DNA from: Simplicispira metamorpha
GTDB lineage: Bacteria; Pseudomonadota; Gammaproteobacteria; Burkholderiales; Burkholderiaceae_C
Direction: 5' to 3'
DNA: 64,000 nt
Assembly: GCF_004341365.1 (NCBI RefSeq)
Contig: NZ_SLXH01000022.1
Span: 1-64,000 of the forward strand
Position 1 is the stretch's first letter; every line of letters starts with the position of its first letter. Positions 1 to 64,000 of the stretch are shown piece by piece. Under the pieces are notes generated by a model. That model had not been told where the DNA came from. It worked only from the letters and a program-made list of their open reading frames with translations, and ran no database searches. The position numbers and the translations under genes were made by a program.

Positions 1-1194
1 GCCGCAGGACTGAGCTTTCTCATGTCGGTCAGTTTCATCAAGACAACATCCGGGTAATCAGAAATATTTCAAGTCGTTTTGTTTCTAATTAATAAGTGCA
101 GGCTGCACAGTGTTGCGGCCTTGACCGCACGCCCCTCACCCACTTAGAGATGGCAGCAAAGAAACCTTTGCACACACCCACAAGAAGGCCACTGCCCTAG
201 CTACAGGCCACCTTTTTTGCACGGTTGAACATCAAGCAGCAATCGTGGGGCGAATCTGAGATGTCGACAAAGTGACCTAAAAATCCTAACCGCTCGGATA
301 AATGGGATGCCAATCGGGTTGCATTTGACAGGCCTGAACGTCATGAACCGCTTTCAAAAAGAAGCAGGCTCACCTTAACGCCCCCGACAAACTCCAGAAC
401 GACACTCTTTGACCCTACGGATGTGTGAGTGCAGCACACATCAGTTCAGCATCAGGGGCATTTCATCAAAGGTCTTGTCCGTTATCTGGACGGCAAATTG
501 CTGAAACGCATGACTTTTCATCTTGCGAAGACAAGAGAACTTCACACTCTGCATAAAAAACCTTCGGATGGGTGAAATCTCGAGCCAACTGAACGCTATA
601 CACACTTCACACGTTTGAGATTTGGGTAGTTAGTTCAGTCGAATTGAAGAGCGGATGAATACCTCATTCCAATTCTTTGAGCCTCTGCGCTGATTCGTTC
701 GAATTAGAAATCACACCAGTTCTACAAGATGTGCCTCATCGAGTTGAGTGCCATGTTGCAGTGTGTGTTGATAGTACGCCGAACCTTTCTCGTGACGCCC
801 GTTGATTCCTGCAACAAGGTGGAGACGGTGGCAACCTAGCTTGCAGTTAGCAGTTGATTCCCTGAGGGTCAGCACGCTGATGCAGAAGCCAGGAAGCAGT
901 GAGCAGAGAAGACACCCAAAAGAGAGCCAGACAGTGTTGTGAGCAACGTTGTTTTGGCAGAAAAGAGCAACCGACGAAAGAATATCTTTATTAAAGACTA
1001 ATGACTAGGAGACAAATGCCAAAATTTACCTATGTAACCTCATCATTTCAGCATGAGATTCATTCCTCCAAGCCATGTCTAAAGCCTTCCTAAGCCATGG
1101 GCTAGAAACTTCCAGGCCATCAGTGGCCAGATAGCAGCGGCCAACTCATGGTCGCATCCTCCTTAATTCTTCACCCAGCCACCAACAACTCCAA
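1..1194. other. Gene-free stretch upstream of the TrfA-like gene
   Basis: I see no convincing coding region here on either strand. The stretch is AT-richer than the following accessory genes and precedes a replication initiator gene, so it could hold that initiator's origin or promoter. I could not find a regular iteron series, only loose repeats such as AAGCCATG near 1070-1105 and several GAATT-containing stretches near 640-710. Confidence 0.4.
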
Positions 1195-2289
1195 GTGGCT
1201 ATCAAAACCTTAAACATCATGACAGAATCGCAAATTACGAAAAACCGAATCTCGGAAATGGCTGTGCAAGCACAAGCAGCAAGAGCCCAAGCCGATAGAA
1301 CAGATATAGGCACCAAAGAAAAATTTAATCTTTTAGGGGCCGCTCAAACAATCGAAGTAAGCATCTCAATTCTTAAGAATTCCCTCAAAAAAGATGCGTC
1401 CGAAACATTCATCCATGACTTGCAACACAATACAGCAGATGCAGAATTGAAACATAAGCGTCAGCGTCAGTCTGTTCGAAGTGAGGATGGTGTTTTTCTG
1501 CCATCATGGGAAAAAGGAAATTTTGCTCTCCCGAATTCAATCATCAGGTCGGCACTGTTTTCTTCTTGTTCAAATCCATTGACGGTTACAGGGCATCAGA
1601 AGATTAAAACACAAGGGCAAAACGCCATCATTCTTGATGGCCATCTTGTTGACTATGACCGACTTGTGTGGGCTGCTTTACTCACCATTGCGAAAGACAC
1701 TCCTCTGGCAGAATCTCCAGATTCACCATGGACTACAGTGACATACTGGCAATTAGCGACAGCGATGAATATAAATTTCGGCACGAGTGCGAAAAAGGCA
1801 ATTCGCAGTAGCTTGTTGCGCCTGATGTCAGCCAGACTCGAGGTTCGTGTCAAGCACCTCAACTTCAACCTGCCTCAGTTGGTCGAAATCTCTTTGGAAG
1901 AGGTTCCAGGCAGAGCATCCAGAAAAAACCCTGACGCCACCACAGAAAGGATTGTGTTCAGAATACCTAAAAACGTCGCTGAACTCTTTGGTCGCGCATC
2001 ATGGACTAAAGTACCTGAATCTGCGATGAAATTTTCAGACCTCGTTCGCTGGTTGGCAATCTACTACAGCAGCCACGCCCAGCCCTATCCTCTTCCTTTG
2101 AAAGACCTGTACGATTTTTCAGGGTCGACATGCGGTATGGCGGAGTTCAAAAATCGTCTCGAGCAAGCGCTGAAAAAACTTGCAAAAGAAGAAACACCCG
2201 AGGAAATACGCGTTAAGTCCTACCATTTAGACCCAGAAAAAAAGACGATGACTGTGAAAATGTGCCGTTGGACACATCAAGAGGCATGA
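1195..2289 (+). CDS. TrfA-like plasmid replication initiator
   Basis: This 364-residue protein resembles the TrfA family of broad-host-range plasmid initiators, which bind iterons and help load the replicative helicase at the origin. The middle carries the family pattern: a LPNSIIRSALF segment (about 113-123), a D..VW..LL.IA block, then a winged-helix-like stretch with K.AIRSSLLRL..A.LE (about 203-217). A second wing follows around residues 270-340. The start used is GTG; an in-frame ATG lies 24 nt downstream at 1219 and may be the real start. It stands alone, with a transposase fragment just downstream. It is a second initiator, since an unrelated RepA gene lies at 32.5 kb. The family call is by motif memory, not a search. 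Confidence 0.7.
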   Translation: MAIKTLNIMTESQITKNRISEMAVQAQAARAQADRTDIGTKEKFNLLGAAQTIEVSISILKNSLKKDASETFIHDLQHNTADAELKHKRQRQSVRSEDGVFLPSWEKGNFALPNSIIRSALFSSCSNPLTVTGHQKIKTQGQNAIILDGHLVDYDRLVWAALLTIAKDTPLAESPDSPWTTVTYWQLATAMNINFGTSAKKAIRSSLLRLMSARLEVRVKHLNFNLPQLVEISLEEVPGRASRKNPDATTERIVFRIPKNVAELFGRASWTKVPESAMKFSDLVRWLAIYYSSHAQPYPLPLKDLYDFSGSTCGMAEFKNRLEQALKKLAKEETPEEIRVKSYHLDPEKKTMTVKMCRWTHQEA

Positions 2290-2312
2290 GTGGGCCGTGG
2301 TCTTATGGCTGT

Positions 2313-2642
2313 TCACGCAACATAAACAGGTATCGGAAGGTGCGTGAAGGCATTGGCCGCAGGCTGGCGTTCGTACAAAGCCTGCTCCAGCGCGTCCAGC
2401 ACGAAGTCGGTTTGCATGCTGCGGCTGACCCGCCAGCCCACAATGCGCCGGGCGTACACATCCACGACAAAGGCCACGTACAGCCAGCCTTGCCAGGTGC
2501 TGACATAGGTGAAGTCCGATACCCACAGCTCGTTGGGTCGGCTGGCCTTGAATTGCCGTTTGACGTGGTCCAACGGGCACGGTGCCGATGCCACAGGTGC
2601 CTCTCTTCGTGTTGGAGCAACGTAATGCACACACCGTGACAT
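2313..2642 (-). pseudogene. IS3-family transposase OrfB fragment (rve domain)
   Basis: The minus strand encodes the first part of an IS3-type integrase core: APCPLDHVKRQFKASRPN, then LWVSDFTYVSTWQGWLYVAF with the first catalytic Asp, VVDVYARRIVGW, and FVLDALEQALYERQP. Similarity stops shortly after that and the frame closes, so the later catalytic Asp and Glu are missing. The N-terminal domain is also absent. It is a dead IS remnant next to the initiator gene, marking a past insertion and deletion. Confidence 0.8.
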
Positions 2643-3098
2643 TACTTACAAACAACTCTAACAGAGTAACGGCCACACAAATGTGGCTGGGCTGGTGCCC
2701 TCAACTCAACGCCTGCCGAACAAAGCCTTGAGCAAATCCCTTCGATTGCAGGGCAATTGGCGTAGACGCTTTCAAGTACCCCAGGCTACTCGCTCGAAAA
2801 GAACCCCTTGATGGGGGGATGCGCGCACTGTCACATTGCTCACTTTGCCCGGAAGCGGGATGAAGAAGCCGTATACCTCCAGGTTAGGGCGCCCAACGAC
2901 AAGAGGTTGCGACTCATCTCAGCCATAAAAATAGGCCAAGCTCCACAAACTACTTGCCCTAGAAGTGGTGCTCGAGAGCGTCCGCCCCAGAAGTTGACTG
3001 CAAATATTGGTGGATAGGCGAAAACTGCCATTCCCTTAAAACTTGGCATGCCGTCGCAATCTTTCGGCGGTGCAACTTTTTCAAGAAATTGGATAAAT
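2643..3098. other. Intergenic stretch with no recognised gene
   Basis: Short open frames exist but none has recognisable protein character or a good ribosome-binding site. It separates the IS3 remnant from the hypothetical genes that follow. Confidence 0.35.
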
Positions 3099-3425
3099 AT
3101 GCAAGTCCTCCAGAAAATCGGAACTCGCGTTCAGGCCGCAAAAACCGCAATCAATGGTGCGGGCGAGACTTATCACTGCAATGCCGCCGTAGCCGACCAT
3201 GGCCTGGCCCAGGTCGTGGCACAACGGGCTACCAACTTGGCGCATGAACACCCAAGCCTCTCTCAGGCCGACGCCATGATGCTGGCGGCTCGAGAAGTCG
3301 GCCTTGTTCAGTCCTTCGCGACAGGCAGCAAGCCGTTTCACGAGGTGCGCATGCAGCTTGATGCTCGTGTGCGCAAGCAGAGCGCCACTTCGCCTCAGAC
3401 CACCAGCCAACTCTCTATCGTCTAA
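3099..3425 (+). CDS. Small hypothetical protein
   Basis: This frame gives a 108-residue, Ala/Gln-rich, probably helical protein from an ATG at 3099. It includes a segment HPSLSQADAMMLAAREVG that resembles the 'hPelsyaeAmrlaa' helices of phage and plasmid proteins of unknown role. An upstream in-frame ATG at 3048 is possible. It lies 79 nt before the 540-residue gene on the same strand, so the two may be co-transcribed. I do not recognise a family. Confidence 0.45.
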   Translation: MQVLQKIGTRVQAAKTAINGAGETYHCNAAVADHGLAQVVAQRATNLAHEHPSLSQADAMMLAAREVGLVQSFATGSKPFHEVRMQLDARVRKQSATSPQTTSQLSIV

Positions 3426-3504
3426 TGTAATCTTTGCACCCGATTGCCTACTGGGCCGACCCTTTGGCGGCCCAACTTTCCCAACAAGAATCCAGGAACT
3501 GAAG

Positions 3505-5127
3505 ATGCGTGAAGCCGGTGTCCACGTGTACAAGAACCTGCAGGCAGTGCCTACGGGAGTGACCCCTTTTTGCTTGGAGCCCAGCGTGGAACGCAACAAA
3601 CAGTTGTCGCGTCTCACCAACTTGGTTGCGGATATCCTTACTGTCACCAAAGGAAAGGCCAAGCAGTTGCTAGAGCAGCACCCTCAAGACGCTGAGGGGC
3701 TCTACAACGCCCTGATTTTTGCACGCGGAAACAGCCCTGAAGAGGGAGGCATGGCCGATGCAGTGTCTCAGAAGTGGCGCGGTACCACCATGGCCCTGCT
3801 TCCTGCGTCGGACTGGATTTCGCACCAGGGACCCAACCCGGATGCTTTTCTGGTTAGGCAGGACACGCTGGGCAACCACGCATCTCTGCGGCACGTCTCC
3901 CTACAGACGCTTGACTATCGCGAAAGTTTTGACCCAGCGCGGGACCGGGTGGCTTTGCTGAAAGAGCTTCGAAGCAAGTTACCCGCTTCTGTGCGAGCGC
4001 AGTTTCAATCGCTGCTGACGCTTATCAGTGAAGCAGAGACTCCCTTCCTCAAACGTCGACTTGCCGCGTACCCACACAACGACGACCTGCACCTACTTCT
4101 CCTAATCGAGAATTTGGAACATTTATTCAATGTCCGAAAGCACGACGCTGAAAGGGTCCTGCGCCGGCGGCATGACTACCCCGACACCGTCCCTACGCCC
4201 CCGAATCACTTCGTGGGGCTGGCCAATGCAGCCTACAAGGCGGCGTTGGCAGACTTCTCCCAGACTGATGGGCCGACGACTTTGGATTTTTCCGTCACAG
4301 TGCAGAACGAGCCAGGCCACCTCATCCTGATGGTGATGTTCAACATCTGTGCAAACCGGCAGCTGCTTGAGCGTGCCCGCCAACAAGCATTGACGGCAAC
4401 GGCCGGGGAGGCGAACGGCAAGTTTTTAGACGCCCTCAACCGGGCGGGCATCCATGAGCTAGACACCTTCGAATTTTCTGGGCGCAATCCCAAGTGGGCC
4501 CCCGGCCACCCGAGATATGCCCTTTATCAAAATTGCGCTGGCGCGTCCCTCGACGACTATGAGGCAGCTCTTGATGGGATGAGTTTGGTGGACTGCACCC
4601 GAGCAGGGCTTGTAGCGCAGTTTGGACCCGGCAGTCAGTGGGCCAAAACGGCGGGTTGCAAGCCACTGCTGGACTACGACCTGAATTGGGTGATGCGCCT
4701 AGCTGAGGTCAACCACGAGCATTTCCGAGGAACGCGCTTGGGGGGCAGAGAGGCAACCTACGTAACTTGGCATACGGCTGTCATGGCGGTGATGGCTTGC
4801 TGGCACAGCAACCCTTCTGTCCAAAAGGTGCATGCGCCATCTGAGCGCCAAGTACGAGCCTTCCCCGCCCGCAACGCAGGGCGTGAGTGGTCGCCAACAG
4901 CCGAGCATCTGGCGCTCTACGCCGTCATGACGGGCCAGCTTCTATTTGGCAACTCCGGACTGACCTTGCGCTCTGACACCGTAGCGGAATATGTTCAGGC
5001 TCATGTGCATATCCACGCGGCGACCCAAGGCTTGATATCCAAGGTGTTCAAGCAAGGTTCACCCAGGATGCTCCTCGCATACTCAATCCGCCTTAGTCTT
5101 GCCGGGAGAAGGCCACAACCATGTTGA
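3505..5127 (+). CDS. Hypothetical protein, 540 aa, unrecognised
   Basis: I chose the ATG at 3505 because an AGGA sits about 10 nt upstream and the longer frame from 3304 has low-complexity, non-protein-like sequence before it. The protein is soluble-looking, with no signal peptide and no obvious membrane segments. Around residues 130-200 it is helical and charged; near 210-300 there is a LLLLIENLEHLFNVRKHDAERVLRRRHDYP stretch split by charged turns, and the C-terminal third is rich in His and aromatic residues. No P-loop, nuclease or HTH motif is visible. Its setting among plasmid debris suggests an accessory cargo gene, but no function can be assigned. Confidence 0.6.
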   Translation: MREAGVHVYKNLQAVPTGVTPFCLEPSVERNKQLSRLTNLVADILTVTKGKAKQLLEQHPQDAEGLYNALIFARGNSPEEGGMADAVSQKWRGTTMALLPASDWISHQGPNPDAFLVRQDTLGNHASLRHVSLQTLDYRESFDPARDRVALLKELRSKLPASVRAQFQSLLTLISEAETPFLKRRLAAYPHNDDLHLLLLIENLEHLFNVRKHDAERVLRRRHDYPDTVPTPPNHFVGLANAAYKAALADFSQTDGPTTLDFSVTVQNEPGHLILMVMFNICANRQLLERARQQALTATAGEANGKFLDALNRAGIHELDTFEFSGRNPKWAPGHPRYALYQNCAGASLDDYEAALDGMSLVDCTRAGLVAQFGPGSQWAKTAGCKPLLDYDLNWVMRLAEVNHEHFRGTRLGGREATYVTWHTAVMAVMACWHSNPSVQKVHAPSERQVRAFPARNAGREWSPTAEHLALYAVMTGQLLFGNSGLTLRSDTVAEYVQAHVHIHAATQGLISKVFKQGSPRMLLAYSIRLSLAGRRPQPC

Positions 5128-5479
5128 TGACAGACTGCCGTGCGCTACGACCTCGCTATCGACAAATTTGACGCGGTGCGGGGCTACAAAGACCTATGCT
5201 GCTGCGACCTGCTCTGGCACCGCGGTAAGCCCGAGCTCGGGCAAGAACGAATTCACGGAAGTATCCATGAAGGCGACCGTGGGGCTATCTCCGCAATTGT
5301 CTCTAGCAGGAGGGGTCTGGCGACTTTCGGCGAGCGGCTGTCAAGCTAGCAAGTTCAGCAGCACGTGCAAACGGATTTCAGACAACTCCCGCCCGACGCT
5401 GCCCTCGATGGCACCCCGGCAAAGTCGGCCGCGCGACGGACGGACAGTTCTAGGTTTTCTCCCCCGCAGAAGGATGTTC
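5128..5479. other. Intergenic stretch, possible degraded coding sequence
   Basis: Frames on the plus strand are interrupted. A short stretch near 5275-5330 reads PQLSLAG.VWRLSASG, faintly like the SymE-toxin pattern P.L.L.G.W...AGF, but the surrounding frame does not support a gene. Confidence 0.25.
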
Positions 5480-5755
5480 ATGAGCACCAAAGCCACCCTC
5501 AAATCACGGCTTCGAGTCGACGGTCAACCCGGCTTTCACCTATATGACGACGTGCTGACCGAAATGGCATACGAACTCGCCGAGGAAAGTGGCTCTACCT
5601 CTACCCCTGCCCCTCCGGTCTATTTGACTTTGGAGGGTGTCGAAGTCGAGCTGCGAACTTTGCCATCGGGCGGCGCGGCGGTGACACTGACCATCCCTCG
5701 CGACATGGCGCGCGAGTTGGGCCTGGTGCCCCCTGAAAACAGAGAGCTGGAGTAA
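5480..5755 (+). CDS. Small hypothetical protein, 91 aa
   Basis: The start at 5480 is favoured by AGAAGGA five nt upstream; an alternative ATG lies six nt earlier at 5474. The product is acidic, with a central LTLEGVEVELRTL segment and a C-terminal AVTLTIPRDMARELGLVPP segment that looks like a short strand followed by a helix. This is reminiscent of AbrB/SpoVT or antitoxin-like small proteins, but too weak for a call. No partner toxin gene follows. Confidence 0.5.
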   Translation: MSTKATLKSRLRVDGQPGFHLYDDVLTEMAYELAEESGSTSTPAPPVYLTLEGVEVELRTLPSGGAAVTLTIPRDMARELGLVPPENRELE

Positions 5756-5771
5756 ATAGCTCCGTGCTGTG

Positions 5772-6245
5772 TCACGTTAGCGATGTCAACAGCCGAAGAA
5801 TTCGCGGGTTCGCTTCGCCGAGCCCCACGCCCGCCCCATCACGCAAAGCGATGCCGAGGCGCTCGGCAGTCCACGACGCCACAGCAGCTGACCGGGACAC
5901 CCCAGCGGAGCAATGGACAACCAGGTCGATTTCATCGGCACAGGCATGAAGTCGGTCAACGAACTCCTGGACAGCGTGTGCATGCGATAGAGCCGGAGCA
6001 AAGTTGCCGTGGATTTCACAGTACCTGAAGTGCTGCTCTTCGGTAGGCTCAACAGAGCCGTGCTACCGGAGAATGCAACAGACGTCCATCACCAAGTCAA
6101 CATCCGTGAAGTCATATTTGCACTGAGATAGAACAGTTGCGCCCAACCAATCGCAATTTTTTGGGCACCTTTGAGGTCGCAACGTGGTGCAAACGGTGAC
6201 AACCAAAAAGGGATAATCTGACCGCCAAAGCCCAAAAGCGGCCAT
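5772..6245 (-). pseudogene. Dual-specificity/tyrosine phosphatase-like gene, interrupted
   Basis: Minus-strand translation from 6062 down to the TGA at 5772-5774 reads HCSAGVSRSAAVASW, a clear Cys-X5-Arg phosphatase loop. It follows HAVQEFVDRLHACADEIDLVV and precedes a closing NPRILRLL typical of small bacterial dual-specificity phosphatases. In the same frame a TAG at 6063-6065 separates this from an upstream 60-codon frame starting at 6245. No good start codon follows the stop before the conserved region, so the gene looks broken, although use of an unusual start cannot be excluded. It lies at the downstream end of the minus-strand helicase block. Confidence 0.55.
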
Positions 6246-6272
6246 CCATCGGAGCTCTCGACAAGATTACTC

Positions 6273-8390
6273 TCAATGACACACCAATAACGCCCCCCGC
6301 TTTGCTCTGGTCAGCGCAACATACAACAGCTGTCGCTGGGTACCGCCATCTGGGTTGCTATCAAGGTAGCTTTTGGGCGCCACAACCGCCACACAATCAA
6401 ACTCCAGACCTTTGGCCCGGTGCATGGTGGACAGGTACACCACCCCTCGCTCGTCGGTATGGCTGCTCTGGGCCGTAATAGCCACGGTTCGTACCCCTGA
6501 TTGCTGCAGCAACTGGGCCAGCGCATCACGGTTTTTCTCGCTGGACGCGACCACACAGAAAGTCAATGCGATGGATTCCTCCTCGGTTAACTTCCACGAG
6601 GACAGGAACGCCTGGATGTGAGGAAAAGCTTCCTCCAGACCGTTGACGTGCGCAACGACCGGTGCGGGCCCGTGCGAGAGTGAACGGTATCGCACTGACT
6701 CGTCTTGCCCATCATCGAGGTCGTCAATTTCTACACCTTCGAGCAAAGACACCGCCTGGCGTCGTATTTCGTCGGTGGTACGGTAGTTGATATAGAGCTT
6801 TCTGGAACGCCCCCGAATGTCAATACCGCACTTGCTCATGGCCGCTTTGTTGCGGCTGTAAATGCGCTGGTGACCATCACCCACAAAGAACAAGTCGTTA
6901 GTATCCGCAGGAATCATGGCCCGCAGCAGTTTCAGCGCCTGGGGGCCAAAGTCCTGGGTTTCATCAATGATGATGGCGCTATAGGGGCTGGGTTTGGACT
7001 CTTGTTCCGCCACGAGCACCTGCGCCACTTCGCGGTAGGCATCGTCCACCTCCTTGAGCTTGCGAGAGGCCAACTGGCCTCGGTACTCCTCAAACACCGG
7101 CCAGACAGCGTCGCGCTTGGCACGGCTGAGCACCACGCCACGGCCAACACGTTTGGCTGTGCGGTACTCTTCCTGGGTCGTAATGCCCTGGGCCAAAACC
7201 ACTTGCTCCAGTTCCTGCTCATAAAAGCTGGGGGGCAAGTCCAAGCTGCTATCTCGCACAGCCAACGCCGACTGCCAGGCCTGCAAGGCACCTTCCTGCT
7301 TACGGTCATAGACGATGCGGTGTTCCCACCGGCGACTGCGCATGAAACCATGCACCCAGGCATCCAGATTGGTGACCTCCAGTTTGGCCAGCGTAGTGGC
7401 TCCGCACAGGGTCTTGAGGTTCTGGTCAATATCGGTGGCCAGGTTTTTGGTGAAGGTCGTGAACAACACCTTCTTGCCCGCTGGCGTGCGGTTTTCTGCC
7501 AGCCACCGTGCCCGGTGCATGGCCAACACTGTTTTACCAGTACCGGCACCCCCCAAGACGCGGACCGGGCCACTGCGGTCGCCAACGGCCAGCTTGGCCT
7601 GTGTCGGGTGCAAAAACACACGCCATTGCGACAGCGGGGCATTCAGAATGGCCGCCAATGACTCATCGTCACTGACCACGACAAAACGGGACTGTGACTC
7701 GGGTGTGGCCAAGGCTGCTGCAAAGTCTTGCGTGTCGATTTGACGGTCTACGCGGGTTTCGCGGATGTGCAGCACATGGTCAACGCTGTCGCCCGCTGCC
7801 ACCAAAAACAGTCCCTCGTAAGCTTCAACCGGCAAGCACGATTGCACCTGGTCCAAAGCCGCCTCATCGGCGAGGTGTTTGACCATGTCCACCAGTTCAG
7901 CAGGAACGCCCAGGCTCATGAGCTGCTGGTCCGACAGAGCGGCAAAAACGGTTTTTTTCTTCTCAGGCGGCGCTTGCACGGGCAGCGTGTCAGAGGTCGA
8001 TTCGGGTACTGAAGGGATGATAGAGGCGGCGCTTGGCTCAGGCACCTGTTCCACAGTCACCAGCTGCATGGCACCAGTGACCGGATTGATGGTCAGCTTG
8101 CGGTTTTCTGCCCAGCGGTAGGCTGCGTCGTGGTGGTCCACATAGAGCAGCACGTACACATCGCCTGATTTGGGCTTGAACACAATGCCGCGCCAGTCCA
8201 CATCCAGGCGTACCGACTTCAGGTTTGGGTCACGCGCGCCCTGGATGTTTTCGTAATTGATGCCAGCGCTTGTGGGGTCAGCCTGAAACTGCACAGCCCA
8301 CTTCATCACCTTGGCATGAACTTTCACTGGCAATTTGGCCAGCTGCATCAAAAAATCGTTGCTCAGCGCAACTTTCGGCTGGAGACTCAT
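6273..8390 (-). CDS. UvrD-like helicase with N-terminal RelE/ParE-like domain
   Basis: The 705-residue protein joins two parts. Residues about 1-100 resemble the RelE/ParE toxin fold (LAKLPVKVHAKVMKWAVQF, then RGIVFKPKSGDVYVLLYVDHHDAAYRWA). Residues about 250-705 form a superfamily 1 UvrD/Rep helicase: Walker A GGAGTGKT near 280-287, Walker B IIIDETQDFG, motif IV YINYRTTDE, motif V STMHRAKGLEFD and motif VI YVALTRAKRG at the C-terminus. A low-complexity Pro/Glu linker joins them. It begins 3 nt after the stop of the upstream DruE-like gene, so they are almost certainly co-translated. The toxin-like domain may recognise or cut nucleic acid, or be purely structural; I cannot identify active residues. 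Confidence 0.8.
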   Translation of the reverse strand: MSLQPKVALSNDFLMQLAKLPVKVHAKVMKWAVQFQADPTSAGINYENIQGARDPNLKSVRLDVDWRGIVFKPKSGDVYVLLYVDHHDAAYRWAENRKLTINPVTGAMQLVTVEQVPEPSAASIIPSVPESTSDTLPVQAPPEKKKTVFAALSDQQLMSLGVPAELVDMVKHLADEAALDQVQSCLPVEAYEGLFLVAAGDSVDHVLHIRETRVDRQIDTQDFAAALATPESQSRFVVVSDDESLAAILNAPLSQWRVFLHPTQAKLAVGDRSGPVRVLGGAGTGKTVLAMHRARWLAENRTPAGKKVLFTTFTKNLATDIDQNLKTLCGATTLAKLEVTNLDAWVHGFMRSRRWEHRIVYDRKQEGALQAWQSALAVRDSSLDLPPSFYEQELEQVVLAQGITTQEEYRTAKRVGRGVVLSRAKRDAVWPVFEEYRGQLASRKLKEVDDAYREVAQVLVAEQESKPSPYSAIIIDETQDFGPQALKLLRAMIPADTNDLFFVGDGHQRIYSRNKAAMSKCGIDIRGRSRKLYINYRTTDEIRRQAVSLLEGVEIDDLDDGQDESVRYRSLSHGPAPVVAHVNGLEEAFPHIQAFLSSWKLTEEESIALTFCVVASSEKNRDALAQLLQQSGVRTVAITAQSSHTDERGVVYLSTMHRAKGLEFDCVAVVAPKSYLDSNPDGGTQRQLLYVALTRAKRGALLVCH

Positions 8391-8393
8391 GCG

Positions 8394-11300
8394 TCATTCC
8401 TTCTCTGTGATGGGCAAACCCATGGCCCGGGCCAGTGCCTGGTACCACGCAACGCCACCTGTCTTTTCCATGGCCTCGTCCAGCAGGAAGACGGCCCATC
8501 CTTGCTGTTTCCAGGCTTCTTCCATGTCCGCCTGGTCGTCTCTGAGCACCACCACCCGGGCATCGGGCCAACACAGCTCACACTCAGCCAGCACTTTTCC
8601 TTTGTCATCAGCCAGTTCCAAACCGACCTCCGGGATGGCCGCACCGGACTCGGCCAAGCGCGTCAGGCCGTCTCGCAAAGGCGGCATCGTCTGTGCAATC
8701 GTTTGTTGCCAGGCGCCATTGATAGCAGAGTGCTGGACCGCTTTGGCATCATCTGCCTTGGACGCAAAATCCAGACGCACATAGTCATGGGCCTGCAAGC
8801 CAGTATCTGTCGCCAACCACATCCCAGGCAGCGTCTGGGTAGTGTTGTAGAGGTGCAGCCACAGGCGCCAGGACTGGTGCAGCGTCTCCTCGGCCGGTGC
8901 AGCGCTGTCTTCCAGCACCCAAACGCCGGGGGCACCCTGCTCTTTCAAGCCTTCCAACCCCACATTGGCGACAGCCATAGGCCAGATACCAAAGAATTTG
9001 CACACACCAGTAGCCCTGCCCACGCTGGGAGCAAATCCTTTGGGAACAGACTGCAAGTGCTGCGACAATCGCGCCGCCCACTGGCCCCACAAAGTCATGC
9101 ATTGAGCTGTTTGCGCTTTGCTGGAGGGCACCATCAAGAAGCCAAGCCACAGGGCATTGCGCTGCATTTGCTGCACCCCGGGGTCCACGCCCTGCGCAGT
9201 AGGGGTTCCAAGCCACATCAGCAGGCGGGCTACTGCATGGTAGGTAAAGGCTTTCTCCTGCGCCCGAGGGACGGCAGCGTGCGCCGTGCTGCCGTTATGG
9301 TGCGACATGGACACCAGGGGGGACTCCAGGTCGGTCTCCAATTCACCGCCCAGGGCACTGGTCACATCACGGTGGGTCACCGACCAGACCCAGAACTGTC
9401 CACTGCTGACAATGGCGCTGCGCTTGAGCGCATCCTCGCGCAAGGAGCCCTTGTGAAACGCCCAGCCATCACAAAACACGGCGATGGGGCGGCGCTTGCT
9501 GCTGGCAGACCAAGGCCAGATGACGAAATCGGGCTTGCTGGGCACCTGCACACCCTCGTCTGGTCCCAAAGCGCATTGGGGCTCGACTTTGTAGCGCTGT
9601 TGCCCCACTTCCAGAACAAAGCCGGACTTGCCGTGCACTACGTCACTGACCAGTTTCACTTTGGGAATCGGCCCCACCCCGCCCAGGCGCTGGAGGCATT
9701 CGATGAACCGGGATTCCAGCACGGAGTCGAAGTGGGGGTTGATGTAGATGTCCGATATCGTTTCGACCTTCTCCAGCTGTGCCAACGCCCCCACCAGTTC
9801 TGACAGGACCGACTTGGCGGTGTCCCTGGAGACCAGCTCCATACTTCGCCCAAGCCGGTACTGGAAGACGCAGCGGTAGCAGCCGTCTTTTTCTGGGTCT
9901 TCGTTGCATACACAGCCTGTCACCGCATCCAGGGCCATGCGCAGGACCTCGGTCAAGGTCCCGGCATCCTGGGCCAGTAACTGGTGCAGGTAACCGGTTC
10001 CACCGGGCACCGAATCGTAGAGCATCACGTAGTAACGCCGTGGGCCGCCATCTTTCCCGGGTTCATCCTGTAGCACCATGCGCAGGTGGTCCACCTTGCC
10101 ACCAAAACGTTTTTTCAGGCCCAGCTGGACTGCCGCCATGAACGACTGCACCACTTTCTCGTCCACCCCGTTCTTGGTGTAGGGCACCAGAATGCGCAGG
10201 GCCTCCGACTCAAACTCACGGTACAGATACAGGCACTCCAGCAAGTTGTCGGGGGACTTGCTGTCCCTTTTCGGGCAATCAAAACTGTGAACCTGCTCGC
10301 ACGCCTCACCATTGCGCCGGACGGGCTTTTGCACCTTGCCGCAGTACTTGCACAGGCGAAACCCTGGGCGGGAAGACTCTTTGTCGGCCACCTTGAAGGC
10401 CTCGCCGGGCTTGGCAAGCTCGCCAAAGTTGACATCCCGGAAGCTGACGCGGGAGATGAACTCAAAGCCAAAGGGTAAATCCCCGTTGTTGACTCTCCAG
10501 GCTTCCCGGATGTTTTCTCGCTGGAAATCCGCCATCAGCTGGCGTACGTAGTACTTGGGTTCGCGGTCTTCGGCGCTGTCGTCGATGCGCACTTCGGTGT
10601 CGTTGCTGTTGGCAATGGCCTGCTTGAAACGCAGCAAGGTGCGCTTTTGCGCCGCATCAGACCACATGGCATCGCCACACCGAGGGCACTGGGTGTGCAC
10701 GTCCGGCTCCTTGACCAGGTTCTGCATGTGGTGGCACGAAGGACAAAACCGCCACTCCTCGGCCTTGGCCAGGTTCATGTTGATTTGGTCCACCTCCACC
10801 CGGCGCTGGTTGGCATAAAAACGGTTTTCCGGGGCGAATTCCGACAGGGCTGATTGGGCAGGTCGCTCGTACTTGAGGGTGCTCAAGGTCACATAGGCAC
10901 CCTGCCCTGGTTCGTCGCTGGCACGCTTGCGCCAGAGCACCGACTTCAGTTCCACGCCGACCTCGGGGAAAGCGTAGTTGGGTATCAAACCTGCATCGGT
11001 CAGGGTGTTGAGCAGGTCGCGCCCATCAATCTCTTTGATGAGCTCCAGCATCTTGTCGCGTTCACGCAGCAGCTGGTCCATCTCATCGCGCGTGGCATCG
11101 TCCTGCGGACGCTGCTCCAACCGTTTCTTGCTGGTGTCGAGCTCATTCTTGCGCTTTTTGTAGCTGCGCCGCTCCTCCACCAGTTCCTCAAGTGCTTTGA
11201 CCAAACGGGTGCGCAAGCCGTCTGCCTCCCCCTGCCCCTGCATAAAGTCCAGCAGCCGCAGGCGAACGGTCTCGTCGATGTCACCGGCCAGCAAGGCCAC

Positions 11301-14300
11301 AAAGCCATCGAACAGCCGCTGCTCGTGCTGGGTGACGTAATTGCAAAACAGGTAAGGGAAGCGGTCTTGCTTGGCATGCTCCAGGGCATCCAGGGCCTGG
11401 GAGGTTTTGTCGGGCAGGGCCTTGTCGTTGCTCAGGCTGCTGACCCAGTCGTCCATACAGTAGGCAAACAACTGGCGGCGCAGTACTTCCGCCGCCTGTA
11501 GGAACACGCCAGGGGGAGCGACTTCACCACTGAGCATCTCCTGCGTTTCAGCAAAGAAGTACAGGTCGTGCGGGCTGCTGCCATCGGCCAAGGTGGTAGT
11601 CATGGCATTGCCATCACGCCGGCCGGCACGACCGATGCGCTGCAAAAAGCTCGCCTGATTCGGCGGTACCGAACACAGCAGCACCGAGGACAAATCGCCA
11701 ATGTCCACACCCATCTCCAGCGTGGGGGTGGCGGAGAGCAGGTTTTCAAACCACGGCTGTGGCTGCTTGCTTTTGAAACGTGTTTCCAGCTCCTCGCGGG
11801 CTGTGCGCTCCAGCAGACCGGTGTGCTCGGCGGCAATCACCCGCCGCATATCCCCCTGGCTGTAGCGCTGGGCCCACCAGCTGATGGCGTCGGGAATCAG
11901 CACTTCGTAGTGCGACTCGGGAGCATCCAGACAAGGCATACCCAGCAAATGCTCCGCCATGCTGCGCGGCACGGCCAGGCGGCGTTTGCTGCCCTGGGTG
12001 GCGACAAAGACCACATCGGTGTGCAGCTCCAGGAGTTCGGGATTGAGGGCCCAGGTACCTCCTTCGTGGTGGTCCGTGCGCAGCAGCAGAGCCGCCTTCT
12101 CCAGTGCCTGCAAGGCATCGGCAGCCATCTCTGGCGCCATGCCTTTGCGCATCAGGGCTTGCTGCCCCAGCACGGCATAGGCCCAGCGGTCGTACCAAGT
12201 GGCTTTTTGCTGGCCGCTCAACTTGTCGAAGTCACGCTGTCGCCCCTCGGTCAGAAAGATAGGTTTGGGGGAGCGTCCGAGCAGGCTGGGCAACCATTCA
12301 CCCCGACCTGCCGTTTTGAGCAAGGCAAAGACGTTGCCATCGCCGGCGTAGTGCTGCAACTCAGGGTGCATCACTGCACCGCGCCGGCGCATATGGGTGA
12401 GCAGGCCCCACAGCCACTGCGTCACGGTGAGCTGGTCCAGGCCCTGGGCACCGTAGTGCTCCTGGTAGCGCGGCAACAGCTCCTGGGCCACCGCATCGAC
12501 CTCGCCCCAGGGAACCGCCAGCACCGCCTTACCCACCCGCTCCAAGGTACGGCCTCGCTGGCTTTGGTAGGTCCACTCGCTGAAGGCTTGCCACAAAAGG
12601 CGTTTTTTGACGCGGCCAGGCAGCCGACTTTCCGTGGGCAGACGCTGGTGCTGCAGCAGCTCTACAGCCCAATCACGCTGCCAGGTCATGTTGGGCGCAA
12701 TGAACTCGGCTACCAGCTCAGCATCTGGCAGATGCAGCACCGAGCCCTGCGTTGCAAAGCGTTGCTCCATGGCAGCCAGAAACTCGGACCAGGGCATGAC
12801 CGGGCGCTGCATCTCGTCCAGCACATGGGCCAGGGCCGTGCGCACATTGTTCAGGTAGGTGCGGGCACCAAAGAAGCCAGCCCGGTGGGCGGCATCCTGC
12901 ACCGAGTCCGAGAAAGCAATCAGCTTCTTGTCATCGTTGAACACACTGGCCCAGGTGCTCTCCACCACTTGGGAGCCCAACGTGGCATTGCGGGCACCGA
13001 GCAGGAATTGGGTGTCTTTTTCTCCGCAGGCCGGGCAGGTGTTGTCGTGCAGGGTGTACTGGGTGTTGCCGCTGATTTGGGTTTTCTGGGCCGTGACCCG
13101 GAAAACACCCAGCAACTCCCGGTGGCCACAGGCCAGGCACTCGTCCTGGGAGTTCTGCAAGGTGCCACACGATAGGCACACCCGCTCTTCCACGCCGTCC
13201 ACATGGCTGCGGCCCACACTGCCTGCGGCGTACAGGCGTGTGGCCTCGGGCCTGCGGGCAAACCAGGTGTTGTAAATCTCATCGAGCGCCACGGAGAGCT
13301 TGCTGCTGCCCTCCACTTTGCGCGAAATCCAGCCCGTGGTGCGGCATTGGCTGCATTGGACCAAGGGCAGATACACCCCGTCGCGGCTACCAGGTAAGTC
13401 TCTTTCACTGCAAAAACGCATGTCTTCGGGGTTCACGGTGAGCTTGCCCACCATGCGCCGCAGCTCACGCACCCACAATTGCACGCGCAGTGTGACCAGG
13501 GGTTGCCCGTTCTCGCCCAAGGCCCAGGCGACCAGAACCAGCAAGGCGTCGAGCACCTGGCCCACCTGGGCGCGGCTCGCCGTGGGCATGTGCCGGGCAA
13601 AGGCTTCGGTCAGTTCCCGGTAGCTGACTACCCCGCCGCGCAGGAGCTTGAGCAAGTTGACGAACCACTGGTGCTGCTTGAGCCGCTTGCCCAGGGTCTT
13701 GCGCCAGCCGGGCTCGCGCACATCCTCTGGAACGACTTCTTCCGGAAAAAACAGAGTGAACCATGCCGCCACGGCCTGTTCTGGGCTGGCGTATTGGCGC
13801 GCATCCAACGCTGCTTCCAACTCGGGTCGGAAGGTGAACATGTAGTCCACCGTCGCCTCTTCCAAAAAGGCGCCCACCGACTGGCGGCTTTCTGTGACCA
13901 CGGCGTCCTCGTCAAACGCCACGCCAAAAATCTGCCGCGCATAGTCGCGCAGCGGTGCCGTGTCCGACGAACCACCCAGTGTGGCGGAGGTACCCGCACA
14001 AATCAGGTGACCGGCAGGGATTTTGAGGCGGGCGCGCAAGCGGCGCAGCAGCAAAGCCAGGTCGGTACCCTGGGCGCCGTCAAAGGTGTGCAGTTCGTCC
14101 ACCACCACATAGCGCAGAGTATCTGGGGCGTTGTGGGCCCACAGCGTCCTGTCCTTGGGGCGCAGCATCAGGTAGTCCAGCATCTTGTAGTTGGTCAGCA
14201 AGATGTCGGGTGGGTTCTTGCGCAGAGTGTCGCGGTCGGTGATGACGGTTGTGCTGGTCATCAGCACGCCCTGGCCGGGTGCGCTGGCCTGGCCCCCCAC

Positions 14301-14792
14301 GTACAGCCCTACGCGCAAGCCAGCAAAGGCGGGCACGGTGGCTACCAGCTCGGCAATGCGGCGTGCCTGGTCGGATGCCAGGGCGTTCATGGGATAAATC
14401 ACCAGGGCTTTGATGCCGGCTTGTCCGCTGGCGCGAGCGCGGGCACAGTGGTTCAGCACCGGAAACAGAAAACACTCCGTCTTGCCGCTGCCGGTGCCCG
14501 TGGCTACCAGGGTGCTCAGCGCCTTGTGGTTGCTGGACAAGCGCTCCCAAGCACGTTCCTGGTGACTGTAGCCGGGAAACTTTGTCTCAAAGCTCTGGAA
14601 GAAGCTGCGCCCCGCCCTGCCCTCGCTGAACGGCAGGCCCACCTGCACATAAGGTCCCTTGAGCCAGCTCTCCTCGTCATTGACGAAGCGGCCCATCAAG
14701 CCGTGGCTGAAAGCATCGGCAGGTTCGTAGGCAGAAACCAGGAATTGTTTGAGACCAGTCTGGATGTCGCGGGCAAGGAGGGAAGGGAGCAT
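8394..14792 (-). CDS. Giant DEAD/DEAH helicase with DUF1998-type C-terminus (DruE-like)
   Basis: This 2132-residue protein has the size and order of the Druantia helicase DruE. An N-terminal helicase core has Walker A ATGTGSGKTE (about 96-105), VVDELHTFDGAQGTD (about 229-243) and GTSATLG. A second RecA-like lobe has MEVGVDIGDLSSVLL and QRIGRAGRRDG (about 1050). Four Cys-rich zinc-binding groups follow the family layout: CLSCG...CLACG near 550, CPACG, CPSC...CPRCG near 1380, and CVCNEDPEKDGCYRC near 1630. The last sits in the DUF1998/MrfA-like region. The start is ATG at 14792, 26 nt after the PIN gene. Family knowledge says such helicases remodel or unwind foreign DNA in defence. A 36-codon fragment of a diverged homologue lies at 16737-16844. 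Whether it is a true DruE needs a profile search. Confidence 0.8.
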   Translation of the reverse strand: MLPSLLARDIQTGLKQFLVSAYEPADAFSHGLMGRFVNDEESWLKGPYVQVGLPFSEGRAGRSFFQSFETKFPGYSHQERAWERLSSNHKALSTLVATGTGSGKTECFLFPVLNHCARARASGQAGIKALVIYPMNALASDQARRIAELVATVPAFAGLRVGLYVGGQASAPGQGVLMTSTTVITDRDTLRKNPPDILLTNYKMLDYLMLRPKDRTLWAHNAPDTLRYVVVDELHTFDGAQGTDLALLLRRLRARLKIPAGHLICAGTSATLGGSSDTAPLRDYARQIFGVAFDEDAVVTESRQSVGAFLEEATVDYMFTFRPELEAALDARQYASPEQAVAAWFTLFFPEEVVPEDVREPGWRKTLGKRLKQHQWFVNLLKLLRGGVVSYRELTEAFARHMPTASRAQVGQVLDALLVLVAWALGENGQPLVTLRVQLWVRELRRMVGKLTVNPEDMRFCSERDLPGSRDGVYLPLVQCSQCRTTGWISRKVEGSSKLSVALDEIYNTWFARRPEATRLYAAGSVGRSHVDGVEERVCLSCGTLQNSQDECLACGHRELLGVFRVTAQKTQISGNTQYTLHDNTCPACGEKDTQFLLGARNATLGSQVVESTWASVFNDDKKLIAFSDSVQDAAHRAGFFGARTYLNNVRTALAHVLDEMQRPVMPWSEFLAAMEQRFATQGSVLHLPDAELVAEFIAPNMTWQRDWAVELLQHQRLPTESRLPGRVKKRLLWQAFSEWTYQSQRGRTLERVGKAVLAVPWGEVDAVAQELLPRYQEHYGAQGLDQLTVTQWLWGLLTHMRRRGAVMHPELQHYAGDGNVFALLKTAGRGEWLPSLLGRSPKPIFLTEGRQRDFDKLSGQQKATWYDRWAYAVLGQQALMRKGMAPEMAADALQALEKAALLLRTDHHEGGTWALNPELLELHTDVVFVATQGSKRRLAVPRSMAEHLLGMPCLDAPESHYEVLIPDAISWWAQRYSQGDMRRVIAAEHTGLLERTAREELETRFKSKQPQPWFENLLSATPTLEMGVDIGDLSSVLLCSVPPNQASFLQRIGRAGRRDGNAMTTTLADGSSPHDLYFFAETQEMLSGEVAPPGVFLQAAEVLRRQLFAYCMDDWVSSLSNDKALPDKTSQALDALEHAKQDRFPYLFCNYVTQHEQRLFDGFVALLAGDIDETVRLRLLDFMQGQGEADGLRTRLVKALEELVEERRSYKKRKNELDTSKKRLEQRPQDDATRDEMDQLLRERDKMLELIKEIDGRDLLNTLTDAGLIPNYAFPEVGVELKSVLWRKRASDEPGQGAYVTLSTLKYERPAQSALSEFAPENRFYANQRRVEVDQINMNLAKAEEWRFCPSCHHMQNLVKEPDVHTQCPRCGDAMWSDAAQKRTLLRFKQAIANSNDTEVRIDDSAEDREPKYYVRQLMADFQRENIREAWRVNNGDLPFGFEFISRVSFRDVNFGELAKPGEAFKVADKESSRPGFRLCKYCGKVQKPVRRNGEACEQVHSFDCPKRDSKSPDNLLECLYLYREFESEALRILVPYTKNGVDEKVVQSFMAAVQLGLKKRFGGKVDHLRMVLQDEPGKDGGPRRYYVMLYDSVPGGTGYLHQLLAQDAGTLTEVLRMALDAVTGCVCNEDPEKDGCYRCVFQYRLGRSMELVSRDTAKSVLSELVGALAQLEKVETISDIYINPHFDSVLESRFIECLQRLGGVGPIPKVKLVSDVVHGKSGFVLEVGQQRYKVEPQCALGPDEGVQVPSKPDFVIWPWSASSKRRPIAVFCDGWAFHKGSLREDALKRSAIVSSGQFWVWSVTHRDVTSALGGELETDLESPLVSMSHHNGSTAHAAVPRAQEKAFTYHAVARLLMWLGTPTAQGVDPGVQQMQRNALWLGFLMVPSSKAQTAQCMTLWGQWAARLSQHLQSVPKGFAPSVGRATGVCKFFGIWPMAVANVGLEGLKEQGAPGVWVLEDSAAPAEETLHQSWRLWLHLYNTTQTLPGMWLATDTGLQAHDYVRLDFASKADDAKAVQHSAINGAWQQTIAQTMPPLRDGLTRLAESGAAIPEVGLELADDKGKVLAECELCWPDARVVVLRDDQADMEEAWKQQGWAVFLLDEAMEKTGGVAWYQALARAMGLPITEKE

Positions 14793-14818
14793 GTTGTCGT
14801 TCGTTCTAGGCGAGGGAC

Positions 14819-15520
14819 CTATTTGGCACGCCCCTTGGTTGCAGGTTTGGCGGCACTTGGCTGTGCAAGCCCCCAGCGCACAGCCAGGTCGGCTGCCAGC
14901 TCCTGGTTGTCAAACTGCTGCGGGCTGCTGATAGAAGCGAGCATGTCCAACAGCGAGAAAGCTGGGTTCTTGAAATCCGCAGCCGTCTTTTGCAGGCTGC
15001 TGGATGCCCCCTCGGGGTTCATCTGGTACACCAGTTGCAACACATCGCCTGGGTGCAAGGGAAACACGCCGAACGGCTCCAGCACCTTGGCCGGTAAGTC
15101 TTTCAGGTTGTCGGTAGCCAGCACCACATCGTAGCCCGTGGTTTGCGCCCAATCGGCAGCGGCCAAAGCCATATGCACATCGTCAGGGTCTGGCAAGCGC
15201 AAAAGTGGTGCGAATGCCTTGTTGCCGCGCAACAGCTCCGGCCGCTCGCCGTTATCGTCCCAACCCGGCAGCTGAAAACCGGGCACTAGGTGCTTTTTGA
15301 CGGGTGCCAAGCGCTTTTGAGCCCAAACCAGGTCTTCAAAGGTGCTCCCGCGCTGATTGGCTTGAGCGCGAAGTCGCGCACGGTGCTTTGCGTATTCCAC
15401 CTCAATCTGCGGGGTCCAGCGCAGGTCGATAGCACCTGCCTTGGCAAGGTCGAAGAATGCGAATAACACCACGTCCTTGACCAGTACATTGGCGTCCGCA
15501 AGGACGATAAGCGGCGGCAT
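14819..15520 (-). CDS. PIN-domain protein, probable toxin
   Basis: The 233-residue protein opens with LADANVLVKD, the first acidic strand of PIN nucleases, and later shows DPDDVHMALAA and LATDNLKDLP, matching the distal acidic positions of the fold. The PIN region spans roughly 1-160; the C-terminal 70 residues are an unmatched helical tail. PIN proteins of this kind are metal-dependent RNases, mostly VapC-like toxins. Its start ATG overlaps the TGA of the upstream HTH gene (TGATG), the usual layout of a coupled antitoxin-toxin pair. It is followed after 26 nt by the DruE-like gene, so it sits inside a defence operon. Confidence 0.75.
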   Translation of the reverse strand: MPPLIVLADANVLVKDVVLFAFFDLAKAGAIDLRWTPQIEVEYAKHRARLRAQANQRGSTFEDLVWAQKRLAPVKKHLVPGFQLPGWDDNGERPELLRGNKAFAPLLRLPDPDDVHMALAAADWAQTTGYDVVLATDNLKDLPAKVLEPFGVFPLHPGDVLQLVYQMNPEGASSSLQKTAADFKNPAFSLLDMLASISSPQQFDNQELAADLAVRWGLAQPSAAKPATKGRAK

Positions 15521-16107
15521 CAGGTTGTGATGCCCAGCTTTTTGGCCAATGCCTGCGCCCGGGCGCGTGACCTCTTGCGCTCTGTCAGGGGTACCGCCTG
15601 AGCGTTCTCCTGCTGCAGCGTCAAATCAACCGCTTTGCGTGCTTGGGCCAAGGTCTTGGGGGCCTCCGCAGAAGCATTGGCCATCAGCGCTTCAAACTCA
15701 CCGGCCAACACCTTGCGGTGTCCGCCTGCAGTGCGGTTTACTCGGCCTTTGTACGCCCCAGAATCGAGCAGGGCGGCCACAAAGGGCCGCGAAAATCCGC
15801 TGCGATTGGCGGCCTCCTGGGTGGTAATCCACTCCTCCTGGGCCAATGCCTGTGCCTTGCGCGGCCTCGAAACAGCAGATGTGTCCACCAGCTTCGCTAT
15901 TTGGCGTGCCAATGCATCGGCCATTGCATCAATTTCTGCCATCGGCAGGTCAGCGCCATGTGCTTTCAACTCAACGGGCAATGCATTGCGCAAAACCGAT
16001 GAATATTGCTGCAGCACTGACGCTCGCGCACTCTGGGCCTGGCGAGAGCTGGGCTGCTTGGCGGTTTGGCCAAGTTTGGATTGATAAGTAGCGATGCCCA
16101 TGGTCAT
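15520..16107 (-). CDS. Excisionase/HTH-type protein, probable antitoxin
   Basis: This 195-residue protein carries a helix-turn-helix of the excisionase/MerR-like kind in its middle: ITTQEAANRSGFSRPFVAALL (split as ITTQEAANRSGFS and RPFVAALLDSG), then TAGGHRKVLAGEFEAL. The N-terminal 90 residues are helical and Gln/Ala-rich, and the C-terminus is Arg/Lys-rich. Proteins with this domain often pair with PIN-domain toxins, and here the stop codon overlaps the PIN start. It therefore probably binds its own promoter and neutralises the downstream PIN protein. The ATG at 16101 (M3) is an alternative start. Confidence 0.7.
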   Translation of the reverse strand: MTMGIATYQSKLGQTAKQPSSRQAQSARASVLQQYSSVLRNALPVELKAHGADLPMAEIDAMADALARQIAKLVDTSAVSRPRKAQALAQEEWITTQEAANRSGFSRPFVAALLDSGAYKGRVNRTAGGHRKVLAGEFEALMANASAEAPKTLAQARKAVDLTLQQENAQAVPLTERKRSRARAQALAKKLGITT

Positions 16108-16234
16108 GACTCCTTGGTCTTGGGTGGCGCTTCAGAGAGAGTGCAAAAATCGAAAAAATCGAAGTAATTATGCGACAACCTCGCGACAGGAGCAAATACC
16201 GCGGCCTGAGGCTGGCCCCAGAGGCTGCGAGGAG

Positions 16235-16681
16235 TCACTTCACCGGCACGGCCTTTTTCAATTTCTCCACAAGTGGCTGAGACATCGCCTTCACACGGTC
16301 GTGGCACTCGCTCTCTTCTTTCGGTAATCGCGGCAGCCCCCGCTTCACGCGAGAGAAGTCGGCCAGTTTGAAAGCTGCGTCGTAGTAGTCTTTGAGCTCT
16401 TTTGCCAACGCCTCATCAAGGCAAAAAACCGCTGTGTGCTGGTGGCGATAGAACAGCCGCACCACATCCAAATCCGGGGCTTGGCCTTTGCACTGCATGT
16501 GCATGCTCAAATCCAGAAAGGCATCAAACACCGCACGGCGCTCGTGGTACATCGCCTGCGCATTCGCCCGCTTGGCCTCCTGGGCTGACCGATGCGCGCT
16601 CCATCCAGCCCACACAGCCACCACCAAAGAACCCAGCGCAACCGCTCCAGAAGCGCCCCAATCGGCAACCATCGCTGCCAT
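16235..16681 (-). CDS. Small protein with one N-terminal membrane segment
   Basis: From the ATG at 16681 the product is about 148 residues. It has one hydrophobic segment (WGASGAVALGSLVVAVWAGW, about 8-27) followed by a charged helix AHRSAQEAKRANAQAM and a helical cytosolic domain. The open frame extends upstream to 16738, but those extra codons run into the remnant of the DUF1998 helicase gene, so the internal start is more likely. The pattern resembles uncharacterised one-TM bacterial proteins whose soluble part may sense or bind a partner. It lies at the junction between the two halves of the helicase block. Confidence 0.5.
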   Translation of the reverse strand: MAAMVADWGASGAVALGSLVVAVWAGWSAHRSAQEAKRANAQAMYHERRAVFDAFLDLSMHMQCKGQAPDLDVVRLFYRHQHTAVFCLDEALAKELKDYYDAAFKLADFSRVKRGLPRLPKEESECHDRVKAMSQPLVEKLKKAVPVK

Positions 16682-16736
16682 CCAAGCACAGCTCACTGGC
16701 TCATCCTTCGTTTGGCGATGCCGGAACGTCATCGCC

Positions 16737-16844
16737 AAAGCGGCTCATCAAACCGTGGTTGAAGGCCTCGGCGGGCTCGAAGGCAGAAACAGGAAACTGC
16801 TTCAGGGTCGATTGAATGTCATTTGCGAGAAGAGATGGAAGCAC
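16737..16844 (-). pseudogene. 5' remnant of a second, diverged DruE-like helicase gene
   Basis: Beginning with GTG at 16844, two nt after the stop of the 500-residue gene, the minus strand encodes about 36 residues (LPSLLANDIQSTLKQF, VSAFEPAEAFNHGLM). They match the first 36 residues of the intact 2132-aa helicase at 27 of 36 positions. Similarity ends abruptly after SRF. The nucleotide match is far from perfect, so this is not a recent duplication. It shows that a DruE-like gene once followed directly in this operon and was deleted or replaced. Confidence 0.85.
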
Positions 16845-16846
16845 GC

Positions 16847-18349
16847 TCAGGACTCCTCTGACTCTTCGTCGAAATGCATACCGTCGACCAGGCCGCAATA
16901 GTTAATGAATGGGAGTCCGTCTTCGAAGGTCGTCGGGGACACCCCCGCCTCCTTCTGCGAAAACTTCGCTTTGCGTCCGTATCGTCTGCCGCCCATCGCC
17001 TTTCGCAATAGCTTCTGTGCAAGGTCCAAGTGTTTCGGCATTGCAGAGAAAATGCCAATAGGCATCCAAAGCCCCGGGTTACCTGGACTGGGCATGTGGA
17101 TGACTGCTGCCATAAAGCCTGTCGGATAAAGCATGAGTTCCAGCCGCCCTCCCATCAGCATGCCGTCTGGTGGCAATGGGCGCGAGAAATGGAGTTCAGT
17201 CAGCCCCTGTACCCTGAACCGACTCAGCACGGCCTGCTCCTGACCTTGCTCGGCGTAGGCGAGCAAGTGGAGGTTGTCAGAGCTCCTCCCCCCGCGAAGG
17301 TGAGACCCAAGCTCCGCCACAGTCCGTGCGAAAGCGTCCCCTCGACCCCAAAGCACGTCATCGGGAGTCAGCCACACAAGTGATGTGAGCAAAGGTCCGT
17401 TCCGACGGCTGCCCTGACGCCGGTCCTTAATTCGGGTCACGATGCGTTCAAGGTTCTCTTGAAGGTAGAGGTTGCCGAAAACTGCTTCTACGCCGACGGG
17501 GTAGCGCACGGCTTTCGTAAGATGGACTTCAGTGAGATACCGAAACAGGTCGAACTTCTTGCCCTGGAGGTACTGTCGAAGCAGTGGCAGTTCGAAGGTA
17601 TCGATGAACTCCTCTAAGTCGGCCCCCCCAAGCGCGAGGGTCTTGGGAATCGCCGCAGTGACTTGCTGGTTCACGAACTGCACCAGTTCAGGCGGAGCAG
17701 CCCGCTCAAAAGTCTGGTCAATCTGCCTTTGAACTTGACCGTCACTGTCGAGCGCAAAGCTGACAGGAATCGGAATGTAAGCCCGGCGCTTGCTTTCAAC
17801 TTCTTCGACCGAGTACACGCCGAACGAACGGTCGCGCAGGTCGCCTCGGAGCGCTGCCACCTCAGGAAAGCGTTGCCGGTACGCCATGCGGGCACGTTCT
17901 GCACTCTCGCCAATCGCTTCGTCAGAGGCATCCAACTTCAACAGGTTGTCCGACTGAGCTTCGCCTACTTGCGGCCTAAGAGGTGTGAAGGAAATGAGGT
18001 CAAAGGTCACCGTATCGCTTCGAAGCTCAACCTTGCTGAACCGCGGATGGTCCCCCCCCGATTCCTCAAAACGCTCGATTGCGAATCGGCTCAGTTGGAC
18101 GTCTTCATCGACGACGTCGAGCAAACCTTGTCGCACCAACGAATCAATGACAGCCAACGCCTCGCTATTCGTGAAGCCGAAGTAGTTCCTGAACGCGGTG
18201 AGGTTGACTGCCCCACAGACACGTAAAAGCCGCAACACGAACTCGGTGACAACGGGTAGACGCTCCTCAAGTGCGATGTATGCATCGACCCTGAAGGTCT
18301 CCACCGGAAGCCCAAAGGTCACACGGTTGAACTCAGATGGAAAGCTCAT
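16847..18349 (-). CDS. Winged-helix-containing protein of the helicase operon, 500 aa
   Basis: I do not recognise a named family. Residues about 30-85 look like a winged helix: VVTEFVLRLLRVCGAVNLTAF, then SEALAVIDSLVRQGLLDVV. The remainder is a mixed alpha/beta domain; residues about 320-450 contain SLVWLTPDDVLWG, NLHLLAYAEQ and a strand-rich MLMGGRLELMLYPTGFMAAV, which could be a PLD-like or related fold, although no HxK motif is seen. Its ATG overlaps the stop of the upstream kinase/helicase gene by four nt (ATGA). Its own stop is two nt from the remnant helicase start. These tight overlaps imply a fixed-ratio complex with both neighbours. Confidence 0.7.
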   Translation of the reverse strand: MSFPSEFNRVTFGLPVETFRVDAYIALEERLPVVTEFVLRLLRVCGAVNLTAFRNYFGFTNSEALAVIDSLVRQGLLDVVDEDVQLSRFAIERFEESGGDHPRFSKVELRSDTVTFDLISFTPLRPQVGEAQSDNLLKLDASDEAIGESAERARMAYRQRFPEVAALRGDLRDRSFGVYSVEEVESKRRAYIPIPVSFALDSDGQVQRQIDQTFERAAPPELVQFVNQQVTAAIPKTLALGGADLEEFIDTFELPLLRQYLQGKKFDLFRYLTEVHLTKAVRYPVGVEAVFGNLYLQENLERIVTRIKDRRQGSRRNGPLLTSLVWLTPDDVLWGRGDAFARTVAELGSHLRGGRSSDNLHLLAYAEQGQEQAVLSRFRVQGLTELHFSRPLPPDGMLMGGRLELMLYPTGFMAAVIHMPSPGNPGLWMPIGIFSAMPKHLDLAQKLLRKAMGGRRYGRKAKFSQKEAGVSPTTFEDGLPFINYCGLVDGMHFDEESEES

Positions 18350-21300
18350 TCCCCTTCTCCCAGTTGTTCAGCGGGTAGGAGCACAGCGCGTCCCTGCACC
18401 GCAAGCTGCTCGGTGTATTTGAAGACCCGACCCAGGGGTGTATCAGCGTGTCTTCCTTGCCAGAGCTTGCTGGCACCCACCACAAACAGCCGCTCCATAG
18501 CGCGAGACATTGCAACGTTGACCCGGTTAGGACTACGAAGAAATCCAATTCGCCCTTCCGGGTTGTTCCGTACCGTAGACAAGATGACGATGCGGTTCTC
18601 TTTGCCCTGATAGCTGTCTACCGTGTCGACCTTTACAAGGCGCCTCAAAGACCCGAGCCATGGTGCTTCGGCCTTCAGCTTGTCGATAAGTGACCGCTGC
18701 TTTCCATACATACAGATGATGCCGATAGGAGGTTCCTGCGGCTTGAGGTCCTCCGCCAAGAAAGTCATGAACTCATCGGACTCAACAATCTGTCGCAGCA
18801 ACGCCATGACGACATGCGCCTCGGCGGTGTTCCAAGTCTCATCGCGGGCTTCGTTCTGTTGTTCGTGGCCCCGACGACCCAGGGTTGAAGTGTCTACCCA
18901 AGTCACTTGTTTTGACAGGTGTACGGGCAGCAAGTCGTAGTACTCGGGCGGAACACCTCTGCCCGTCTCAAGCTTGCCACCGTAGAAGCACTCGGACACC
19001 AGCTCGCCTATGTCTGGCGCCATCCGGTACTGGGATAGCAACGTTGTTCCAACCTGCTGCCCATAGGCGGAGTTGAACAGTCGCTCGAAGTCGCTCCGAA
19101 GCAGCGACGAATCGTCCTCAACGCCGTATCGCTCGCGGACTGCTTGGCGCACCTGGTCCGAGAAGGTAGGCGGCAGCTGAAGATGGTCTCCGACCAAGAG
19201 AATTCGGTGCCCCGCCTGCATTGCAACGGCCAGCTCGCTGGGCGCTGCACGTCCCGCCTCGTCGATGATGACCCAGTCGAAGATGTTCTGCACGACCCCC
19301 GCACCTCTATAACCAATACCAACGAGAGTGCCCGCAACGACGGTTCGAGACTTAGCCAAAAACTCCGCGAAATTGGCGTCTGACGAACCCAAGGCTGCCA
19401 CCCACTCCTCGGACAGCTTGATGACCCTCAGGAGCCTTGAGATGGCGTCCTGCGAACGGACCTCGTACTTCTCGGCCAAACCCTCTCGAATTCCGTTCAG
19501 AATTTCGGCTGGGGCCCCTTGGGCGTCGACCTGGTAGACGTCTGCGGCGATGTCGTAAAACGATTCCGTCAGCGCGCGGACCCTAGCATCCATCGACGCT
19601 ACCGACCGCTCGTCCTCCCCTCCCGTGCGAGCCTGAAGCTTCGCAATCCGGTCGCACAGCATCCCAAGCCTGAGGTGAAGGTCGACCACTTCAGCTGCGT
19701 ATCCCTTCGGCAGGCCAAAAGCGGTGGCGAGCTCGACGATGCGCTCCTTCTGCTCGGCCTTGAACGACTCGCGATATGCGTTCTCGATTGAAGAGGCGTG
19801 CAGGTGCCGAATCTCGTCTGAGGCTACCGACTCCGCCCCAAGCCGGACGGCGTTGAAATCCACACCCATGTTGCGGCAGACCTCCATCCCCTTCTCCAGG
19901 GCATTGTTGACGGCTTCGTGAGCTTGGCTCACCAGCAGAATGCGCCGCGCGCCCTCCCTGGTCATCAAGTAGTGCAGCAACGAGGCAATGAACCAAGTCT
20001 TTCCAGTACCTGGAGGTCCTTGAAGCAGGCTTACAGGTCCGTTACCAAGGACACGTTTGAAGGCTTCACGCTGACTGGGATTGAGGCTTTTGCCATGGTC
20101 TGAGTACGCTTCCAAGTCCTGGTCAGAAGGGGCAGAGAACTTCATGGGCGCTAACTCGGCAGACGGAGCGGCCTCAAAGTAAGAGATGAGGCCAGGCACT
20201 ACCGCCTTATCCTGAAGAATTCGCTCAACCGCGAACCGTCTTCGCGTGAACGATGCCTTCTCATTCGTGCTCATCAGGCGCAACCGACTGCCTATCTTGA
20301 AGTTCGCGCGGAGGTGAGGTTGGTCAATAGCCAGCTCTGCGTAAGCTCCAACTGTCGTGTCACGCAAATTGAGTTGACCACAGGGTTTCCAGACCCCGTC
20401 ATTGGTTTGGCTTTCGACGACCACCGCGTCGGGTGGCTCATAGTTCAAAACACCGGAGTCAGCGTGGTATGGAACCAAGAGCTGCCCAGAGCGCTCTGGG
20501 TTGAATCTCTTGTCCGCCGCGACAGTCACGGTGAAAAACGCGTCCTCTTCCGCATCAAGAAGGGTTCTCCAGAGCTCACGAATAGGAACCGTGCCAACGT
20601 CATCCGAAGTCACAGGCCCGCCCTCAACCTCAGACTCGGACGCGACTTCCTTGGCTTCCGCCTGCTTGTCGCTATCGCTGGCCGGAAGGCGTCGCTTCAC
20701 CTGTGCGTCGTCCAGCAAGAACAAGACCAAGTCCTGGGCATCCGGTGCTGGCCCGTCGACGAGCTGCACCTCCATGCGGACTGAGGCATCTCTCATGGTT
20801 TGAGAGCGCAACAGTTGACTCTGCGAAACGCTGTTCGCCTTCACAGACTCGACGACCTCCTTAACCGGATTCCAAATCAAGGTGAGTTGACGGCCGACGC
20901 CTGTCACGTAGAACCGGATGCTGCCCTCGGATTGGCGGTCAGGCTGCGCAGCAATATGAAAGACGCCGTTGTCGCTTCGCAGTGCACCTGCAGGTACTCC
21001 GGAGTATGCGAGGTTCGGGATGACCACTGTGAAGTTTTGCGACTCGTCTTTTTCGCTTTGCCCAGCTTTTTCGAGTGCCTTTGAGAGCGGGTCGAGGGTC
21101 GACAGCGTTTGCGCCCCGAGCAGGTTCGCCAACTCTTCATAAACACGAGGAATCGGAAGACTCCCGTTAGTCGGCGCTTCGCGGCTGGAATCCAAAACCT
21201 CGACGAGCACGGCCGCAAGGCTGTATCGGTCGCGCTCCGAGGGAGTCAACGATTGGTAGTTGTCGGGTAGATAACCAGTGGTATAGGCATCGCCCTGTGC

Positions 21301-23229
21301 TCTCCTGAAGTCCAGAACGTCGACCAGTACGGCATCACCCGAGCTGCGAACCACAATGTTGCCAGGGTGGATGTCGCCGTGTGAAAGCTCCACCGCATGA
21401 AGTTTGTTGAGCGTGTTCACGAGCGACCGGGCCACCTGCATGCGCGGCTCATAAACCGGTGACGTCGAGAGCCAGGCCGAAAGAGGCTGTCCTTCGACCC
21501 AGTCAGTTACCAGCAAGAGACTCCCTCTCGAAAGCCCGAAGTCGACGACAGAATGCAGCCCCGATATCTGCATGCCTTTTACAACGCGGGCACGCTCCAG
21601 GAAGGACAAGAGGCGCAGCGAAAGGTCCGGCTTCTTAGGGTCCGGCTCAACTCCGTACCAGACCTTTACGAGGTGGTCGCCGTCTTCCGTGGTGGACCGG
21701 AAGCACAGATACTCCTTCGTTTCCGCAAGCATGTCTGTCTCGTCATAGTCGCGCTCCTTGCTTTTTGCACGGTACGACTCGAAGGCTGAGACATCGACAA
21801 TTTGAAGCGGTGCGTCTGTGGTCGATGAATTCAGCGCCTCCAGCATCTCCCGAGCGTTCAGGTACCGCTCGCTTGGCGCCGAAGACAACGCCCTCTTGAT
21901 GACATCGGTGACACCAGCGTTGAACCCGGTCTCGGCTCTATCGGACCACGCGTACGTATCAGCGGACTTCGGTGGTCGCTCTCCGAACAACACGAGGTGC
22001 GCTAAAGCGCCGAGCATGAACACGTCTCGCCGATAGGGCGTCGCCGCGCCGTCGGCCTGGCCGTCCTCAGGTAGAACGGACTGCTCTACCTTGACTTTGT
22101 CGCGGAAGGCACCAACGGTCTTCATCTCTGGGTAGTAGGCCGCCGGAAAACCAGACATGACGACCTTCGAGGACCTGTCCACCCAGACGCTGTGGTCCCC
22201 AATGTCACGGTGCGCCACATTGAGGTCATGAAGCTCTCCAAACTTGTGAAGCACTGCTTTCACAAGGCTGAGCCGCTCGTCAGCGGAGAGTTTGGGAAGC
22301 ACCGAATGGGTGAATTCGGCGAGACGGGTGACACGGCCGGGAAGGGAATACAGCTCAGTGAAATCGAGGGTCACATCCCGGTCAGCCTTGCGGCTGATAG
22401 GGCGCATAAGGCTCAGGGAGAGCTCTGCATTCTTCTCGGCAACGTACTCATAGACCCGTTGCTCTCGAAGACCTACAAAAGGGCGGTCTTGTTCGCCGAT
22501 GAGGTCCAGACCAAGTGCCGTGAAGTCCCACTGTCGCAGAAGCGCATGCTTGAGCGGGTCGTCCTTGGCGCTCGCTCGAAACTCCGAATACAGCCTTTTG
22601 GGGTGAATGAAGATGGGGTCGCCCTCCGGTCGAAAGCCGTCGACTAGGTAATCTTTCGGTTTGAACGAGGGCCCCTCGAAGAACTCGTCGTACCTTTTGA
22701 GGTGGTTCAGTGGGTTGAAATATGGTCGCTTCCAGAAGTACTCTTTGAAGACCTGCTCGTAACGTAGCGACAGAAACTCAGTCATCGTCAGGACAGACTT
22801 CTCTTCGTCAGGTGTGAGTTTCATCTGTTTGACGTCACCGTGCATCACGACAAAAGAGGCAACGAACGGTGTGAAGTCCGTACCAAGCTTCTGCTTCATC
22901 AAACTCGCCAGTTTCTTGGCATTCAGATTGGCCTTAAGCACAGGGGACGTGTCCCTGAACTCCCCATCCAAATACCACTTCTGCCCATCGGACTCTAGGA
23001 GCTTGCCGTGCCAGTTCTTTAACTCCACGACTACAACAACACTGTGCGTGATGAGTACTAGGTCAAAGTCGTCGTCACCTGAACCTCGTCCCCCCCGGCT
23101 GATGGCGAAGGAAGCGTATCCACGCCATCCCTTGCTGAAAGCGGCGCTACTGAACTCTCGCTGAATCTGCTGGTGTGCCTCCACCTCGGCTTTGGGAACG
23201 CCGGTTTTCTTGATGAGCTTGATGTCCAT
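18346..23229 (-). CDS. NERD nuclease - double protein kinase-like - SF1 helicase fusion
   Basis: This 1627-residue protein has four parts. Residues about 1-170 are a NERD nuclease-like domain (GDDDFDLVLI, then VVVVELKNWHGKL with the acidic/Lys pair). About 230-480 is a protein-kinase-like domain with HRDIGDHSVWVD but a degraded DFG (SGF). About 490-760 is a second kinase-like domain with HGDIHPGNIVV and VDVLDF. About 1050-1620 is a UPF1-like superfamily 1 helicase: Walker A GPPGTGKT near 1071, VIIDEAGRAAPSE near 1320, VDSYQGKE near 1541, NVAMSRA near 1575. A GAGAGGGAG ribosome-binding site precedes the ATG. Known multi-gene defence systems use kinases and helicases as sensors; such a role is inferred here from its neighbours. 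Confidence 0.85.
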   Translation of the reverse strand: MDIKLIKKTGVPKAEVEAHQQIQREFSSAAFSKGWRGYASFAISRGGRGSGDDDFDLVLITHSVVVVVELKNWHGKLLESDGQKWYLDGEFRDTSPVLKANLNAKKLASLMKQKLGTDFTPFVASFVVMHGDVKQMKLTPDEEKSVLTMTEFLSLRYEQVFKEYFWKRPYFNPLNHLKRYDEFFEGPSFKPKDYLVDGFRPEGDPIFIHPKRLYSEFRASAKDDPLKHALLRQWDFTALGLDLIGEQDRPFVGLREQRVYEYVAEKNAELSLSLMRPISRKADRDVTLDFTELYSLPGRVTRLAEFTHSVLPKLSADERLSLVKAVLHKFGELHDLNVAHRDIGDHSVWVDRSSKVVMSGFPAAYYPEMKTVGAFRDKVKVEQSVLPEDGQADGAATPYRRDVFMLGALAHLVLFGERPPKSADTYAWSDRAETGFNAGVTDVIKRALSSAPSERYLNAREMLEALNSSTTDAPLQIVDVSAFESYRAKSKERDYDETDMLAETKEYLCFRSTTEDGDHLVKVWYGVEPDPKKPDLSLRLLSFLERARVVKGMQISGLHSVVDFGLSRGSLLLVTDWVEGQPLSAWLSTSPVYEPRMQVARSLVNTLNKLHAVELSHGDIHPGNIVVRSSGDAVLVDVLDFRRAQGDAYTTGYLPDNYQSLTPSERDRYSLAAVLVEVLDSSREAPTNGSLPIPRVYEELANLLGAQTLSTLDPLSKALEKAGQSEKDESQNFTVVIPNLAYSGVPAGALRSDNGVFHIAAQPDRQSEGSIRFYVTGVGRQLTLIWNPVKEVVESVKANSVSQSQLLRSQTMRDASVRMEVQLVDGPAPDAQDLVLFLLDDAQVKRRLPASDSDKQAEAKEVASESEVEGGPVTSDDVGTVPIRELWRTLLDAEEDAFFTVTVAADKRFNPERSGQLLVPYHADSGVLNYEPPDAVVVESQTNDGVWKPCGQLNLRDTTVGAYAELAIDQPHLRANFKIGSRLRLMSTNEKASFTRRRFAVERILQDKAVVPGLISYFEAAPSAELAPMKFSAPSDQDLEAYSDHGKSLNPSQREAFKRVLGNGPVSLLQGPPGTGKTWFIASLLHYLMTREGARRILLVSQAHEAVNNALEKGMEVCRNMGVDFNAVRLGAESVASDEIRHLHASSIENAYRESFKAEQKERIVELATAFGLPKGYAAEVVDLHLRLGMLCDRIAKLQARTGGEDERSVASMDARVRALTESFYDIAADVYQVDAQGAPAEILNGIREGLAEKYEVRSQDAISRLLRVIKLSEEWVAALGSSDANFAEFLAKSRTVVAGTLVGIGYRGAGVVQNIFDWVIIDEAGRAAPSELAVAMQAGHRILLVGDHLQLPPTFSDQVRQAVRERYGVEDDSSLLRSDFERLFNSAYGQQVGTTLLSQYRMAPDIGELVSECFYGGKLETGRGVPPEYYDLLPVHLSKQVTWVDTSTLGRRGHEQQNEARDETWNTAEAHVVMALLRQIVESDEFMTFLAEDLKPQEPPIGIICMYGKQRSLIDKLKAEAPWLGSLRRLVKVDTVDSYQGKENRIVILSTVRNNPEGRIGFLRSPNRVNVAMSRAMERLFVVGASKLWQGRHADTPLGRVFKYTEQLAVQGRAVLLPAEQLGEGE

Positions 23230-23293
23230 GTTCTCCCTCTCAATCGAACTCAGTTTTTATGAATGGCTGCCTTGAGGCGCTCACCGCGCCTAG

Positions 23294-26200
23294 TCATTGC
23301 GGCTGCTGCCTATCGAAGAACGCCCACGCCACCCGGTAGTCATCCTCGCGGCTGGCGCGGGCGAAGGGGGCGGTGTAGGTGCGTTGCACTTCGCGCGGGC
23401 CGCCGGGCAGGGTGTCGTCCATGAGCCATTGGGTGATGGTGGTGCCGTCGGACACCTTGGGGGTGCCGCCGCGCTTTTGGGTTTCTTCGCTGTCGCCGGC
23501 GTCTGCGCTGGCGTAGGTCCACAGGTCGTCCCAGCCGAAGTTGCCTTCGCGCACTTTGCCATCGGGGGTGGCGATGCGGGTGCGGGGCGTGCTGCGGCTG
23601 CCTTTGCGCGGCAGGCCCACGCCAACCAGGCCTTTGCTGTTGGTGAAGACGATGCGGCCGGTGGCGTCGTACCAGGTGTCGCGCTCGTAGCCTTGCATGA
23701 CGGGGAATTGCACGCGGTAGATGAGCAGCAGCTCGTCCAGCGACAGGCCCAGGGCTTGGGCCACCAGCACGTCGATTTCGACCAGGGCCATGCGGCGGGC
23801 GTAGTCGCTGCGCAGGGCGCAGTCGCGCGTCCAGGTGCTGGTGAGCGCGGGCCAGAAATCGTGCGGCAGGCGCGGGTTGCCCGGCTGGCTCCAGCGCTGG
23901 TCGGCAAAGTCCAGGTCATAGACCTGCTCCCACAGCGGAGCGTAGTGGGTGGTGAGGCAGTTGAGGGTGAGGGCGCGGGCAGAAATGTCCGCGGATGTGG
24001 AAAGCCTTGGCAACTGCGCCAATCCCTCACCATAAAGGTCGCCACGCCCAGTGCTTTTGATAAAGAAATCAACGAATAACGAGTTCAGCATCGCTGTACA
24101 TGAAAGCAGTAGCTGCTGATTCTGGAAACTCGTGGCAATACAAGTATTGATGATGGCTGAACCAGGGGGAATTAGCGCAGCAACCAGAGTTCGTTCACCC
24201 GACTGGGACAGTCGGCGGCGATGCACTAGCCGGAAAAACTCCGTCACGGGCCTTCCGCGCGCTTCCCCCTCTTCAATCCAGCTCACGCGAGCCGTGCGGC
24301 GCAGGTATTCCGCGCGGTCGGGCATAGGTCGGTAATTGGTGCGCGGCAGGTAGTCGTCGGGCAAAGTTCCAAGGTCAACGTTGTCATATGCCAATGGCGT
24401 GTTACAGAGTTTGCGCGGAGTTTTACAAAACGGGTTAGCCACAAAGAAATGCGGGCCAGACAGCACCCAGTCGTGCGGCGTAGCGGCAAAGCCTGGGTCG
24501 GTGCTGGGGCGGCGACTGATGGTGCCGTCGTGTTGCTGGGCGGTTTCGTTCCACATTTCGGTAGCGAAGTAGCCCTCGTCCAAGTCGGCCAAGCGCTGGG
24601 GATAGGCGGCAAGTTTGGCCAATACATTACTCAAGGCGCCAGCGTGTAAAGCGGGCAGTCGGGCACGGCGAGCGGGGGTGCCAGGTTCGTCGTAAAGCTT
24701 GGCAAAGGTGGTCAGCGCGGCTTCGTCCACGCGCACAATACGGTCACGGTGACCGGCTGTGTTCCAGTCACCGTTTGCCGTCTTTATTCCATCGGCCAAT
24801 CCATCACCTTCGTGCTGATACGACGCATCGACCGTGGCTGGGATAAAAACATTGGCAAGGGTGTCGAAAGCAGGCTGCTGCCTTCTTGGGCCATATATAT
24901 TGATTGAATATGTGACCCAGTGCAGCACTTCAGCAAATAGCTTTTTGACATTGACAAACTGAAAATGTCTTCTCAACCGCGCATAAATTGCCTCGCGTAA
25001 TTCCCCACCCTTGGGGTCCTCGTACGGCCCTTCGGGGTGCAACAGCCCGGCTACGCCCTGCGCGCTGCTCAAGTGCCAAACCAATGGCAAAAAACACTTG
25101 TATAAGTTGGCAGGCATGCCCTTGAGCTGTGGGTAGTTCTGCACGGCATTCAAAAAGGCTTGCGTGCCTTCGGCTTCTTCCAGCTCTTGCAACCAGTCGG
25201 CCTGCAGGCCGGGGAACTGGGCAAAGGCTTCGGCGCGCAACTGGGCCAAATCGCTGGCGCTGATTTTGCGCACGGCAAACACCGGGTTGCGCTCGCCCAG
25301 AATGCCGGCCTCGTTCCACTCCACCTTCAGCCAGGGCGGGTTGCCCAAAATCAGGTCAAAACCTGCGCCGGAGCGGCCCTCGGTGCCCGGGCCTGCGCCC
25401 AGCAGCACATCGGCAAAGCACAGCTCCCAGTGCATAAAGCGGCGCTGCGCGGCAATGCCCTCCACCACGGCGATGCGGCTAAACAACTGGCGCAGTTTGC
25501 TGATGCGCAGCTGGCCCAGCTTGTCGTGCAGGCGCGGGGCGGCGGCTTGCAGCTCGGGCTGCGGGTCGTCAAAACCGGCAAAGCTGGGTTGCACGTTTTG
25601 GAACACTAGCTCGCCCGTGCGGGTGGCGGGCTGGTCAAACAGCAAGCCCGCCTGGGGCGTGACGTCAATCACGTTGCCTTCCAAAATGGCGCCCACTTCC
25701 ATCCACCACTGTTCGCGGCTGGGCAGCTCGTGGCTTTGGGTAATGGGCCAAAACCACAGGGCGCACCAGTAGTCCATGACCAGCTTCAGGCGGCGGAAGG
25801 GCGTGGCCAGGTCGCCATCTTCATTGAGCAGGCCTTGCTGGCGGATGGCTTCTTTTTGCGCGCGGCTAATGCGGTGGCTGCGGCTTTCATTGCTATTTTG
25901 ATAGCTGCTTGCGCTTGCTGGGTGGTCGCTAGAGGCCGATTTGGCTTGAAATTCGGGGCGCATACCGTGCGGCCACACGGGGGTGGCATCTTCGGTGCGG
26001 GCGCGGTCGCGGGCCAGGGCGGCGCGGTGCTCGGCCCAGAGTTCATCCACGCGCTGGCTCAGTTGCTGCAGGCGGGCAATCTCATGCGCGGCCAGTGGGG
26101 CGCAGAAGGCTTTGCGCCAGGTTTTTAGCTGGGCAAATTCGGCGGGGTAGAGTTTTTTGGCGTCTTTGTCGCCGTAATCGGCCATGCCGGGGTCGGGCAG

Positions 26201-28510
26201 CAAAAAGTGCCAGATTTCGTCCGGGCGGCGCGGTGCGCTGGCGCTGGCGCGGCGCGGGGGTTCTTCATGCCAGGCGGGTTTGGCGCCTTTTTTCAGGGCG
26301 GCGGCGTTGAACACCTGGTGGCGCGCGCCAATCAGGCTGTTGCCCGCAAACAGTTGGTAGCCAAACCAGGGCACGCGCGCGGGCAGGGGCTGGCCGGTGG
26401 CTTCGTCTTGCTCGCCATAAATGGCGTTGAGCCACAGCGAGACTTCGGCAAGCTCCACGGCCACGGGGTTCAAGTCCACGCCAAACACGTTGCGGTCGGC
26501 CAGGTACATGCGCACTTTTTGCAGCTCTTGCGGGTACTGGTCGTGGGGGATGCGGGTTTTCAGCTCGGCCTGTTTGCGCTCTAAATACGCCTCGGCCAGC
26601 TGGTTCACGGCTTCGTTCAAGAAGGCGGCGCTGCCCATGGCGGGCTCGCAGACGGTGAGGGTGAGGATGTCATCGGCCTTTTGCACGCGGCCGTTTTTCT
26701 CGTCCAGCAGTTCTTTCAGGGCGTACTTCACCAAGCACTGGGTGAGCACCTGCGGGGTGTAGTAGCTGGCGCTTTTTTGCCGGTCGCGGCCCGCCAGGCG
26801 GTAGATAAAGCTGCCCTTGGGGTGCATACGCAGCTTGCGGCGGCCTTCTTCCACGTCGTACACCTTTTCATCGTCGCGGTAGTCGTCGATGTGGCTGCGG
26901 GGCACAAACCAGGCGTTTTCCAGCAGGTCGGCGTCCGAGTCGCTGGCGCGGGCGCGGCGGCTGGTGTCTTCGGCGTCGTCGCTCTCGCTGTCGTCCTCGC
27001 CTTCGTCGCTGGCCGCAGCGCTGGCTTTTTTGGGCGCGGGTTTGACTTCGTAGAGGTCTTCGTCGGCAAAAAAGCCCCGGTAGCTGAGCAGCGCCTCATA
27101 CACGGCGCCCAGTTGGTTGATGGACAGCAGCTGGTAGCTGACGCGGCCCGCGCGCCGACCCTTGCCGCCTTTGCTGAGCGAGAGCAGGCGAATCACGCGC
27201 TGCCACAGGGCGTTGGGGAATTGCACCTTGGCCAGCAGCGGCAGGGTGCTGTCGTCAAACAAGCGGCTGTCGAGTGGCGCCAGGGCAAAGGTGTCTTTGG
27301 CGCCCTGGGGCACCGGGGCGTGGCTGTCGTGGTTGGCACGCAGGCTGGCTTGTTCGCCTGCCAAGCCGCAGCCGTGGGCCACCAGCGTGAACAGGCGGCG
27401 CAGGGTGAGGTCGAAGTATTTGCCCTCGCGCGCCTGGGGGGTGGGCAGGGGCTGCAGTTCCAGGTCGCGCAGGCTCTCCAAACTGTAGCCCTTGAGGTAC
27501 ACCTCGCTTTGGTTGATGGGCACATAGCCCAGCTCGGGCCGCGCCTCGATGTAGAACATGAACAGCAGCCGGTACACCATGCGCAGGCATTCCAAACTGA
27601 GTTCGCCCGCATCCAGCTTGTATTGGCCCGAATACACGCTTTTTTTGCTGCCACTGGCTTGTTCATCCAACTGGCGGGCGGCTTCGTTGCCCAGCAGCTC
27701 GATGGCTTCGCGCAGGGCGTATTTCAAGTCCTCGCTGACGCCAAAGGCGTGTTTGTGGGCGTTTTCGTCCAGGCTCTCCAGCAAGCTGCTGCCTTCGCCG
27801 GGGGCCAGGCTGTCTTTGTGCAACAGGGCGGCGCAGGCTTTGAGGGTGTCAGCGTCCTTGCGGTCGAGGATGTCGGCCCAGGTAAAGCGCAGGGCACGGT
27901 TGTTGGGCCATTTGTAGCGGTCCAGCAGCAGCCATTCGTCCAAGCCCAGCAGCAGCACATAGCGCGGGGGCTGGTCGGCGCCAAACACGGCATCCGAGAG
28001 CAAATCGGCCCAGGTTTCGCCCTTCACCTGGGGCGGCAAGGGCTCGGTGCCGTAGTGGAAGGCGGTGAGCTGGTGGTCCAGCAGGTCATCTTCTTCGCGG
28101 CTGGGCTGGTAGGCGGGGATGATGGCCAGGCGCTGGCCCAGCAACTCCCACATGGGCAGCGGCAGGCCGGGCACCAGCTCTTGCAGGGGGGCGGTGCGGG
28201 CGGGCGCGGTGTAGCCCAGGGCTTGCAGCAGGCCGGTTTGCAGCTGCACAAAGGTGGCCCAGCGCTCGTGCTCGTCTTTGCCGCGCTGCACCTGGCCGCG
28301 CAGGGCAAACCAACGCTGGGCCCAGGCTTGCAGGCGCTTTTGCGGGGCGCGGTGGGCATCTTGGCCGGGGTGCTGGGCTTCGGTGGCGTCCCAGGCGTCT
28401 AGGCGGGTTTTGATGTCGCCCTTGAACACTTCGGCCAGGTAGTGGTGGCTGTAGAACTCGTTTTCGTTGGTGATGCCAGCAAAAGTTTGTACGGCTTCAA
28501 GGATGGGCAT
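23294..28510 (-). CDS. Giant adenine-specific DNA methyltransferase-like protein
   Basis: The 1738-residue protein contains a class I N6-adenine methyltransferase core: motif I CEPAMGSAAFLNEA near 620 and motif IV LILGNPPWLKVEW near 1055, with a long insertion between them. The C-terminal part is Eco57I/DISARM DrmMI-like. The 600-residue N-terminus lacks a visible nuclease motif, although a type IIG-like nuclease cannot be ruled out. Acidic low-complexity sequence (DEGEDDSESDDAED) lies near 500. It begins 3 nt after the stop of the SNF2 helicase gene, so the two form one unit. The gene is clearly more GC-rich than the kinase/helicase gene after it. Probable role: host-genome marking for a restriction-like system. 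Confidence 0.8.
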   Translation of the reverse strand: MPILEAVQTFAGITNENEFYSHHYLAEVFKGDIKTRLDAWDATEAQHPGQDAHRAPQKRLQAWAQRWFALRGQVQRGKDEHERWATFVQLQTGLLQALGYTAPARTAPLQELVPGLPLPMWELLGQRLAIIPAYQPSREEDDLLDHQLTAFHYGTEPLPPQVKGETWADLLSDAVFGADQPPRYVLLLGLDEWLLLDRYKWPNNRALRFTWADILDRKDADTLKACAALLHKDSLAPGEGSSLLESLDENAHKHAFGVSEDLKYALREAIELLGNEAARQLDEQASGSKKSVYSGQYKLDAGELSLECLRMVYRLLFMFYIEARPELGYVPINQSEVYLKGYSLESLRDLELQPLPTPQAREGKYFDLTLRRLFTLVAHGCGLAGEQASLRANHDSHAPVPQGAKDTFALAPLDSRLFDDSTLPLLAKVQFPNALWQRVIRLLSLSKGGKGRRAGRVSYQLLSINQLGAVYEALLSYRGFFADEDLYEVKPAPKKASAAASDEGEDDSESDDAEDTSRRARASDSDADLLENAWFVPRSHIDDYRDDEKVYDVEEGRRKLRMHPKGSFIYRLAGRDRQKSASYYTPQVLTQCLVKYALKELLDEKNGRVQKADDILTLTVCEPAMGSAAFLNEAVNQLAEAYLERKQAELKTRIPHDQYPQELQKVRMYLADRNVFGVDLNPVAVELAEVSLWLNAIYGEQDEATGQPLPARVPWFGYQLFAGNSLIGARHQVFNAAALKKGAKPAWHEEPPRRASASAPRRPDEIWHFLLPDPGMADYGDKDAKKLYPAEFAQLKTWRKAFCAPLAAHEIARLQQLSQRVDELWAEHRAALARDRARTEDATPVWPHGMRPEFQAKSASSDHPASASSYQNSNESRSHRISRAQKEAIRQQGLLNEDGDLATPFRRLKLVMDYWCALWFWPITQSHELPSREQWWMEVGAILEGNVIDVTPQAGLLFDQPATRTGELVFQNVQPSFAGFDDPQPELQAAAPRLHDKLGQLRISKLRQLFSRIAVVEGIAAQRRFMHWELCFADVLLGAGPGTEGRSGAGFDLILGNPPWLKVEWNEAGILGERNPVFAVRKISASDLAQLRAEAFAQFPGLQADWLQELEEAEGTQAFLNAVQNYPQLKGMPANLYKCFLPLVWHLSSAQGVAGLLHPEGPYEDPKGGELREAIYARLRRHFQFVNVKKLFAEVLHWVTYSINIYGPRRQQPAFDTLANVFIPATVDASYQHEGDGLADGIKTANGDWNTAGHRDRIVRVDEAALTTFAKLYDEPGTPARRARLPALHAGALSNVLAKLAAYPQRLADLDEGYFATEMWNETAQQHDGTISRRPSTDPGFAATPHDWVLSGPHFFVANPFCKTPRKLCNTPLAYDNVDLGTLPDDYLPRTNYRPMPDRAEYLRRTARVSWIEEGEARGRPVTEFFRLVHRRRLSQSGERTLVAALIPPGSAIINTCIATSFQNQQLLLSCTAMLNSLFVDFFIKSTGRGDLYGEGLAQLPRLSTSADISARALTLNCLTTHYAPLWEQVYDLDFADQRWSQPGNPRLPHDFWPALTSTWTRDCALRSDYARRMALVEIDVLVAQALGLSLDELLLIYRVQFPVMQGYERDTWYDATGRIVFTNSKGLVGVGLPRKGSRSTPRTRIATPDGKVREGNFGWDDLWTYASADAGDSEETQKRGGTPKVSDGTTITQWLMDDTLPGGPREVQRTYTAPFARASREDDYRVAWAFFDRQQPQ

Positions 28511-28513
28511 GGC

Positions 28514-31471
28514 TCAGGCTCCGGCGGGCGAGGGGGCAGCTTGGGGGTGGCAGACGCCGGCGAGCACCTGAATCCAGGGCTGGGGCTCGGTAGTGAGGGT
28601 GTCGTGCACCCACTGGCGGTAGTCGTCAAACACGCGGCGGATATGCTGGCTGCGCTGCTCAAAGCGGCCACGCTGCACAGTCTCCAGCTGTTTTTCCAGG
28701 TCGAGTGTGAGCTGCTGTATTTGCGCCCCTTGCAGGCGTTGCAATTCGGCCAGGGTGCCTTCCAGTCGTTGGGTGAGCTGCTGCGCAAAGGCCTGTTGGC
28801 GTTCCAGCATGAAGCGGTGCATGGTCTGCACGGCCTGCGGCAGGGCTTGCTGCATCTGCGCTTGCAGGCCGGCCAGTGCCTCGGTGTGGCCCCGGTTGGG
28901 CAAGCCCGCGGCTTTGAGGCCGGCGCGGGCGGCAAAGGCATCGAAGCCTTCGAGGGCAAAGGCGCCCTGCCCTACCCGGTGGGCCACTTGCCATTCCACC
29001 AGCAGGGGCTGGCCCTTGCGGTTGGGGATGAGGCTCATCAGGATGAAGGCCTGCTCTTGCGGGGCCAGCCGGTGGCTTTGCAGCAGCGGGGCTTTGTGGC
29101 GGCCAAAGTGGGTCAGCACGCGGTCGCCCAGCCATTCCATGATGGGGTGCTGGGGCCAGAGGTAGTGCAGCCGGGGCCAGGTTTCTTCTTCAGAGCGGGC
29201 CTGGCGGGCGGTTTCGATGGCCTCGGCCATACGTACCGGGTCGGCACACAGGGGGTAGTGGTCGTTATCGGCCTGGGCCTCGCGGGGCAACTGGCGCAGG
29301 CGCTCTTGCAGGTCCAGCGGCGCGGTAATAGAAATAATTTGCTCGGCATCGACCGCAGACCACTGGCACAGCGTTTGCCCCTGGTTGAGCTGGGTGAGTG
29401 CGGTTTTGGCGTAGTGGTAGTCGCTGGGGAACAGCGAGGCAGGCTCGGCAATGTGTGCGGTGCTGGAGGCTGGTGGCTCAGAAGATGTAGCTTCGCCGCC
29501 TTCGGTGCTGGCACCGGCACCAAAGAGCTGCATCAGCCAGTCACCCTCGTTGTCGTCCTCACTGCTGGCCGCTTGGTCCAGGGTGGCTTCAACCGCTTCA
29601 GGCGCCAGGCCATCTGCCATGAAGTCGGAGATTTTGGCCGCTTCCTTTTCGGGGTCGAAAACGTTGAGGAAGGCCGAAGGGTCACCAAGGTTCAAGTAGG
29701 CCTGCTCGTCCTTGGCTTGCAGGATTTCAAGGATGCGCAAGTCACCCCGGATTTTGTCGTTCACGGTTTCGGTGAACAGATAGACGATGTGCGGCTGGTG
29801 CTTTTGGCCGTAACGGTCCACGCGGCCATTGCGCTGCTGGAACACCATCAGGGACCAGGGCAGGTCAAAGTGAACCAGGCGGTGGCAGAAGTAGTGCAGG
29901 TTCAGACCTTCGCTGGCCACATCCGAGCACAGCAGCACGCGGATGGGGTCGTCGAGGCGGCCAAAGCGGTCTACCAGAGTTTGCTGCTCGGTGTCCGACA
30001 TCTGCCCGTGCAGCATGGCGACCTGGTTGGGCTTGAGCTTGAGGTCTTGGCTGAGCTGATTTTCCAGCCAGCGCAGGGTTTCAATGCGCTCGGAGAAGAT
30101 GACCAAGCGGTCTTCGGCCTGGATGACTTGCCAGCCAAATTCGGGCGATTTCAGTTGCTGCAGCAGGCGCTGGTACTTGCTGAAGGACTGGGCTTTGCTG
30201 TCGTCGACCAGGGTGCGCAGGGCATCGGCAAACACCTCCAGGCCATCGATTTCCTGGCCTTCCTCAGCCGTGGGGCTGCTCTTGCCACGCAGCAATTCCA
30301 TGCGCTTGAGGGTGGACTCCAGCGCCGCCGCCGGGCTGGAGAACAGGGCTTTTTGCATACCCACGCGCTGCAACTCGGTCTGGCGTCCACCTTTGCGCTG
30401 CCCACCCTGGGTGAAGGGGATGGCAAGCAAGGCGCGGTAAGCAGCCTCTTCCTGGGCGCTGGCCGCCTGGCTCAGGCACAGGGTCTGGCGCTCTTGGAAA
30501 TCGGCGCTCACCTGGTCTTTGATGTCTTTCTTGAAACGGCGAATGACCAGGCCTTTGCTACGGAAGTCATCGGGCGTGTAGCGGTCTGGGTCGGAGATGG
30601 CCGTGGGGTCCAGCAAGCTCATCAAGGAGGCAAAGCTGCGCGCTGAGCCGTCATGTGGCGTAGCGGACAACAGCATCAGCGTGTCAGAGCGGTTGGACAG
30701 CAACCGCGCCAACCTTGCCCGGCGCGACAGGCCCGACTCCCCTGCCCTGGCTGCGACGTTGTGGCATTCGTCGATGACGATGATGTCCCACCAGGCGTTT
30801 TCCAGATAGTTGCGGTACTCCAGGTTGTTCTTGAGCGTGTCTATCGAGATGATGCTGCGGTCGAAATGGTTGAAGGGGTTGTGATTGGCTGGGATGCGGT
30901 TGCGCACCCGACCCAGGCCCACGGAGTCCAGGCGGGTCAGGGGAATGGAGAAACGACTCCACCACTCTTTCTGGAACTGGGTGAGCATGGCCTTTTGCGT
31001 GACTACCAAGATGCGCTTGCCCCGGCCCCTCTGTATCAGCTCAGTAGCGAGGATGCCCGCCTCCAGCGTCTTGCCCAGCCCTACGGCATCGGCAATCAGG
31101 ATGCGCGAGCGCGGTTGGCGCAGCGCCTGCAAGGCAGGGTCCAGCTGGTAAGGCACCAGGTTCATCACGCCCCGGTGGCCCAGGTGAATCTGCTCGTCAT
31201 TGGCCACGCTGCGCCTGCGCATGCTCTCCAGATAGAGGATGGTGGCGTTGTAGGTGGGACTGGCATCGGGCACCAGCTCAGTCTGAGCCGGGTCCAGCAC
31301 CTCGATGTGGTCTTCCAGCGCCGTCAAAAACAGCGCCGACTGGCCACGCACCAAGTCAGAAATGCCATCGCAGGTGAGCAAGTAGCCGCCATCGGTAGCG
31401 GGGTCCACACGGCGAATGAGCCACTCTTCATCACGTATCACGGCGCGCGCGCCAGGAGCAAAAGCAAGCAT
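28514..31471 (-). CDS. SNF2/RapA-like superfamily 2 helicase (DrmD-like)
   Basis: The protein is a SNF2-type DNA translocase: motif I ADAVGLGKTLEAGI near 130, DECH box IIVIDECHNVAARAG near 230, motif III LLSATPHDGSARSFASL, and motif VI QQRNGRVDRYGQKHQPH near 550. A helical, Gln-rich C-terminal region (LQAQMQQALPQAVQTM, RRVFDDYRQWVHDTL) resembles a coiled coil. The ATG at 31471 is used; a GTG at 31495 would add eight residues. It is the first gene of the minus-strand block and is followed 3 nt later by the methyltransferase. SNF2-methyltransferase pairs are typical of class 1 DISARM (DrmD/DrmMI) and of helicase-methylase systems such as Hma; which one applies is unresolved. Confidence 0.8.
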   Translation of the reverse strand: MLAFAPGARAVIRDEEWLIRRVDPATDGGYLLTCDGISDLVRGQSALFLTALEDHIEVLDPAQTELVPDASPTYNATILYLESMRRRSVANDEQIHLGHRGVMNLVPYQLDPALQALRQPRSRILIADAVGLGKTLEAGILATELIQRGRGKRILVVTQKAMLTQFQKEWWSRFSIPLTRLDSVGLGRVRNRIPANHNPFNHFDRSIISIDTLKNNLEYRNYLENAWWDIIVIDECHNVAARAGESGLSRRARLARLLSNRSDTLMLLSATPHDGSARSFASLMSLLDPTAISDPDRYTPDDFRSKGLVIRRFKKDIKDQVSADFQERQTLCLSQAASAQEEAAYRALLAIPFTQGGQRKGGRQTELQRVGMQKALFSSPAAALESTLKRMELLRGKSSPTAEEGQEIDGLEVFADALRTLVDDSKAQSFSKYQRLLQQLKSPEFGWQVIQAEDRLVIFSERIETLRWLENQLSQDLKLKPNQVAMLHGQMSDTEQQTLVDRFGRLDDPIRVLLCSDVASEGLNLHYFCHRLVHFDLPWSLMVFQQRNGRVDRYGQKHQPHIVYLFTETVNDKIRGDLRILEILQAKDEQAYLNLGDPSAFLNVFDPEKEAAKISDFMADGLAPEAVEATLDQAASSEDDNEGDWLMQLFGAGASTEGGEATSSEPPASSTAHIAEPASLFPSDYHYAKTALTQLNQGQTLCQWSAVDAEQIISITAPLDLQERLRQLPREAQADNDHYPLCADPVRMAEAIETARQARSEEETWPRLHYLWPQHPIMEWLGDRVLTHFGRHKAPLLQSHRLAPQEQAFILMSLIPNRKGQPLLVEWQVAHRVGQGAFALEGFDAFAARAGLKAAGLPNRGHTEALAGLQAQMQQALPQAVQTMHRFMLERQQAFAQQLTQRLEGTLAELQRLQGAQIQQLTLDLEKQLETVQRGRFEQRSQHIRRVFDDYRQWVHDTLTTEPQPWIQVLAGVCHPQAAPSPAGA

Positions 31472-31495
31472 GCAGGACGGTGGTTCAACAACCAC

Positions 31496-31863
31496 GGGGT
31501 GAGAGTTTTCTGGAGCCTTGGAGTATCGGGGGTTTTAATAGAACGTCATGGGCACCATGTTTTGGGAAAGCAGCTTAGCAACAGGTGTCTGGCCAACTTT
31601 CGTCCCGAAAAAGCATTCAACGAAAGCCATCAAGCCAAGTGCCAAGCGCTCATACCCTACGGGTCATGCGTATCCAAGCTACTTTTATGGAAAGTTCAGT
31701 GCTTCCAAAAAAACTTGATGAGTCGAGCTTCCAATCGATGAAGCTGACCGTGATGACCAGTGTGTACCTGTCTCGCTGGAACAAGCCACTGACTTGAGCT
31801 TTACTTTGGTCGCACTGCTTTGCATGCACATGCTGCTGAAGAGTGATGCCTCACCTTGCCTCA
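31496..31863. other. Intergenic region upstream of the helicase block
   Basis: No convincing gene is present. It should hold the promoter for the minus-strand helicase/methyltransferase operon, but I cannot point to clear -35/-10 boxes. Confidence 0.35.
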
Positions 31864-32259
31864 TCAAGGCAGGGCAAGGTTTTCCAGCTCTTTAGCGCGG
31901 TTAGCTGTTATCGTCATCGCACAGTCGTTGCCACTGACACGCGCCATGGTGCCCCCATCCGGGTCATAGTAGAAACCACAGTTGGCATCTCGGAACTTTA
32001 TCCAGGCTCGTTGCGCCTCTTGCAGTTGTTTTTTGCGCTCAGGCGTCAAATCTGCCATCAAGGCCTTGTAGGCCTTGTTCAAGCGCACATCCTGGCGTTG
32101 GTGCTCAGCCACGATGCACTCCACCATGCCCTGGGTGGTGTCACCAGACTTGTCCATGCAGGCGGTGAACTGTTTGGACAGGTTACTGTCCTGAGCCTGG
32201 ACCCACATGGGTATGGAAGCAACCAAGGCCAGGGTGATACGCAGCAAACGGGTATTCAT
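31864..32259 (-). CDS. LprI-family (DUF1311) secreted protein
   Basis: From the ATG at 32259 the product is 131 residues with a signal peptide (MNTRLLRITLALVASIPMWV, cleavage after AQA). The mature part has the LprI pattern: paired Cys, LNKAYKALMADLT, a LQEAQRAWIKFRDANC motif and a C-terminal C..T..RA..L. LprI-like proteins are periplasmic or lipoprotein lysozyme-inhibitor-like. The open frame continues upstream to 32331, but the signal peptide fixes the internal start. It lies between the defence block and repA and is probably a passenger gene. Confidence 0.8.
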   Translation of the reverse strand: MNTRLLRITLALVASIPMWVQAQDSNLSKQFTACMDKSGDTTQGMVECIVAEHQRQDVRLNKAYKALMADLTPERKKQLQEAQRAWIKFRDANCGFYYDPDGGTMARVSGNDCAMTITANRAKELENLALP

Positions 32260-32523
32260 ATGTGGGTTACTTTCAATCGCATTTTTAAAATACCACCGGC
32301 GCAGTTTGGTGGAAACCAAGATGCACTGCATCTAGCGACTGGGCGAGCGGGTGATGCCACGCACCTTAGAGCACCAGGTCAACGAGTTGCACATCTGGTG
32401 CTATCTTGAACTGATTTACTGAACTGGACAGCCCTTAGACGGCAGCTGTTGCATAGCCACGGCTGAGGATTGGGGGAGCACGTCTCAAAATAGATTTGTG
32501 CAACAGTGCCACTGTAAATTCAA

Positions 32524-33813
32524 CTAGGCATACGGAGTAGGTAGCTTATTTTCAGCAAGCCTAATTTTTGTCGGTGATACCGTGAGGGTGATGCCCCTGT
32601 GAATCATCACTCCTTCGGATGAAGTCTCGACCCTAGGGGCAAGAGACTTCCATGCTCCTTGGATATTTTCTAGACTGCGTACAAAAGCACGTTTAAATGT
32701 CTTCAGTTGCACGGCATGTGCTTTGGCTGATGTGCTCTTGATGTCAGGGCCGAAGTTAGAAAATAACTCGTCCCATGTGAACGACCGTCGGGCCCTTGTT
32801 CCAACATGGTTTAGCAGGTAAACCTGCTGACTCAGCCAGCAGTAGATATCCAGGGCTTGTGGTGATTTTCCAAGAAACTTTGCAATGCGCACATCAACGG
32901 GGACTGCACGTGCCTTGACCGCGTTATAGAAGTTTTCACTCAAAACAATCGACATGTTCCAAAAGGCACTGCCGCTGCTATCTATAAATGCCTTCAAGTG
33001 AACAGCGTCTGTGATGTTAAGCCTTACCATGCGGTAGTCGGTTTCACTTTTAAATGAAACAGTTATGTGCGCTCCCAGAAGCCGAATGAACTGCTCCTTG
33101 AAAAGAGTGAATAGCCCACGCTCGCCTGCCGACGTAATTGCTGAACGAGAACCATCAAATGCAAACTCTAGCAAGCTAGGAAGGAACTCGTCACCGCGAA
33201 GTCGAATTGTTCGCTCCTCTGGGCTACGGTAGCTGCTTTCTTTGTCTGCGTACTTGGCTTCCAGCAATGACACGCAAGTAGTTAAGTACAAAATCACCAG
33301 GCGCGGGTACTTGCCATTTGGGTAGCCCATGATGATGTTGCTGTTTGTTTTCTCATCAAAGTAAGTTCCTGGCTGCAACACAATGGATTCTTTCCCCGCA
33401 TACCTTGACCAGCTTTGAACATCTTGAGGGATGTTCTGGTAAGGCAGCGCAGAAGGCAATAGCCATATAGGCATCAACGCCAGTGCGTCATCTTCCGTGG
33501 GCGATTTATCTATCAAAGACTGACAAACGTAACTGACCTTAGAAGCTTTACTGCGGGCTTCTTTTTCTTTTCGTATTGCATAGGCACTGTCGCTGATTTT
33601 GGCTAGTGACGCGTCCTTGATGGTGACTGTATCTTCATTGATACCCATTTCTCTAGGTATTGCATGAGGTTTGCTCACTCTCGTTGAAGTACGTGGTTTT
33701 TCGCTGAAATCAACCTGAACTTGTTGGCTGGATGGCTGCTGCACCCCTGGCATCTCCTCAGCAAGCCTCAGCAAGTGCTGTATAGCGGGATTGTGAAAAA
33801 CATTCGAATTCAT
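32524..33813 (-). CDS. repA: Plasmid replication initiator RepA (pfam04796-like)
   Basis: This 429-residue protein matches plasmid-encoded RepA proteins of the pfam04796 kind: LPSALPYQ.IP near 120, YPNGKYPRLVILYLTT near 168-184, a FLP.LLEF region, then GLFTLFKEQFIRLLGAHITV near 230. The C-terminal half carries ALDIYCWLSQQVYLL and TWDELFSNFG, which look like a winged-helix DNA-binding part. Family members bind iterons and recruit DnaA and the replicative helicase. Five iterons and three DnaA-box-like sites lie 215-350 nt upstream of its start, and a pair of 14-bp repeats right upstream may be its operator. The parA gene is divergent from it. Confidence 0.85.
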   Translation of the reverse strand: MNSNVFHNPAIQHLLRLAEEMPGVQQPSSQQVQVDFSEKPRTSTRVSKPHAIPREMGINEDTVTIKDASLAKISDSAYAIRKEKEARSKASKVSYVCQSLIDKSPTEDDALALMPIWLLPSALPYQNIPQDVQSWSRYAGKESIVLQPGTYFDEKTNSNIIMGYPNGKYPRLVILYLTTCVSLLEAKYADKESSYRSPEERTIRLRGDEFLPSLLEFAFDGSRSAITSAGERGLFTLFKEQFIRLLGAHITVSFKSETDYRMVRLNITDAVHLKAFIDSSGSAFWNMSIVLSENFYNAVKARAVPVDVRIAKFLGKSPQALDIYCWLSQQVYLLNHVGTRARRSFTWDELFSNFGPDIKSTSAKAHAVQLKTFKRAFVRSLENIQGAWKSLAPRVETSSEGVMIHRGITLTVSPTKIRLAENKLPTPYA

Positions 33814-33828
33814 CGTAATTCTAGTGAG

Positions 33829-33861
33829 TCAGCGTTTTTTTGCCTACTCAGCGTTTTTTTG
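33829..33861. repeat. Paired direct repeats upstream of repA, possible operator
   Basis: Two copies of TCAGCGTTTTTTTG start at 33829 and 33848, 19 bp apart, 16 bp in front of the repA start codon. Initiator genes are commonly autoregulated through such sites. The long T-runs on the plus strand are A-runs on the coding strand, so a promoter UP-element role is equally possible. Confidence 0.5.
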
Positions 33862-34028
33862 AATGATTGGTCTTTGGATTCTATCTGATAACTACCTTGG
33901 CTCTAAGTGGGAGCGATAGCGACCCAACTACTTCTTTACTGAAGAAGAGATACCTTCTGATACCAGATACAAGGCGCTAAAAATTCTCGCTAACTCATTG
34001 ATTACATTGGTGAAAATTGAAATCAGTA

Positions 34029-34165
34029 GCGCAACATTCTGCGAAATAAGTGCAACACTCTGCGTACAAGGTGCAGCATTCTTTGAACTTGGGCGCAGCA
34101 TTCTGCGAGAAATGCGCAACATTCTTTGTGAATAATCACCTTGCTTGTGAATAAGCTGTGGATAT
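34029..34165. other. oriV: Probable vegetative replication origin (oriV)
   Basis: Five 15-bp iterons of form G(C/T)GCA(A/G)CA(T/C)TCT(G/T)(C/T)G start at 34029, 34050, 34071, 34093 and 34114, a 21-22 bp period that places them on one face of the helix. They are followed by DnaA-box-like sites TGTGAATAA at 34127 and 34146 and TGTGGATAT at 34157. An AT-rich stretch lies beyond (about 34180-34340). This arrangement next to repA is the classical layout of iteron-controlled plasmids. A minus-strand open frame crosses it but is not credible as a gene. Confidence 0.85.
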
Positions 34166-34490
34166 CTTCGGTTTGATGTGAATGCTTGATTGTTTTTTTC
34201 GCATAAAGAAAAAAAATTTCGCAACATGAAATATGCATGTCCCGTACTTCAGTGCTACATCACTAAGTTCTCGCGCAGTTCTCATTCAAAAAGATTCTTG
34301 CACTTCGCCAAAAAAACGATGAACTTTTCGTAGAACGCAAAAACTTTTTTGCACAGCTTGTGCGATGAGCATCGCTATGTTCCGCTCAGACTCATGCGAG
34401 CCTCGGTTCGACGCTTTGCACTAGACGAGTGCATTCCGTGTGTATGAAGCCCATCACTGACTTCATCGTTTTTTCTCTTGTCATGGAGTT
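34166..34490. other. AT-rich segment between oriV and parA
   Basis: No gene is seen. The left half is AT-rich with long A and T runs, fitting the DNA-unwinding part of the origin. The right half has short dyads near 34356-34410 and leads into the parA promoter region. Confidence 0.45.
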
Positions 34491-34523
34491 TTTCGTTTAC
34501 AGTCTATGTGTTCGTTTACGAAA
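34491..34523. promoter_or_regulatory. Putative parA operator repeats
   Basis: TTCGTTTAC occurs at 34492 and 34511, 19 bp apart. The second copy is extended to the near-palindrome TTCGTTTACGAA. They lie 9-40 nt upstream of the parA start. ParA proteins with an N-terminal HTH autorepress from such sites; this is inference from position and symmetry. Confidence 0.4.
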
Positions 34524-34531
34524 GATGCACC

Positions 34532-35782
34532 ATGCAACTAGAGACAGAGAAGTCAAAAATTCGCCTTGAAGCGCTAGCTAAAACACTCACAGACGCGATA
34601 GAGCTTCAAAAAAAAACACAACAGCTATCGCTTAGTGAAGTTGCCGAAAGAGCCCGCAGGATGACCGAGCTTGCTCAGCTTCTGCGCGACAAGATGATTG
34701 AGCCGATGCCTAAGAAGGCGGCTCCAAGATTCACCGCCGGCCAACTGGCCGAGATATGCGGCTTTGACCGGAATAGGCTCAACTATCTGATTAGAAAAGA
34801 TGAAGCCTTGCCCAAGGGAAGCAAAAAAGGTAACTCCAGAGATTTCTCACTTGAAGAGGTGTACCTATGGGTTGCAGCGGTTCGTCCGCCAACCCCACGG
34901 CCCTCTGAAGCTAAGGCGCCCGTGTTAGCGGTATCCAACCTGAAAGGTGGGTCTACCAAGACGACCACCACAATGTGCTTGGCACAAGGATTAGCACTCA
35001 AAGGTCGTAAAGTTTTGATTATTGACCTAGACCCCCAAGCGTCCCTCACGGAGTTGTGCGGTATCTATGCTGATATAGAAGTTGATTTGGATGAAACGAT
35101 TGGTGGCTTCTTTTCGTCCTACCTCGAAGATACGCCTATGGAGTCCATCAAGCCAATCATCAAAGAGTCTTACTGGAAGAACATCTCTGTTGTTCCTGCA
35201 TGTACAGCAATGCTTGGCTCTGATTTCAATTTCCCACTCATTTCGCGAAAGCGGCCAACAAAGCAAATCTGGACTCTTTTAAGAGAAGGCCTTGAGGGAG
35301 TTCGGCACGACTTTGACTACATCCTTTTGGACACCGCCCCTTCCATCTCCTACACCACTGTCAACGCCATCATGGCATCAGACACTCTTATCCAGCCACT
35401 TGTACCAGATAGCTTGGACTTCATATCTTCTATCCAGTTTTGGTCGTTATTTGCGGATTTGACGGAGATGTTCCAGGAACACGAAGGGAACAAAGGCTTC
35501 GACATGATTAAAGTCTTGCTCACCAAAGTCAACTACAACTCCGAAGCAGCACTCATCGTAAAAGAGTGGGCGAAGTTGTCTTACAAAGACTGGCTGCTTG
35601 ACATTGAAATTCCAGCTAGTGCAGCAGCTTCCTCAGGCGCGTTGTCAATGAATACTGTATATGACCAAATGAGTGGAAATGAGGATGCAAGCAAACGCAC
35701 CATTGATAGGTTGCGACAACCATTCAACGAGCTTTGCTCGATGGTTGACTCCTTCTACTCGGCGAAATGGATGACAGTATGA
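34532..35782 (+). CDS. parA: ParA partition ATPase with N-terminal HTH (type Ia)
   Basis: The start at 34532 is preferred over 34478 because the preceding codons read through the repeat region. The protein has an N-terminal coiled-coil stretch, then a MerR-like HTH (FTAGQLAEICGFDRNRLNYL, about 66-85). The deviant Walker A is SNLKGGSTKTTTT near 135-147, the A' motif is VLIIDLDPQASLT, and Walker B is YILLDTAPS. Type Ia ParA proteins bind the nucleoid to move plasmids and also repress their own operon. Its last codons overlap the first of parB, showing translational coupling. Confidence 0.9.
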   Translation: MQLETEKSKIRLEALAKTLTDAIELQKKTQQLSLSEVAERARRMTELAQLLRDKMIEPMPKKAAPRFTAGQLAEICGFDRNRLNYLIRKDEALPKGSKKGNSRDFSLEEVYLWVAAVRPPTPRPSEAKAPVLAVSNLKGGSTKTTTTMCLAQGLALKGRKVLIIDLDPQASLTELCGIYADIEVDLDETIGGFFSSYLEDTPMESIKPIIKESYWKNISVVPACTAMLGSDFNFPLISRKRPTKQIWTLLREGLEGVRHDFDYILLDTAPSISYTTVNAIMASDTLIQPLVPDSLDFISSIQFWSLFADLTEMFQEHEGNKGFDMIKVLLTKVNYNSEAALIVKEWAKLSYKDWLLDIEIPASAAASSGALSMNTVYDQMSGNEDASKRTIDRLRQPFNELCSMVDSFYSAKWMTV

Positions 35783-36786
35783 AAAAGAACCGATTTCAAT
35801 CCTTATTGGCTACAGCTCAGTCCCTTCCTGATGTGGACAACCTCCCTAGTGCCAACAGTGATGATGAGGATGGCAATCTGAGGTTCCGCCCTAAGACGGG
35901 AGCAGTTGCGTCTTCATACATGACGAATCTCGAAATGAAGTCGGAAGCACTTGAGCGGCAATTGGCTGAAGCCCGCAGTCAAAATGCAGCAGTACGAATT
36001 CCGCTTGACAAGGTACAACCGAACCCTTGGCAACCCCGTCTTGTTTTCACTGAAGAATCGCTAACTTCCCTTGAAGACAGCATTCGTGCCAGCGGAGTGC
36101 TGCAGCCAATTGCTGTTAGGTCGCATCCTGTAGAAGAAGGTGTTTATCAGTTGATTGCCGGCGAACGCCGCACAAGAGCTGCCCGAGCTGTCGGCTTTTC
36201 AGAAATACCTGCAGTCATACTTGAGCTGTCCGATGCCGACATGGCCGCACAAGCTCTTACAGAAAACGTAGTTCGTGAAAATTTGACCGACTACGAGATT
36301 GGCATCGCTTTGATACGAATGCAATCTGAGTTTCCGACTAAGGTTGACATGGCCAACACCTTTGGCATCAACAGAACATCCTTGTATAGGCTTCTTTCTT
36401 TTGAAAAACTACCGCCAGTAATCTTAGCCAAATTGGCGGACAAGCCGAGTCTTATTAGCGCTGCTGCCTGTTATGAGTTGGTCAAATATACCTCTGACAA
36501 CCAAATTTCAGAAGAGGCTGCCAATCAGCTTATCCAGGACCTGGAACTCGGATTAGACATAACTGATATCATTCATCGCCTCAAAAAGCAGGACGCACCT
36601 CAAAATGCTCCCAGCCAACCTAGAGCCACAAAGCGGCAGTTGTTCGTTGGTCGGAAAAAGGTTGGTGTGATTGATGTGACAGACTCATTCACCACTATCA
36701 AGCTTAAAACAGAGCTTGCGAACAATGAGAAGCGAGAGCAGCTGATTCTCTACATGAAGTCCCTTTTCCCTGAAATAGAGTTTTAG
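35767..36786 (+). CDS. parB: ParB partition protein
   Basis: The 339-residue protein is a canonical ParB. The CTP-binding/ParB-Srx domain has VQPNPWQPR, GVLQPIAVR, the catalytic GERRTRAA box near 138-145 and LTENVVRENLTDYE. The central HTH is DMANTFGINRTSLYRLL, and the C-terminus is a small dimerisation domain. The first ATG overlaps parA; an ATG four codons later (35779) is possible. It should bind the palindromic array 90 nt downstream and spread from there. A strong terminator follows immediately. Confidence 0.9.
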   Translation: MDDSMKKNRFQSLLATAQSLPDVDNLPSANSDDEDGNLRFRPKTGAVASSYMTNLEMKSEALERQLAEARSQNAAVRIPLDKVQPNPWQPRLVFTEESLTSLEDSIRASGVLQPIAVRSHPVEEGVYQLIAGERRTRAARAVGFSEIPAVILELSDADMAAQALTENVVRENLTDYEIGIALIRMQSEFPTKVDMANTFGINRTSLYRLLSFEKLPPVILAKLADKPSLISAAACYELVKYTSDNQISEEAANQLIQDLELGLDITDIIHRLKKQDAPQNAPSQPRATKRQLFVGRKKVGVIDVTDSFTTIKLKTELANNEKREQLILYMKSLFPEIEF

Positions 36787-36805
36787 ACTGCCACCTCTTT
36801 CTATG

Positions 36806-36830
36806 AAGCTCCTTCGCAGGAGCTTTTTTT
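36806..36830 (+). terminator. Rho-independent terminator after parB
   Basis: The hairpin AAGCTCC-TTCGCA-GGAGCTT is followed by a run of Ts, 20 nt after the parB stop. It should end the parAB transcript before the repeat array. Confidence 0.85.
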
Positions 36831-36874
36831 CTGTCTATCCAGCTGATAATGACCCTGCAAGTTCTCGAAAAATG

Positions 36875-37255
36875 GTGTTCAAACTGAACACATGGGGCTT
36901 GCGAATGCCATGGTGGAGCATTGGAGTTCCCATTTCAAGCGAGCAAAAAATGGTGTTCAAACTGAACACTGCTTCTGCTACCCATTCGCCAACTGATGGG
37001 ATGAGCGCCAGGCAAGTGCTCAAAAACGAGTGTTCGGAGTGAACACAGGGCCTGGGCGGGTGCCTGGCAAGTTCCAGCAGGTAGCTTTAAAAATGGTGTT
37101 CAAACTGAACACTGCTCCTGCTACCCGTTCGCCAACTGATGGGATGAGCGCCAGGCAAGTGCTCAAAAACGAGTGTTCGGACTGAACACAGGGCCTGGGC
37201 GGGTGCCTGGCAAGTTCCAGCAGGTAGCTTTAAAAATGGTGTTCAAACTGAACAC
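36875..37255. repeat. parS: parS-like palindrome array in tandem 143-bp repeats
   Basis: Six copies of GTGTTC-N5-GAACAC start at 36875, 36953, 37030, 37096, 37173 and 37239. Four have the centre AAACT; the copy at 37030 has GGAGT and that at 37173 has GGACT. The last two units, 36951-37093 and 37094-37236, are nearly identical 143-bp tandem repeats. Location just behind parB and perfect dyad arms argue for the ParB centromere. They could also be recombination or operator sites for the recombinase whose gene ends 43 bp beyond the array. Confidence 0.75.
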
Positions 37256-37297
37256 TGCTCCAGATAAACCTAATGGTTGGCTGTGGAAAGTACAGAA

Positions 37298-39121
37298 TTA
37301 AACTTCAAAAATCTTCCGAGCTTCTTCAATGGTTCGCTCCCGCTCAGCCTGAACATAGATGCTCGTTGTCTGTATCGATGCGTGGCCCATCAGCTTCTGA
37401 AGAACATCAATGGGCATCTTCTTGGCAGCAGCATGGGTGCCGAACGTATGACGCAGTGCGTGCGGCGCTGCCTGCCTGAGCAACGCACGCTGCTCTTCAC
37501 TCAGCGCAAGTGATTCATCTTGGGCAAGTGACTTCAGCAGCTTGACGACGACTTTGTAGAGACCGCTGGGGGTGAACGGTTCACCTGACAGTCGAGGCGT
37601 TCCCTCTACTTCGACAAGGTGCTTTTCCTGAGAGGCTTTTGTGTTGGCGATGACCACAGGAGAAAGAAGAGCATGCGGGCTTTCAAGGTTGTCAAAGTCA
37701 TGGCCCCGGTCAGCCCAGTGTGCTTTGATGGCGTCAACCACCCGGGGTGGAACGTAAACGGTTCGCCATTTGTTGCGTTTGCCAAGGGCTTTGAGCGCCC
37801 AGATGCCCTTGCCAGGAACCGGCTTGAAATTCACTCTTGCCGCGAGACAAGCCTCTTCCCGACGAAGTCCAGAGTACCCCATCAACAAAATTGCAGCTCG
37901 GGCCAGGCGTGCTTGAACAGCGGATACGCGTGGGTCCTTGGGACTGATGAGTTCTCCAGAGATGGGAGGAGAGAGTGAGCAGGCCCAGTCCAGCAGGCCA
38001 CCTTCCTTGGAGAGTTCATCCCACAATTCCCAGGGGAGTGCTTTTTCAACTTCAATGGCATCTTCTCGTTGGGTAACAGCAGGGTTGGCCACCGTCACCC
38101 AGGGGTTGCCAGCGAGGTATCGAACTTTGACCAGCCACTCAAAGCAGGCGCGTATGACCTGGATGGCATACCTCTGGGAGGAGGCTGCGAGTTTGCCGTT
38201 GAAGGGCTTCCACCTGGGTGAGTGGCGAGGTGCCCACGGTCCACACCAGTGCTGTGGAACATTCGCCAAGAAGTCTTTATAGACTTCGCAGTCGTCCGTG
38301 AGCACAGAAGAGAGTTGGACTTTTCTCTCAAGCGAGCACCATAGCAAGAATCGCTCAATCTCTTTGCGATAGGCCGTCAGTGTTTTTTCCTGACCTCGGT
38401 ACTTGTATAGATAGGCACGCACCGCATCCAGGTCGTTTCGCGCAGATACCAAGCAGAAGCTCTCACATCGATTGATTCCCCGCTCAGACAGGATGCCTCT
38501 TGGCAAAGAGCCGATTCGCTCAAGTGGTACGAGTACCTCGACGCTGGTCACGGGCACCAGGTGGGATGTGGGCTCGTCGGGCTTGATGGCGAGGGCTCCC
38601 AGTCCTGGAGTTTTCAGAAACCATTTCTCAATCGCCTTGGCTTTGCGGGGGCCAATGCGCGGCACCGGTCGGTACCAGTGCTCACCAAGGCGTTCGATGT
38701 GGTTCTTGAGGTCTGACAGAGTGTGGATTTTTTCCATCGCCAGTGCACTGACCACCCTTGGCTTGAACCACATGGAAAGTGAGTCGTCCAGTGTCGCCCC
38801 CGTCATGTCGGAGTCAGCTGAGGCGACCAGGTATTCGATGGCGTACTTTGACCAGCGGTTGGATTTGACGGACGTCTCCAGGATGCCCGCGAGCGCTGGA
38901 TTTTTGGTTTGCAGTCGTGCGACCAGCTGGGTGCACAAACCCGTCAATCGCTTGTTGAGTGCTTCAGGTGTGGCGCAGTTCAGTTCGTCGAGCAAGTCCT
39001 CAGAGTAGTACTGCCTGGCAATTAGTGTGAGAGGCAGATGGTTGAGCTTCGCTCGCAGGGCCGTGAAATCGGTGCGTGTGTAGCGAACCACTGGCTTTTC
39101 AACGAAAGCATTCTGTGCCAT
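37298..39121 (-). CDS. Large tyrosine recombinase (phage-integrase family)
   Basis: The 607-residue protein has the catalytic set of tyrosine recombinases in its C-terminal third: Arg in GYSGLRREEACLA near 410, HALRHTFGTHAA near 555, GHASIQTT and the nucleophile Tyr in TSIYVQAE near 588. A core-binding (SAM-like) domain lies around 230-340 (YLYKYRGQEKTLTAYRKEIERFL). The extra N-terminal 200 residues are typical of a long plasmid/ICE recombinase group. It may resolve plasmid multimers using the adjacent repeats, or be the integrase of the element. Confidence 0.85.
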   Translation of the reverse strand: MAQNAFVEKPVVRYTRTDFTALRAKLNHLPLTLIARQYYSEDLLDELNCATPEALNKRLTGLCTQLVARLQTKNPALAGILETSVKSNRWSKYAIEYLVASADSDMTGATLDDSLSMWFKPRVVSALAMEKIHTLSDLKNHIERLGEHWYRPVPRIGPRKAKAIEKWFLKTPGLGALAIKPDEPTSHLVPVTSVEVLVPLERIGSLPRGILSERGINRCESFCLVSARNDLDAVRAYLYKYRGQEKTLTAYRKEIERFLLWCSLERKVQLSSVLTDDCEVYKDFLANVPQHWCGPWAPRHSPRWKPFNGKLAASSQRYAIQVIRACFEWLVKVRYLAGNPWVTVANPAVTQREDAIEVEKALPWELWDELSKEGGLLDWACSLSPPISGELISPKDPRVSAVQARLARAAILLMGYSGLRREEACLAARVNFKPVPGKGIWALKALGKRNKWRTVYVPPRVVDAIKAHWADRGHDFDNLESPHALLSPVVIANTKASQEKHLVEVEGTPRLSGEPFTPSGLYKVVVKLLKSLAQDESLALSEEQRALLRQAAPHALRHTFGTHAAAKKMPIDVLQKLMGHASIQTTSIYVQAERERTIEEARKIFEV

Positions 39122-39762
39122 AGAAACCTAATAATTAAATTTTGATAATTATGAGGCTTGTATTGTGCCAGTGTGACTTCTCATGGAATCCATCCGGGAT
39201 GGATGCAACAACCAAGAGGTGCTTTCATCGCTGGCGAACATGCCGTGGCAAAGGGCGGCCACACTTTACAGTCGAAAACCTATCCCCAAAGAGGGTGCGC
39301 AACCCTGTGCATAACTGACGCCTATCGCGTTGAAACCGTTGTCTGGCGCGGCTTGCAGAGGTGTGATTAAATTTTAGTCAGCCGGAATCAGTTAGCGCTG
39401 CCCAGCGCCTGCACAGGCTCCTTGCTACTCCATTCGCAACGCTCTGTTCCGCAATGTCGTTGGAGGCGATACTCGTCAATCAATGAGAATAGCCAGAAAT
39501 ATGACCACAAATACAGAATTAGTGGTCAGGGACGCCAATACCGTCGACGGCCATCAAGTGGCTGAGCTATCGACTTTCCCCGTGCCAAAGTTGCGGGGCA
39601 ACCAGTTATATTGGCAGTTTGCTGTAGGTACCTTGTTTAAAGCGCCTCTGGTGATGCAGACGCGGGGATAGTCGCTTGCGCACCAGCTTCTTTCATGGCC
39701 TAGCGCATTAGTCTCAGCCCAGTGAAAAATCATATGTCACAGCAACTCAGGGAGGACAGAGA
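39122..39762. other. Intergenic region without recognised gene
   Basis: Two short plus-strand frames occur (39158-39370 and 39483-39671), neither with a good ribosome-binding site nor a recognisable product. The AT-rich left edge likely holds the recombinase promoter. Confidence 0.35.
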
Positions 39763-40905
39763 GTGGCGAGCGACCTATCCCAACTGATGAGCCCCGCAGC
39801 AGTTCAGGCTGCTCTGGATGAGTTCGGTCGTCTGGGTCGCAGCGACTTTCTCAACCGATACGGCTTCGGCAAATCACGTGACTACATGGTCAGAAACCCA
39901 TTGACGGGTGATTTGTGTGATTCCAAGGCCATCGTTGGTGCAGCTTTCTGCCACCAGTTTCCGCAACATGGGCCTCTCAAGCCCTCCGAATTTTCCGAGG
40001 GTGATGCCACAGTCGTTACCAAACTGCAAAGCCTGGGTTTTGAAGTTGTGCGCATTGGCGAAGACTGGTCGTTGGAAGAGGTAAAAGCTGCAGTCTCCGC
40101 CTACTTCGAGATGTTGACGCTTGAAGCGAGGCAGGAGCGGTACAACAAATCTGAATTCAATGCGGCACTCCGTCAGCGGCTGCGCGGGCGCAGCAAGTCT
40201 TCTGTTGAACTCAAGCACCAGAACATCAGTGCTGTGCTGCAAGCATTAGAGTTGCCGTTCATTGCCGGATACAAACCTCGTGGCAATGCACAACTGCTGC
40301 TGCGCAAAGTAGTTCAAGCTTTTGTCCTGGAGCATTCAGACCTGATGCGCCAAATCGTGGACGCTCTGGAAGAAGTCAGGCCATCGCAATCCAAGACCTT
40401 CAAGGCTGTTCTCGTGGAGCCACCTGCCCTGGAACAGGTGGTCAGGCTCACTTCGGGGCTGCCCAGGCCTCGTCTGCCTCGCAAAGTCGACTATGTCCTG
40501 CGTGACGAGACCAACCGAAGATTGGGACGTGCGGGGGAGCAATGGGTACTTGAGTTCGAGCAGCAACGTCTTCGAACTCAGGGTCAAGACGAGCTATTCC
40601 AGCGAGTAGACTGGATTTCTGACCGGCTCGGGGACGGCGCCGGGTATGACATCTTGTCCTACGATGCGCCAAGTTTGCCTCGTTACATCGAGGTCAAGAC
40701 CACCAACGGTCCCCATGCATCCTCATTCGTCATCAGCCGCAATGAGCTGGAGTTTTCCAAAGAAGTGAAAGACGCTTTTTACCTCTACCGTGTGTTCCAG
40801 TTTCGCGAATCGCCAGCCTTGTACATGCTCAACGGGGATATATCCAAGCACCTTCACCTTGAGCCCATGGACTACCGTGCTTCCTTTCGTCAATTGATTG
40901 GCTGA
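39763..40905 (+). CDS. ScoMcrA-like head domain plus DUF3883 protein, possible type IV restriction enzyme
   Basis: The GTG at 39763 has an optimal GGGAGGA seven nt upstream. Residues about 8-110 match the N-terminal head domain of ScoMcrA-type proteins (FGRLGRSDFLNRYGFGKSR, CDSKAIVGAAF, LGFEVVRIG). Residues about 250-375 match DUF3883, a PD-(D/E)XK-like fold: GRAGEQWVLEFEQQRL, GAGYDILSY, RYIEVKTTNGP with the E-x-K, and a FVISRNEL strand. ScoMcrA recognises phosphorothioate or methylated DNA, but its SBD and HNH domains are not evident here. The protein probably acts on foreign DNA. A HIT gene follows after five nt. Confidence 0.75.
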   Translation: MASDLSQLMSPAAVQAALDEFGRLGRSDFLNRYGFGKSRDYMVRNPLTGDLCDSKAIVGAAFCHQFPQHGPLKPSEFSEGDATVVTKLQSLGFEVVRIGEDWSLEEVKAAVSAYFEMLTLEARQERYNKSEFNAALRQRLRGRSKSSVELKHQNISAVLQALELPFIAGYKPRGNAQLLLRKVVQAFVLEHSDLMRQIVDALEEVRPSQSKTFKAVLVEPPALEQVVRLTSGLPRPRLPRKVDYVLRDETNRRLGRAGEQWVLEFEQQRLRTQGQDELFQRVDWISDRLGDGAGYDILSYDAPSLPRYIEVKTTNGPHASSFVISRNELEFSKEVKDAFYLYRVFQFRESPALYMLNGDISKHLHLEPMDYRASFRQLIG

Positions 40906-40910
40906 CACCT

Positions 40911-41453
40911 ATGAGCGACACTATCCGCCCCTTTTGCACCTTGCCAGCAACGCGCATCGTCCAACAAAACGAGCATGCGGTTTGGGTGATGGGCTGCTTT
41001 CCGGTGTCGCCAGGTCACAGCCTGGTCATTCCCAAGCGACATGTGGGCTCGTTTTTTGAAGTGAGTGTGGAGGAAAGACGGGCACTACTTGAGCTTCTGA
41101 ACCAAGCCAAACAATCGGTGCAAGCTCAATCTCACCTAGATGGCTTCAACATCGGCATCAATGATGGCCCGGCTGCCGGCCAAACAGTTCCGCATCTGCA
41201 CACTCACCTGATTCCACGCTACAGGGGCAGGTCTTCAGCGCTATCTGGAGGCCCAGGCCCCTGTCTACGACCAAGTCCTCAACGAACTGCGTCAAGGCGA
41301 GAAGCAGACCCACTGGATGTGGTTCATCTTTCTGCAATTGACGAGTCTGGGCCGCTCCGCGACAGCGAAGAAATTTGGCATTGCCGACCTGTAGAAAGCG
41401 CGCGACTACCTACAGCACTCCGTCCTCGGAGCCCGCTTGCGGGAGTGTTTTGA
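40911..41453 (+). CDS. HIT-family protein, 3'-truncated and fused out of frame to DUF1810 sequence
   Basis: Residues 1-105 are a clear HIT nucleotide hydrolase/transferase: GHSLVIPKRHVGSFFEV, NIGINDGPAAGQTVPHLH and THLIPRYRG with the His triad. HIT proteins normally continue with a conserved C-terminal segment, which is missing. The last 75 codons are nonsense read from another gene in a different frame. Loss of the C-terminal segment probably weakens but may not abolish activity, since the triad is intact. It directly follows the DUF3883 gene. Confidence 0.75.
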   Translation: MSDTIRPFCTLPATRIVQQNEHAVWVMGCFPVSPGHSLVIPKRHVGSFFEVSVEERRALLELLNQAKQSVQAQSHLDGFNIGINDGPAAGQTVPHLHTHLIPRYRGRSSALSGGPGPCLRPSPQRTASRREADPLDVVHLSAIDESGPLRDSEEIWHCRPVESARLPTALRPRSPLAGVF

Positions 41454-41490
41454 ATTGGTGCTGACACACCCTTCGTTCACTTCACTCACC
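41223..41490 (+). pseudogene. DUF1810-family remnant
   Basis: In a frame different from the HIT gene this stretch encodes GLQRYLEAQAPVYDQVL, NELRQGEKQTHWMWFIF, SLGRSATAKKFGIADL, a TAG stop at about 41394, then KARDYLQHSVLGARLRECFELVL. That is the diagnostic core of DUF1810. The first residues are missing, a stop interrupts it, and similarity ends near 41465, so it is a dead fragment joined to the HIT gene by deletion. Confidence 0.8.
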
Positions 41491-41539
41491 ACGGATTTTT
41501 CCCGTTTTGACTATTCATCAGCGTCAAATTGGCGAGCAC

Positions 41540-41791
41540 ATGTACATTCGCTGGCAGTCGCCCACTCGGTACTATGTCGCAGTTTTTCAGCAAGATTTGC
41601 TCGGAGATTGGGTGCTCACCAAGGCTCATGGAGGTCTGCAAAACAGACTGGGTACCTTGAAAAATTTCGCCCTGCCGTCGATAGAAGCTGCTAAGCAAGA
41701 ATTGCTCAGACTTCACAAGCTGCGTCTGAAGCGCGGTTACAGGCTGGTTGTGAGTACGGGCTTACCAACTGAGATGTCTATCATGCTCTAA
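41540..41791 (+). CDS. WGR-domain-like small protein
   Basis: From the ATG at 41540 this 83-residue protein matches the WGR domain: RYYVAVFQQDLLGDWVLTKA, then HGGLQNRLGTLKNFALP and AKQELLRLHKLRLKRGYRLV. WGR modules bind DNA or protein in PARP-like and other nucleic-acid proteins; standalone forms are frequent on plasmids. A TTG at 41507 is an alternative start. No partner gene can be assigned. Confidence 0.7.
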   Translation: MYIRWQSPTRYYVAVFQQDLLGDWVLTKAHGGLQNRLGTLKNFALPSIEAAKQELLRLHKLRLKRGYRLVVSTGLPTEMSIML

Positions 41792-41823
41792 AATCATAAT
41801 TATATGTGAGCAATCACTTCAAG

Positions 41824-42030
41824 CTAAAAGCAATCCAACCTTTGGAGACCCCGTAGCGTCTTCTCGAGCTCTGGAGATGCAATTTGGTCCAACCTCCGAA
41901 TGGCACCCTCCAAGTACGCGATGTCCTTTTGAGACGCACCGAACTTCTCGAAAAACGGCTTCCACGCACGAGCCACCAGCCACACCTCATGCAGCGCCTT
42001 CAGCGCTTGCCCCCTGCTCGAAAAGTACAC
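41824..42030 (-). pseudogene. C-terminal fragment of an unknown gene beside the IS605-type element
   Basis: This minus-strand frame (about 68 residues, helical) opens with GTG only eight bp inside from the proposed end of the IS element. It looks like the 3' part of a gene cut by the insertion. I do not recognise the product. The matching 5' part was not found beyond the other end of the element. Confidence 0.3.
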
Positions 42031-42160
42031 AGCCCAATGAACTACTCCACCCTATGCGCTGCAAAGGATGGAGTTTCACGGGGAGAATGAACCCCCGTCA
42101 CGGCCAGTTCCTGACCGGATATTGATTCCAAGGCCCAGCAGAGCACCACACGCGCTGCAG
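42018..42160 (-). ncRNA. Probable TnpB-associated omega (right-end) RNA
   Basis: On the minus strand, the 3' end of tnpB runs into GGGGGTTCATTCTCCCCGTG (a hairpin), then AAACTCCATCC and GGTGGAGTAGTTCA, the typical 3' end of IS605-type omega RNA scaffolds. The roughly 20 nt beyond the end (plus-strand 42018-42037) would be the guide. Boundaries are estimated. Confidence 0.6.
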
Positions 42161-43313
42161 CCGTATCCCTGTTTTCCTCATGCCCGCACTGCTCGCAGCA
42201 GTGCATTCGCTGCGACAACTGCTTTTTGGCCACATGCCAGCACTGGGGGCAGCGCTGGCTGGGCTTGAGTTTGCGGGTCGGAGCGTCCACCCATTCGCCA
42301 CCAGTTTCCAGCACTTTGTAGCGAAATAGCGAAGTGAACAGCCCAGGGGCGGTGTCCAGTATTTCCCGGTTCAGGCCCGCCTTTTGGGCCACCTGTTTTC
42401 CCGGTTCTTCCACAGTGCCTGCGCCGCTGCGGGTCATGTTCTTGAGCGTGAGTTCTTCCGTCGCCACCAGGGCATAACGGCTGGCCAGTGCTGCCGTTTG
42501 CTGGTGTGCCCAGTCCAGACGCTTGCGGGCTACCTTGGCGCGCGCTGCTGCCAGCCTGTGCACAGCCTTTTTCCTGCGATTGGAGCGCCTGTTGCTCTTG
42601 CGTGAAACCGCTTGCTGCAACCGGATGGTCTGCTCTTTATCCTGTTGCCACCAGCGCGGGTTGTCGATGTTCTCCAGCTCGCCGGTGTGCGTTACGCCCG
42701 ACAGGAAGCACTCCACGCCCCAGTCATAGGCCAGTGCGCCATCGGCCTGCCGGGTGCGTTCTGGGCTGGCCACGGCCACGGTCAGCGACAGATACCAGCG
42801 GCCATCGCGGTGCAGGATGTCGGACGCGCGAATCTCGCCGCCCTGGCGGGCCTGGCCACGGGCGCGAATCTGGCCCACGCCCGACAGGCGCAGACTGCCG
42901 TGCCTCCAGCCATCCTCGGGTGTAAAGCGCCAACCATCGCCATGGGTTTTGAAACTGAAGCCGGGAAAACGTCCCAGCGACTTGAAGCGCGGAAACCCCG
43001 GTGTTTGCCCCGCCTTCAACCGCCGAAAGAAGGCGGCAAAGGCTTTGTCCAGACGGCGCAGCGTCATTTGCTGGCTGGAGCAATTGGCAGCGTCGGCCCA
43101 CTCGGGCAGGTCACGGCGCAGCACGGTAAGGCTCTTGCACTGGTCGGCGTAGGAAATTGATTTGCCCGCCTTGCTCCAGGCGCTGATGCGCTCTTCCAAG
43201 GCTGCGTTGTAGAGCTGCTGGTGTGAGCGCAAGAGCGCATCGAGCGCAACCGCCTGTTTCGGCGTTGGGTACAGCCGATAGGTCGTTTTGCGCAGGTTGC
43301 GGGCTTCAATCAT
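42042..43313 (-). CDS. tnpB: TnpB RNA-guided nuclease
   Basis: The 423-residue protein has the TnpB layout. An N-terminal HTH-like LYPTPKQAVALDALL is followed by PGFPRFKS in the wedge region. The RuvC parts are ALAYDWGVECFL (Asp), ALVATEELTLKNM (Glu) and CGHEENRDTAAARVVL (Asp), the last two separated by a zinc ribbon CPQCWH...CCEQCG. TnpB cuts DNA at sites specified by the omega RNA to favour retention of the transposon. All three catalytic acidic positions appear present, and length is normal. It is divergent from tnpA. Confidence 0.9.
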   Translation of the reverse strand: MIEARNLRKTTYRLYPTPKQAVALDALLRSHQQLYNAALEERISAWSKAGKSISYADQCKSLTVLRRDLPEWADAANCSSQQMTLRRLDKAFAAFFRRLKAGQTPGFPRFKSLGRFPGFSFKTHGDGWRFTPEDGWRHGSLRLSGVGQIRARGQARQGGEIRASDILHRDGRWYLSLTVAVASPERTRQADGALAYDWGVECFLSGVTHTGELENIDNPRWWQQDKEQTIRLQQAVSRKSNRRSNRRKKAVHRLAAARAKVARKRLDWAHQQTAALASRYALVATEELTLKNMTRSGAGTVEEPGKQVAQKAGLNREILDTAPGLFTSLFRYKVLETGGEWVDAPTRKLKPSQRCPQCWHVAKKQLSQRMHCCEQCGHEENRDTAAARVVLCWALESISGQELAVTGVHSPRETPSFAAHRVE

Positions 43314-43335
43314 GATTGGTTACTATAAATTCATC

Positions 43336-43743
43336 ATGCAAATAAGCAAGCTACATCATTGCGTTTACGCACTTAACTACCATTTGGTTCTTGTGACAAA
43401 GTACCGCCGAAAGTGCCTGACTGCCCCTATGCTGGCTGAGTTCGAAGTGCAGGCCAAGGAGCGCTGCGCAGCCTGGGGCGGTAGACTCATCGAAGCCAAC
43501 GGGGAGCCTGACCATGTGCATCTGCTCATTGAGCTACCCCCAACGGCGGCACTCGCCGAGTTCGTCAATGCACTCAAGACGGGCACCAGCAGGCGCTTGC
43601 GCACGATATTTGCTCAAGAACTTGCGGGGGTGTATTCCAAGCCCGTGCTCTGGTCGCGCAGCTATTGCGTGCTCTCGTGTGGCGGTACTCCGCTAGAAAT
43701 CATCAAGCAATACATCCAGCAGCAGGACAGGCCGGACGACTGA
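43336..43743 (+). CDS. tnpA: TnpA Y1 (HUH) transposase
   Basis: The 135-residue protein is an IS200-type transposase: LNYHLVLVTKYRRKCL near the N-terminus, the HUH motif in EPDHVHLLIE, and the Tyr nucleophile in a late helix (GGTPLEIIKQYIQQQ). It catalyses single-strand excision and insertion. The ATG at 43336 gives the standard length; the frame also extends upstream to 43288, overlapping the tnpB start region. Confidence 0.85.
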   Translation: MQISKLHHCVYALNYHLVLVTKYRRKCLTAPMLAEFEVQAKERCAAWGGRLIEANGEPDHVHLLIELPPTAALAEFVNALKTGTSRRLRTIFAQELAGVYSKPVLWSRSYCVLSCGGTPLEIIKQYIQQQDRPDD

Positions 43744-44135
43744 AGCCAGCCGCTGGCTGGCGGCGCTTACCCCTCCAGCCAATTGGGGCGGCTCTGCCTC
43801 CAGGCCGCAAGCGGCCAACCCAAATGGATGGAGCCTCTCGCGCTATTCGGGTGGAACCCGTTGCTGCAAGGTGGCAGTAACCGCCCTGGCTGTGACGTGG
43901 CGCAGATGGCTGCGTCTGCAATCGCAGTCCTTGTTATTTTGCAAGGACTGTTATTGCGGTCATTATTTCGCTGAATCCGATGGCATTCAAGGCTAGTCTA
44001 GTGCCTTTAATGTCGCTAATAACAATCACTGCAACGGACAAAGACTGCGATTGGCGACACGGCCTTGTACAGACCGTCGATGGTTTCGGCCATTGCGTTG
44101 TCATAGCTGTAGCTCGGTGGCGGTCAATGTAAGTA
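43744..44135. other. IS605 end region and flank, no gene
   Basis: Holds several short dyads, such as GCCAGCCGCTGGCTGGC at 43745 and CAGTCCTTG...CAAGGACTG at 43925, and no credible gene. Confidence 0.4.
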
Positions 44136-44298
44136 TTCGCGACTTGAGCCGCCGGTCGAGCTACGCCTGGGCAAAAAACGCGCTGGCTGTCTTGCGGATG
44201 TCGTTGGCTCGGCGCAGCTCTTTGACCACGCGCTCAATGTCCTTGACCGCTGGGCGTCTAAGCTTGTTGTTCCCAAGCTGAGCACTATCAGCCCAGCG
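44135..44298 (-). pseudogene. IS3-family OrfA C-terminal fragment
   Basis: The minus strand reads [33 protein letters not shown], a TAG stop, then LDRRLK. This is the C-terminal leucine-zipper end of an IS3-type OrfA, where the parent sequence has FFAQAELDRR. The in-frame stop and missing HTH make it inactive. It abuts the end of the vapB-like gene, where a vapC toxin gene would be expected. Confidence 0.7.
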
Positions 44299-44541
44299 TT
44301 AGATGGGTTCTCGTTCTTCTTGGTCCTGGTCCTGAGAGGCGCGCGCGTTCAGGAAATCGTCACTCACAGTGGAGGCGCCAATAAAGAAGCTGTCCCAGGT
44401 GTGACCAAGGGGAGTGATGATGCGCTCGTTGCCCTTAGCGCGAATTTCCACCTTGTGGACGCCCTCAGGCAAACGCACATCCAACGGCAGCACCACGGCT
44501 TGGGTGTGGTTGTTCGTCAAAACAGTACCGATAGCCATCAT
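44299..44541 (-). CDS. VapB-like antitoxin, orphan
   Basis: The 80-residue protein opens with the VapB/AbrB-type swapped-hairpin pattern TVLTNNHTQAVVLPLDVRLP, then VEIRAKGNERIITPLGHTWDSFF, the signature before the toxin-binding tail. TAGGAGG precedes the start. A VapC PIN gene normally overlaps the end, but only an IS3 remnant is found there, so the toxin has been lost. The antitoxin might still bind its own promoter, perhaps at the long palindrome upstream. Confidence 0.75.
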   Translation of the reverse strand: MMAIGTVLTNNHTQAVVLPLDVRLPEGVHKVEIRAKGNERIITPLGHTWDSFFIGASTVSDDFLNARASQDQDQEEREPI

Positions 44542-44568
44542 TGCCTCCTAATCTGGCGCCCCCAAAGG

Positions 44569-44621
44569 ATGCCCCTCTACCAATTGCGCAACAGGCTGCT
44601 GCGCAATTGGTAGAGGGGCAT
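44569..44621. repeat. Perfect 22-bp inverted repeat with 9-nt loop
   Basis: Arms 44569-44590 and 44600-44621 are perfectly complementary (core TGCGCAATTGGTAGAGGGGC). The arm contains CAATTGGTAGAG, which resembles a tRNA D-arm. It lies 30-80 nt upstream of the vapB-like start on the minus strand. It could be an antitoxin operator, a recombination scar duplicated in inverted orientation, or a tRNA-derived attachment remnant. Confidence 0.8.
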
Positions 44622-44869
44622 TCTCGAGCATGTTTGCCATCGGAGTGGCAGGCAATCCACCGTTGTTGTCTGATTTAGCTGTGTCGTTTGCAATTTAAGT
44701 TGGCACCCTGAGCCGTCTCATGGCGCACACTCTCTCCCCAATCTGTTCTGGCGCGTCGTCAATATTACTGCCAAGAGTGTTTCCGTGCATACCGACTTGC
44801 GTCGTCAATCGTTGGTCACGTTCACACAATTTTTGTGTCCTGATAGTCCGAAGGCTTGTCCAGGTCAAA

Positions 44870-44910
44870 GAAGTGAACTAATATTCACATAATGAATTTA
44901 AGTTCACTTC
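44870..44910. promoter_or_regulatory. TetR operator and promoter region of the tetR-aidB operon
   Basis: GAAGTGAACT (44870-44879) and AGTTCACTTC (44901-44910) form a 10-bp inverted repeat. Inside it GTGAA-N6-TTCAC (44873-44888) is a smaller dyad. The site ends 3 nt before the tetR start, a typical autorepressor position. Confidence 0.65.
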
Positions 44911-44913
44911 TTT

Positions 44914-45594
44914 ATGGCCTACCGTAAAACCGAACGCGTCGAAGCCCGCCTGGCTGACAACCGCAACCGCATCCTGCAAGCCGCGCGCCTGCTCGTCTCC
45001 GAGGGTGGCTGGTCTGAGGCTCAGGTGAGCCATGTGGCTTCATCCGCTGAAGTTGCCACTGGTTCTGTCTATCGTTATTTCCCCTCCAAAGCCGACTTGT
45101 TCGTGGAGGTGCTGTCCATGGTGTCGCAGCGCGAAGTGGATGTGCTGCAAGCCATCGCAGACAGTGAAGACACCCCTTATCAAAACTTGCATGTGGCAGT
45201 TGCCACTTTCGTAGAGCGTGCGATGCGCAATCGCCGTCTGGCCTACGCCATGATTGCCGAGCCTTGTGAGCGTGAAATCGATGCAGCACGCCTGGTCTAC
45301 CGCCACGCCATCAGCCAACAAATCATGCGCATCGTCAAGGTAGGCCAGGAGCGGGGCGACTTCCGCGCTGAGCTTGACCCTTCCATTGCGGCCACGGTCA
45401 TCGTCGGCGGCTTCATGGAAAGCCTGATTGGCCCTCTTTCGCCCCTGAATGCGGATTTCGAAGGGGCTGACGGCAAAGACCCGGAGGCCGTACACGACTT
45501 GGCAGGCCAGATTGCCGATGTCTGCTGCGCTGCCGTCACCGCATACCCCCAGAAAGTCAGTTCCCTCAGCACCATTACAAGGAGACAAGCATGA
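44914..45594 (+). CDS. TetR-family transcriptional regulator
   Basis: The 226-residue protein has an N-terminal TetR HTH (NRILQAARLLVSEGGWSEAQ, then VATGSVYRYFPSKADLF, about 18-65) and a helical ligand-binding domain. It overlaps the acyl-CoA dehydrogenase gene by ATGA, so it probably controls it. The strong dyad just upstream is the expected operator. Its effector is unknown, perhaps an acyl-CoA. Confidence 0.85.
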   Translation: MAYRKTERVEARLADNRNRILQAARLLVSEGGWSEAQVSHVASSAEVATGSVYRYFPSKADLFVEVLSMVSQREVDVLQAIADSEDTPYQNLHVAVATFVERAMRNRRLAYAMIAEPCEREIDAARLVYRHAISQQIMRIVKVGQERGDFRAELDPSIAATVIVGGFMESLIGPLSPLNADFEGADGKDPEAVHDLAGQIADVCCAAVTAYPQKVSSLSTITRRQA

Positions 45595-47309
45595 ACGCCC
45601 CCATTTCTGCACAGAGCCTGGCCACGCCTGCAACGGCTGACCGTTTTTCCACCCACGTCGTGAAGAACCAGGCTGACTTTCCGTTTGGTTTCAATGCCTT
45701 CGATGATGACGTGGTCCTCAAGTCCGTCATTGAACGCGACGCCCCCTGGGCAGCAGCCAAGTGCTCTGCGATTGGCCAACTGGCGGGTGATGAGGCCATC
45801 CAGGAGCTGGCGCGCCAGGCAAACCGCAACATCCCGGAGCTCAAAACCCATGACCGCTATGGCAACCGTATCGACTGGGTGGACTTCCATCCTTCATGGC
45901 ACCAGTTGATGAGCCTGGCCTGGCAGCATGAAGTCCCAACGCTCTCCTGGACGGCCAAGGAAAAACATCCCCATCTGGCACGAGCCGTTCTCTCGTATCT
46001 GTGGAACCAGGTGGAGCAGGGGACCGGGTGCCCAACAGGTATGGCTTATGCCTCCTATGCCGGTTTCTGCAATGAGCCCGCACTGAAGATTTGGGCGGAA
46101 AAATCCTTGGGAACGGTTTATGAAAACAGCCGTCGTGAAGTGGCAGACAAGCCATCCGTTGTCATTGGCTACGCTATGACGGAAAAGCAAGGTGGCTCAG
46201 ACCTGCGCGAGACACAAACCACAGCGGTCTACTCCCATAGCGGTGACTACCACGGTGCAACAGCACACTGGTACGAACTCACGGGCCACAAATGGTTTTG
46301 CTCTGTGCCCCAGTCTGATGGCTTCTTCACGCTGGCCAAGGTCAATGGTGGCGTCACTTGTTTCTTTCTGCCCCGCACCTTGCCCGATGGCACCTACAAC
46401 CGCTTCTTCATTCAGCGCCTGAAAGACAAAGCTGGCAACCGCTCCAATGCTGGCAGCGAGGTGGAATACAGCGGCACGATGGCCATTCGCGTCGGTGAAG
46501 AGGGCAAAGGTTTGCGTGAAATCCTGTCCCACTCGCACCTCACCCGCCTGGACTTTGCGGTCGGCTCAGCGGGTCTCATGCGCCAAGTGCTCACGCTGGC
46601 TTTGAACCACACCACCAGTCGTGGTGGTTTTGGCTCCAGCCTGGCCAAGCGCCCCATGATGGCCAACGTGTTGGCAGACATGGCTGTGGAAGTTGAAGCC
46701 TCTACCCTGATGGCATTGCGCGTAGCGAAGGCCACCGACTACATCGAGACGGATGCCAACGAGAAGGCCTTTGCCCGCATCACGACCCCCATGGCCAAAT
46801 ACTTCAACTGCTCCCGTGTGGTCGCGGTGGCCAACGAGGCACTGCAATGCCATGGTGGCAACGGTTTTGTGGAGGACGGCCCCATGGCTCGTCTGTACCG
46901 AGAAGCACCTTTGAACAGCGTGTGGGAAGGTGCCGCCAACATGATGTGCATGGATGTGCGTCGAGCAATCCAAAAGGAGCCGAACTGCCTGGATGCACTC
47001 ATGGCAGAAATGAGCAGTGTGCGGGGCATGGATAGCCGCTTTGATGCTTACGTCAACGCCACAGCGGGTCTGCTCAAAGAAATGGTGGACGAAGAATTCC
47101 TGGCGCGTCCTGCAACCGAGGCGATTGCGCGTTGCGTGCAAGGTGCTGAACTGTTACGCCACTCGACACCCGAGGTGATTGACGTGTTCATGAAAACCCG
47201 CATCGGCGGTCTCAGCAATAACTGGGGCGTGATGTTTGGTACTTTGGGGCCAGGTGTGAACCAAGCCCAAGCCGATTTGATTGTCGAGCGTGCACGCGTC
47301 AAGCGTTGA
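45591..47309 (+). CDS. AidB-like acyl-CoA dehydrogenase family protein
   Basis: The 572-residue flavoprotein follows the AidB layout: an N-terminal helical region, YAMTEKQGGSDLRETQT for FAD/substrate contact near 193, GHKWFCSVPQSDGFF, ILSHSHLTRLDFAVGSAGLM, then QCHGGNGFVEDGPMARLYRE and NSVWEGAANMMCMDVRRA. AidB in E. coli binds DNA and is linked to protection from alkylation. Relatives are annotated as isovaleryl-CoA dehydrogenase-like. An AAGGAGACAAGC precedes the ATG. Together with its TetR gene it forms a self-contained operon ended by a strong terminator. Confidence 0.85.
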   Translation: MNAPISAQSLATPATADRFSTHVVKNQADFPFGFNAFDDDVVLKSVIERDAPWAAAKCSAIGQLAGDEAIQELARQANRNIPELKTHDRYGNRIDWVDFHPSWHQLMSLAWQHEVPTLSWTAKEKHPHLARAVLSYLWNQVEQGTGCPTGMAYASYAGFCNEPALKIWAEKSLGTVYENSRREVADKPSVVIGYAMTEKQGGSDLRETQTTAVYSHSGDYHGATAHWYELTGHKWFCSVPQSDGFFTLAKVNGGVTCFFLPRTLPDGTYNRFFIQRLKDKAGNRSNAGSEVEYSGTMAIRVGEEGKGLREILSHSHLTRLDFAVGSAGLMRQVLTLALNHTTSRGGFGSSLAKRPMMANVLADMAVEVEASTLMALRVAKATDYIETDANEKAFARITTPMAKYFNCSRVVAVANEALQCHGGNGFVEDGPMARLYREAPLNSVWEGAANMMCMDVRRAIQKEPNCLDALMAEMSSVRGMDSRFDAYVNATAGLLKEMVDEEFLARPATEAIARCVQGAELLRHSTPEVIDVFMKTRIGGLSNNWGVMFGTLGPGVNQAQADLIVERARVKR

Positions 47310-47421
47310 TACGCACGCAGTCGTCGGCGCACCTATAGAAGGCGGGTCTCGCCTGTGATGCACATATCAGCCAGCTTGTCCAAGCTCTAGTACTGGCTGG
47401 CTGTTACGTCAAGTGGTTGCA

Positions 47422-47459
47422 AACACCTCCTGCGGCGGCTGCAGGAGGTGTTTTTTTTG
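47422..47459 (+). terminator. Rho-independent terminator after the aidB-like gene
   Basis: AACACCTCCTGC and GCAGGAGGTGTT form a 12-bp perfect stem with a 7-nt loop, followed by eight Ts, 113 nt after the stop codon. Confidence 0.9.
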
Positions 47460-47460
47460 C

Positions 47461-47883
47461 GCCGTAACCAGCTATGCCGGTTGATGGTTCTCCTGCGAAG
47501 GCCATCGACCGGCACGATGACCCAACAGCAAGAGCGGCCAATCAATAGCTGATGAGGGGTCGTGTCGCGGGCTCGAGCGTTCCTGGTCAAGGTGGATTTG
47601 AGCTCAGCAACTGTGGCTCAAGCGGTCTTCATCATCTCAACCAGAAGGGGCTTTGTCCGCTTGGAAAGCTGCAGGTTGTGCCAACTTGCCAGGAAGCAGC
47701 ATCCTGAATGAAATCAATTGGTTACAGTGAGCGACAAACGCCCTACCCCCACAAAACACCCAATAAATGTTGGATGATAATAGCAATTATGAGGCTTGAT
47801 AAGTTAGCTACTTGACCTTCGGAAGGCTGCCTCAAGCTGTTGAACACAACCAGAAGGTGGCTGAATTAATGCGGGTGGCAGCC
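47461..47883. other. Gene-free stretch between terminator and MITE
   Basis: No credible gene is present. The composition suggests degraded mobile-element sequence, but I cannot name it. Confidence 0.3.
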
Positions 47884-48013
47884 CTAGAGCGTGTTATCAA
47901 CTTTGAAAAATATCATGTAAAAACAAGCACTTATGCTTTCTTCTGCAAAAGTGCTGCCACGAATTCAACCAATGAAATCAAAGGGTTGCAAACAAGTTCA
48001 TAACACGCTCTAG
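47884..48013. mobile_element. 122-bp MITE, copy 1, with CTAG target duplication
   Basis: The element 47888-48009 is bounded by inverted ends AGAGCGTGTTAT(C/G)AACTT and flanked on both sides by CTAG (47884-47887, 48010-48013). It contains no gene. The ends and YTAR-type duplication suggest mobilisation by an IS5-family transposase. Copy 2 at 63119 has the same length. Confidence 0.85.
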
Positions 48014-48331
48014 TGACCAAAATTCAATAAGTTCAAGGAGTTGCGAAGCTTTTGACGTGCTGCAAAAAGGAATTGCAAGCACCTCGTCTCACAGCTCGAG
48101 TTGCATAACATCACTTCAAGGCATTCGAGAAGGGACCGCTATAAAAGCATCGGCCCACAGACCGCCAGCTGGCTCCAGGTGCTTTGGGTAAAACAACGAT
48201 GCAGAGCAATGAACGAGTAGCGCTGTGAGTGGTACAGCCAGCGAAGAGTTTGATTCACCGCGTGGACTCTACCCAATCTCACAAGTCCTCCGATAACACG
48301 GCCAAGGCTTAAGGGTATCTTGTCCGTTCAC
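48014..48331. other. Gene-free stretch downstream of the phosphoesterase gene
   Basis: I see nothing recognisable in it. Confidence 0.3.
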
Positions 48332-51300
48332 CTAACGAAGCGTCCGCCCCGGCTTCCTTACTTCAATGGCTTTAGCCTGGCCAAAAGAAATCTTAAGGAC
48401 ACTGCAAAGCGCTTGCTTTTGAGGCTCATCCGTGTGGAACATGTACATGTGATAGAACCCCAACGTTTGCAAGACTCCGAAAGCGTAGGGATTCTTCTCA
48501 AGGTCTTGTGCCAGCTTTTTAACTCGGTCCATTGGAACCTTGCCAGGCTTAAGTAGCCGTGCAGACGCTTCAATTAGTCGGTAAGCATTCGTCGGATTTG
48601 TTTCGACTACTGTCGCCATATCCTCACGTAATTTTTCTGCCGACACAAAGGAACCGCACGAAGCAATAGCTCCTGTAGCAACCCAACCAAAAATGTTGAA
48701 AATTCGTCGCTTTATTTCGATTTCCACTTCAACCGCATCACGCTTAGGGTTTTTGGCCAATGCATCGTCTTTCAAATAAGAGACGAGGCTAGGGAGGTCA
48801 GCGGCAACCTCCTCCAGCCAAAGCCTAAGTGCTCTCAGTGGACCATCAAATACCTCACGAATCATTTCCTGTTTCCGTGTGCGTTCCAAGGAGCCGTAGT
48901 AATTCGTTAGTATCAGCCCAAGGATTTCAGCGGTCTTGTGCAGGAGGTTCCATTTCGAAGCAAAACTAAGCGCCGAGTAGTCCTCTGTGTCGTCATTGGG
49001 CTCTGAATCGAGCAGGCTGTCTTGTATCTCCCTTATGTCGCTTTGATTCTTATTCACATCCGGTGCAGGCAGCCGAAGCTGTGCCGACTGCTGAACTAAG
49101 CTGTTGATATATGACGTGTCACCGTTCAATTCAACTGGTTTCTTTTCGCTGAAGCAATTTCTAAGCACCTCACAAATCAACCCTATTAACCAAGAGTTCT
49201 CCACGTGGTGCGCCAAAAACATAACTGTGTGCGCGCAGTCTCTGAGGTATAGCTTTTTACAGCATTCCTCCACTAGTTCGCGAACCTCCTGTTGGTCCAA
49301 GTTCTTCGCGAGATAACGCCCTAAGAAAAAGTAGTAGACGTAAGGGTAGGCGAAAGAGTAGCAATCCCCCCTCTTATACAACACCCGAGCCTTTGTCAAT
49401 AGGTCAAGTCGCTGATAAAAGTCGACAGTTACGAAACGGTCCGAAAATTCTTTATTTGCGGCCCTAAGCTGGCCCTCGTCGAGCTCTCGTTGCTTCAGTA
49501 AGCGGAATCTCCAGGCCAACAAAGAAAGATAATTAAAATGTTCATCTAGCTCAGTAGGCTTGACTCCGACGGAGCCCAAACTTTTTGTTATTAGGTATTG
49601 ATAGTAAAAGCTCAGTCCGCTATTTTGAATTTCACCATGGCGATGCTGCTCACTGCTCTGCAAGAGAATAAGAAGGTAAAGCGGATACTCTGGAACGAGC
49701 CGCTTTCCGATTACAGAGTTGACAATCGATTCAACATCAACAACGCGACGGTCGAGCTCCACCGACGTCGTCACCGGAGCCAATTCGCACCATTTTTTTA
49801 TAAGTTTATGCCGCAGCTTCAAGCCAAACGGCATAAGGTCATGGCTTTTAAATGGCGAAAGTACCGTCATCGCCTCTTTGGAAGCAAGGTTTGCAACTTC
49901 AAATCCCGTACACGCTGTCAGAAAGACCCCGACAAAGTGCTTGTCAGCAAAATCCAGAAAAGTGGGGAGTGTATGAACTCCAGACTTAAGCCTATCGACG
50001 TCGTCAAGAATCAGGATTCGCTTCTCGCGTGGAATACGTCTGATAGCTTCTGAATTCGTGTACTGCTCCTCAATTGCTTTATTTATGCGCCGTTCCGCAT
50101 CGTCTTTGCTCTTAATTGTCAGCGAATGCCCGGCAAGGTACACGGGGAAATAACCCCTGCTGATGAGCTCACGAAAATAGCTGTAGACCAGCGTTGTTTT
50201 TCCTGCCTTCTCATCACCATATATAATAAAATTATTGCCATTTAGTAGCTCTGGGATTATAGCAATCGCGCTCTTCGTTTTCTGCCGATTAACGTCTTGT
50301 GAGTCCCAGTCCCGAAGGTCAGGCCACACAAAGATGTCTTCCAACGTGAGACGTTCTTTCGCCGTATGCGAAAAGTTGCCTCCGGCGTCATTCAACACGG
50401 CAGCAAAGGTTGCAGTCAGCTCGGGCACGGCACTGGTTCGTTTCTCCTTCCAGCTATGGCGACTAGAACCGGGTACTGCTTCAACTTCGGAGACGGTCAA
50501 GTGGAATGCATAAGACTCGACCTCCTTCGCATCCAAATCGAAGACATGGATGGAGAAACCTGCTTGTGCCCCTGGCTCATGCGGTTGCAAGGCTGTAGCC
50601 TCGAAAAAGAGAGAGACTCCTGAAACCTGCTCCTCCACTTTTCCGACGTTGCCTTCATGCTCATGACCGCTGAGGACGGCTGTACATGCAGTACGCAATC
50701 GCTTCCGAAGATTCTGGTAGGCAGCTTGGCTGTACCAATTAAATGGATGATGCACCAGAGCAAGATGCAGCGCGGCATCGGTTTCAAGCTCTCTATCGAA
50801 TCGCTCCACAGGAAATACAAGCTGCCCCTGCGGCTCTGGCAGACGAGACATCCACGCCGCGTTGAGTGTCGACACCAGTACCTCTTGCCCACCCACTGCA
50901 AAGCGCTGCTGCCAGAAAAGGCGTGATGGCATTGTTGGGACAGGAGATAGAGACCGTTCGGCGAACTTGAAGAAATGGTTCTGTACGCCAGTGCATGCCT
51001 CCACCATCACTTCTTTGTTTGCTTTGGACGGGGACTCAACAATTGCACCTATCAATGTTTCCCGGACGTCGTCGACTGGTTTCAATACGCAGTCATGATT
51101 TCCTGGCGCCACAGAGACATAAATGGATTGCCCCGTTTCCTTTGCGAGTGAAGACAGGAGAGGCCCTAGTAAGTGGTTTTCCACCGCTTGGTACTCATGT
51201 TCAGCGCCTGAGAATGCGACGTCGCCAGTGATAGCCACGAGGCATCCATCAGCTCCGCGTACATGCTCAAAGCAAGCCGCTGCAATTCGCTCCGCAGCCT

Positions 51301-51367
51301 CTAAGCATTGGTCTGTGTCCCCGTGCACGTGAATGTCGCTCAGGTGAACGACAGCTAATTTCGACAT
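48332..51367 (-). CDS. Calcineurin-like phosphoesterase fused to a STAND/NACHT-like NTPase
   Basis: Residues about 1-280 form a metallophosphoesterase: HLSDIHVHGD, TGDVAFSG, APGNHDC, LVHHPFNWY and SGHEHEG supply the metal ligands in the usual order. Residues about 340-700 hold a P-loop NTPase: IIYGDEKAGKTTLVYSYF near 380, Walker B RILILDDVDRL near 454. The C-terminal 300 residues are helical and could be the sensor. Fusions of an effector enzyme, STAND-type NTPase and C-terminal sensor are the hallmark of Avs-like anti-phage proteins. The effector here would hydrolyse a phosphodiester or nucleotide. It is a single-gene unit at the edge of a defence island. Confidence 0.8.
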   Translation of the reverse strand: MSKLAVVHLSDIHVHGDTDQCLEAAERIAAACFEHVRGADGCLVAITGDVAFSGAEHEYQAVENHLLGPLLSSLAKETGQSIYVSVAPGNHDCVLKPVDDVRETLIGAIVESPSKANKEVMVEACTGVQNHFFKFAERSLSPVPTMPSRLFWQQRFAVGGQEVLVSTLNAAWMSRLPEPQGQLVFPVERFDRELETDAALHLALVHHPFNWYSQAAYQNLRKRLRTACTAVLSGHEHEGNVGKVEEQVSGVSLFFEATALQPHEPGAQAGFSIHVFDLDAKEVESYAFHLTVSEVEAVPGSSRHSWKEKRTSAVPELTATFAAVLNDAGGNFSHTAKERLTLEDIFVWPDLRDWDSQDVNRQKTKSAIAIIPELLNGNNFIIYGDEKAGKTTLVYSYFRELISRGYFPVYLAGHSLTIKSKDDAERRINKAIEEQYTNSEAIRRIPREKRILILDDVDRLKSGVHTLPTFLDFADKHFVGVFLTACTGFEVANLASKEAMTVLSPFKSHDLMPFGLKLRHKLIKKWCELAPVTTSVELDRRVVDVESIVNSVIGKRLVPEYPLYLLILLQSSEQHRHGEIQNSGLSFYYQYLITKSLGSVGVKPTELDEHFNYLSLLAWRFRLLKQRELDEGQLRAANKEFSDRFVTVDFYQRLDLLTKARVLYKRGDCYSFAYPYVYYFFLGRYLAKNLDQQEVRELVEECCKKLYLRDCAHTVMFLAHHVENSWLIGLICEVLRNCFSEKKPVELNGDTSYINSLVQQSAQLRLPAPDVNKNQSDIREIQDSLLDSEPNDDTEDYSALSFASKWNLLHKTAEILGLILTNYYGSLERTRKQEMIREVFDGPLRALRLWLEEVAADLPSLVSYLKDDALAKNPKRDAVEVEIEIKRRIFNIFGWVATGAIASCGSFVSAEKLREDMATVVETNPTNAYRLIEASARLLKPGKVPMDRVKKLAQDLEKNPYAFGVLQTLGFYHMYMFHTDEPQKQALCSVLKISFGQAKAIEVRKPGRTLR

Positions 51368-51702
51368 TCTTTCTTCCTCTCACCGCCCTCCGGCGGATTC
51401 CCGTCCTGGTAAAGCTCATGCGACACAATCAAGGACAGCTATCCACCTTGACAAGTGTGTGCGTTGGCGAAGGGCACCCCGAATTGTTGCAGGGTGACCC
51501 TACCGTTGTAGTAAATCGGTTTAGCTATGGCGCTCAAAATACCCATTGCAGCCGAATGTAACCGCCGAGCCTAACAGCAGCTAAATTGCTCAGTAGCAGG
51601 CCGAGTGATGCCACGAGGCCTCCGATTGCGCGAATCGGACCAGCCTCAAAACACGATTCGGACCGAAAAATGGGGGGTTCCGCTGGTTGAATTTGTTTCA
51701 GA
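51368..51702. other. Intergenic stretch upstream of the phosphoesterase-NTPase gene
   Basis: Contains a GC-rich dyad ACCGCCCTCCGGCGG near 51381. No gene is seen; it probably holds IS remnants and the promoter of the minus-strand gene. Confidence 0.3.
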
Positions 51703-52267
51703 TTAAAAGTGGGCGCAGAACTCGAACGCGGTGCTTGCCCTAGCTTTGAAAGCGTTTCCAAGAACGTATGAGGCTTGATAGAAAGGCCTGAGATGCCTGT
51801 CCTTGGCACCGCGTCGGCCATTCTTGAGTGGGATACTGCTTGCGGTGGCGCTGGTGTGCCGTGCGGTTCCACTTCCAGGAAAAAAGAGGGCGGCATCGGC
51901 CGCCGGTAATTGTGCCAACATGGTCCGGGCGTCTCGCAGGGCCACTTCCTTGAGAATTTCGTTATCCAATGTCTTTTTGCCTAGAACGCGCTGGAGCTTG
52001 GCGATTTCCGCACACGCCGCTGCCAACTCGGATGCCGGTACCACTGCCTCACCAACGGAGACGGAGGTCAGTGCATCTTGCCGTTCGAGCTTGCGCCACT
52101 GGAACAGTAGGCTGGCGGAAACACCTTCTTGCCGTGCCACCAGCGACACGCTCATACAGGATTCGTAGGTGCGCCACCAGGGCTGATTTCTCGGCGAGGA
52201 ACCAGCGCCTGCGGCGCTGGTCTTTCAAAATTACCTCGACCGACTCCGTATGCCTAGTAGTATTCAT
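51703..52267 (-). pseudogene. IS2-like (IS3-family) OrfA pseudogene
   Basis: The N-terminal part MNTTRHTESVEVILKDQRRR and WFLAEKSALV lies in one frame (from 52267). SVSLVARQEGVSASLLFQWR, KLERQDALTSVSVGEAVVP and LAAACAEIAKLQRVLGKKTL continue in another. This is an OrfA with HTH and leucine zipper split by a frameshift near 52165. Beyond LDNEILKEVALRDAR the sequence departs from the family, and no OrfB follows, so the IS is dead. Confidence 0.75.
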
Positions 52268-52385
52268 TGTCCCATTCCTATTTCAAAGATAAAGCGATAG
52301 GGCTGGGCTAGGGAATCAGGGGGACTATCTCAGCCTGAGTCTGCTCTGCTTTCCGTTAACGTCAACCACAAACGGGAGATAAATC

Positions 52386-52829
52386 ATGGGACTTTTGGAT
52401 TTTGTTGGTGACTTTGTTGGTGGCGCAGTTGATATCGCGGGTAGCGTTGTGGGCGGTGCAGTTGATATTGCCGGAGGCGTAGTTGGTGGCGCCATCGACG
52501 TTGCTGGCGATGTTGTTGACGTTGTTGTCGAAAACCCCGGTAAAACACTGCTTGTAGTAGCGGGAACTGTTGCCACTGGTGGTGTCGCATTAGTTGCTGC
52601 TCCCACACTTGCAGCTGCAGCCGGTGCTGCAGGGTGGCTTGGAGCAGCCAGTACTGGCACAGCAATCAGCACGCTGTCTGGAGTGGCCCTTACAAATGCT
52701 TCTTTGGCAGCCGTTGGTGGCGGTGCTTTAGCTGCAGGTGGTGGCGGCATGGCTGCTGGTACAGCGGTTATTGCTGGTACAGGTGCCGTTGCTGGCGGTG
52801 CAGTATCGGCAGCGTTGTCAAAGCAGTAA
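52386..52829 (+). CDS. Glycine/alanine-rich hydrophobic protein (glycine-zipper-like)
   Basis: A GGGAGATAAATC precedes the ATG. The 147-residue protein is built from near-repeats of about 11 residues: DFVGGAVDIAGSVVGGAVDI, AGGVVGGAIDVAGDVVDVVV, then hydrophobic segments LLVVAGTVATGGVALVAAPT and a GGGALAAGGGGMAAGTAVIA region. Lack of charge and frequent small residues suggest closely packed membrane helices or an amyloid-like fold. Glycine-zipper proteins include pore-forming toxins, bacteriocins and colicin-like transport factors. No signal peptide is evident. A second frame continues just downstream. Confidence 0.65.
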   Translation: MGLLDFVGDFVGGAVDIAGSVVGGAVDIAGGVVGGAIDVAGDVVDVVVENPGKTLLVVAGTVATGGVALVAAPTLAAAAGAAGWLGAASTGTAISTLSGVALTNASLAAVGGGALAAGGGGMAAGTAVIAGTGAVAGGAVSAALSKQ

Positions 52830-53091
52830 GTTAAACGGAACAGGGCAGTCAAGCCGACCTGAGCTGGAGCTGCTCGGTGGCGACGAGTTGCTCTACGGAA
52901 TTGCCGTCGCTTACTTGATTGCCAACGGCATGCCACTTGGGACAATCGCTCCTGCGCCTCACCAGCTTACCGAGTTGCGCCGCCGAATTCAGGCTTACCT
53001 CGGATGGGAGGGCAGCGCAGGAAGCCGAACCCTATCTGTCGGCGTGGTCAATTATCTGCAGGAGAACGTCCTGGCGGCCAGCAAACGCTAG
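52738..53091 (+). CDS. Possible small protein downstream of the glycine-rich gene
   Basis: The C-terminal 85 codons (GGDELLYGIAVAYLIANGMP, LTELRRRIQAYLGWEGSAG, LSVGVVNYLQENVLAA) look like a real soluble helical protein. The ORF's first ATG (52738) lies inside the glycine-rich gene and gives an unlikely N-terminus, so a non-ATG start near 52830-52895 is more plausible. It converges on and overlaps the end of the next minus-strand gene by a few nt. Confidence 0.35.
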   Translation: MVAAWLLVQRLLLVQVPLLAVQYRQRCQSSKLNGTGQSSRPELELLGGDELLYGIAVAYLIANGMPLGTIAPAPHQLTELRRRIQAYLGWEGSAGSRTLSVGVVNYLQENVLAASKR

Positions 53092-53954
53092 CCTGCGCTG
53101 TAGGGTGCCAAGCCCTGCCGCGCAGGCTTGGCTAGAAGAAGATGGTGGCTGGGACGGGGACCGGTCAGTGCTCGTGACGACCGCGCCGCCAAGGTACCGT
53201 AGCTGCGGGTCAAGGGCATCAACGGCCACCACGCAGCATCGCTCCACATGCTTGTGTTGAACACCTCAGAGCCGAGCTGCTCCGCACCTTCCAGGAACTT
53301 GCCAGGCTGGCGTCTGTCCCTTGCACGAACCGCCAGAGCTGTGTGGGCCCACTCGGGCCCAACGAGCACGATGGTGTCCTTTCCATCTCGCACCCGCTTG
53401 CTATCGCGAATGCGCCAGGCAATCTTCTGGACCTCGCGCTCAACGTTCTGCTGTTCGAACGGCGTCAATGACAAAAGGGCGCCAGTCAACTCGCTCCAGC
53501 CCGTCATTGGACGTTTTGAAATCTGCTCGCACAGGCGATTGAACCAGGCGATGGTCGCTCGGCGTGGCTTTCGGGCGTGCTCACCTTCATCCTTGGCCGT
53601 GTAGTACTTGTCCAGCCGTGCGGAGTAGCCGTTCAGGGTGATGTTCTGCGCACCCGGCGGGAGCCCACCGAAGTTCAGCGAGGTGTCCAGGTACAGACCC
53701 AGCATGTCAAGCTCGTCACCAACAACTTGTTGGGCCAGCATGGTAGAGGCGCGTTGGCGGATGTAGTGCAGCCTGACGTGAGGTTCCTCCAAGAGGTCGA
53801 TGAGGACCTCCAGGTCTGCCAGCGAGAGGCAAGGTGCAAGTGGGTACTGGTTGGACAGCACCCCAGCGTGTGCCACGATGGAGGGAACGCTCTGCACGGT
53901 CGCAAAGTCCTGTAATCTCACAGACAAGCGAACTACTGCGCTGACCTTCTCCAA
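53088..53954 (-). CDS. Hypothetical protein, perhaps N-terminally truncated
   Basis: The 288-residue protein contains CLSLADLEVLIDLLEEPHVR, LHYIRQRAS and VVGDELDMLGLYLDTSLNF, a helical pattern I associate with the C-terminal halves of larger uncharacterised bacterial proteins, so the 5' part may be lost. The last 60 residues are Ser/Arg/Pro-rich. No catalytic motif is visible. It lies between the glycine-rich gene and the CBASS operon. Confidence 0.5.
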   Translation of the reverse strand: MEKVSAVVRLSVRLQDFATVQSVPSIVAHAGVLSNQYPLAPCLSLADLEVLIDLLEEPHVRLHYIRQRASTMLAQQVVGDELDMLGLYLDTSLNFGGLPPGAQNITLNGYSARLDKYYTAKDEGEHARKPRRATIAWFNRLCEQISKRPMTGWSELTGALLSLTPFEQQNVEREVQKIAWRIRDSKRVRDGKDTIVLVGPEWAHTALAVRARDRRQPGKFLEGAEQLGSEVFNTSMWSDAAWWPLMPLTRSYGTLAARSSRALTGPRPSHHLLLAKPARQGLAPYSAG

Positions 53955-54135
53955 TGACAGCGGGAATCCCTACCGACGGCCCTGTTCTGCGTAACTGCCT
54001 TCGCCGCCAGCGTCTTGCTAGCGGCAAAGGCCAGGAAGGTGGAGCGGCAGCTGCGAACCCTCTAAAGGGAGCCCACCTCAGCATTGAAATCCACAAATCC
54101 GACTTTATCTATATGTAATGAAAACGCATTAACAC

Positions 54136-55251
54136 ATGAACCTCACTTGGCTCAAGAGCCTTATCGACCAGTTGGTCTCATTCGTTCTGCGTCCGCGCCA
54201 CCTTGGGGTCAAGCTCCTGGAGGTCAGTACGCTCGTGCTTCTAGGGCTGGCGGGTGGGTTCGCCTTTGAGCTGCGGGGGTTCGCCGACATTGAGGTCCTG
54301 AAGTTCTCCTCTGGTGAGGGTCTGCCTGGTTACCTGGTGTCATTGACGGCCTATATGGCGCTGGTGACTTGGGTCATCGGCCTCGCGATGGTGGTCAGCA
54401 GCTTCCGCCGCGAGCGAACCGAAGCGGACGCCCGCCGTGTGCTAGTGGTCGAATTGCGCGGGCTGATGGATACGTCGGACCGCCCGTTGCTCAGCAGCTT
54501 GCCCCGAACGGTGGTCGGGCGGCCCATCGACTGCCACATCGACGTGCGGCAACTTGTCTCCGCGAAGCCACCGCAGGTGCAGGAAGCCCTGAACGAGCTC
54601 GCCCACATTCGGCGGTCGCTGCGGCAGCACCGCGGCGACACCTCCCGCGAGAACGTCACAGTGGTCGTGGGTGGCATCATGCAGGTTCCCCTCCAGTTCT
54701 ATGCGGGCACGCTCATTGACGATGAAGGTGCCGTGCAGCTTTTCGACTGGGAGCGCAACGAGAAGCGCTGGAAAGCCCTGACGGAGAGCGACGATAAGAG
54801 TCGTTTCGCTGTAACAGGCATGAATTCCGTTGACGATGCCCCCGAGGTCGTTCTCGCGGTTTCAGCATCGTACGAAGTCGCCTTCAAGGACATCGCCGCG
54901 ACGTTCCCGGGCCTTCCGGTTGTGCATCTTGCGCGGCCGAACCCGCTGCCGAACGCGTTGTGGTCCGAGGCGAATCAGGCGGCGCTCACGCATCAGTTCC
55001 TGCAGGCACTCGCCGCACTGGCCAATTACGGCGTCAGGACGGTGCATCTGATTCTGGCCGCGCCGGCTACCCTGTCCATCCGCTTTGGCATGGCCTACGA
55101 CGGGCGGAACATGCCGCAGCTTCGTTGCTACCAGCGAGAAGCTGGCCAGCTCCCGCCCTATCCCTGGAGCGTCCAGATGCCCAAGGACGACCAACCGGTT
55201 AAGTTTCTGGCCACCTCCTTGCACTCCGAAGACCCCGCCCTCGCCGCCTAA
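54136..55251 (+). CDS. cap14: 2TM-SAVED CBASS effector (Cap14-like)
   Basis: The 371-residue protein has two hydrophobic helices near 28-46 (LLEVSTLVLLGLAGGFAFEL) and 71-90 (MALVTWVIGLAMVVSSF), then a SAVED domain that binds cyclic oligonucleotides. The SAVED part shows VVLAVSASYEVAFKDIAATF, VVHLARPNPLP, HQFLQALAALANYGVRTVHL and LILAAPATLSIRFGMA, the typical closing motif. On binding a cyclic di- or trinucleotide such effectors disrupt the inner membrane and kill the infected cell. It is the first gene of the CBASS operon, 13 nt before the CD-NTase gene. Confidence 0.85.
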   Translation: MNLTWLKSLIDQLVSFVLRPRHLGVKLLEVSTLVLLGLAGGFAFELRGFADIEVLKFSSGEGLPGYLVSLTAYMALVTWVIGLAMVVSSFRRERTEADARRVLVVELRGLMDTSDRPLLSSLPRTVVGRPIDCHIDVRQLVSAKPPQVQEALNELAHIRRSLRQHRGDTSRENVTVVVGGIMQVPLQFYAGTLIDDEGAVQLFDWERNEKRWKALTESDDKSRFAVTGMNSVDDAPEVVLAVSASYEVAFKDIAATFPGLPVVHLARPNPLPNALWSEANQAALTHQFLQALAALANYGVRTVHLILAAPATLSIRFGMAYDGRNMPQLRCYQREAGQLPPYPWSVQMPKDDQPVKFLATSLHSEDPALAA

Positions 55252-55264
55252 CCCTGGAGCCCCT

Positions 55265-56512
55265 ATGGACCCGCAGACCGCGCCTCCCCAGCCTTCGCCA
55301 AAGCGTCGCCTCGTCCTCGAGGCGCTCGCTGCGCGCAACGAGAACCAACAGTGGGAGGACTTCATCGCCCGCATGCTGCTCAAACTCGAGCTCACGCCCG
55401 AGAAGCAGGCGGCCGCTAGGAAGCGCTATGAAGAGTTGGGCCGCCACGTTGCACGACACATGGGCATCGGAGAGACAGACGCCCACGTCGTAGTGCAAGG
55501 CTCGATGAGGACGCAGACAACCATTGCTGGAGACGGCCGTGAGAAGTTCGACCTGGACATCGTGGTCAAGCTGTGCGGTGCAGAGTTCCAAGGCCTCAAG
55601 CACTCCGAGGATTTTTTCCAGAGGTTCGGCGCAGCGCTCCATGGCATAGAGGGCGCTGGCACGCCAGAGCCAAAGAACCGCTGCTGGCGGCTGCAGTACC
55701 CCGGAGAGCCGTTCTACTTCGACGTCACGCCGGCCATCCCGCTATCTGAGGAAATCACTGGCACGGACCTGCGGGTGCGCGACAAGAAGAAGGTCTGGAG
55801 CCCGTCCAATCCCGAGGAGTTCGCCGACTGGTTCTGCACAATTGCCAATAAGCGCTTCGCCTTCCAGGAACGCATGGTCAAGTCCGCCCTCGCGTTTGAA
55901 GCCAGGACGACCGTAGACCCGCTGCCTCAGACCAAGGTGGCACTGGACGACATCCTGCGACGCCTTGTGCAGTTGATGAAATTGCACCGGGACGGCTATT
56001 ACAAGAACTTGCCCGACGCGCAAGGCGACGCCCGCCCCATCTCCGTCATCCTGGTCACGCTGGCCACTCACGCATACAACGAGATGGTCACCAACGAGCG
56101 CCACAACTACTCCTCCGCCATTGAGGTGGCGCTGGAGGTCATTGACCGGATGCCCCGGTTCATCCGGCGTGTCAACGGGCTCGCCTTTGTGGACAACCCA
56201 GCGTTACCCGGCCGAGCCGGCGAGAACTTCGCCGACCGCTGGAACACGGACGGCGGCATGCGCGCCAAGGAGTTCAAGACTTGGCATGAACGGCTGGTGG
56301 AGGACCTTGAGGCTATGTTCTCCGAGGAATACACCAAGCGCACCGAAGGCCGCATCCGCGCCGTATTCGGCGCGCCGGGCGTCCAGGCCTGGAAGGACAG
56401 CCAACCCTCCATGCCGACCATCTTGAGCGGCCTGCTGGCAACGGCCCCCTCCCAGCCGCGTAGCCAGCCCCAGGCACCCCGCAGCAGTGGGTCGAGGGAC
56501 ACGCTTGCCTGA
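55265..56512 (+). CDS. cdn: CBASS cyclic nucleotide synthase (CD-NTase)
   Basis: The ATG at 55265 follows the effector gene by 13 nt; the open frame extends further upstream but overlaps it. The 415-residue protein has the Pol-beta-like signature: VVQGSMRTQTTI near 77-88 with the GS motif, FDLDIVVKL near 98 with the two metal Asp, and FYFDVTPAIPL near 150 with the third acidic residue. The C-terminal tail is flexible (Pro/Gln/Ser-rich, ending RDTLA), fitting its role as the substrate conjugated by the E1/E2 enzyme in type II CBASS. Its clade and product cannot be read from the sequence by eye. Confidence 0.9.
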   Translation: MDPQTAPPQPSPKRRLVLEALAARNENQQWEDFIARMLLKLELTPEKQAAARKRYEELGRHVARHMGIGETDAHVVVQGSMRTQTTIAGDGREKFDLDIVVKLCGAEFQGLKHSEDFFQRFGAALHGIEGAGTPEPKNRCWRLQYPGEPFYFDVTPAIPLSEEITGTDLRVRDKKKVWSPSNPEEFADWFCTIANKRFAFQERMVKSALAFEARTTVDPLPQTKVALDDILRRLVQLMKLHRDGYYKNLPDAQGDARPISVILVTLATHAYNEMVTNERHNYSSAIEVALEVIDRMPRFIRRVNGLAFVDNPALPGRAGENFADRWNTDGGMRAKEFKTWHERLVEDLEAMFSEEYTKRTEGRIRAVFGAPGVQAWKDSQPSMPTILSGLLATAPSQPRSQPQAPRSSGSRDTLA

Positions 56513-58238
56513 CCATGCTGTCGCACTGACCCACTTCGACAAGGCTGCGGCCGCTGTCGAGGCGTGGCTGGATGGGCCCGGCGCCGCCTTCGCGACGCGC
56601 ACCCGCCAGCTAGACCCGCGCCGCAAGGCCGCCTCCTGGGACATTGAACTGCAGCACGCGGCCCATGGGCGTCAGCGCATCAGCATCTACATTACCCGGG
56701 ACTTCCCGGCGACGCCGCCGCAGGTCCGCTTCGACAAGAGCTTGTGTCTTATCCTGCCTCATATCGAGGAGGACGGCAGGTTCTGTCATGGTGTAGAGGC
56801 TGTTCCGGCCGACTTTGCAGACCCGATTGAGGCGATGAAGGAGGTGCTCCGGCGGCTTGGCGCCTTCTGGGCCAGCTCCCATGACCCTGCTTGGGTGGTT
56901 AACGAGTTTCAACGAGAAAGCCTGTCATACTGGTTCCGTTTTTGCCTTCAGCAGAAGTCCGTCCGAGGGGCGCCCGGTGCCTCTAGCATCCGCATCTGCC
57001 TAACAGAACTCGAGGGAGCCGCCGAGGGACGAGTTGCCGCGTACTTCAAAAAGGACCAGAAGGCGCGCAGCGACCTCATGGTGGCCACGGTCGGTGAAGC
57101 TGACCCCCATGGGCTTGCTGTGCGGCACGAATGGGCTCAAGGCACGCTCGCCCGCGGCGCCGCGCTCTTTGTGCCATTGCCTGTCAACCAAGCCTGGGCC
57201 CCGCAGAACTGGCCGAGGACGTTGGACCAACTTGAGCATTTGGTGGCCCAAGCCACCGACCAGACGCTGTCCGTGAAGCAGTGGCTTGAGAACAACCAAG
57301 AAAAGTCAAAGGCGTTCCTCGTGGTGCTCGTGCAGGGCAAGACTTGCTACGGCTACTTGGTCTATCCGCCACCCGTTAAGCACGTTATGGAGGCAACCAT
57401 CTTCCCGATGCCTCTCGACCGTGTGGATGCTAATTGGGCTCTGGCGCGAGACTACGGAATCGATGTGCTGGAGCTGCGGCGCAAGAGGCGCGTCCTAGTC
57501 CTTGGGTGCGGGTCACTCGGAACACCGGTCGTGGAGCTCCTCGCACGGGGGGGCTTCGGGGAACTTCACTTAGTGGACAAGGAGTTTTTCAGTTCAGAGA
57601 ACGTCGCTCGGCACCTCCTGGGCGCGAAGGACATAAGCGCCGCCAAATCTCACGAGCTCGCCAAGCGGATTCGGCAGCAGGTGCCGGGCATTGCGCTCAA
57701 GGCTTACCGCGCCCCGGCGATAGATTGGATTCACGACCAGTGCAAGCCCGGGGCGTACGACATGGTCGTGGACTGCACGGGGGAGAGCACCGTCCGGACC
57801 GCACTGGCTTATCTACGGCAAAAGAGCCTGGGGCCTTGCGTAGTGGCTCACGCCTGGATGGAGCCATTCTGCGCCGCGGCGCATGTCGTGCTGCTGCAGC
57901 CCGGTGACGACTGGCCGGCGACCGACCCGCGAGACAAGGTTAATGTCGCCAGGTGGCCTAACGACACCCGCGTGCAGCTCCCAGCTTGTAATGCCGGCTT
58001 TCACCCATACGGTGCTGCGGACGTGTTCCAGGCGGCAGGATTCGTGGCCGAGAGGCTGCTGGCTGCCATCGACGGCAAAGTCTCGCAATCGGTCGTTTGC
58101 AGCTGGGTGCGTTCTGCCACCTTCTTCGAACAGCTCGGGGTTGATGTTCAGCTTGGTCCCCTGGTGCCGTCGGCGGTTTCCGGCATGGACGCCGTGCAGA
58201 CCACGCGCAAGTACTCGGACGTCTTCGGCAATGGCTAG
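56487..58238 (+). CDS. cap2: Cap2-type E2-E1 fusion enzyme
   Basis: The GTG start at 56487 lies inside the 3' end of the CD-NTase gene (26-nt overlap). Residues about 20-160 are an E2-like fold (ISIYITRDFPATPPQVRFD, then GRFCHGVEA with the probable catalytic Cys near 98). Residues about 320-560 are a ThiF/E1 domain: VLVLGCGSLGTPVVELLARG near 338-357, ENVARHLLG, MVVDCTGESTVRTAL and LPACNAGFHPYGAAD near 500, where the E1 Cys probably lies. Cap2 primes the CD-NTase by conjugating its C-terminus to a target. Confidence 0.9.
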   Translation: MGRGTRLPDHAVALTHFDKAAAAVEAWLDGPGAAFATRTRQLDPRRKAASWDIELQHAAHGRQRISIYITRDFPATPPQVRFDKSLCLILPHIEEDGRFCHGVEAVPADFADPIEAMKEVLRRLGAFWASSHDPAWVVNEFQRESLSYWFRFCLQQKSVRGAPGASSIRICLTELEGAAEGRVAAYFKKDQKARSDLMVATVGEADPHGLAVRHEWAQGTLARGAALFVPLPVNQAWAPQNWPRTLDQLEHLVAQATDQTLSVKQWLENNQEKSKAFLVVLVQGKTCYGYLVYPPPVKHVMEATIFPMPLDRVDANWALARDYGIDVLELRRKRRVLVLGCGSLGTPVVELLARGGFGELHLVDKEFFSSENVARHLLGAKDISAAKSHELAKRIRQQVPGIALKAYRAPAIDWIHDQCKPGAYDMVVDCTGESTVRTALAYLRQKSLGPCVVAHAWMEPFCAAAHVVLLQPGDDWPATDPRDKVNVARWPNDTRVQLPACNAGFHPYGAADVFQAAGFVAERLLAAIDGKVSQSVVCSWVRSATFFEQLGVDVQLGPLVPSAVSGMDAVQTTRKYSDVFGNG

Positions 58239-59292
58239 CAACACGCTCATCTACCGAATCCCCGGAGCATCTTGGGTACTGGAACTACCGGTCGAAGCGC
58301 TCGAGACACTTCAGTCGCACACACAGCGTCGCTGGTGGTCCAAGGAGGCGGCAGGGCAGCTTTTCTCCGCCGCCCCAGGGCAGTCCTCAGTGCGAGTGGA
58401 TGCAGTCACCCGGCTGCCACCAAAAGTGGCGTCCCGGACGGGAATGCGATTGGACATCCCGGCAGTGGTCAAGGAGCGCGAGCTGCTGTTCAAGGAGGGC
58501 CTGCATTGCCTGGGGTTCTGGCATACACATCCGGAGCCGACGCCCTCGCCTTCCTCCGACGACATCGCTCTGGCGGCTGAACACGCCCGCGCTGGCCAAT
58601 CGGGATTCACCGGTTTGGTCTTCGCCATCCTGGGCACGGCCCCAGCTCCCGACGGTCTCGGCGTTTGGGTCCATGACGGGACGGCGCTCTGGCGAGCCCT
58701 TCCAGAGAAACCAGCGCCGGCGCCCTCTCCGGCGGGCGCTGCTATCCTGAATCCAATGCGCGAGCACTACATCTCAGTTGACATCGAGACGTCCGGTCCC
58801 ATCCCGGGCGATTACAGCATCCTCTCGTTGGGAGCATGCGCAGTAGACAACGACGAGAAAACGTTCTATGCTGAGCTCAAGCCCCTGAACGACAACTCAG
58901 TGCCGGAAGCTCTGGCAGTGACTGGATTCACTCTCGAGGAGCTTGCGCGCGATGGGGTCGAACCTCGCGTGGCGGTGGCGAACTTTGCCGTCTGGCTTGC
59001 GAAGACCGTTCCTTCCGGAGCCAAGCCAGTTTTCGTTGGCCTGAACGCCCCGTTCGACTGGAGCTTCGTAAACTACTACTTCGTACACTTCGGCGGTGCC
59101 AATCCGTTCGGTCACTCGGCTCTGGACATCAAGGCGCTGTACATGGGCGCTACTGGCTGCTTGTGGGCGCAAACCACGTCAGCCCAAATGGCAAATAGAC
59201 TTCACCCCAAAAAGAAGGGGACGCACAACGCACTGGACGATGCTCTATACCAAGCCGAACTTTTCAGGCTGGTGCGCGGCTTGCCCGGCTAA
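58231..59292 (+). CDS. Cap3-type JAB peptidase fused to a DEDDh 3'-5' exonuclease
   Basis: The ATG at 58231 overlaps the E1 gene stop by eight nt. Residues about 1-160 are a JAB/MPN metalloprotease: a candidate catalytic Glu in WSKEAAGQLF, and GFWHTHPEPTPSPSSDD with the zinc-binding HxH and Asp. Residues about 176-353 are a DEDDh exonuclease: ISVDIETSG (ExoI), GLNAPFDWSF (ExoII) and THNALDDALYQAELF (ExoIII), with all catalytic residues present. A Pro/Ala-rich linker joins them. Cap3 normally removes the conjugated CD-NTase; a fused exonuclease is not part of the standard type II set. A separate internal start at 58756 for the exonuclease is possible. Confidence 0.85.
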   Translation: MASNTLIYRIPGASWVLELPVEALETLQSHTQRRWWSKEAAGQLFSAAPGQSSVRVDAVTRLPPKVASRTGMRLDIPAVVKERELLFKEGLHCLGFWHTHPEPTPSPSSDDIALAAEHARAGQSGFTGLVFAILGTAPAPDGLGVWVHDGTALWRALPEKPAPAPSPAGAAILNPMREHYISVDIETSGPIPGDYSILSLGACAVDNDEKTFYAELKPLNDNSVPEALAVTGFTLEELARDGVEPRVAVANFAVWLAKTVPSGAKPVFVGLNAPFDWSFVNYYFVHFGGANPFGHSALDIKALYMGATGCLWAQTTSAQMANRLHPKKKGTHNALDDALYQAELFRLVRGLPG

Positions 59293-59517
59293 CGCCTGAG
59301 AACACACTGATGCATCCGCTCGTCATCGCTGGCGCGGCGGGTGTCAAGCGCACCCCACATCTGGAGGGACTTAATTGCAGTTGAGGGACTTTACAGGGGT
59401 GTCAAGGTCGGATGGAGAGTTCGAGAGCAAGTAGCGCACTTGCACAAGCTGTTGGCCGCTCTCCGCATGACGTAAACTTTGAGCCAAGCTACGGTGGGAA
59501 CTAGCAAAGGAGATAGT

Positions 59518-61248
59518 TTGGCGCGCATCCGCAAGATAGAAATTCGAAATTTTCGGGCGGTCTGTTCCCTGGAATGGTGTCCGTCTCCCGGGGTGAACTG
59601 CCTCATTGGCCCGGGTGACAGCGGCAAGTCCACCATCCTTGATGCCATCGACTTCTGCCTTGGTGCCCGTCGAAACCTGGCTATTGCAGACACCGACTTT
59701 CACGCGCTTGATGTCACTCAGCCTATCGGCATCGCTGTGACGCTTGGTGATTTGGCAGACTCGATGCTGAGCATCGAAAGTTATGGCGAGTACCTTCGGG
59801 GATTCGATGCGGCTACTGGCAACGTCGAGGACGAGCCCCGTAAAGGGCTGGAAACCGTCCTGACCGTTCACTTTGCGGTCAGGGCTGACCTTGAACCCGT
59901 TTGGTCGCTTTTTTCAGAGCGGACAGCGAGCGTAGACCCTCCTCGTGGCCTACCTTGGAAGGAGCGTGCGGCCATCGCGCCCTCTCGCCTAGGAAATCAT
60001 CCCAGTTCAAACTTGTCTTGGACAAGAGGTTCAGTGCTGAACCGACTCTTCGAGGAGAGAGCAGACATCGGTGCGGAGCTGGTTCAAGCTGCACGTGAGG
60101 CCAGAGCCGGATTTGGCACTAAAGCTGCACCGCAGTTGGCGGCAACCCTGAAGACGGTCACCGACACGGCAAACGGGCTCGGAGTCTCCGTTGGGAGCAG
60201 GGCGACCGCGCTGCTTGACGCGCATTCGGTGTCGTTTGGTGACGGAGCGATATCACTTCACAACGCAGCGGGTATCCCGCTGCGTTGTCTAGGAACAGGC
60301 TCAACGCGACTGCTGATAGCCGGACTTCATCGTGCCGCAGGGAATACGGCCAACATCGTGTTGGTCGATGAAATTGAGTACGGCCTCGAGCCGCATCGCC
60401 TGACCAGACTGCTGGGCTCATTGGGGGCGAAGGAGACTTCGACGCCGCTTCAAGTGTTCATGACCAGTCATTCGCCTGTTGTCTTGCGCGAGCTGGCTGG
60501 CAGCCAGCTCTTCGTCGTGCGTAGCACTGGCGGGACCCATCAAGCATTGACGGTTGGCGCGAGTGATGATGCTCAGAGCACTATCCGTTGCTACCCCGAA
60601 GCGTTCCTGGCTCGCACAGTCATCGTCTGTGAAGGTGCAAGTGAGGTCGGTCTAATTCGAGGCTTGGATGAGTATTGGACCAGCAAAGGATATCGGTCCC
60701 TTCGCGCCTCTGGGGTTGACTATGTAGATGCGTCCGGCGGCGATGCCGACAGGTGCTTTCGCCGGGCGGCTGCGTTCCAGCAGCTGGGCTACCGTGTCGC
60801 CGCGATGCAGGACAACGATAAAGAGCCGACTGTCGCCTTCGTCGCAGCCTTCGAGGCTGCGGGTGGGTACCACGCGATTTGGCGCGACCGCAGAGCTCTG
60901 GAGGACGAGTTGTTCGCGAGTCTTCCCACGACTGCAGTCACGGCACTACTCCAGAGGGGCCTTGAACTGATGCCTGATGGTGTCGTTGACCAGCACATCC
61001 GTACTCGCTCGTCTGGAAAAATCTCGTTGGCTGTCGTTCAAGCAGAGGGTGCAGCTGGCAGCTATTCGGCTGCGACGCGCGCTGTCCTGGGGGAAGCTTC
61101 CCGAATTCGCAAAGCGGGCTGGTTCAAGTCCATCACCAAGATGGAGGACGTCGCGCGGGACATCGTTGGTCCCGCGCTCGAGCATTCGGATGCCGGATTC
61201 GTAGGCATCATCAATGGCCTGTTCAGTTGGGCCCACGCCGATGCCTGA
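59518..61248 (+). CDS. gajA: GajA, OLD-family nuclease of a Gabija system
   Basis: A TTG at 59518 with AAAGGAG six nt upstream gives MARIRKIEIRNFRAV, the standard start of OLD proteins; the frame from 59479 adds 13 unneeded residues. The ABC-type ATPase half has Walker A IGPGDSGKSTILDAID near 31-46, a signature-like LGTGSTRLLI, Walker B NIVLVDEIEYGLEPH and the H-loop FMTSHSPVVLRE. The TOPRIM half starts with VIVCEGASEVGLIRGL and continues with AAMQDNDKE. GajA nicks DNA when nucleotide levels fall during phage replication. It overlaps gajB by eight nt. Confidence 0.85.
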   Translation: MARIRKIEIRNFRAVCSLEWCPSPGVNCLIGPGDSGKSTILDAIDFCLGARRNLAIADTDFHALDVTQPIGIAVTLGDLADSMLSIESYGEYLRGFDAATGNVEDEPRKGLETVLTVHFAVRADLEPVWSLFSERTASVDPPRGLPWKERAAIAPSRLGNHPSSNLSWTRGSVLNRLFEERADIGAELVQAAREARAGFGTKAAPQLAATLKTVTDTANGLGVSVGSRATALLDAHSVSFGDGAISLHNAAGIPLRCLGTGSTRLLIAGLHRAAGNTANIVLVDEIEYGLEPHRLTRLLGSLGAKETSTPLQVFMTSHSPVVLRELAGSQLFVVRSTGGTHQALTVGASDDAQSTIRCYPEAFLARTVIVCEGASEVGLIRGLDEYWTSKGYRSLRASGVDYVDASGGDADRCFRRAAAFQQLGYRVAAMQDNDKEPTVAFVAAFEAAGGYHAIWRDRRALEDELFASLPTTAVTALLQRGLELMPDGVVDQHIRTRSSGKISLAVVQAEGAAGSYSAATRAVLGEASRIRKAGWFKSITKMEDVARDIVGPALEHSDAGFVGIINGLFSWAHADA

Positions 61249-62659
61249 GTTAGATATTCTGAATCTAAGCCGAGGCGCCGTCACGGCGCCCGCAGGGTGC
61301 GGCAAGACTCAACTCATCGCTGACTCCCTGAAGCTGCAAGGGGGCGCCAAGCCTGCGCTGGTCTTGACCCACACAAACGCAGGGAAGGCGGCGCTGGAGG
61401 CTCGGCTTGCAAAGGCGAAGGTGCCGAGGGACGCGTACCGTGTCTCAACCATCGATAGCTGGTCCGTCCGCCTCATCTCGAAGTTTCCCGCGCGCAGCGG
61501 TCACAAGCCCGACATCCTTCGGCTGGAGAATCCCGCAACGGACTACCCCGCTGTTCGCAACGCCGCATGGAAGCTTTTGGCCAGTGGTGACATTGCCGGT
61601 GCGCTTGCGGCCACCTACTGCCGGCTCCTGGTCGACGAGTACCAAGACTGCACCATTCCGCAGCACCAGATTGTTGATTGGGCTGCGGGCGTATTGCCGA
61701 CCTGCGTGTTGGGAGACCCTCTGCAGGCCATATTCGGTTTTCGCGAACCGACCGTGGATTGGACTAAAGATGTCCATCACCTTTTTCCCTCCGTTGGCGA
61801 GTTGTCTACGCCGTGGCGTTGGAGGAACGCTGGTGCTGACAACCTTGGCCGTTGGCTGTTGGAGTCCCGTGCTCAGCTTATGGCGCGGAAGCCTATCGAC
61901 CTCAGTAACGCACCCGCTGAAGTGACCTGGGTGCAGTTGCCTGCTGACGTGAATGCCGCGCACTTGAAACGACTGGAAGCGGCAATGACGAAGGCACCGA
62001 CGCCACAAGGGACGGTACTGGTGATTGGTGACAGCACAAACCCAACGGGCCAACGGCAAGTTGCCTCTCAGACTCCCGGTGCTACCACTGTCGAAGCGGC
62101 GGACCTTCGAGACCTGACGGCTTTTGGGCGTAACTTCGATGCTGCATCAAGCAACTCGCTGCCCGCCTTGGTTGAGTTCGCCGCTGAGCTCATGACAAAC
62201 CTGGGCGGAAAGGAACTCCTACGACGCGTTGATTCCCTGTCCAAAGGGACGGCAAGGAAAGAGGCCAATGCCGCTGAGGCGAGAGCTTTGGACTTCATGA
62301 AAGTGCCTTCCTATGCGACAGCGCTGGCAGCGTTGCAGGCATTCGAGAATGTCGATGGCGTGCGTGTTTATCGGCCGGAGGTGCTTCACGTCTTGAAGGG
62401 TGCGCTTCAGACCGCAGGCCGAGGTGAATGCTCGTTCCTGGAAGCAGTGGTGCATGCACGGGAGCGCAATCGTCACATAGGCCGCTCGGTGGCCCGGCGA
62501 GCGGTAGGCAGCACCCTGTTGCTCAAAGGGCTGGAGGCGGACGTAGCGGTAGTGTTGAATCCTGCTGCCATGGACGCGCGGCACCTCTACGTAGCGCTCA
62601 CCAGAGGCGCGAAGAGGCTTGTGGTGTGCTCTCAGAGTCCAATGTTGATTCCAACATAG
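61241..62659 (+). CDS. gajB: GajB, UvrD-like helicase of a Gabija system
   Basis: The ATG at 61241 overlaps the gajA stop. The 472-residue protein has SF1 motifs: Walker A VTAPAGCGKTQLIADSL, motif Ia VLTHTNAGKAAL, Walker B LLVDEYQDC, motif III LGDPLQAIFGF, motif IV STPWRW, and motif VI HLYVALTRGAKRLVV. It is short for UvrD helicases, as is usual for GajB. GajB is thought to sense DNA ends made by GajA and raise its activity. The pair follows the CBASS operon after 225 nt and probably has its own promoter. Confidence 0.85.
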   Translation: MPELDILNLSRGAVTAPAGCGKTQLIADSLKLQGGAKPALVLTHTNAGKAALEARLAKAKVPRDAYRVSTIDSWSVRLISKFPARSGHKPDILRLENPATDYPAVRNAAWKLLASGDIAGALAATYCRLLVDEYQDCTIPQHQIVDWAAGVLPTCVLGDPLQAIFGFREPTVDWTKDVHHLFPSVGELSTPWRWRNAGADNLGRWLLESRAQLMARKPIDLSNAPAEVTWVQLPADVNAAHLKRLEAAMTKAPTPQGTVLVIGDSTNPTGQRQVASQTPGATTVEAADLRDLTAFGRNFDAASSNSLPALVEFAAELMTNLGGKELLRRVDSLSKGTARKEANAAEARALDFMKVPSYATALAALQAFENVDGVRVYRPEVLHVLKGALQTAGRGECSFLEAVVHARERNRHIGRSVARRAVGSTLLLKGLEADVAVVLNPAAMDARHLYVALTRGAKRLVVCSQSPMLIPT

Positions 62660-62949
62660 TCGCGTGACAGTGCGACGAAACATCTAGGGACTGCATGAAA
62701 ACAGGATTCGACCCGCAACTAGGGGCAAATGTCACCATTCAGCAATATCACCACCACTATGGCGCGAAGCTTGGCGGATATGGAAAGCCACGAATCCGTC
62801 CAAGTGTCATCTGCCCTGCTTGCAGTGAGTCACTGCATACAGTTGGTGAGTCTGGTGTGCTTTGATTGACGCCACATGGGCGCATGACCCGTCACCGAAA
62901 AGTTGGTACCCCATCAAAGTCGGAAGAAATCGGTGACCCCCTGAGCTGC
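62660..62949. other. Gene-free stretch after gajB
   Basis: No gene recognised; a plus-strand short frame starting ATGAAAACAGGATTCGACC at 62695 looks like a small coding fragment but ends soon. Confidence 0.3.
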
Positions 62950-63114
62950 TACTACAGCTGCATGCTAGCATTTCTGGTGGCATCTCTAATGCCCGCGCTA
63001 GCCTGAACAGCGTGGTGATGGTCAGGCATGCGGTACCTCTTTCCATTCAGCTCACGAAGCTGACGGCAATACCAGACCCCGGGGCAATGATTGTCAGCGA
63101 AGGGGCGTCTAATC
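62950..63114 (-). pseudogene. XRE-family regulator remnant
   Basis: The minus strand reads SGIAVSFVS, a TGA stop, then MERGTACLTITTLFRLARAL and EMPPEMLA. It parallels the intact XRE protein at 63332-63571 (SGIAVSFVSRMERCAACPTI, DTLFKLARALDVPPEILV). The stop and the loss of the N-terminal helices just before the MITE mark a broken copy. Confidence 0.75.
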
Positions 63115-63244
63115 CTAGAGCGTGTTATGAACTTTGAAAAATTCTCTTGTGCGACAAGCACTCACAAGGAGCAGTGAAAACTAAATTTCGCAGAATATCC
63201 CAAAGAAATCAATGACTTACAAGGAAGTTTATAACACGCTCTAG
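63115..63244. mobile_element. 122-bp MITE, copy 2, with CTAG target duplication
   Basis: Element 63119-63240 has inverted ends AGAGCGTGTTAT(G/A)AACTT and flanking CTAG at 63115 and 63241. It is exactly as long as copy 1 at 47888 but differs in its interior, so the two are diverged members of one family. It lies just upstream of the broken XRE gene. Confidence 0.85.
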
Positions 63245-63331
63245 GTAGCCATTCTCTCCCAAAAACCTTTTGGCCAAGCTAAGTTGGCCGCCGCCCACTT
63301 GCCCCCGGCTCTGCGATTGCTGCCAGCCAGA

Positions 63332-63571
63332 CTAAGCCATAGGAGACTCGACGAGTCGCTCTCGGAGCTGAGACACCAGAATCTCAGGTGGGACATCCAA
63401 TGCCCGTGCGAGCTTGAACAGCGTGTCGATGGTCGGGCATGCGGCACATCTTTCCATACGGCTCACAAAGCTGACGGCAATGCCAGACCGCAGGGCGAGG
63501 TCTGCCTGTGTCAAGTTCTTGAGTGAGCGTTGCTCTTTCAGCAGCCTTCCAAAGGCTTCTTCGAGGCGCAT
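63332..63571 (-). CDS. XRE-family transcriptional regulator
   Basis: This 79-residue protein is nearly all Cro/C1-type HTH: FGRLLKEQRSLKNLTQADLA, then RSGIAVSFVSRMERCAACPT and IDTLFKLARALDVPPEILV. It probably represses its own promoter at the ACACTATAGTGT palindrome 54 nt upstream. Such solo XRE genes often accompany toxin or restriction genes, but none is adjacent here. The neighbouring degraded copy shows an earlier duplication. Confidence 0.85.
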   Translation of the reverse strand: MRLEEAFGRLLKEQRSLKNLTQADLALRSGIAVSFVSRMERCAACPTIDTLFKLARALDVPPEILVSQLRERLVESPMA

Positions 63572-63624
63572 AGATGGGAAAGCAGGAATCCCATCATTCT
63601 TGCCGGATAGCCTCTATGCGAATG

Positions 63625-63636
63625 ACACTATAGTGT
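63625..63636. promoter_or_regulatory. Perfect 12-bp palindrome, likely XRE operator
   Basis: ACACTATAGTGT lies between the divergent XRE gene and the right-end gene. It includes a TATAGT that may serve as a -10 element. Confidence 0.55.
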
Positions 63637-63670
63637 TAGTATGGCCAAGTTAACAAGACTTTTTTGCACC

Positions 63671-64000
63671 ATGCGTACGACTTGGCGCGCTGCGTTCTTC
63701 CCCGACGAACCGGCTATCCTTCCGCCTAAAGTGGGCCCAACAGCTCCCACTCTGGGTGCACCTGCCATCGGGGAACTCCGTTCACCTGAACCCAATAAGC
63801 CTGTGGCCTCACAGCTCAACGTTGACCCCACGGTCCTCAGTGTTAGTGGGCCTCACACCAAGGTTCGCCGTACACCTGAGTTCAAGAAGGCTGCGGTTGA
63901 GTTGGCGTACGCAAGAGGTAGCATCACGGCTGCCGGGCATGAGTTAGGCGTGCCTCTCACCACGTTGCAGAAATGGGTTGCTATCGAGCGTAAAACGCGG
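63671..64000 (+). CDS. Transposase OrfA-like protein, cut by window end
   Basis: From ATG at 63671 the frame stays open for 110 codons to the window edge. After a Pro-rich 70-residue leader it reads RRTPEFKKAAVELAYARGS, ITAAGHELGVPLTTLQKWVA, the helix-turn-helix of IS3-type OrfA transposases. The long leader is unusual for a transposase and may instead mean a DNA-binding protein that borrowed the domain. Confidence 0.6.
   Translation, partial: MRTTWRAAFFPDEPAILPPKVGPTAPTLGAPAIGELRSPEPNKPVASQLNVDPTVLSVSGPHTKVRRTPEFKKAAVELAYARGSITAAGHELGVPLTTLQKWVAIERKTR

Follow-up and report, generated by a model that had tools for sequence, protein, structure and literature searches.

Gene content of the locus

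Within the window, by which we mean the whole 64,000-nucleotide stretch of DNA analysed, the locus consists of the following features:

armA, 28514..31495, minus strand: SNF2/RapA (BrxHII/DrmD-like) helicase of 993 aa
armB, 23294..28510, minus strand: PglX/DrmMI-like N6-adenine methyltransferase of 1738 aa
mkoA, 18346..23229, minus strand: nested cargo; 1627 aa with a NERD nuclease-like region, kinase-like regions and a UPF1-type SF1 helicase
mkoB, 16847..18349, minus strand: nested cargo; 500 aa
armC scrap, 16727..16844, minus strand: 117-bp remnant from the 5' end of another armC, immediately 3' of mkoB
small ORF, 16235..16738, minus strand: of doubtful status; by eye it has one membrane-like stretch
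HTH gene, 15520..16107, minus strand: excisionase-like DNA-binding protein, antitoxin-like
PIN gene, 14819..15520, minus strand: PIN-domain protein, putative toxin-like RNase
armC, 8394..14792, minus strand: YprA/DruE-like DEAD helicase of 2132 aa with MZB/DUF1998 fused inside
armD, 6273..8390, minus strand: GajB-like UvrD helicase of 705 aa with a predicted N-terminal RelE-like region

The ORF listing confirmed that all large ORFs of the locus lie on the minus strand, as the initial annotation of this DNA had stated. Its description of tiny gaps or overlaps holds for most junctions: 3 bp separate armA from armB and armC from armD, 64 bp separate armB from mkoA, and 26 bp separate the PIN gene from armC; mkoA and mkoB overlap by 4 bp and the HTH and PIN genes by 1 bp. 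It does not hold between mkoB and the HTH gene, where a spacer of about 740 bp contains the armC scrap and the doubtful small ORF. Family searches supported the four helicases (SNF2, UPF1-like SF1, DUF1998 DEAD and UvrD), the adenine methyltransferase and the NERD nuclease-like domain named in that annotation, and gave softer matches for its RelE-like, PIN and kinase-like parts. The annotation had left the MkoB gene (16847-18349) unnamed.

The outer genes match ARMADA type II

As described by Bell et al. (bioRxiv 2025, PMC12458937), ARMADA type II consists of ArmA, ArmB, ArmC and ArmD in strict order, and its features include a GajB-like helicase with an N-terminal RelE-like domain and a C-terminal Vsr-type nuclease on ArmC. 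According to the same text, the E. coli system depends on all four genes and fully on most motifs tested, and it protects without killing the cell. The outer genes of the window stand in the same order: BrxHII/RapA-like helicase, PglX-like methylase, YprA-like helicase and GajB-like helicase. The full ARMADA II set, present on a plasmid and on the E. coli I2 chromosome, served as reference for the window proteins. All four matched over nearly their full length, with identities of 47% for ArmA, 47% for ArmB, 36% for ArmC and 43-44% for ArmD. The GxG and NPPW residues of armB are kept and the Walker residues of armA (Walker A and B), armC and armD are conserved. The window was aligned to E. coli I2, which has the residues named by Bell et al. 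at the positions they give, and is identical at 8/8 of the residues mutated in that study (ArmA K136/D236, ArmB G605/N971, ArmC K110/D234 and ArmD K266/D454). Judged by sequence, the outer four genes are a full-length ARMADA type II operon. The likeness extends to the four proteins, the A-B-C-D order and the conserved mutated residues; the difference is that 8.5 kb of cargo lies between armB and armC here, set against the strict gene order of the published description. The Pfam scan of armC gave no nuclease match. The RelE/ParE-like domain of the initial annotation gave no Pfam match at E 0.01, and we infer a RelE-like N-terminal region in armD because the protein matches E. coli ArmD over its full length.

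A PADLOC run, which the initial annotation had proposed as a check, named the Mokosh type I genes and left the ARMADA set as single-family matches. The name ARMADA is absent from all match lists of the PADLOC copy used (2023); the system was described later, in 2025. ArmA matched DrmD at 330 bits (353 bits with the NCBIfam DrmD model, under its cut-off of 610), ArmB a type IIG methyltransferase at 823 bits and DrmMI at 145 bits, and ArmD the NERD+UvrD family at 104 bits and GajB at 77 bits in addition to Pfam UvrD. ArmC matched Pfam DEAD and MZB, and its PADLOC match to DruE (348 bits) exceeded its best match to DrmA (57 bits).

The locus resembles DISARM class 1 and Druantia in single proteins (armA and DrmD, armB and DrmMI, armC and DruE). 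Among the best 25 PADLOC matches for each of nine proteins there was no DrmB or DrmC and no other Dru family (druH etc.), and the flanking ORFs at 1195-2289, 3304-5127, 5099-5755 and 31843-32409 had no PADLOC match. Membership of DISARM was rejected, as separate drmA, drmB and drmC genes were not found, and so was membership of Druantia, for which a DruE-like protein is present and the partner gene was not found. The initial annotation was thus right that no full match to either system exists and that there is no separate DrmB, MZB/DUF1998 being fused inside the 2132-aa helicase.

Mokosh and toxin-antitoxin-like genes between armB and armC

MkoA matched the PADLOC model PDLC03921 at 1722 bits over residues 1-1623, and MkoB matched PDLC03923 at 369 bits. 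Adjacent full-length MkoA and MkoB, as in the PADLOC models, define Mokosh type I. By these matches, armB and armC enclose a complete Mokosh type I pair. It resembles Mokosh type I elsewhere in its full-length MkoA-MkoB, and differs in being nested in another defence operon with a toxin-antitoxin (TA)-like pair behind it. The two kinase-like domains noted earlier beside NERD are matched by PADLOC kinase models at two separate regions of MkoA, and the Pfam protein-kinase match (28.4) fell below its cut-off of 31.7. A single-sequence structure model of MkoB was poor (pLDDT 35). Mokosh degrades foreign viral transcripts, according to PMC11291487.

The HTH protein matched PADLOC mad1 (E 5e-7), with Pfam HTH_17 under cut-off. 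The PIN assignment of the initial annotation agrees with the annotation of relatives as PIN proteins; the NCBIfam match (RSP_2648 PIN) is sub-threshold, at 48 bits against a cut-off of 170. An excisionase-family gene lies under or beside the match in 11 of the 12 plasmid relatives of the PIN gene listed (of 54 matching), and these 11 look like copies of one locus. Both genes recur in the armB-armC slot of genome G1363 (94% aa identity for HTH, 86% for PIN). We regard HTH-PIN as a putative toxin-antitoxin-like pair. A single-sequence structure model of the PIN protein was poor (pLDDT 46), no sigma-70-like promoter was found in a scan of 14700-17000, and megablast of window positions 14819-23229 against plasmids gave no match. 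The small ORF had no Pfam, NCBIfam or PADLOC family match except PADLOC REase_II (E 0.0025); its DNA is conserved in G1363, yet no forward ORF of at least 70 aa is listed there.

The armB-armC junction in other loci

We searched with ArmC against overlapping genome sets (369 genomes from the class, 150 and 399 from the family, 399 from the order, 398 from the phylum and another 48 from the class). Matches at E 1e-100 came from 27 distinct genomes; armB and armC were both on the fetched stretch in 21, and 6 were dropped. To these we added 13 plasmid records (of 40 listed and 174 matching), 12 of them countable, and one chromosome from the 518 E. coli genomes described below. Seven of the 41 loci were left out of the count: G334, G102, G196, G1026 and G1031 lacked armB on the part of the contig fetched, armA and armB were not found in G1480, and in a Cylindrospermopsis plasmid (L067) the ARMADA II-like genes run C-D-A-B rather than A-B-C-D. 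The search for the gene order in other genomes, also proposed initially, thus showed the outer families together and in the same order in 34 loci, with armA not seen in one.

Inserts of 500 bp or more are present at armB-armC in 20/34 loci, at armA-armB in 0/33 and at armC-armD in 0/35. Fisher tests of armB-armC against the two other junctions gave p-values of 3e-8 and 1e-8, which are optimistic because the loci share ancestry, which the test ignores. Among species genomes, a sample that leans on the window's own family, the junction is filled in 17/21 (9/9 within the family, 8/12 outside). Among loci from named records, which are partly near copies (e.g., two Haematobacter and three enterobacterial loci), it is filled in 3/13 and empty in 10/13. 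In E. coli the junction was found in 518 of 5426 genomes, and in 495 of these 518 a single place accounts for 80% or more of a 2-kb probe, so that no insert above about 1.5 kb is present there. This result counts against a universal slot.

We scanned slot proteins encoded on the operon strand (30 with Pfam, 23 with PADLOC) and treated opposite-strand ORFs as shadow ORFs or transposon; the shared orientation of the cargo is therefore partly a selection effect. By family match or likeness to a scanned copy, a defence or TA family could be assigned to 14 of the 20 filled slots:

Window: Mokosh and HTH-PIN, 8.5 kb splitting armB from armC
G1461: Mokosh, its mkoB carrying a transposon
G1363: HTH-PIN and one gene without assigned family
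G402: Ham1 and SIR2
G449: NOV_C, KAP (PifA-like), a DrmD-like helicase (863 bits) and one gene without assigned family
G1357: KAP-like gene (64% similarity to G449) and AbiEii (339 bits)
G1434: HTH/ImmA-like protein and PsyrTA (993 and 473 bits)
G641: HNH, Gp49-like and HipA
G842: HTH protein next to a Gp49-like gene (from likeness to G641)
G806: Schlafen AlbA_2
G847: kinase (best PADLOC match 58 bits)
G247: PDC-M28-like ATPase
G986: DUF4258 and MqsA-like (just under cut-off)
G905: UPF0175 and DUF3368

The remaining 6/20 filled slots gave no clear match to a defence or TA family:

G145: two genes judged lipoprotein-like by eye, one of them scanned in PADLOC with no match
G1494: 1142-aa protein (L084:13917-17342) with no Pfam or PADLOC match
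G1398: second gene about 41% to the NOV_C gene of G449
Nostoc: MoxR-like fragment
Two Haematobacter plasmids: weak M78 peptidase

The loci taken together have at least ten cargo families at this one junction. The 1142-aa protein of G1494 is a candidate new defence gene. A 344-aa gene of G1398 and a 280-aa gene of G986 had no Pfam or PADLOC match. In the uncounted G334, a LeoBC/LeoA dynamin-like pair lies 5' of armC (L027:153-5794), followed by small HTH and HipA-like genes (by eye).

Probable recombination at the slot

The cargoes occur in different combinations. Mokosh is common to the window and G1461, HTH-PIN to the window and G1363, and KAP to G449 and G1357; Mokosh occurs without HTH-PIN in G1461, and HTH-PIN without Mokosh in G1363. 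The window's MkoA is 94% identical (aa) to the copy in G1461.

Whole-gene trees with up to nine family members placed the window's armB within the G1363/G1357/G1461 group (support 100/100), which we treat as the putative donor clade, and rejected its grouping with G402 (p-AU 3.5e-10). The best trees of armA, armC and armD pair the window with G402, with modest or weak support (88/91, 67/65 and 77/99, respectively). A grouping of the window with the donor clade was rejected for armD (p 0.008), and was not rejected for armA (0.14) or armC (0.076). Donor-like and G402-like site patterns number 689:143 in armB, 218:177 in armA, 642:534 in armC and 167:176 in armD. The window and G1363 are 80% identical in armA, 83% in armB, 71% in armC and 68% in armD. 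The contrast is therefore clear for armB against armC and armD, and slight for armA against armB. G1363 and G1357 are 91, 89, 92 and 87% identical in these four genes, which look co-inherited.

The armC scrap directly behind mkoB fits this picture, being 86% identical (nt) to the armC start of G1363 versus 72% to the window's own armC. Ends of armB or armC, the chassis genes, were recovered in 4/20 slots (0/200 mononucleotide shuffles), strongly in the window (E 6e-15), G1434 and G247 (E 5e-24 and 8e-15 for these two) and weakly in G986 (E 0.003). Those of the window, G1434 and G986 lie between two cargoes. A short armC-start scrap after mkoB was seen by eye in G1461; it is below the search threshold and was left out of the count.

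Most likely, armB, Mokosh and the start of armC were imported as one block from another ARMADA lineage. The left edge of this block is not fixed, because grouping with the donor clade was rejected only for armD. A breakpoint at about 23980 in armB was considered and rejected, as identity is uneven over the length of armB, with a low in a variable stretch at about 24110-25900; on the identities, site patterns and trees, the switch is therefore placed at the level of whole genes. We likewise rejected an identity of 94% for cargo versus 72% for chassis as proof of independent movement, since conserved parts of armB also reach about 90%.

A probable cargo slot within an ARMADA II operon

We consider it very likely that the locus is an ARMADA type II operon whose armB-armC junction is a cargo slot, with Mokosh type I and, behind it, HTH-PIN stacked there. 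The initial description as a hybrid or undescribed system was apt as to hybrid; the parts are ARMADA II, a nested Mokosh I and a TA-like pair rather than something undescribed.

Other readings have to be weighed against this one. That ARMADA and Mokosh form a single integrated system of seven or eight genes, one machine with mutually dependent parts, we judge very improbable. The single strand with mostly small gaps or overlaps would fit such a machine, as would the same Mokosh in the same slot of G1461. Against it, no MkoA-MkoB pair was matched in 32/34 counted ARMADA II loci, and the four E. coli genes protect alone, as described in PMC12458937. Mokosh was also seen elsewhere: the pair lacks ARMADA genes in the fetched flanks of 3/3 genome-collection loci (L002 from Dechloromonas, L003 and L004; the upstream side of L003 is unseen because it begins inside mkoA), and MkoA relatives of 51-52% identity occur in two genomes of the family, G476 and G483, neither among the ArmC-matching genomes.

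The junction might instead be merely permissive, a place where chance DNA lands and stays because it is harmless. This is unlikely in our estimation, if less so than a single machine. In its favour, some slots carry non-defence or unassigned genes (G145, G1494 and Nostoc), and a transposon sits within mkoB of G1461. The defence or TA families in 14/20 filled slots speak against it, with the qualification that a defence-island setting alone could enrich such cargo, and the two neighbouring junctions are unfilled in the same set. Uneven selection along the operon, with no recombination, could in principle yield a mosaic armB, given that identity is uneven within armB and that armA and armB of the window and G1363 are similarly alike. 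We give this account little credence. armB is less alike than armC between G1363 and G1357 (89 vs 92% nt) and more alike than armC between the window and G1363 (83 vs 71%), and the armC scrap is closer to the donor lineage than to the window's armC.

We read armB-armC as a recombination-fed cargo slot. An armB-Mokosh-(armC start) unit would have arrived by recombination from another ARMADA lineage, which would leave the HTH-PIN pair standing between the armC scrap and the window's own armC. Co-expression is likely, as predicted from the single strand and from gaps that are all small apart from the roughly 740 bp before the HTH gene. In operation, ArmB may mark self DNA or read its marks, and ArmA, ArmC and ArmD may load onto and process unmarked phage DNA with no cell killing, as in the E. 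coli system. Mokosh (RNA helicase-kinase-nuclease) could supply a second layer that responds to another trigger, and the PIN RNase pair a last-resort or plasmid-stabilising one. More tentatively, and with somewhat less than even odds in our view, ARMADA II operons could be self-propagating defence cassettes, in which armB and the trailing module are swapped as a unit by homologous recombination in armB and armC with no integrase, and in which cargoes stack, leave scraps and may be kept as a guard against phage ARMADA inhibitors.

Relation to other nested defence systems

Embedded defence genes are described for BREX/BR in PMC12839542, and embedding is described for Hma (Payne et al. 2024, as cited). 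Type I R-M systems with embedded TgvAB appear in PMC11411939 and with embedded DarTG2 in PMC12255303, where hsdS-hsdR is suggested as a potential recombination hotspot. As in the present locus, a defence or TA module is flanked on both sides by genes of one methylase-helicase system made up of several genes. What sets the present case apart is its ARMADA II host, the ten or more cargo families that share one junction across loci, the chassis scraps between cargoes and a methylase gene that seems to travel with the cargo. In the main text of PMC12458937, as distinct from its supplements, the terms Mokosh, kinase and 'interven' do not occur; the relevant passages of PMC13192584 and PMC12904381 mention ARMADA in passing only. 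In the literature searched, the main ARMADA text included, we found no report of cargo between armB and armC of ARMADA. Embedding as such is already known, and what is new is the site, the armB-armC junction of ARMADA II as a cargo junction.

This names an exact place in which to seek new defence modules, including genes without a Pfam or PADLOC match. The slot also suggests how a restriction-like operon could replace its methylase together with its back-up defences at a single stroke. Loci that differ in the presence of cargo form natural pairs in which the joint action of nested systems can be tested.

Probable plasmid context and neighbouring defence genes

The contig (C22) is 76,820 bp long and not closed, and its two ends form a 94-bp inverted repeat. 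TrfA-like, RepA, ParA and ParB genes are located at 1195-2289, 32524-33813 and 34478-36786. The contig is probably a plasmid. A CBASS-like operon on the plus strand (54136-59292) encodes a 2TM-SAVED effector, a CD-NTase and an E1-E2 protein, and a further ORF there combines JAB and exonuclease regions. It adjoins a Gabija pair on the same strand (59479-62659; GajA 769 bits, GajB 618 bits). Beyond the window, C22 carries a TIR-type Aga protein (455 bits) and a short pAgo (553 bits) at L094:3160-6566, which make up a SPARTA-like pair. A metallophosphatase and nSTAND NTPase protein on the minus strand (48332-51367) matches the PADLOC candidate PDC-S60 at 280 bits, and a NOV_C protein on the plus strand (39763-40905), with a HIT-domain gene beside it, matches the candidate PDC-S36 at 327 bits.
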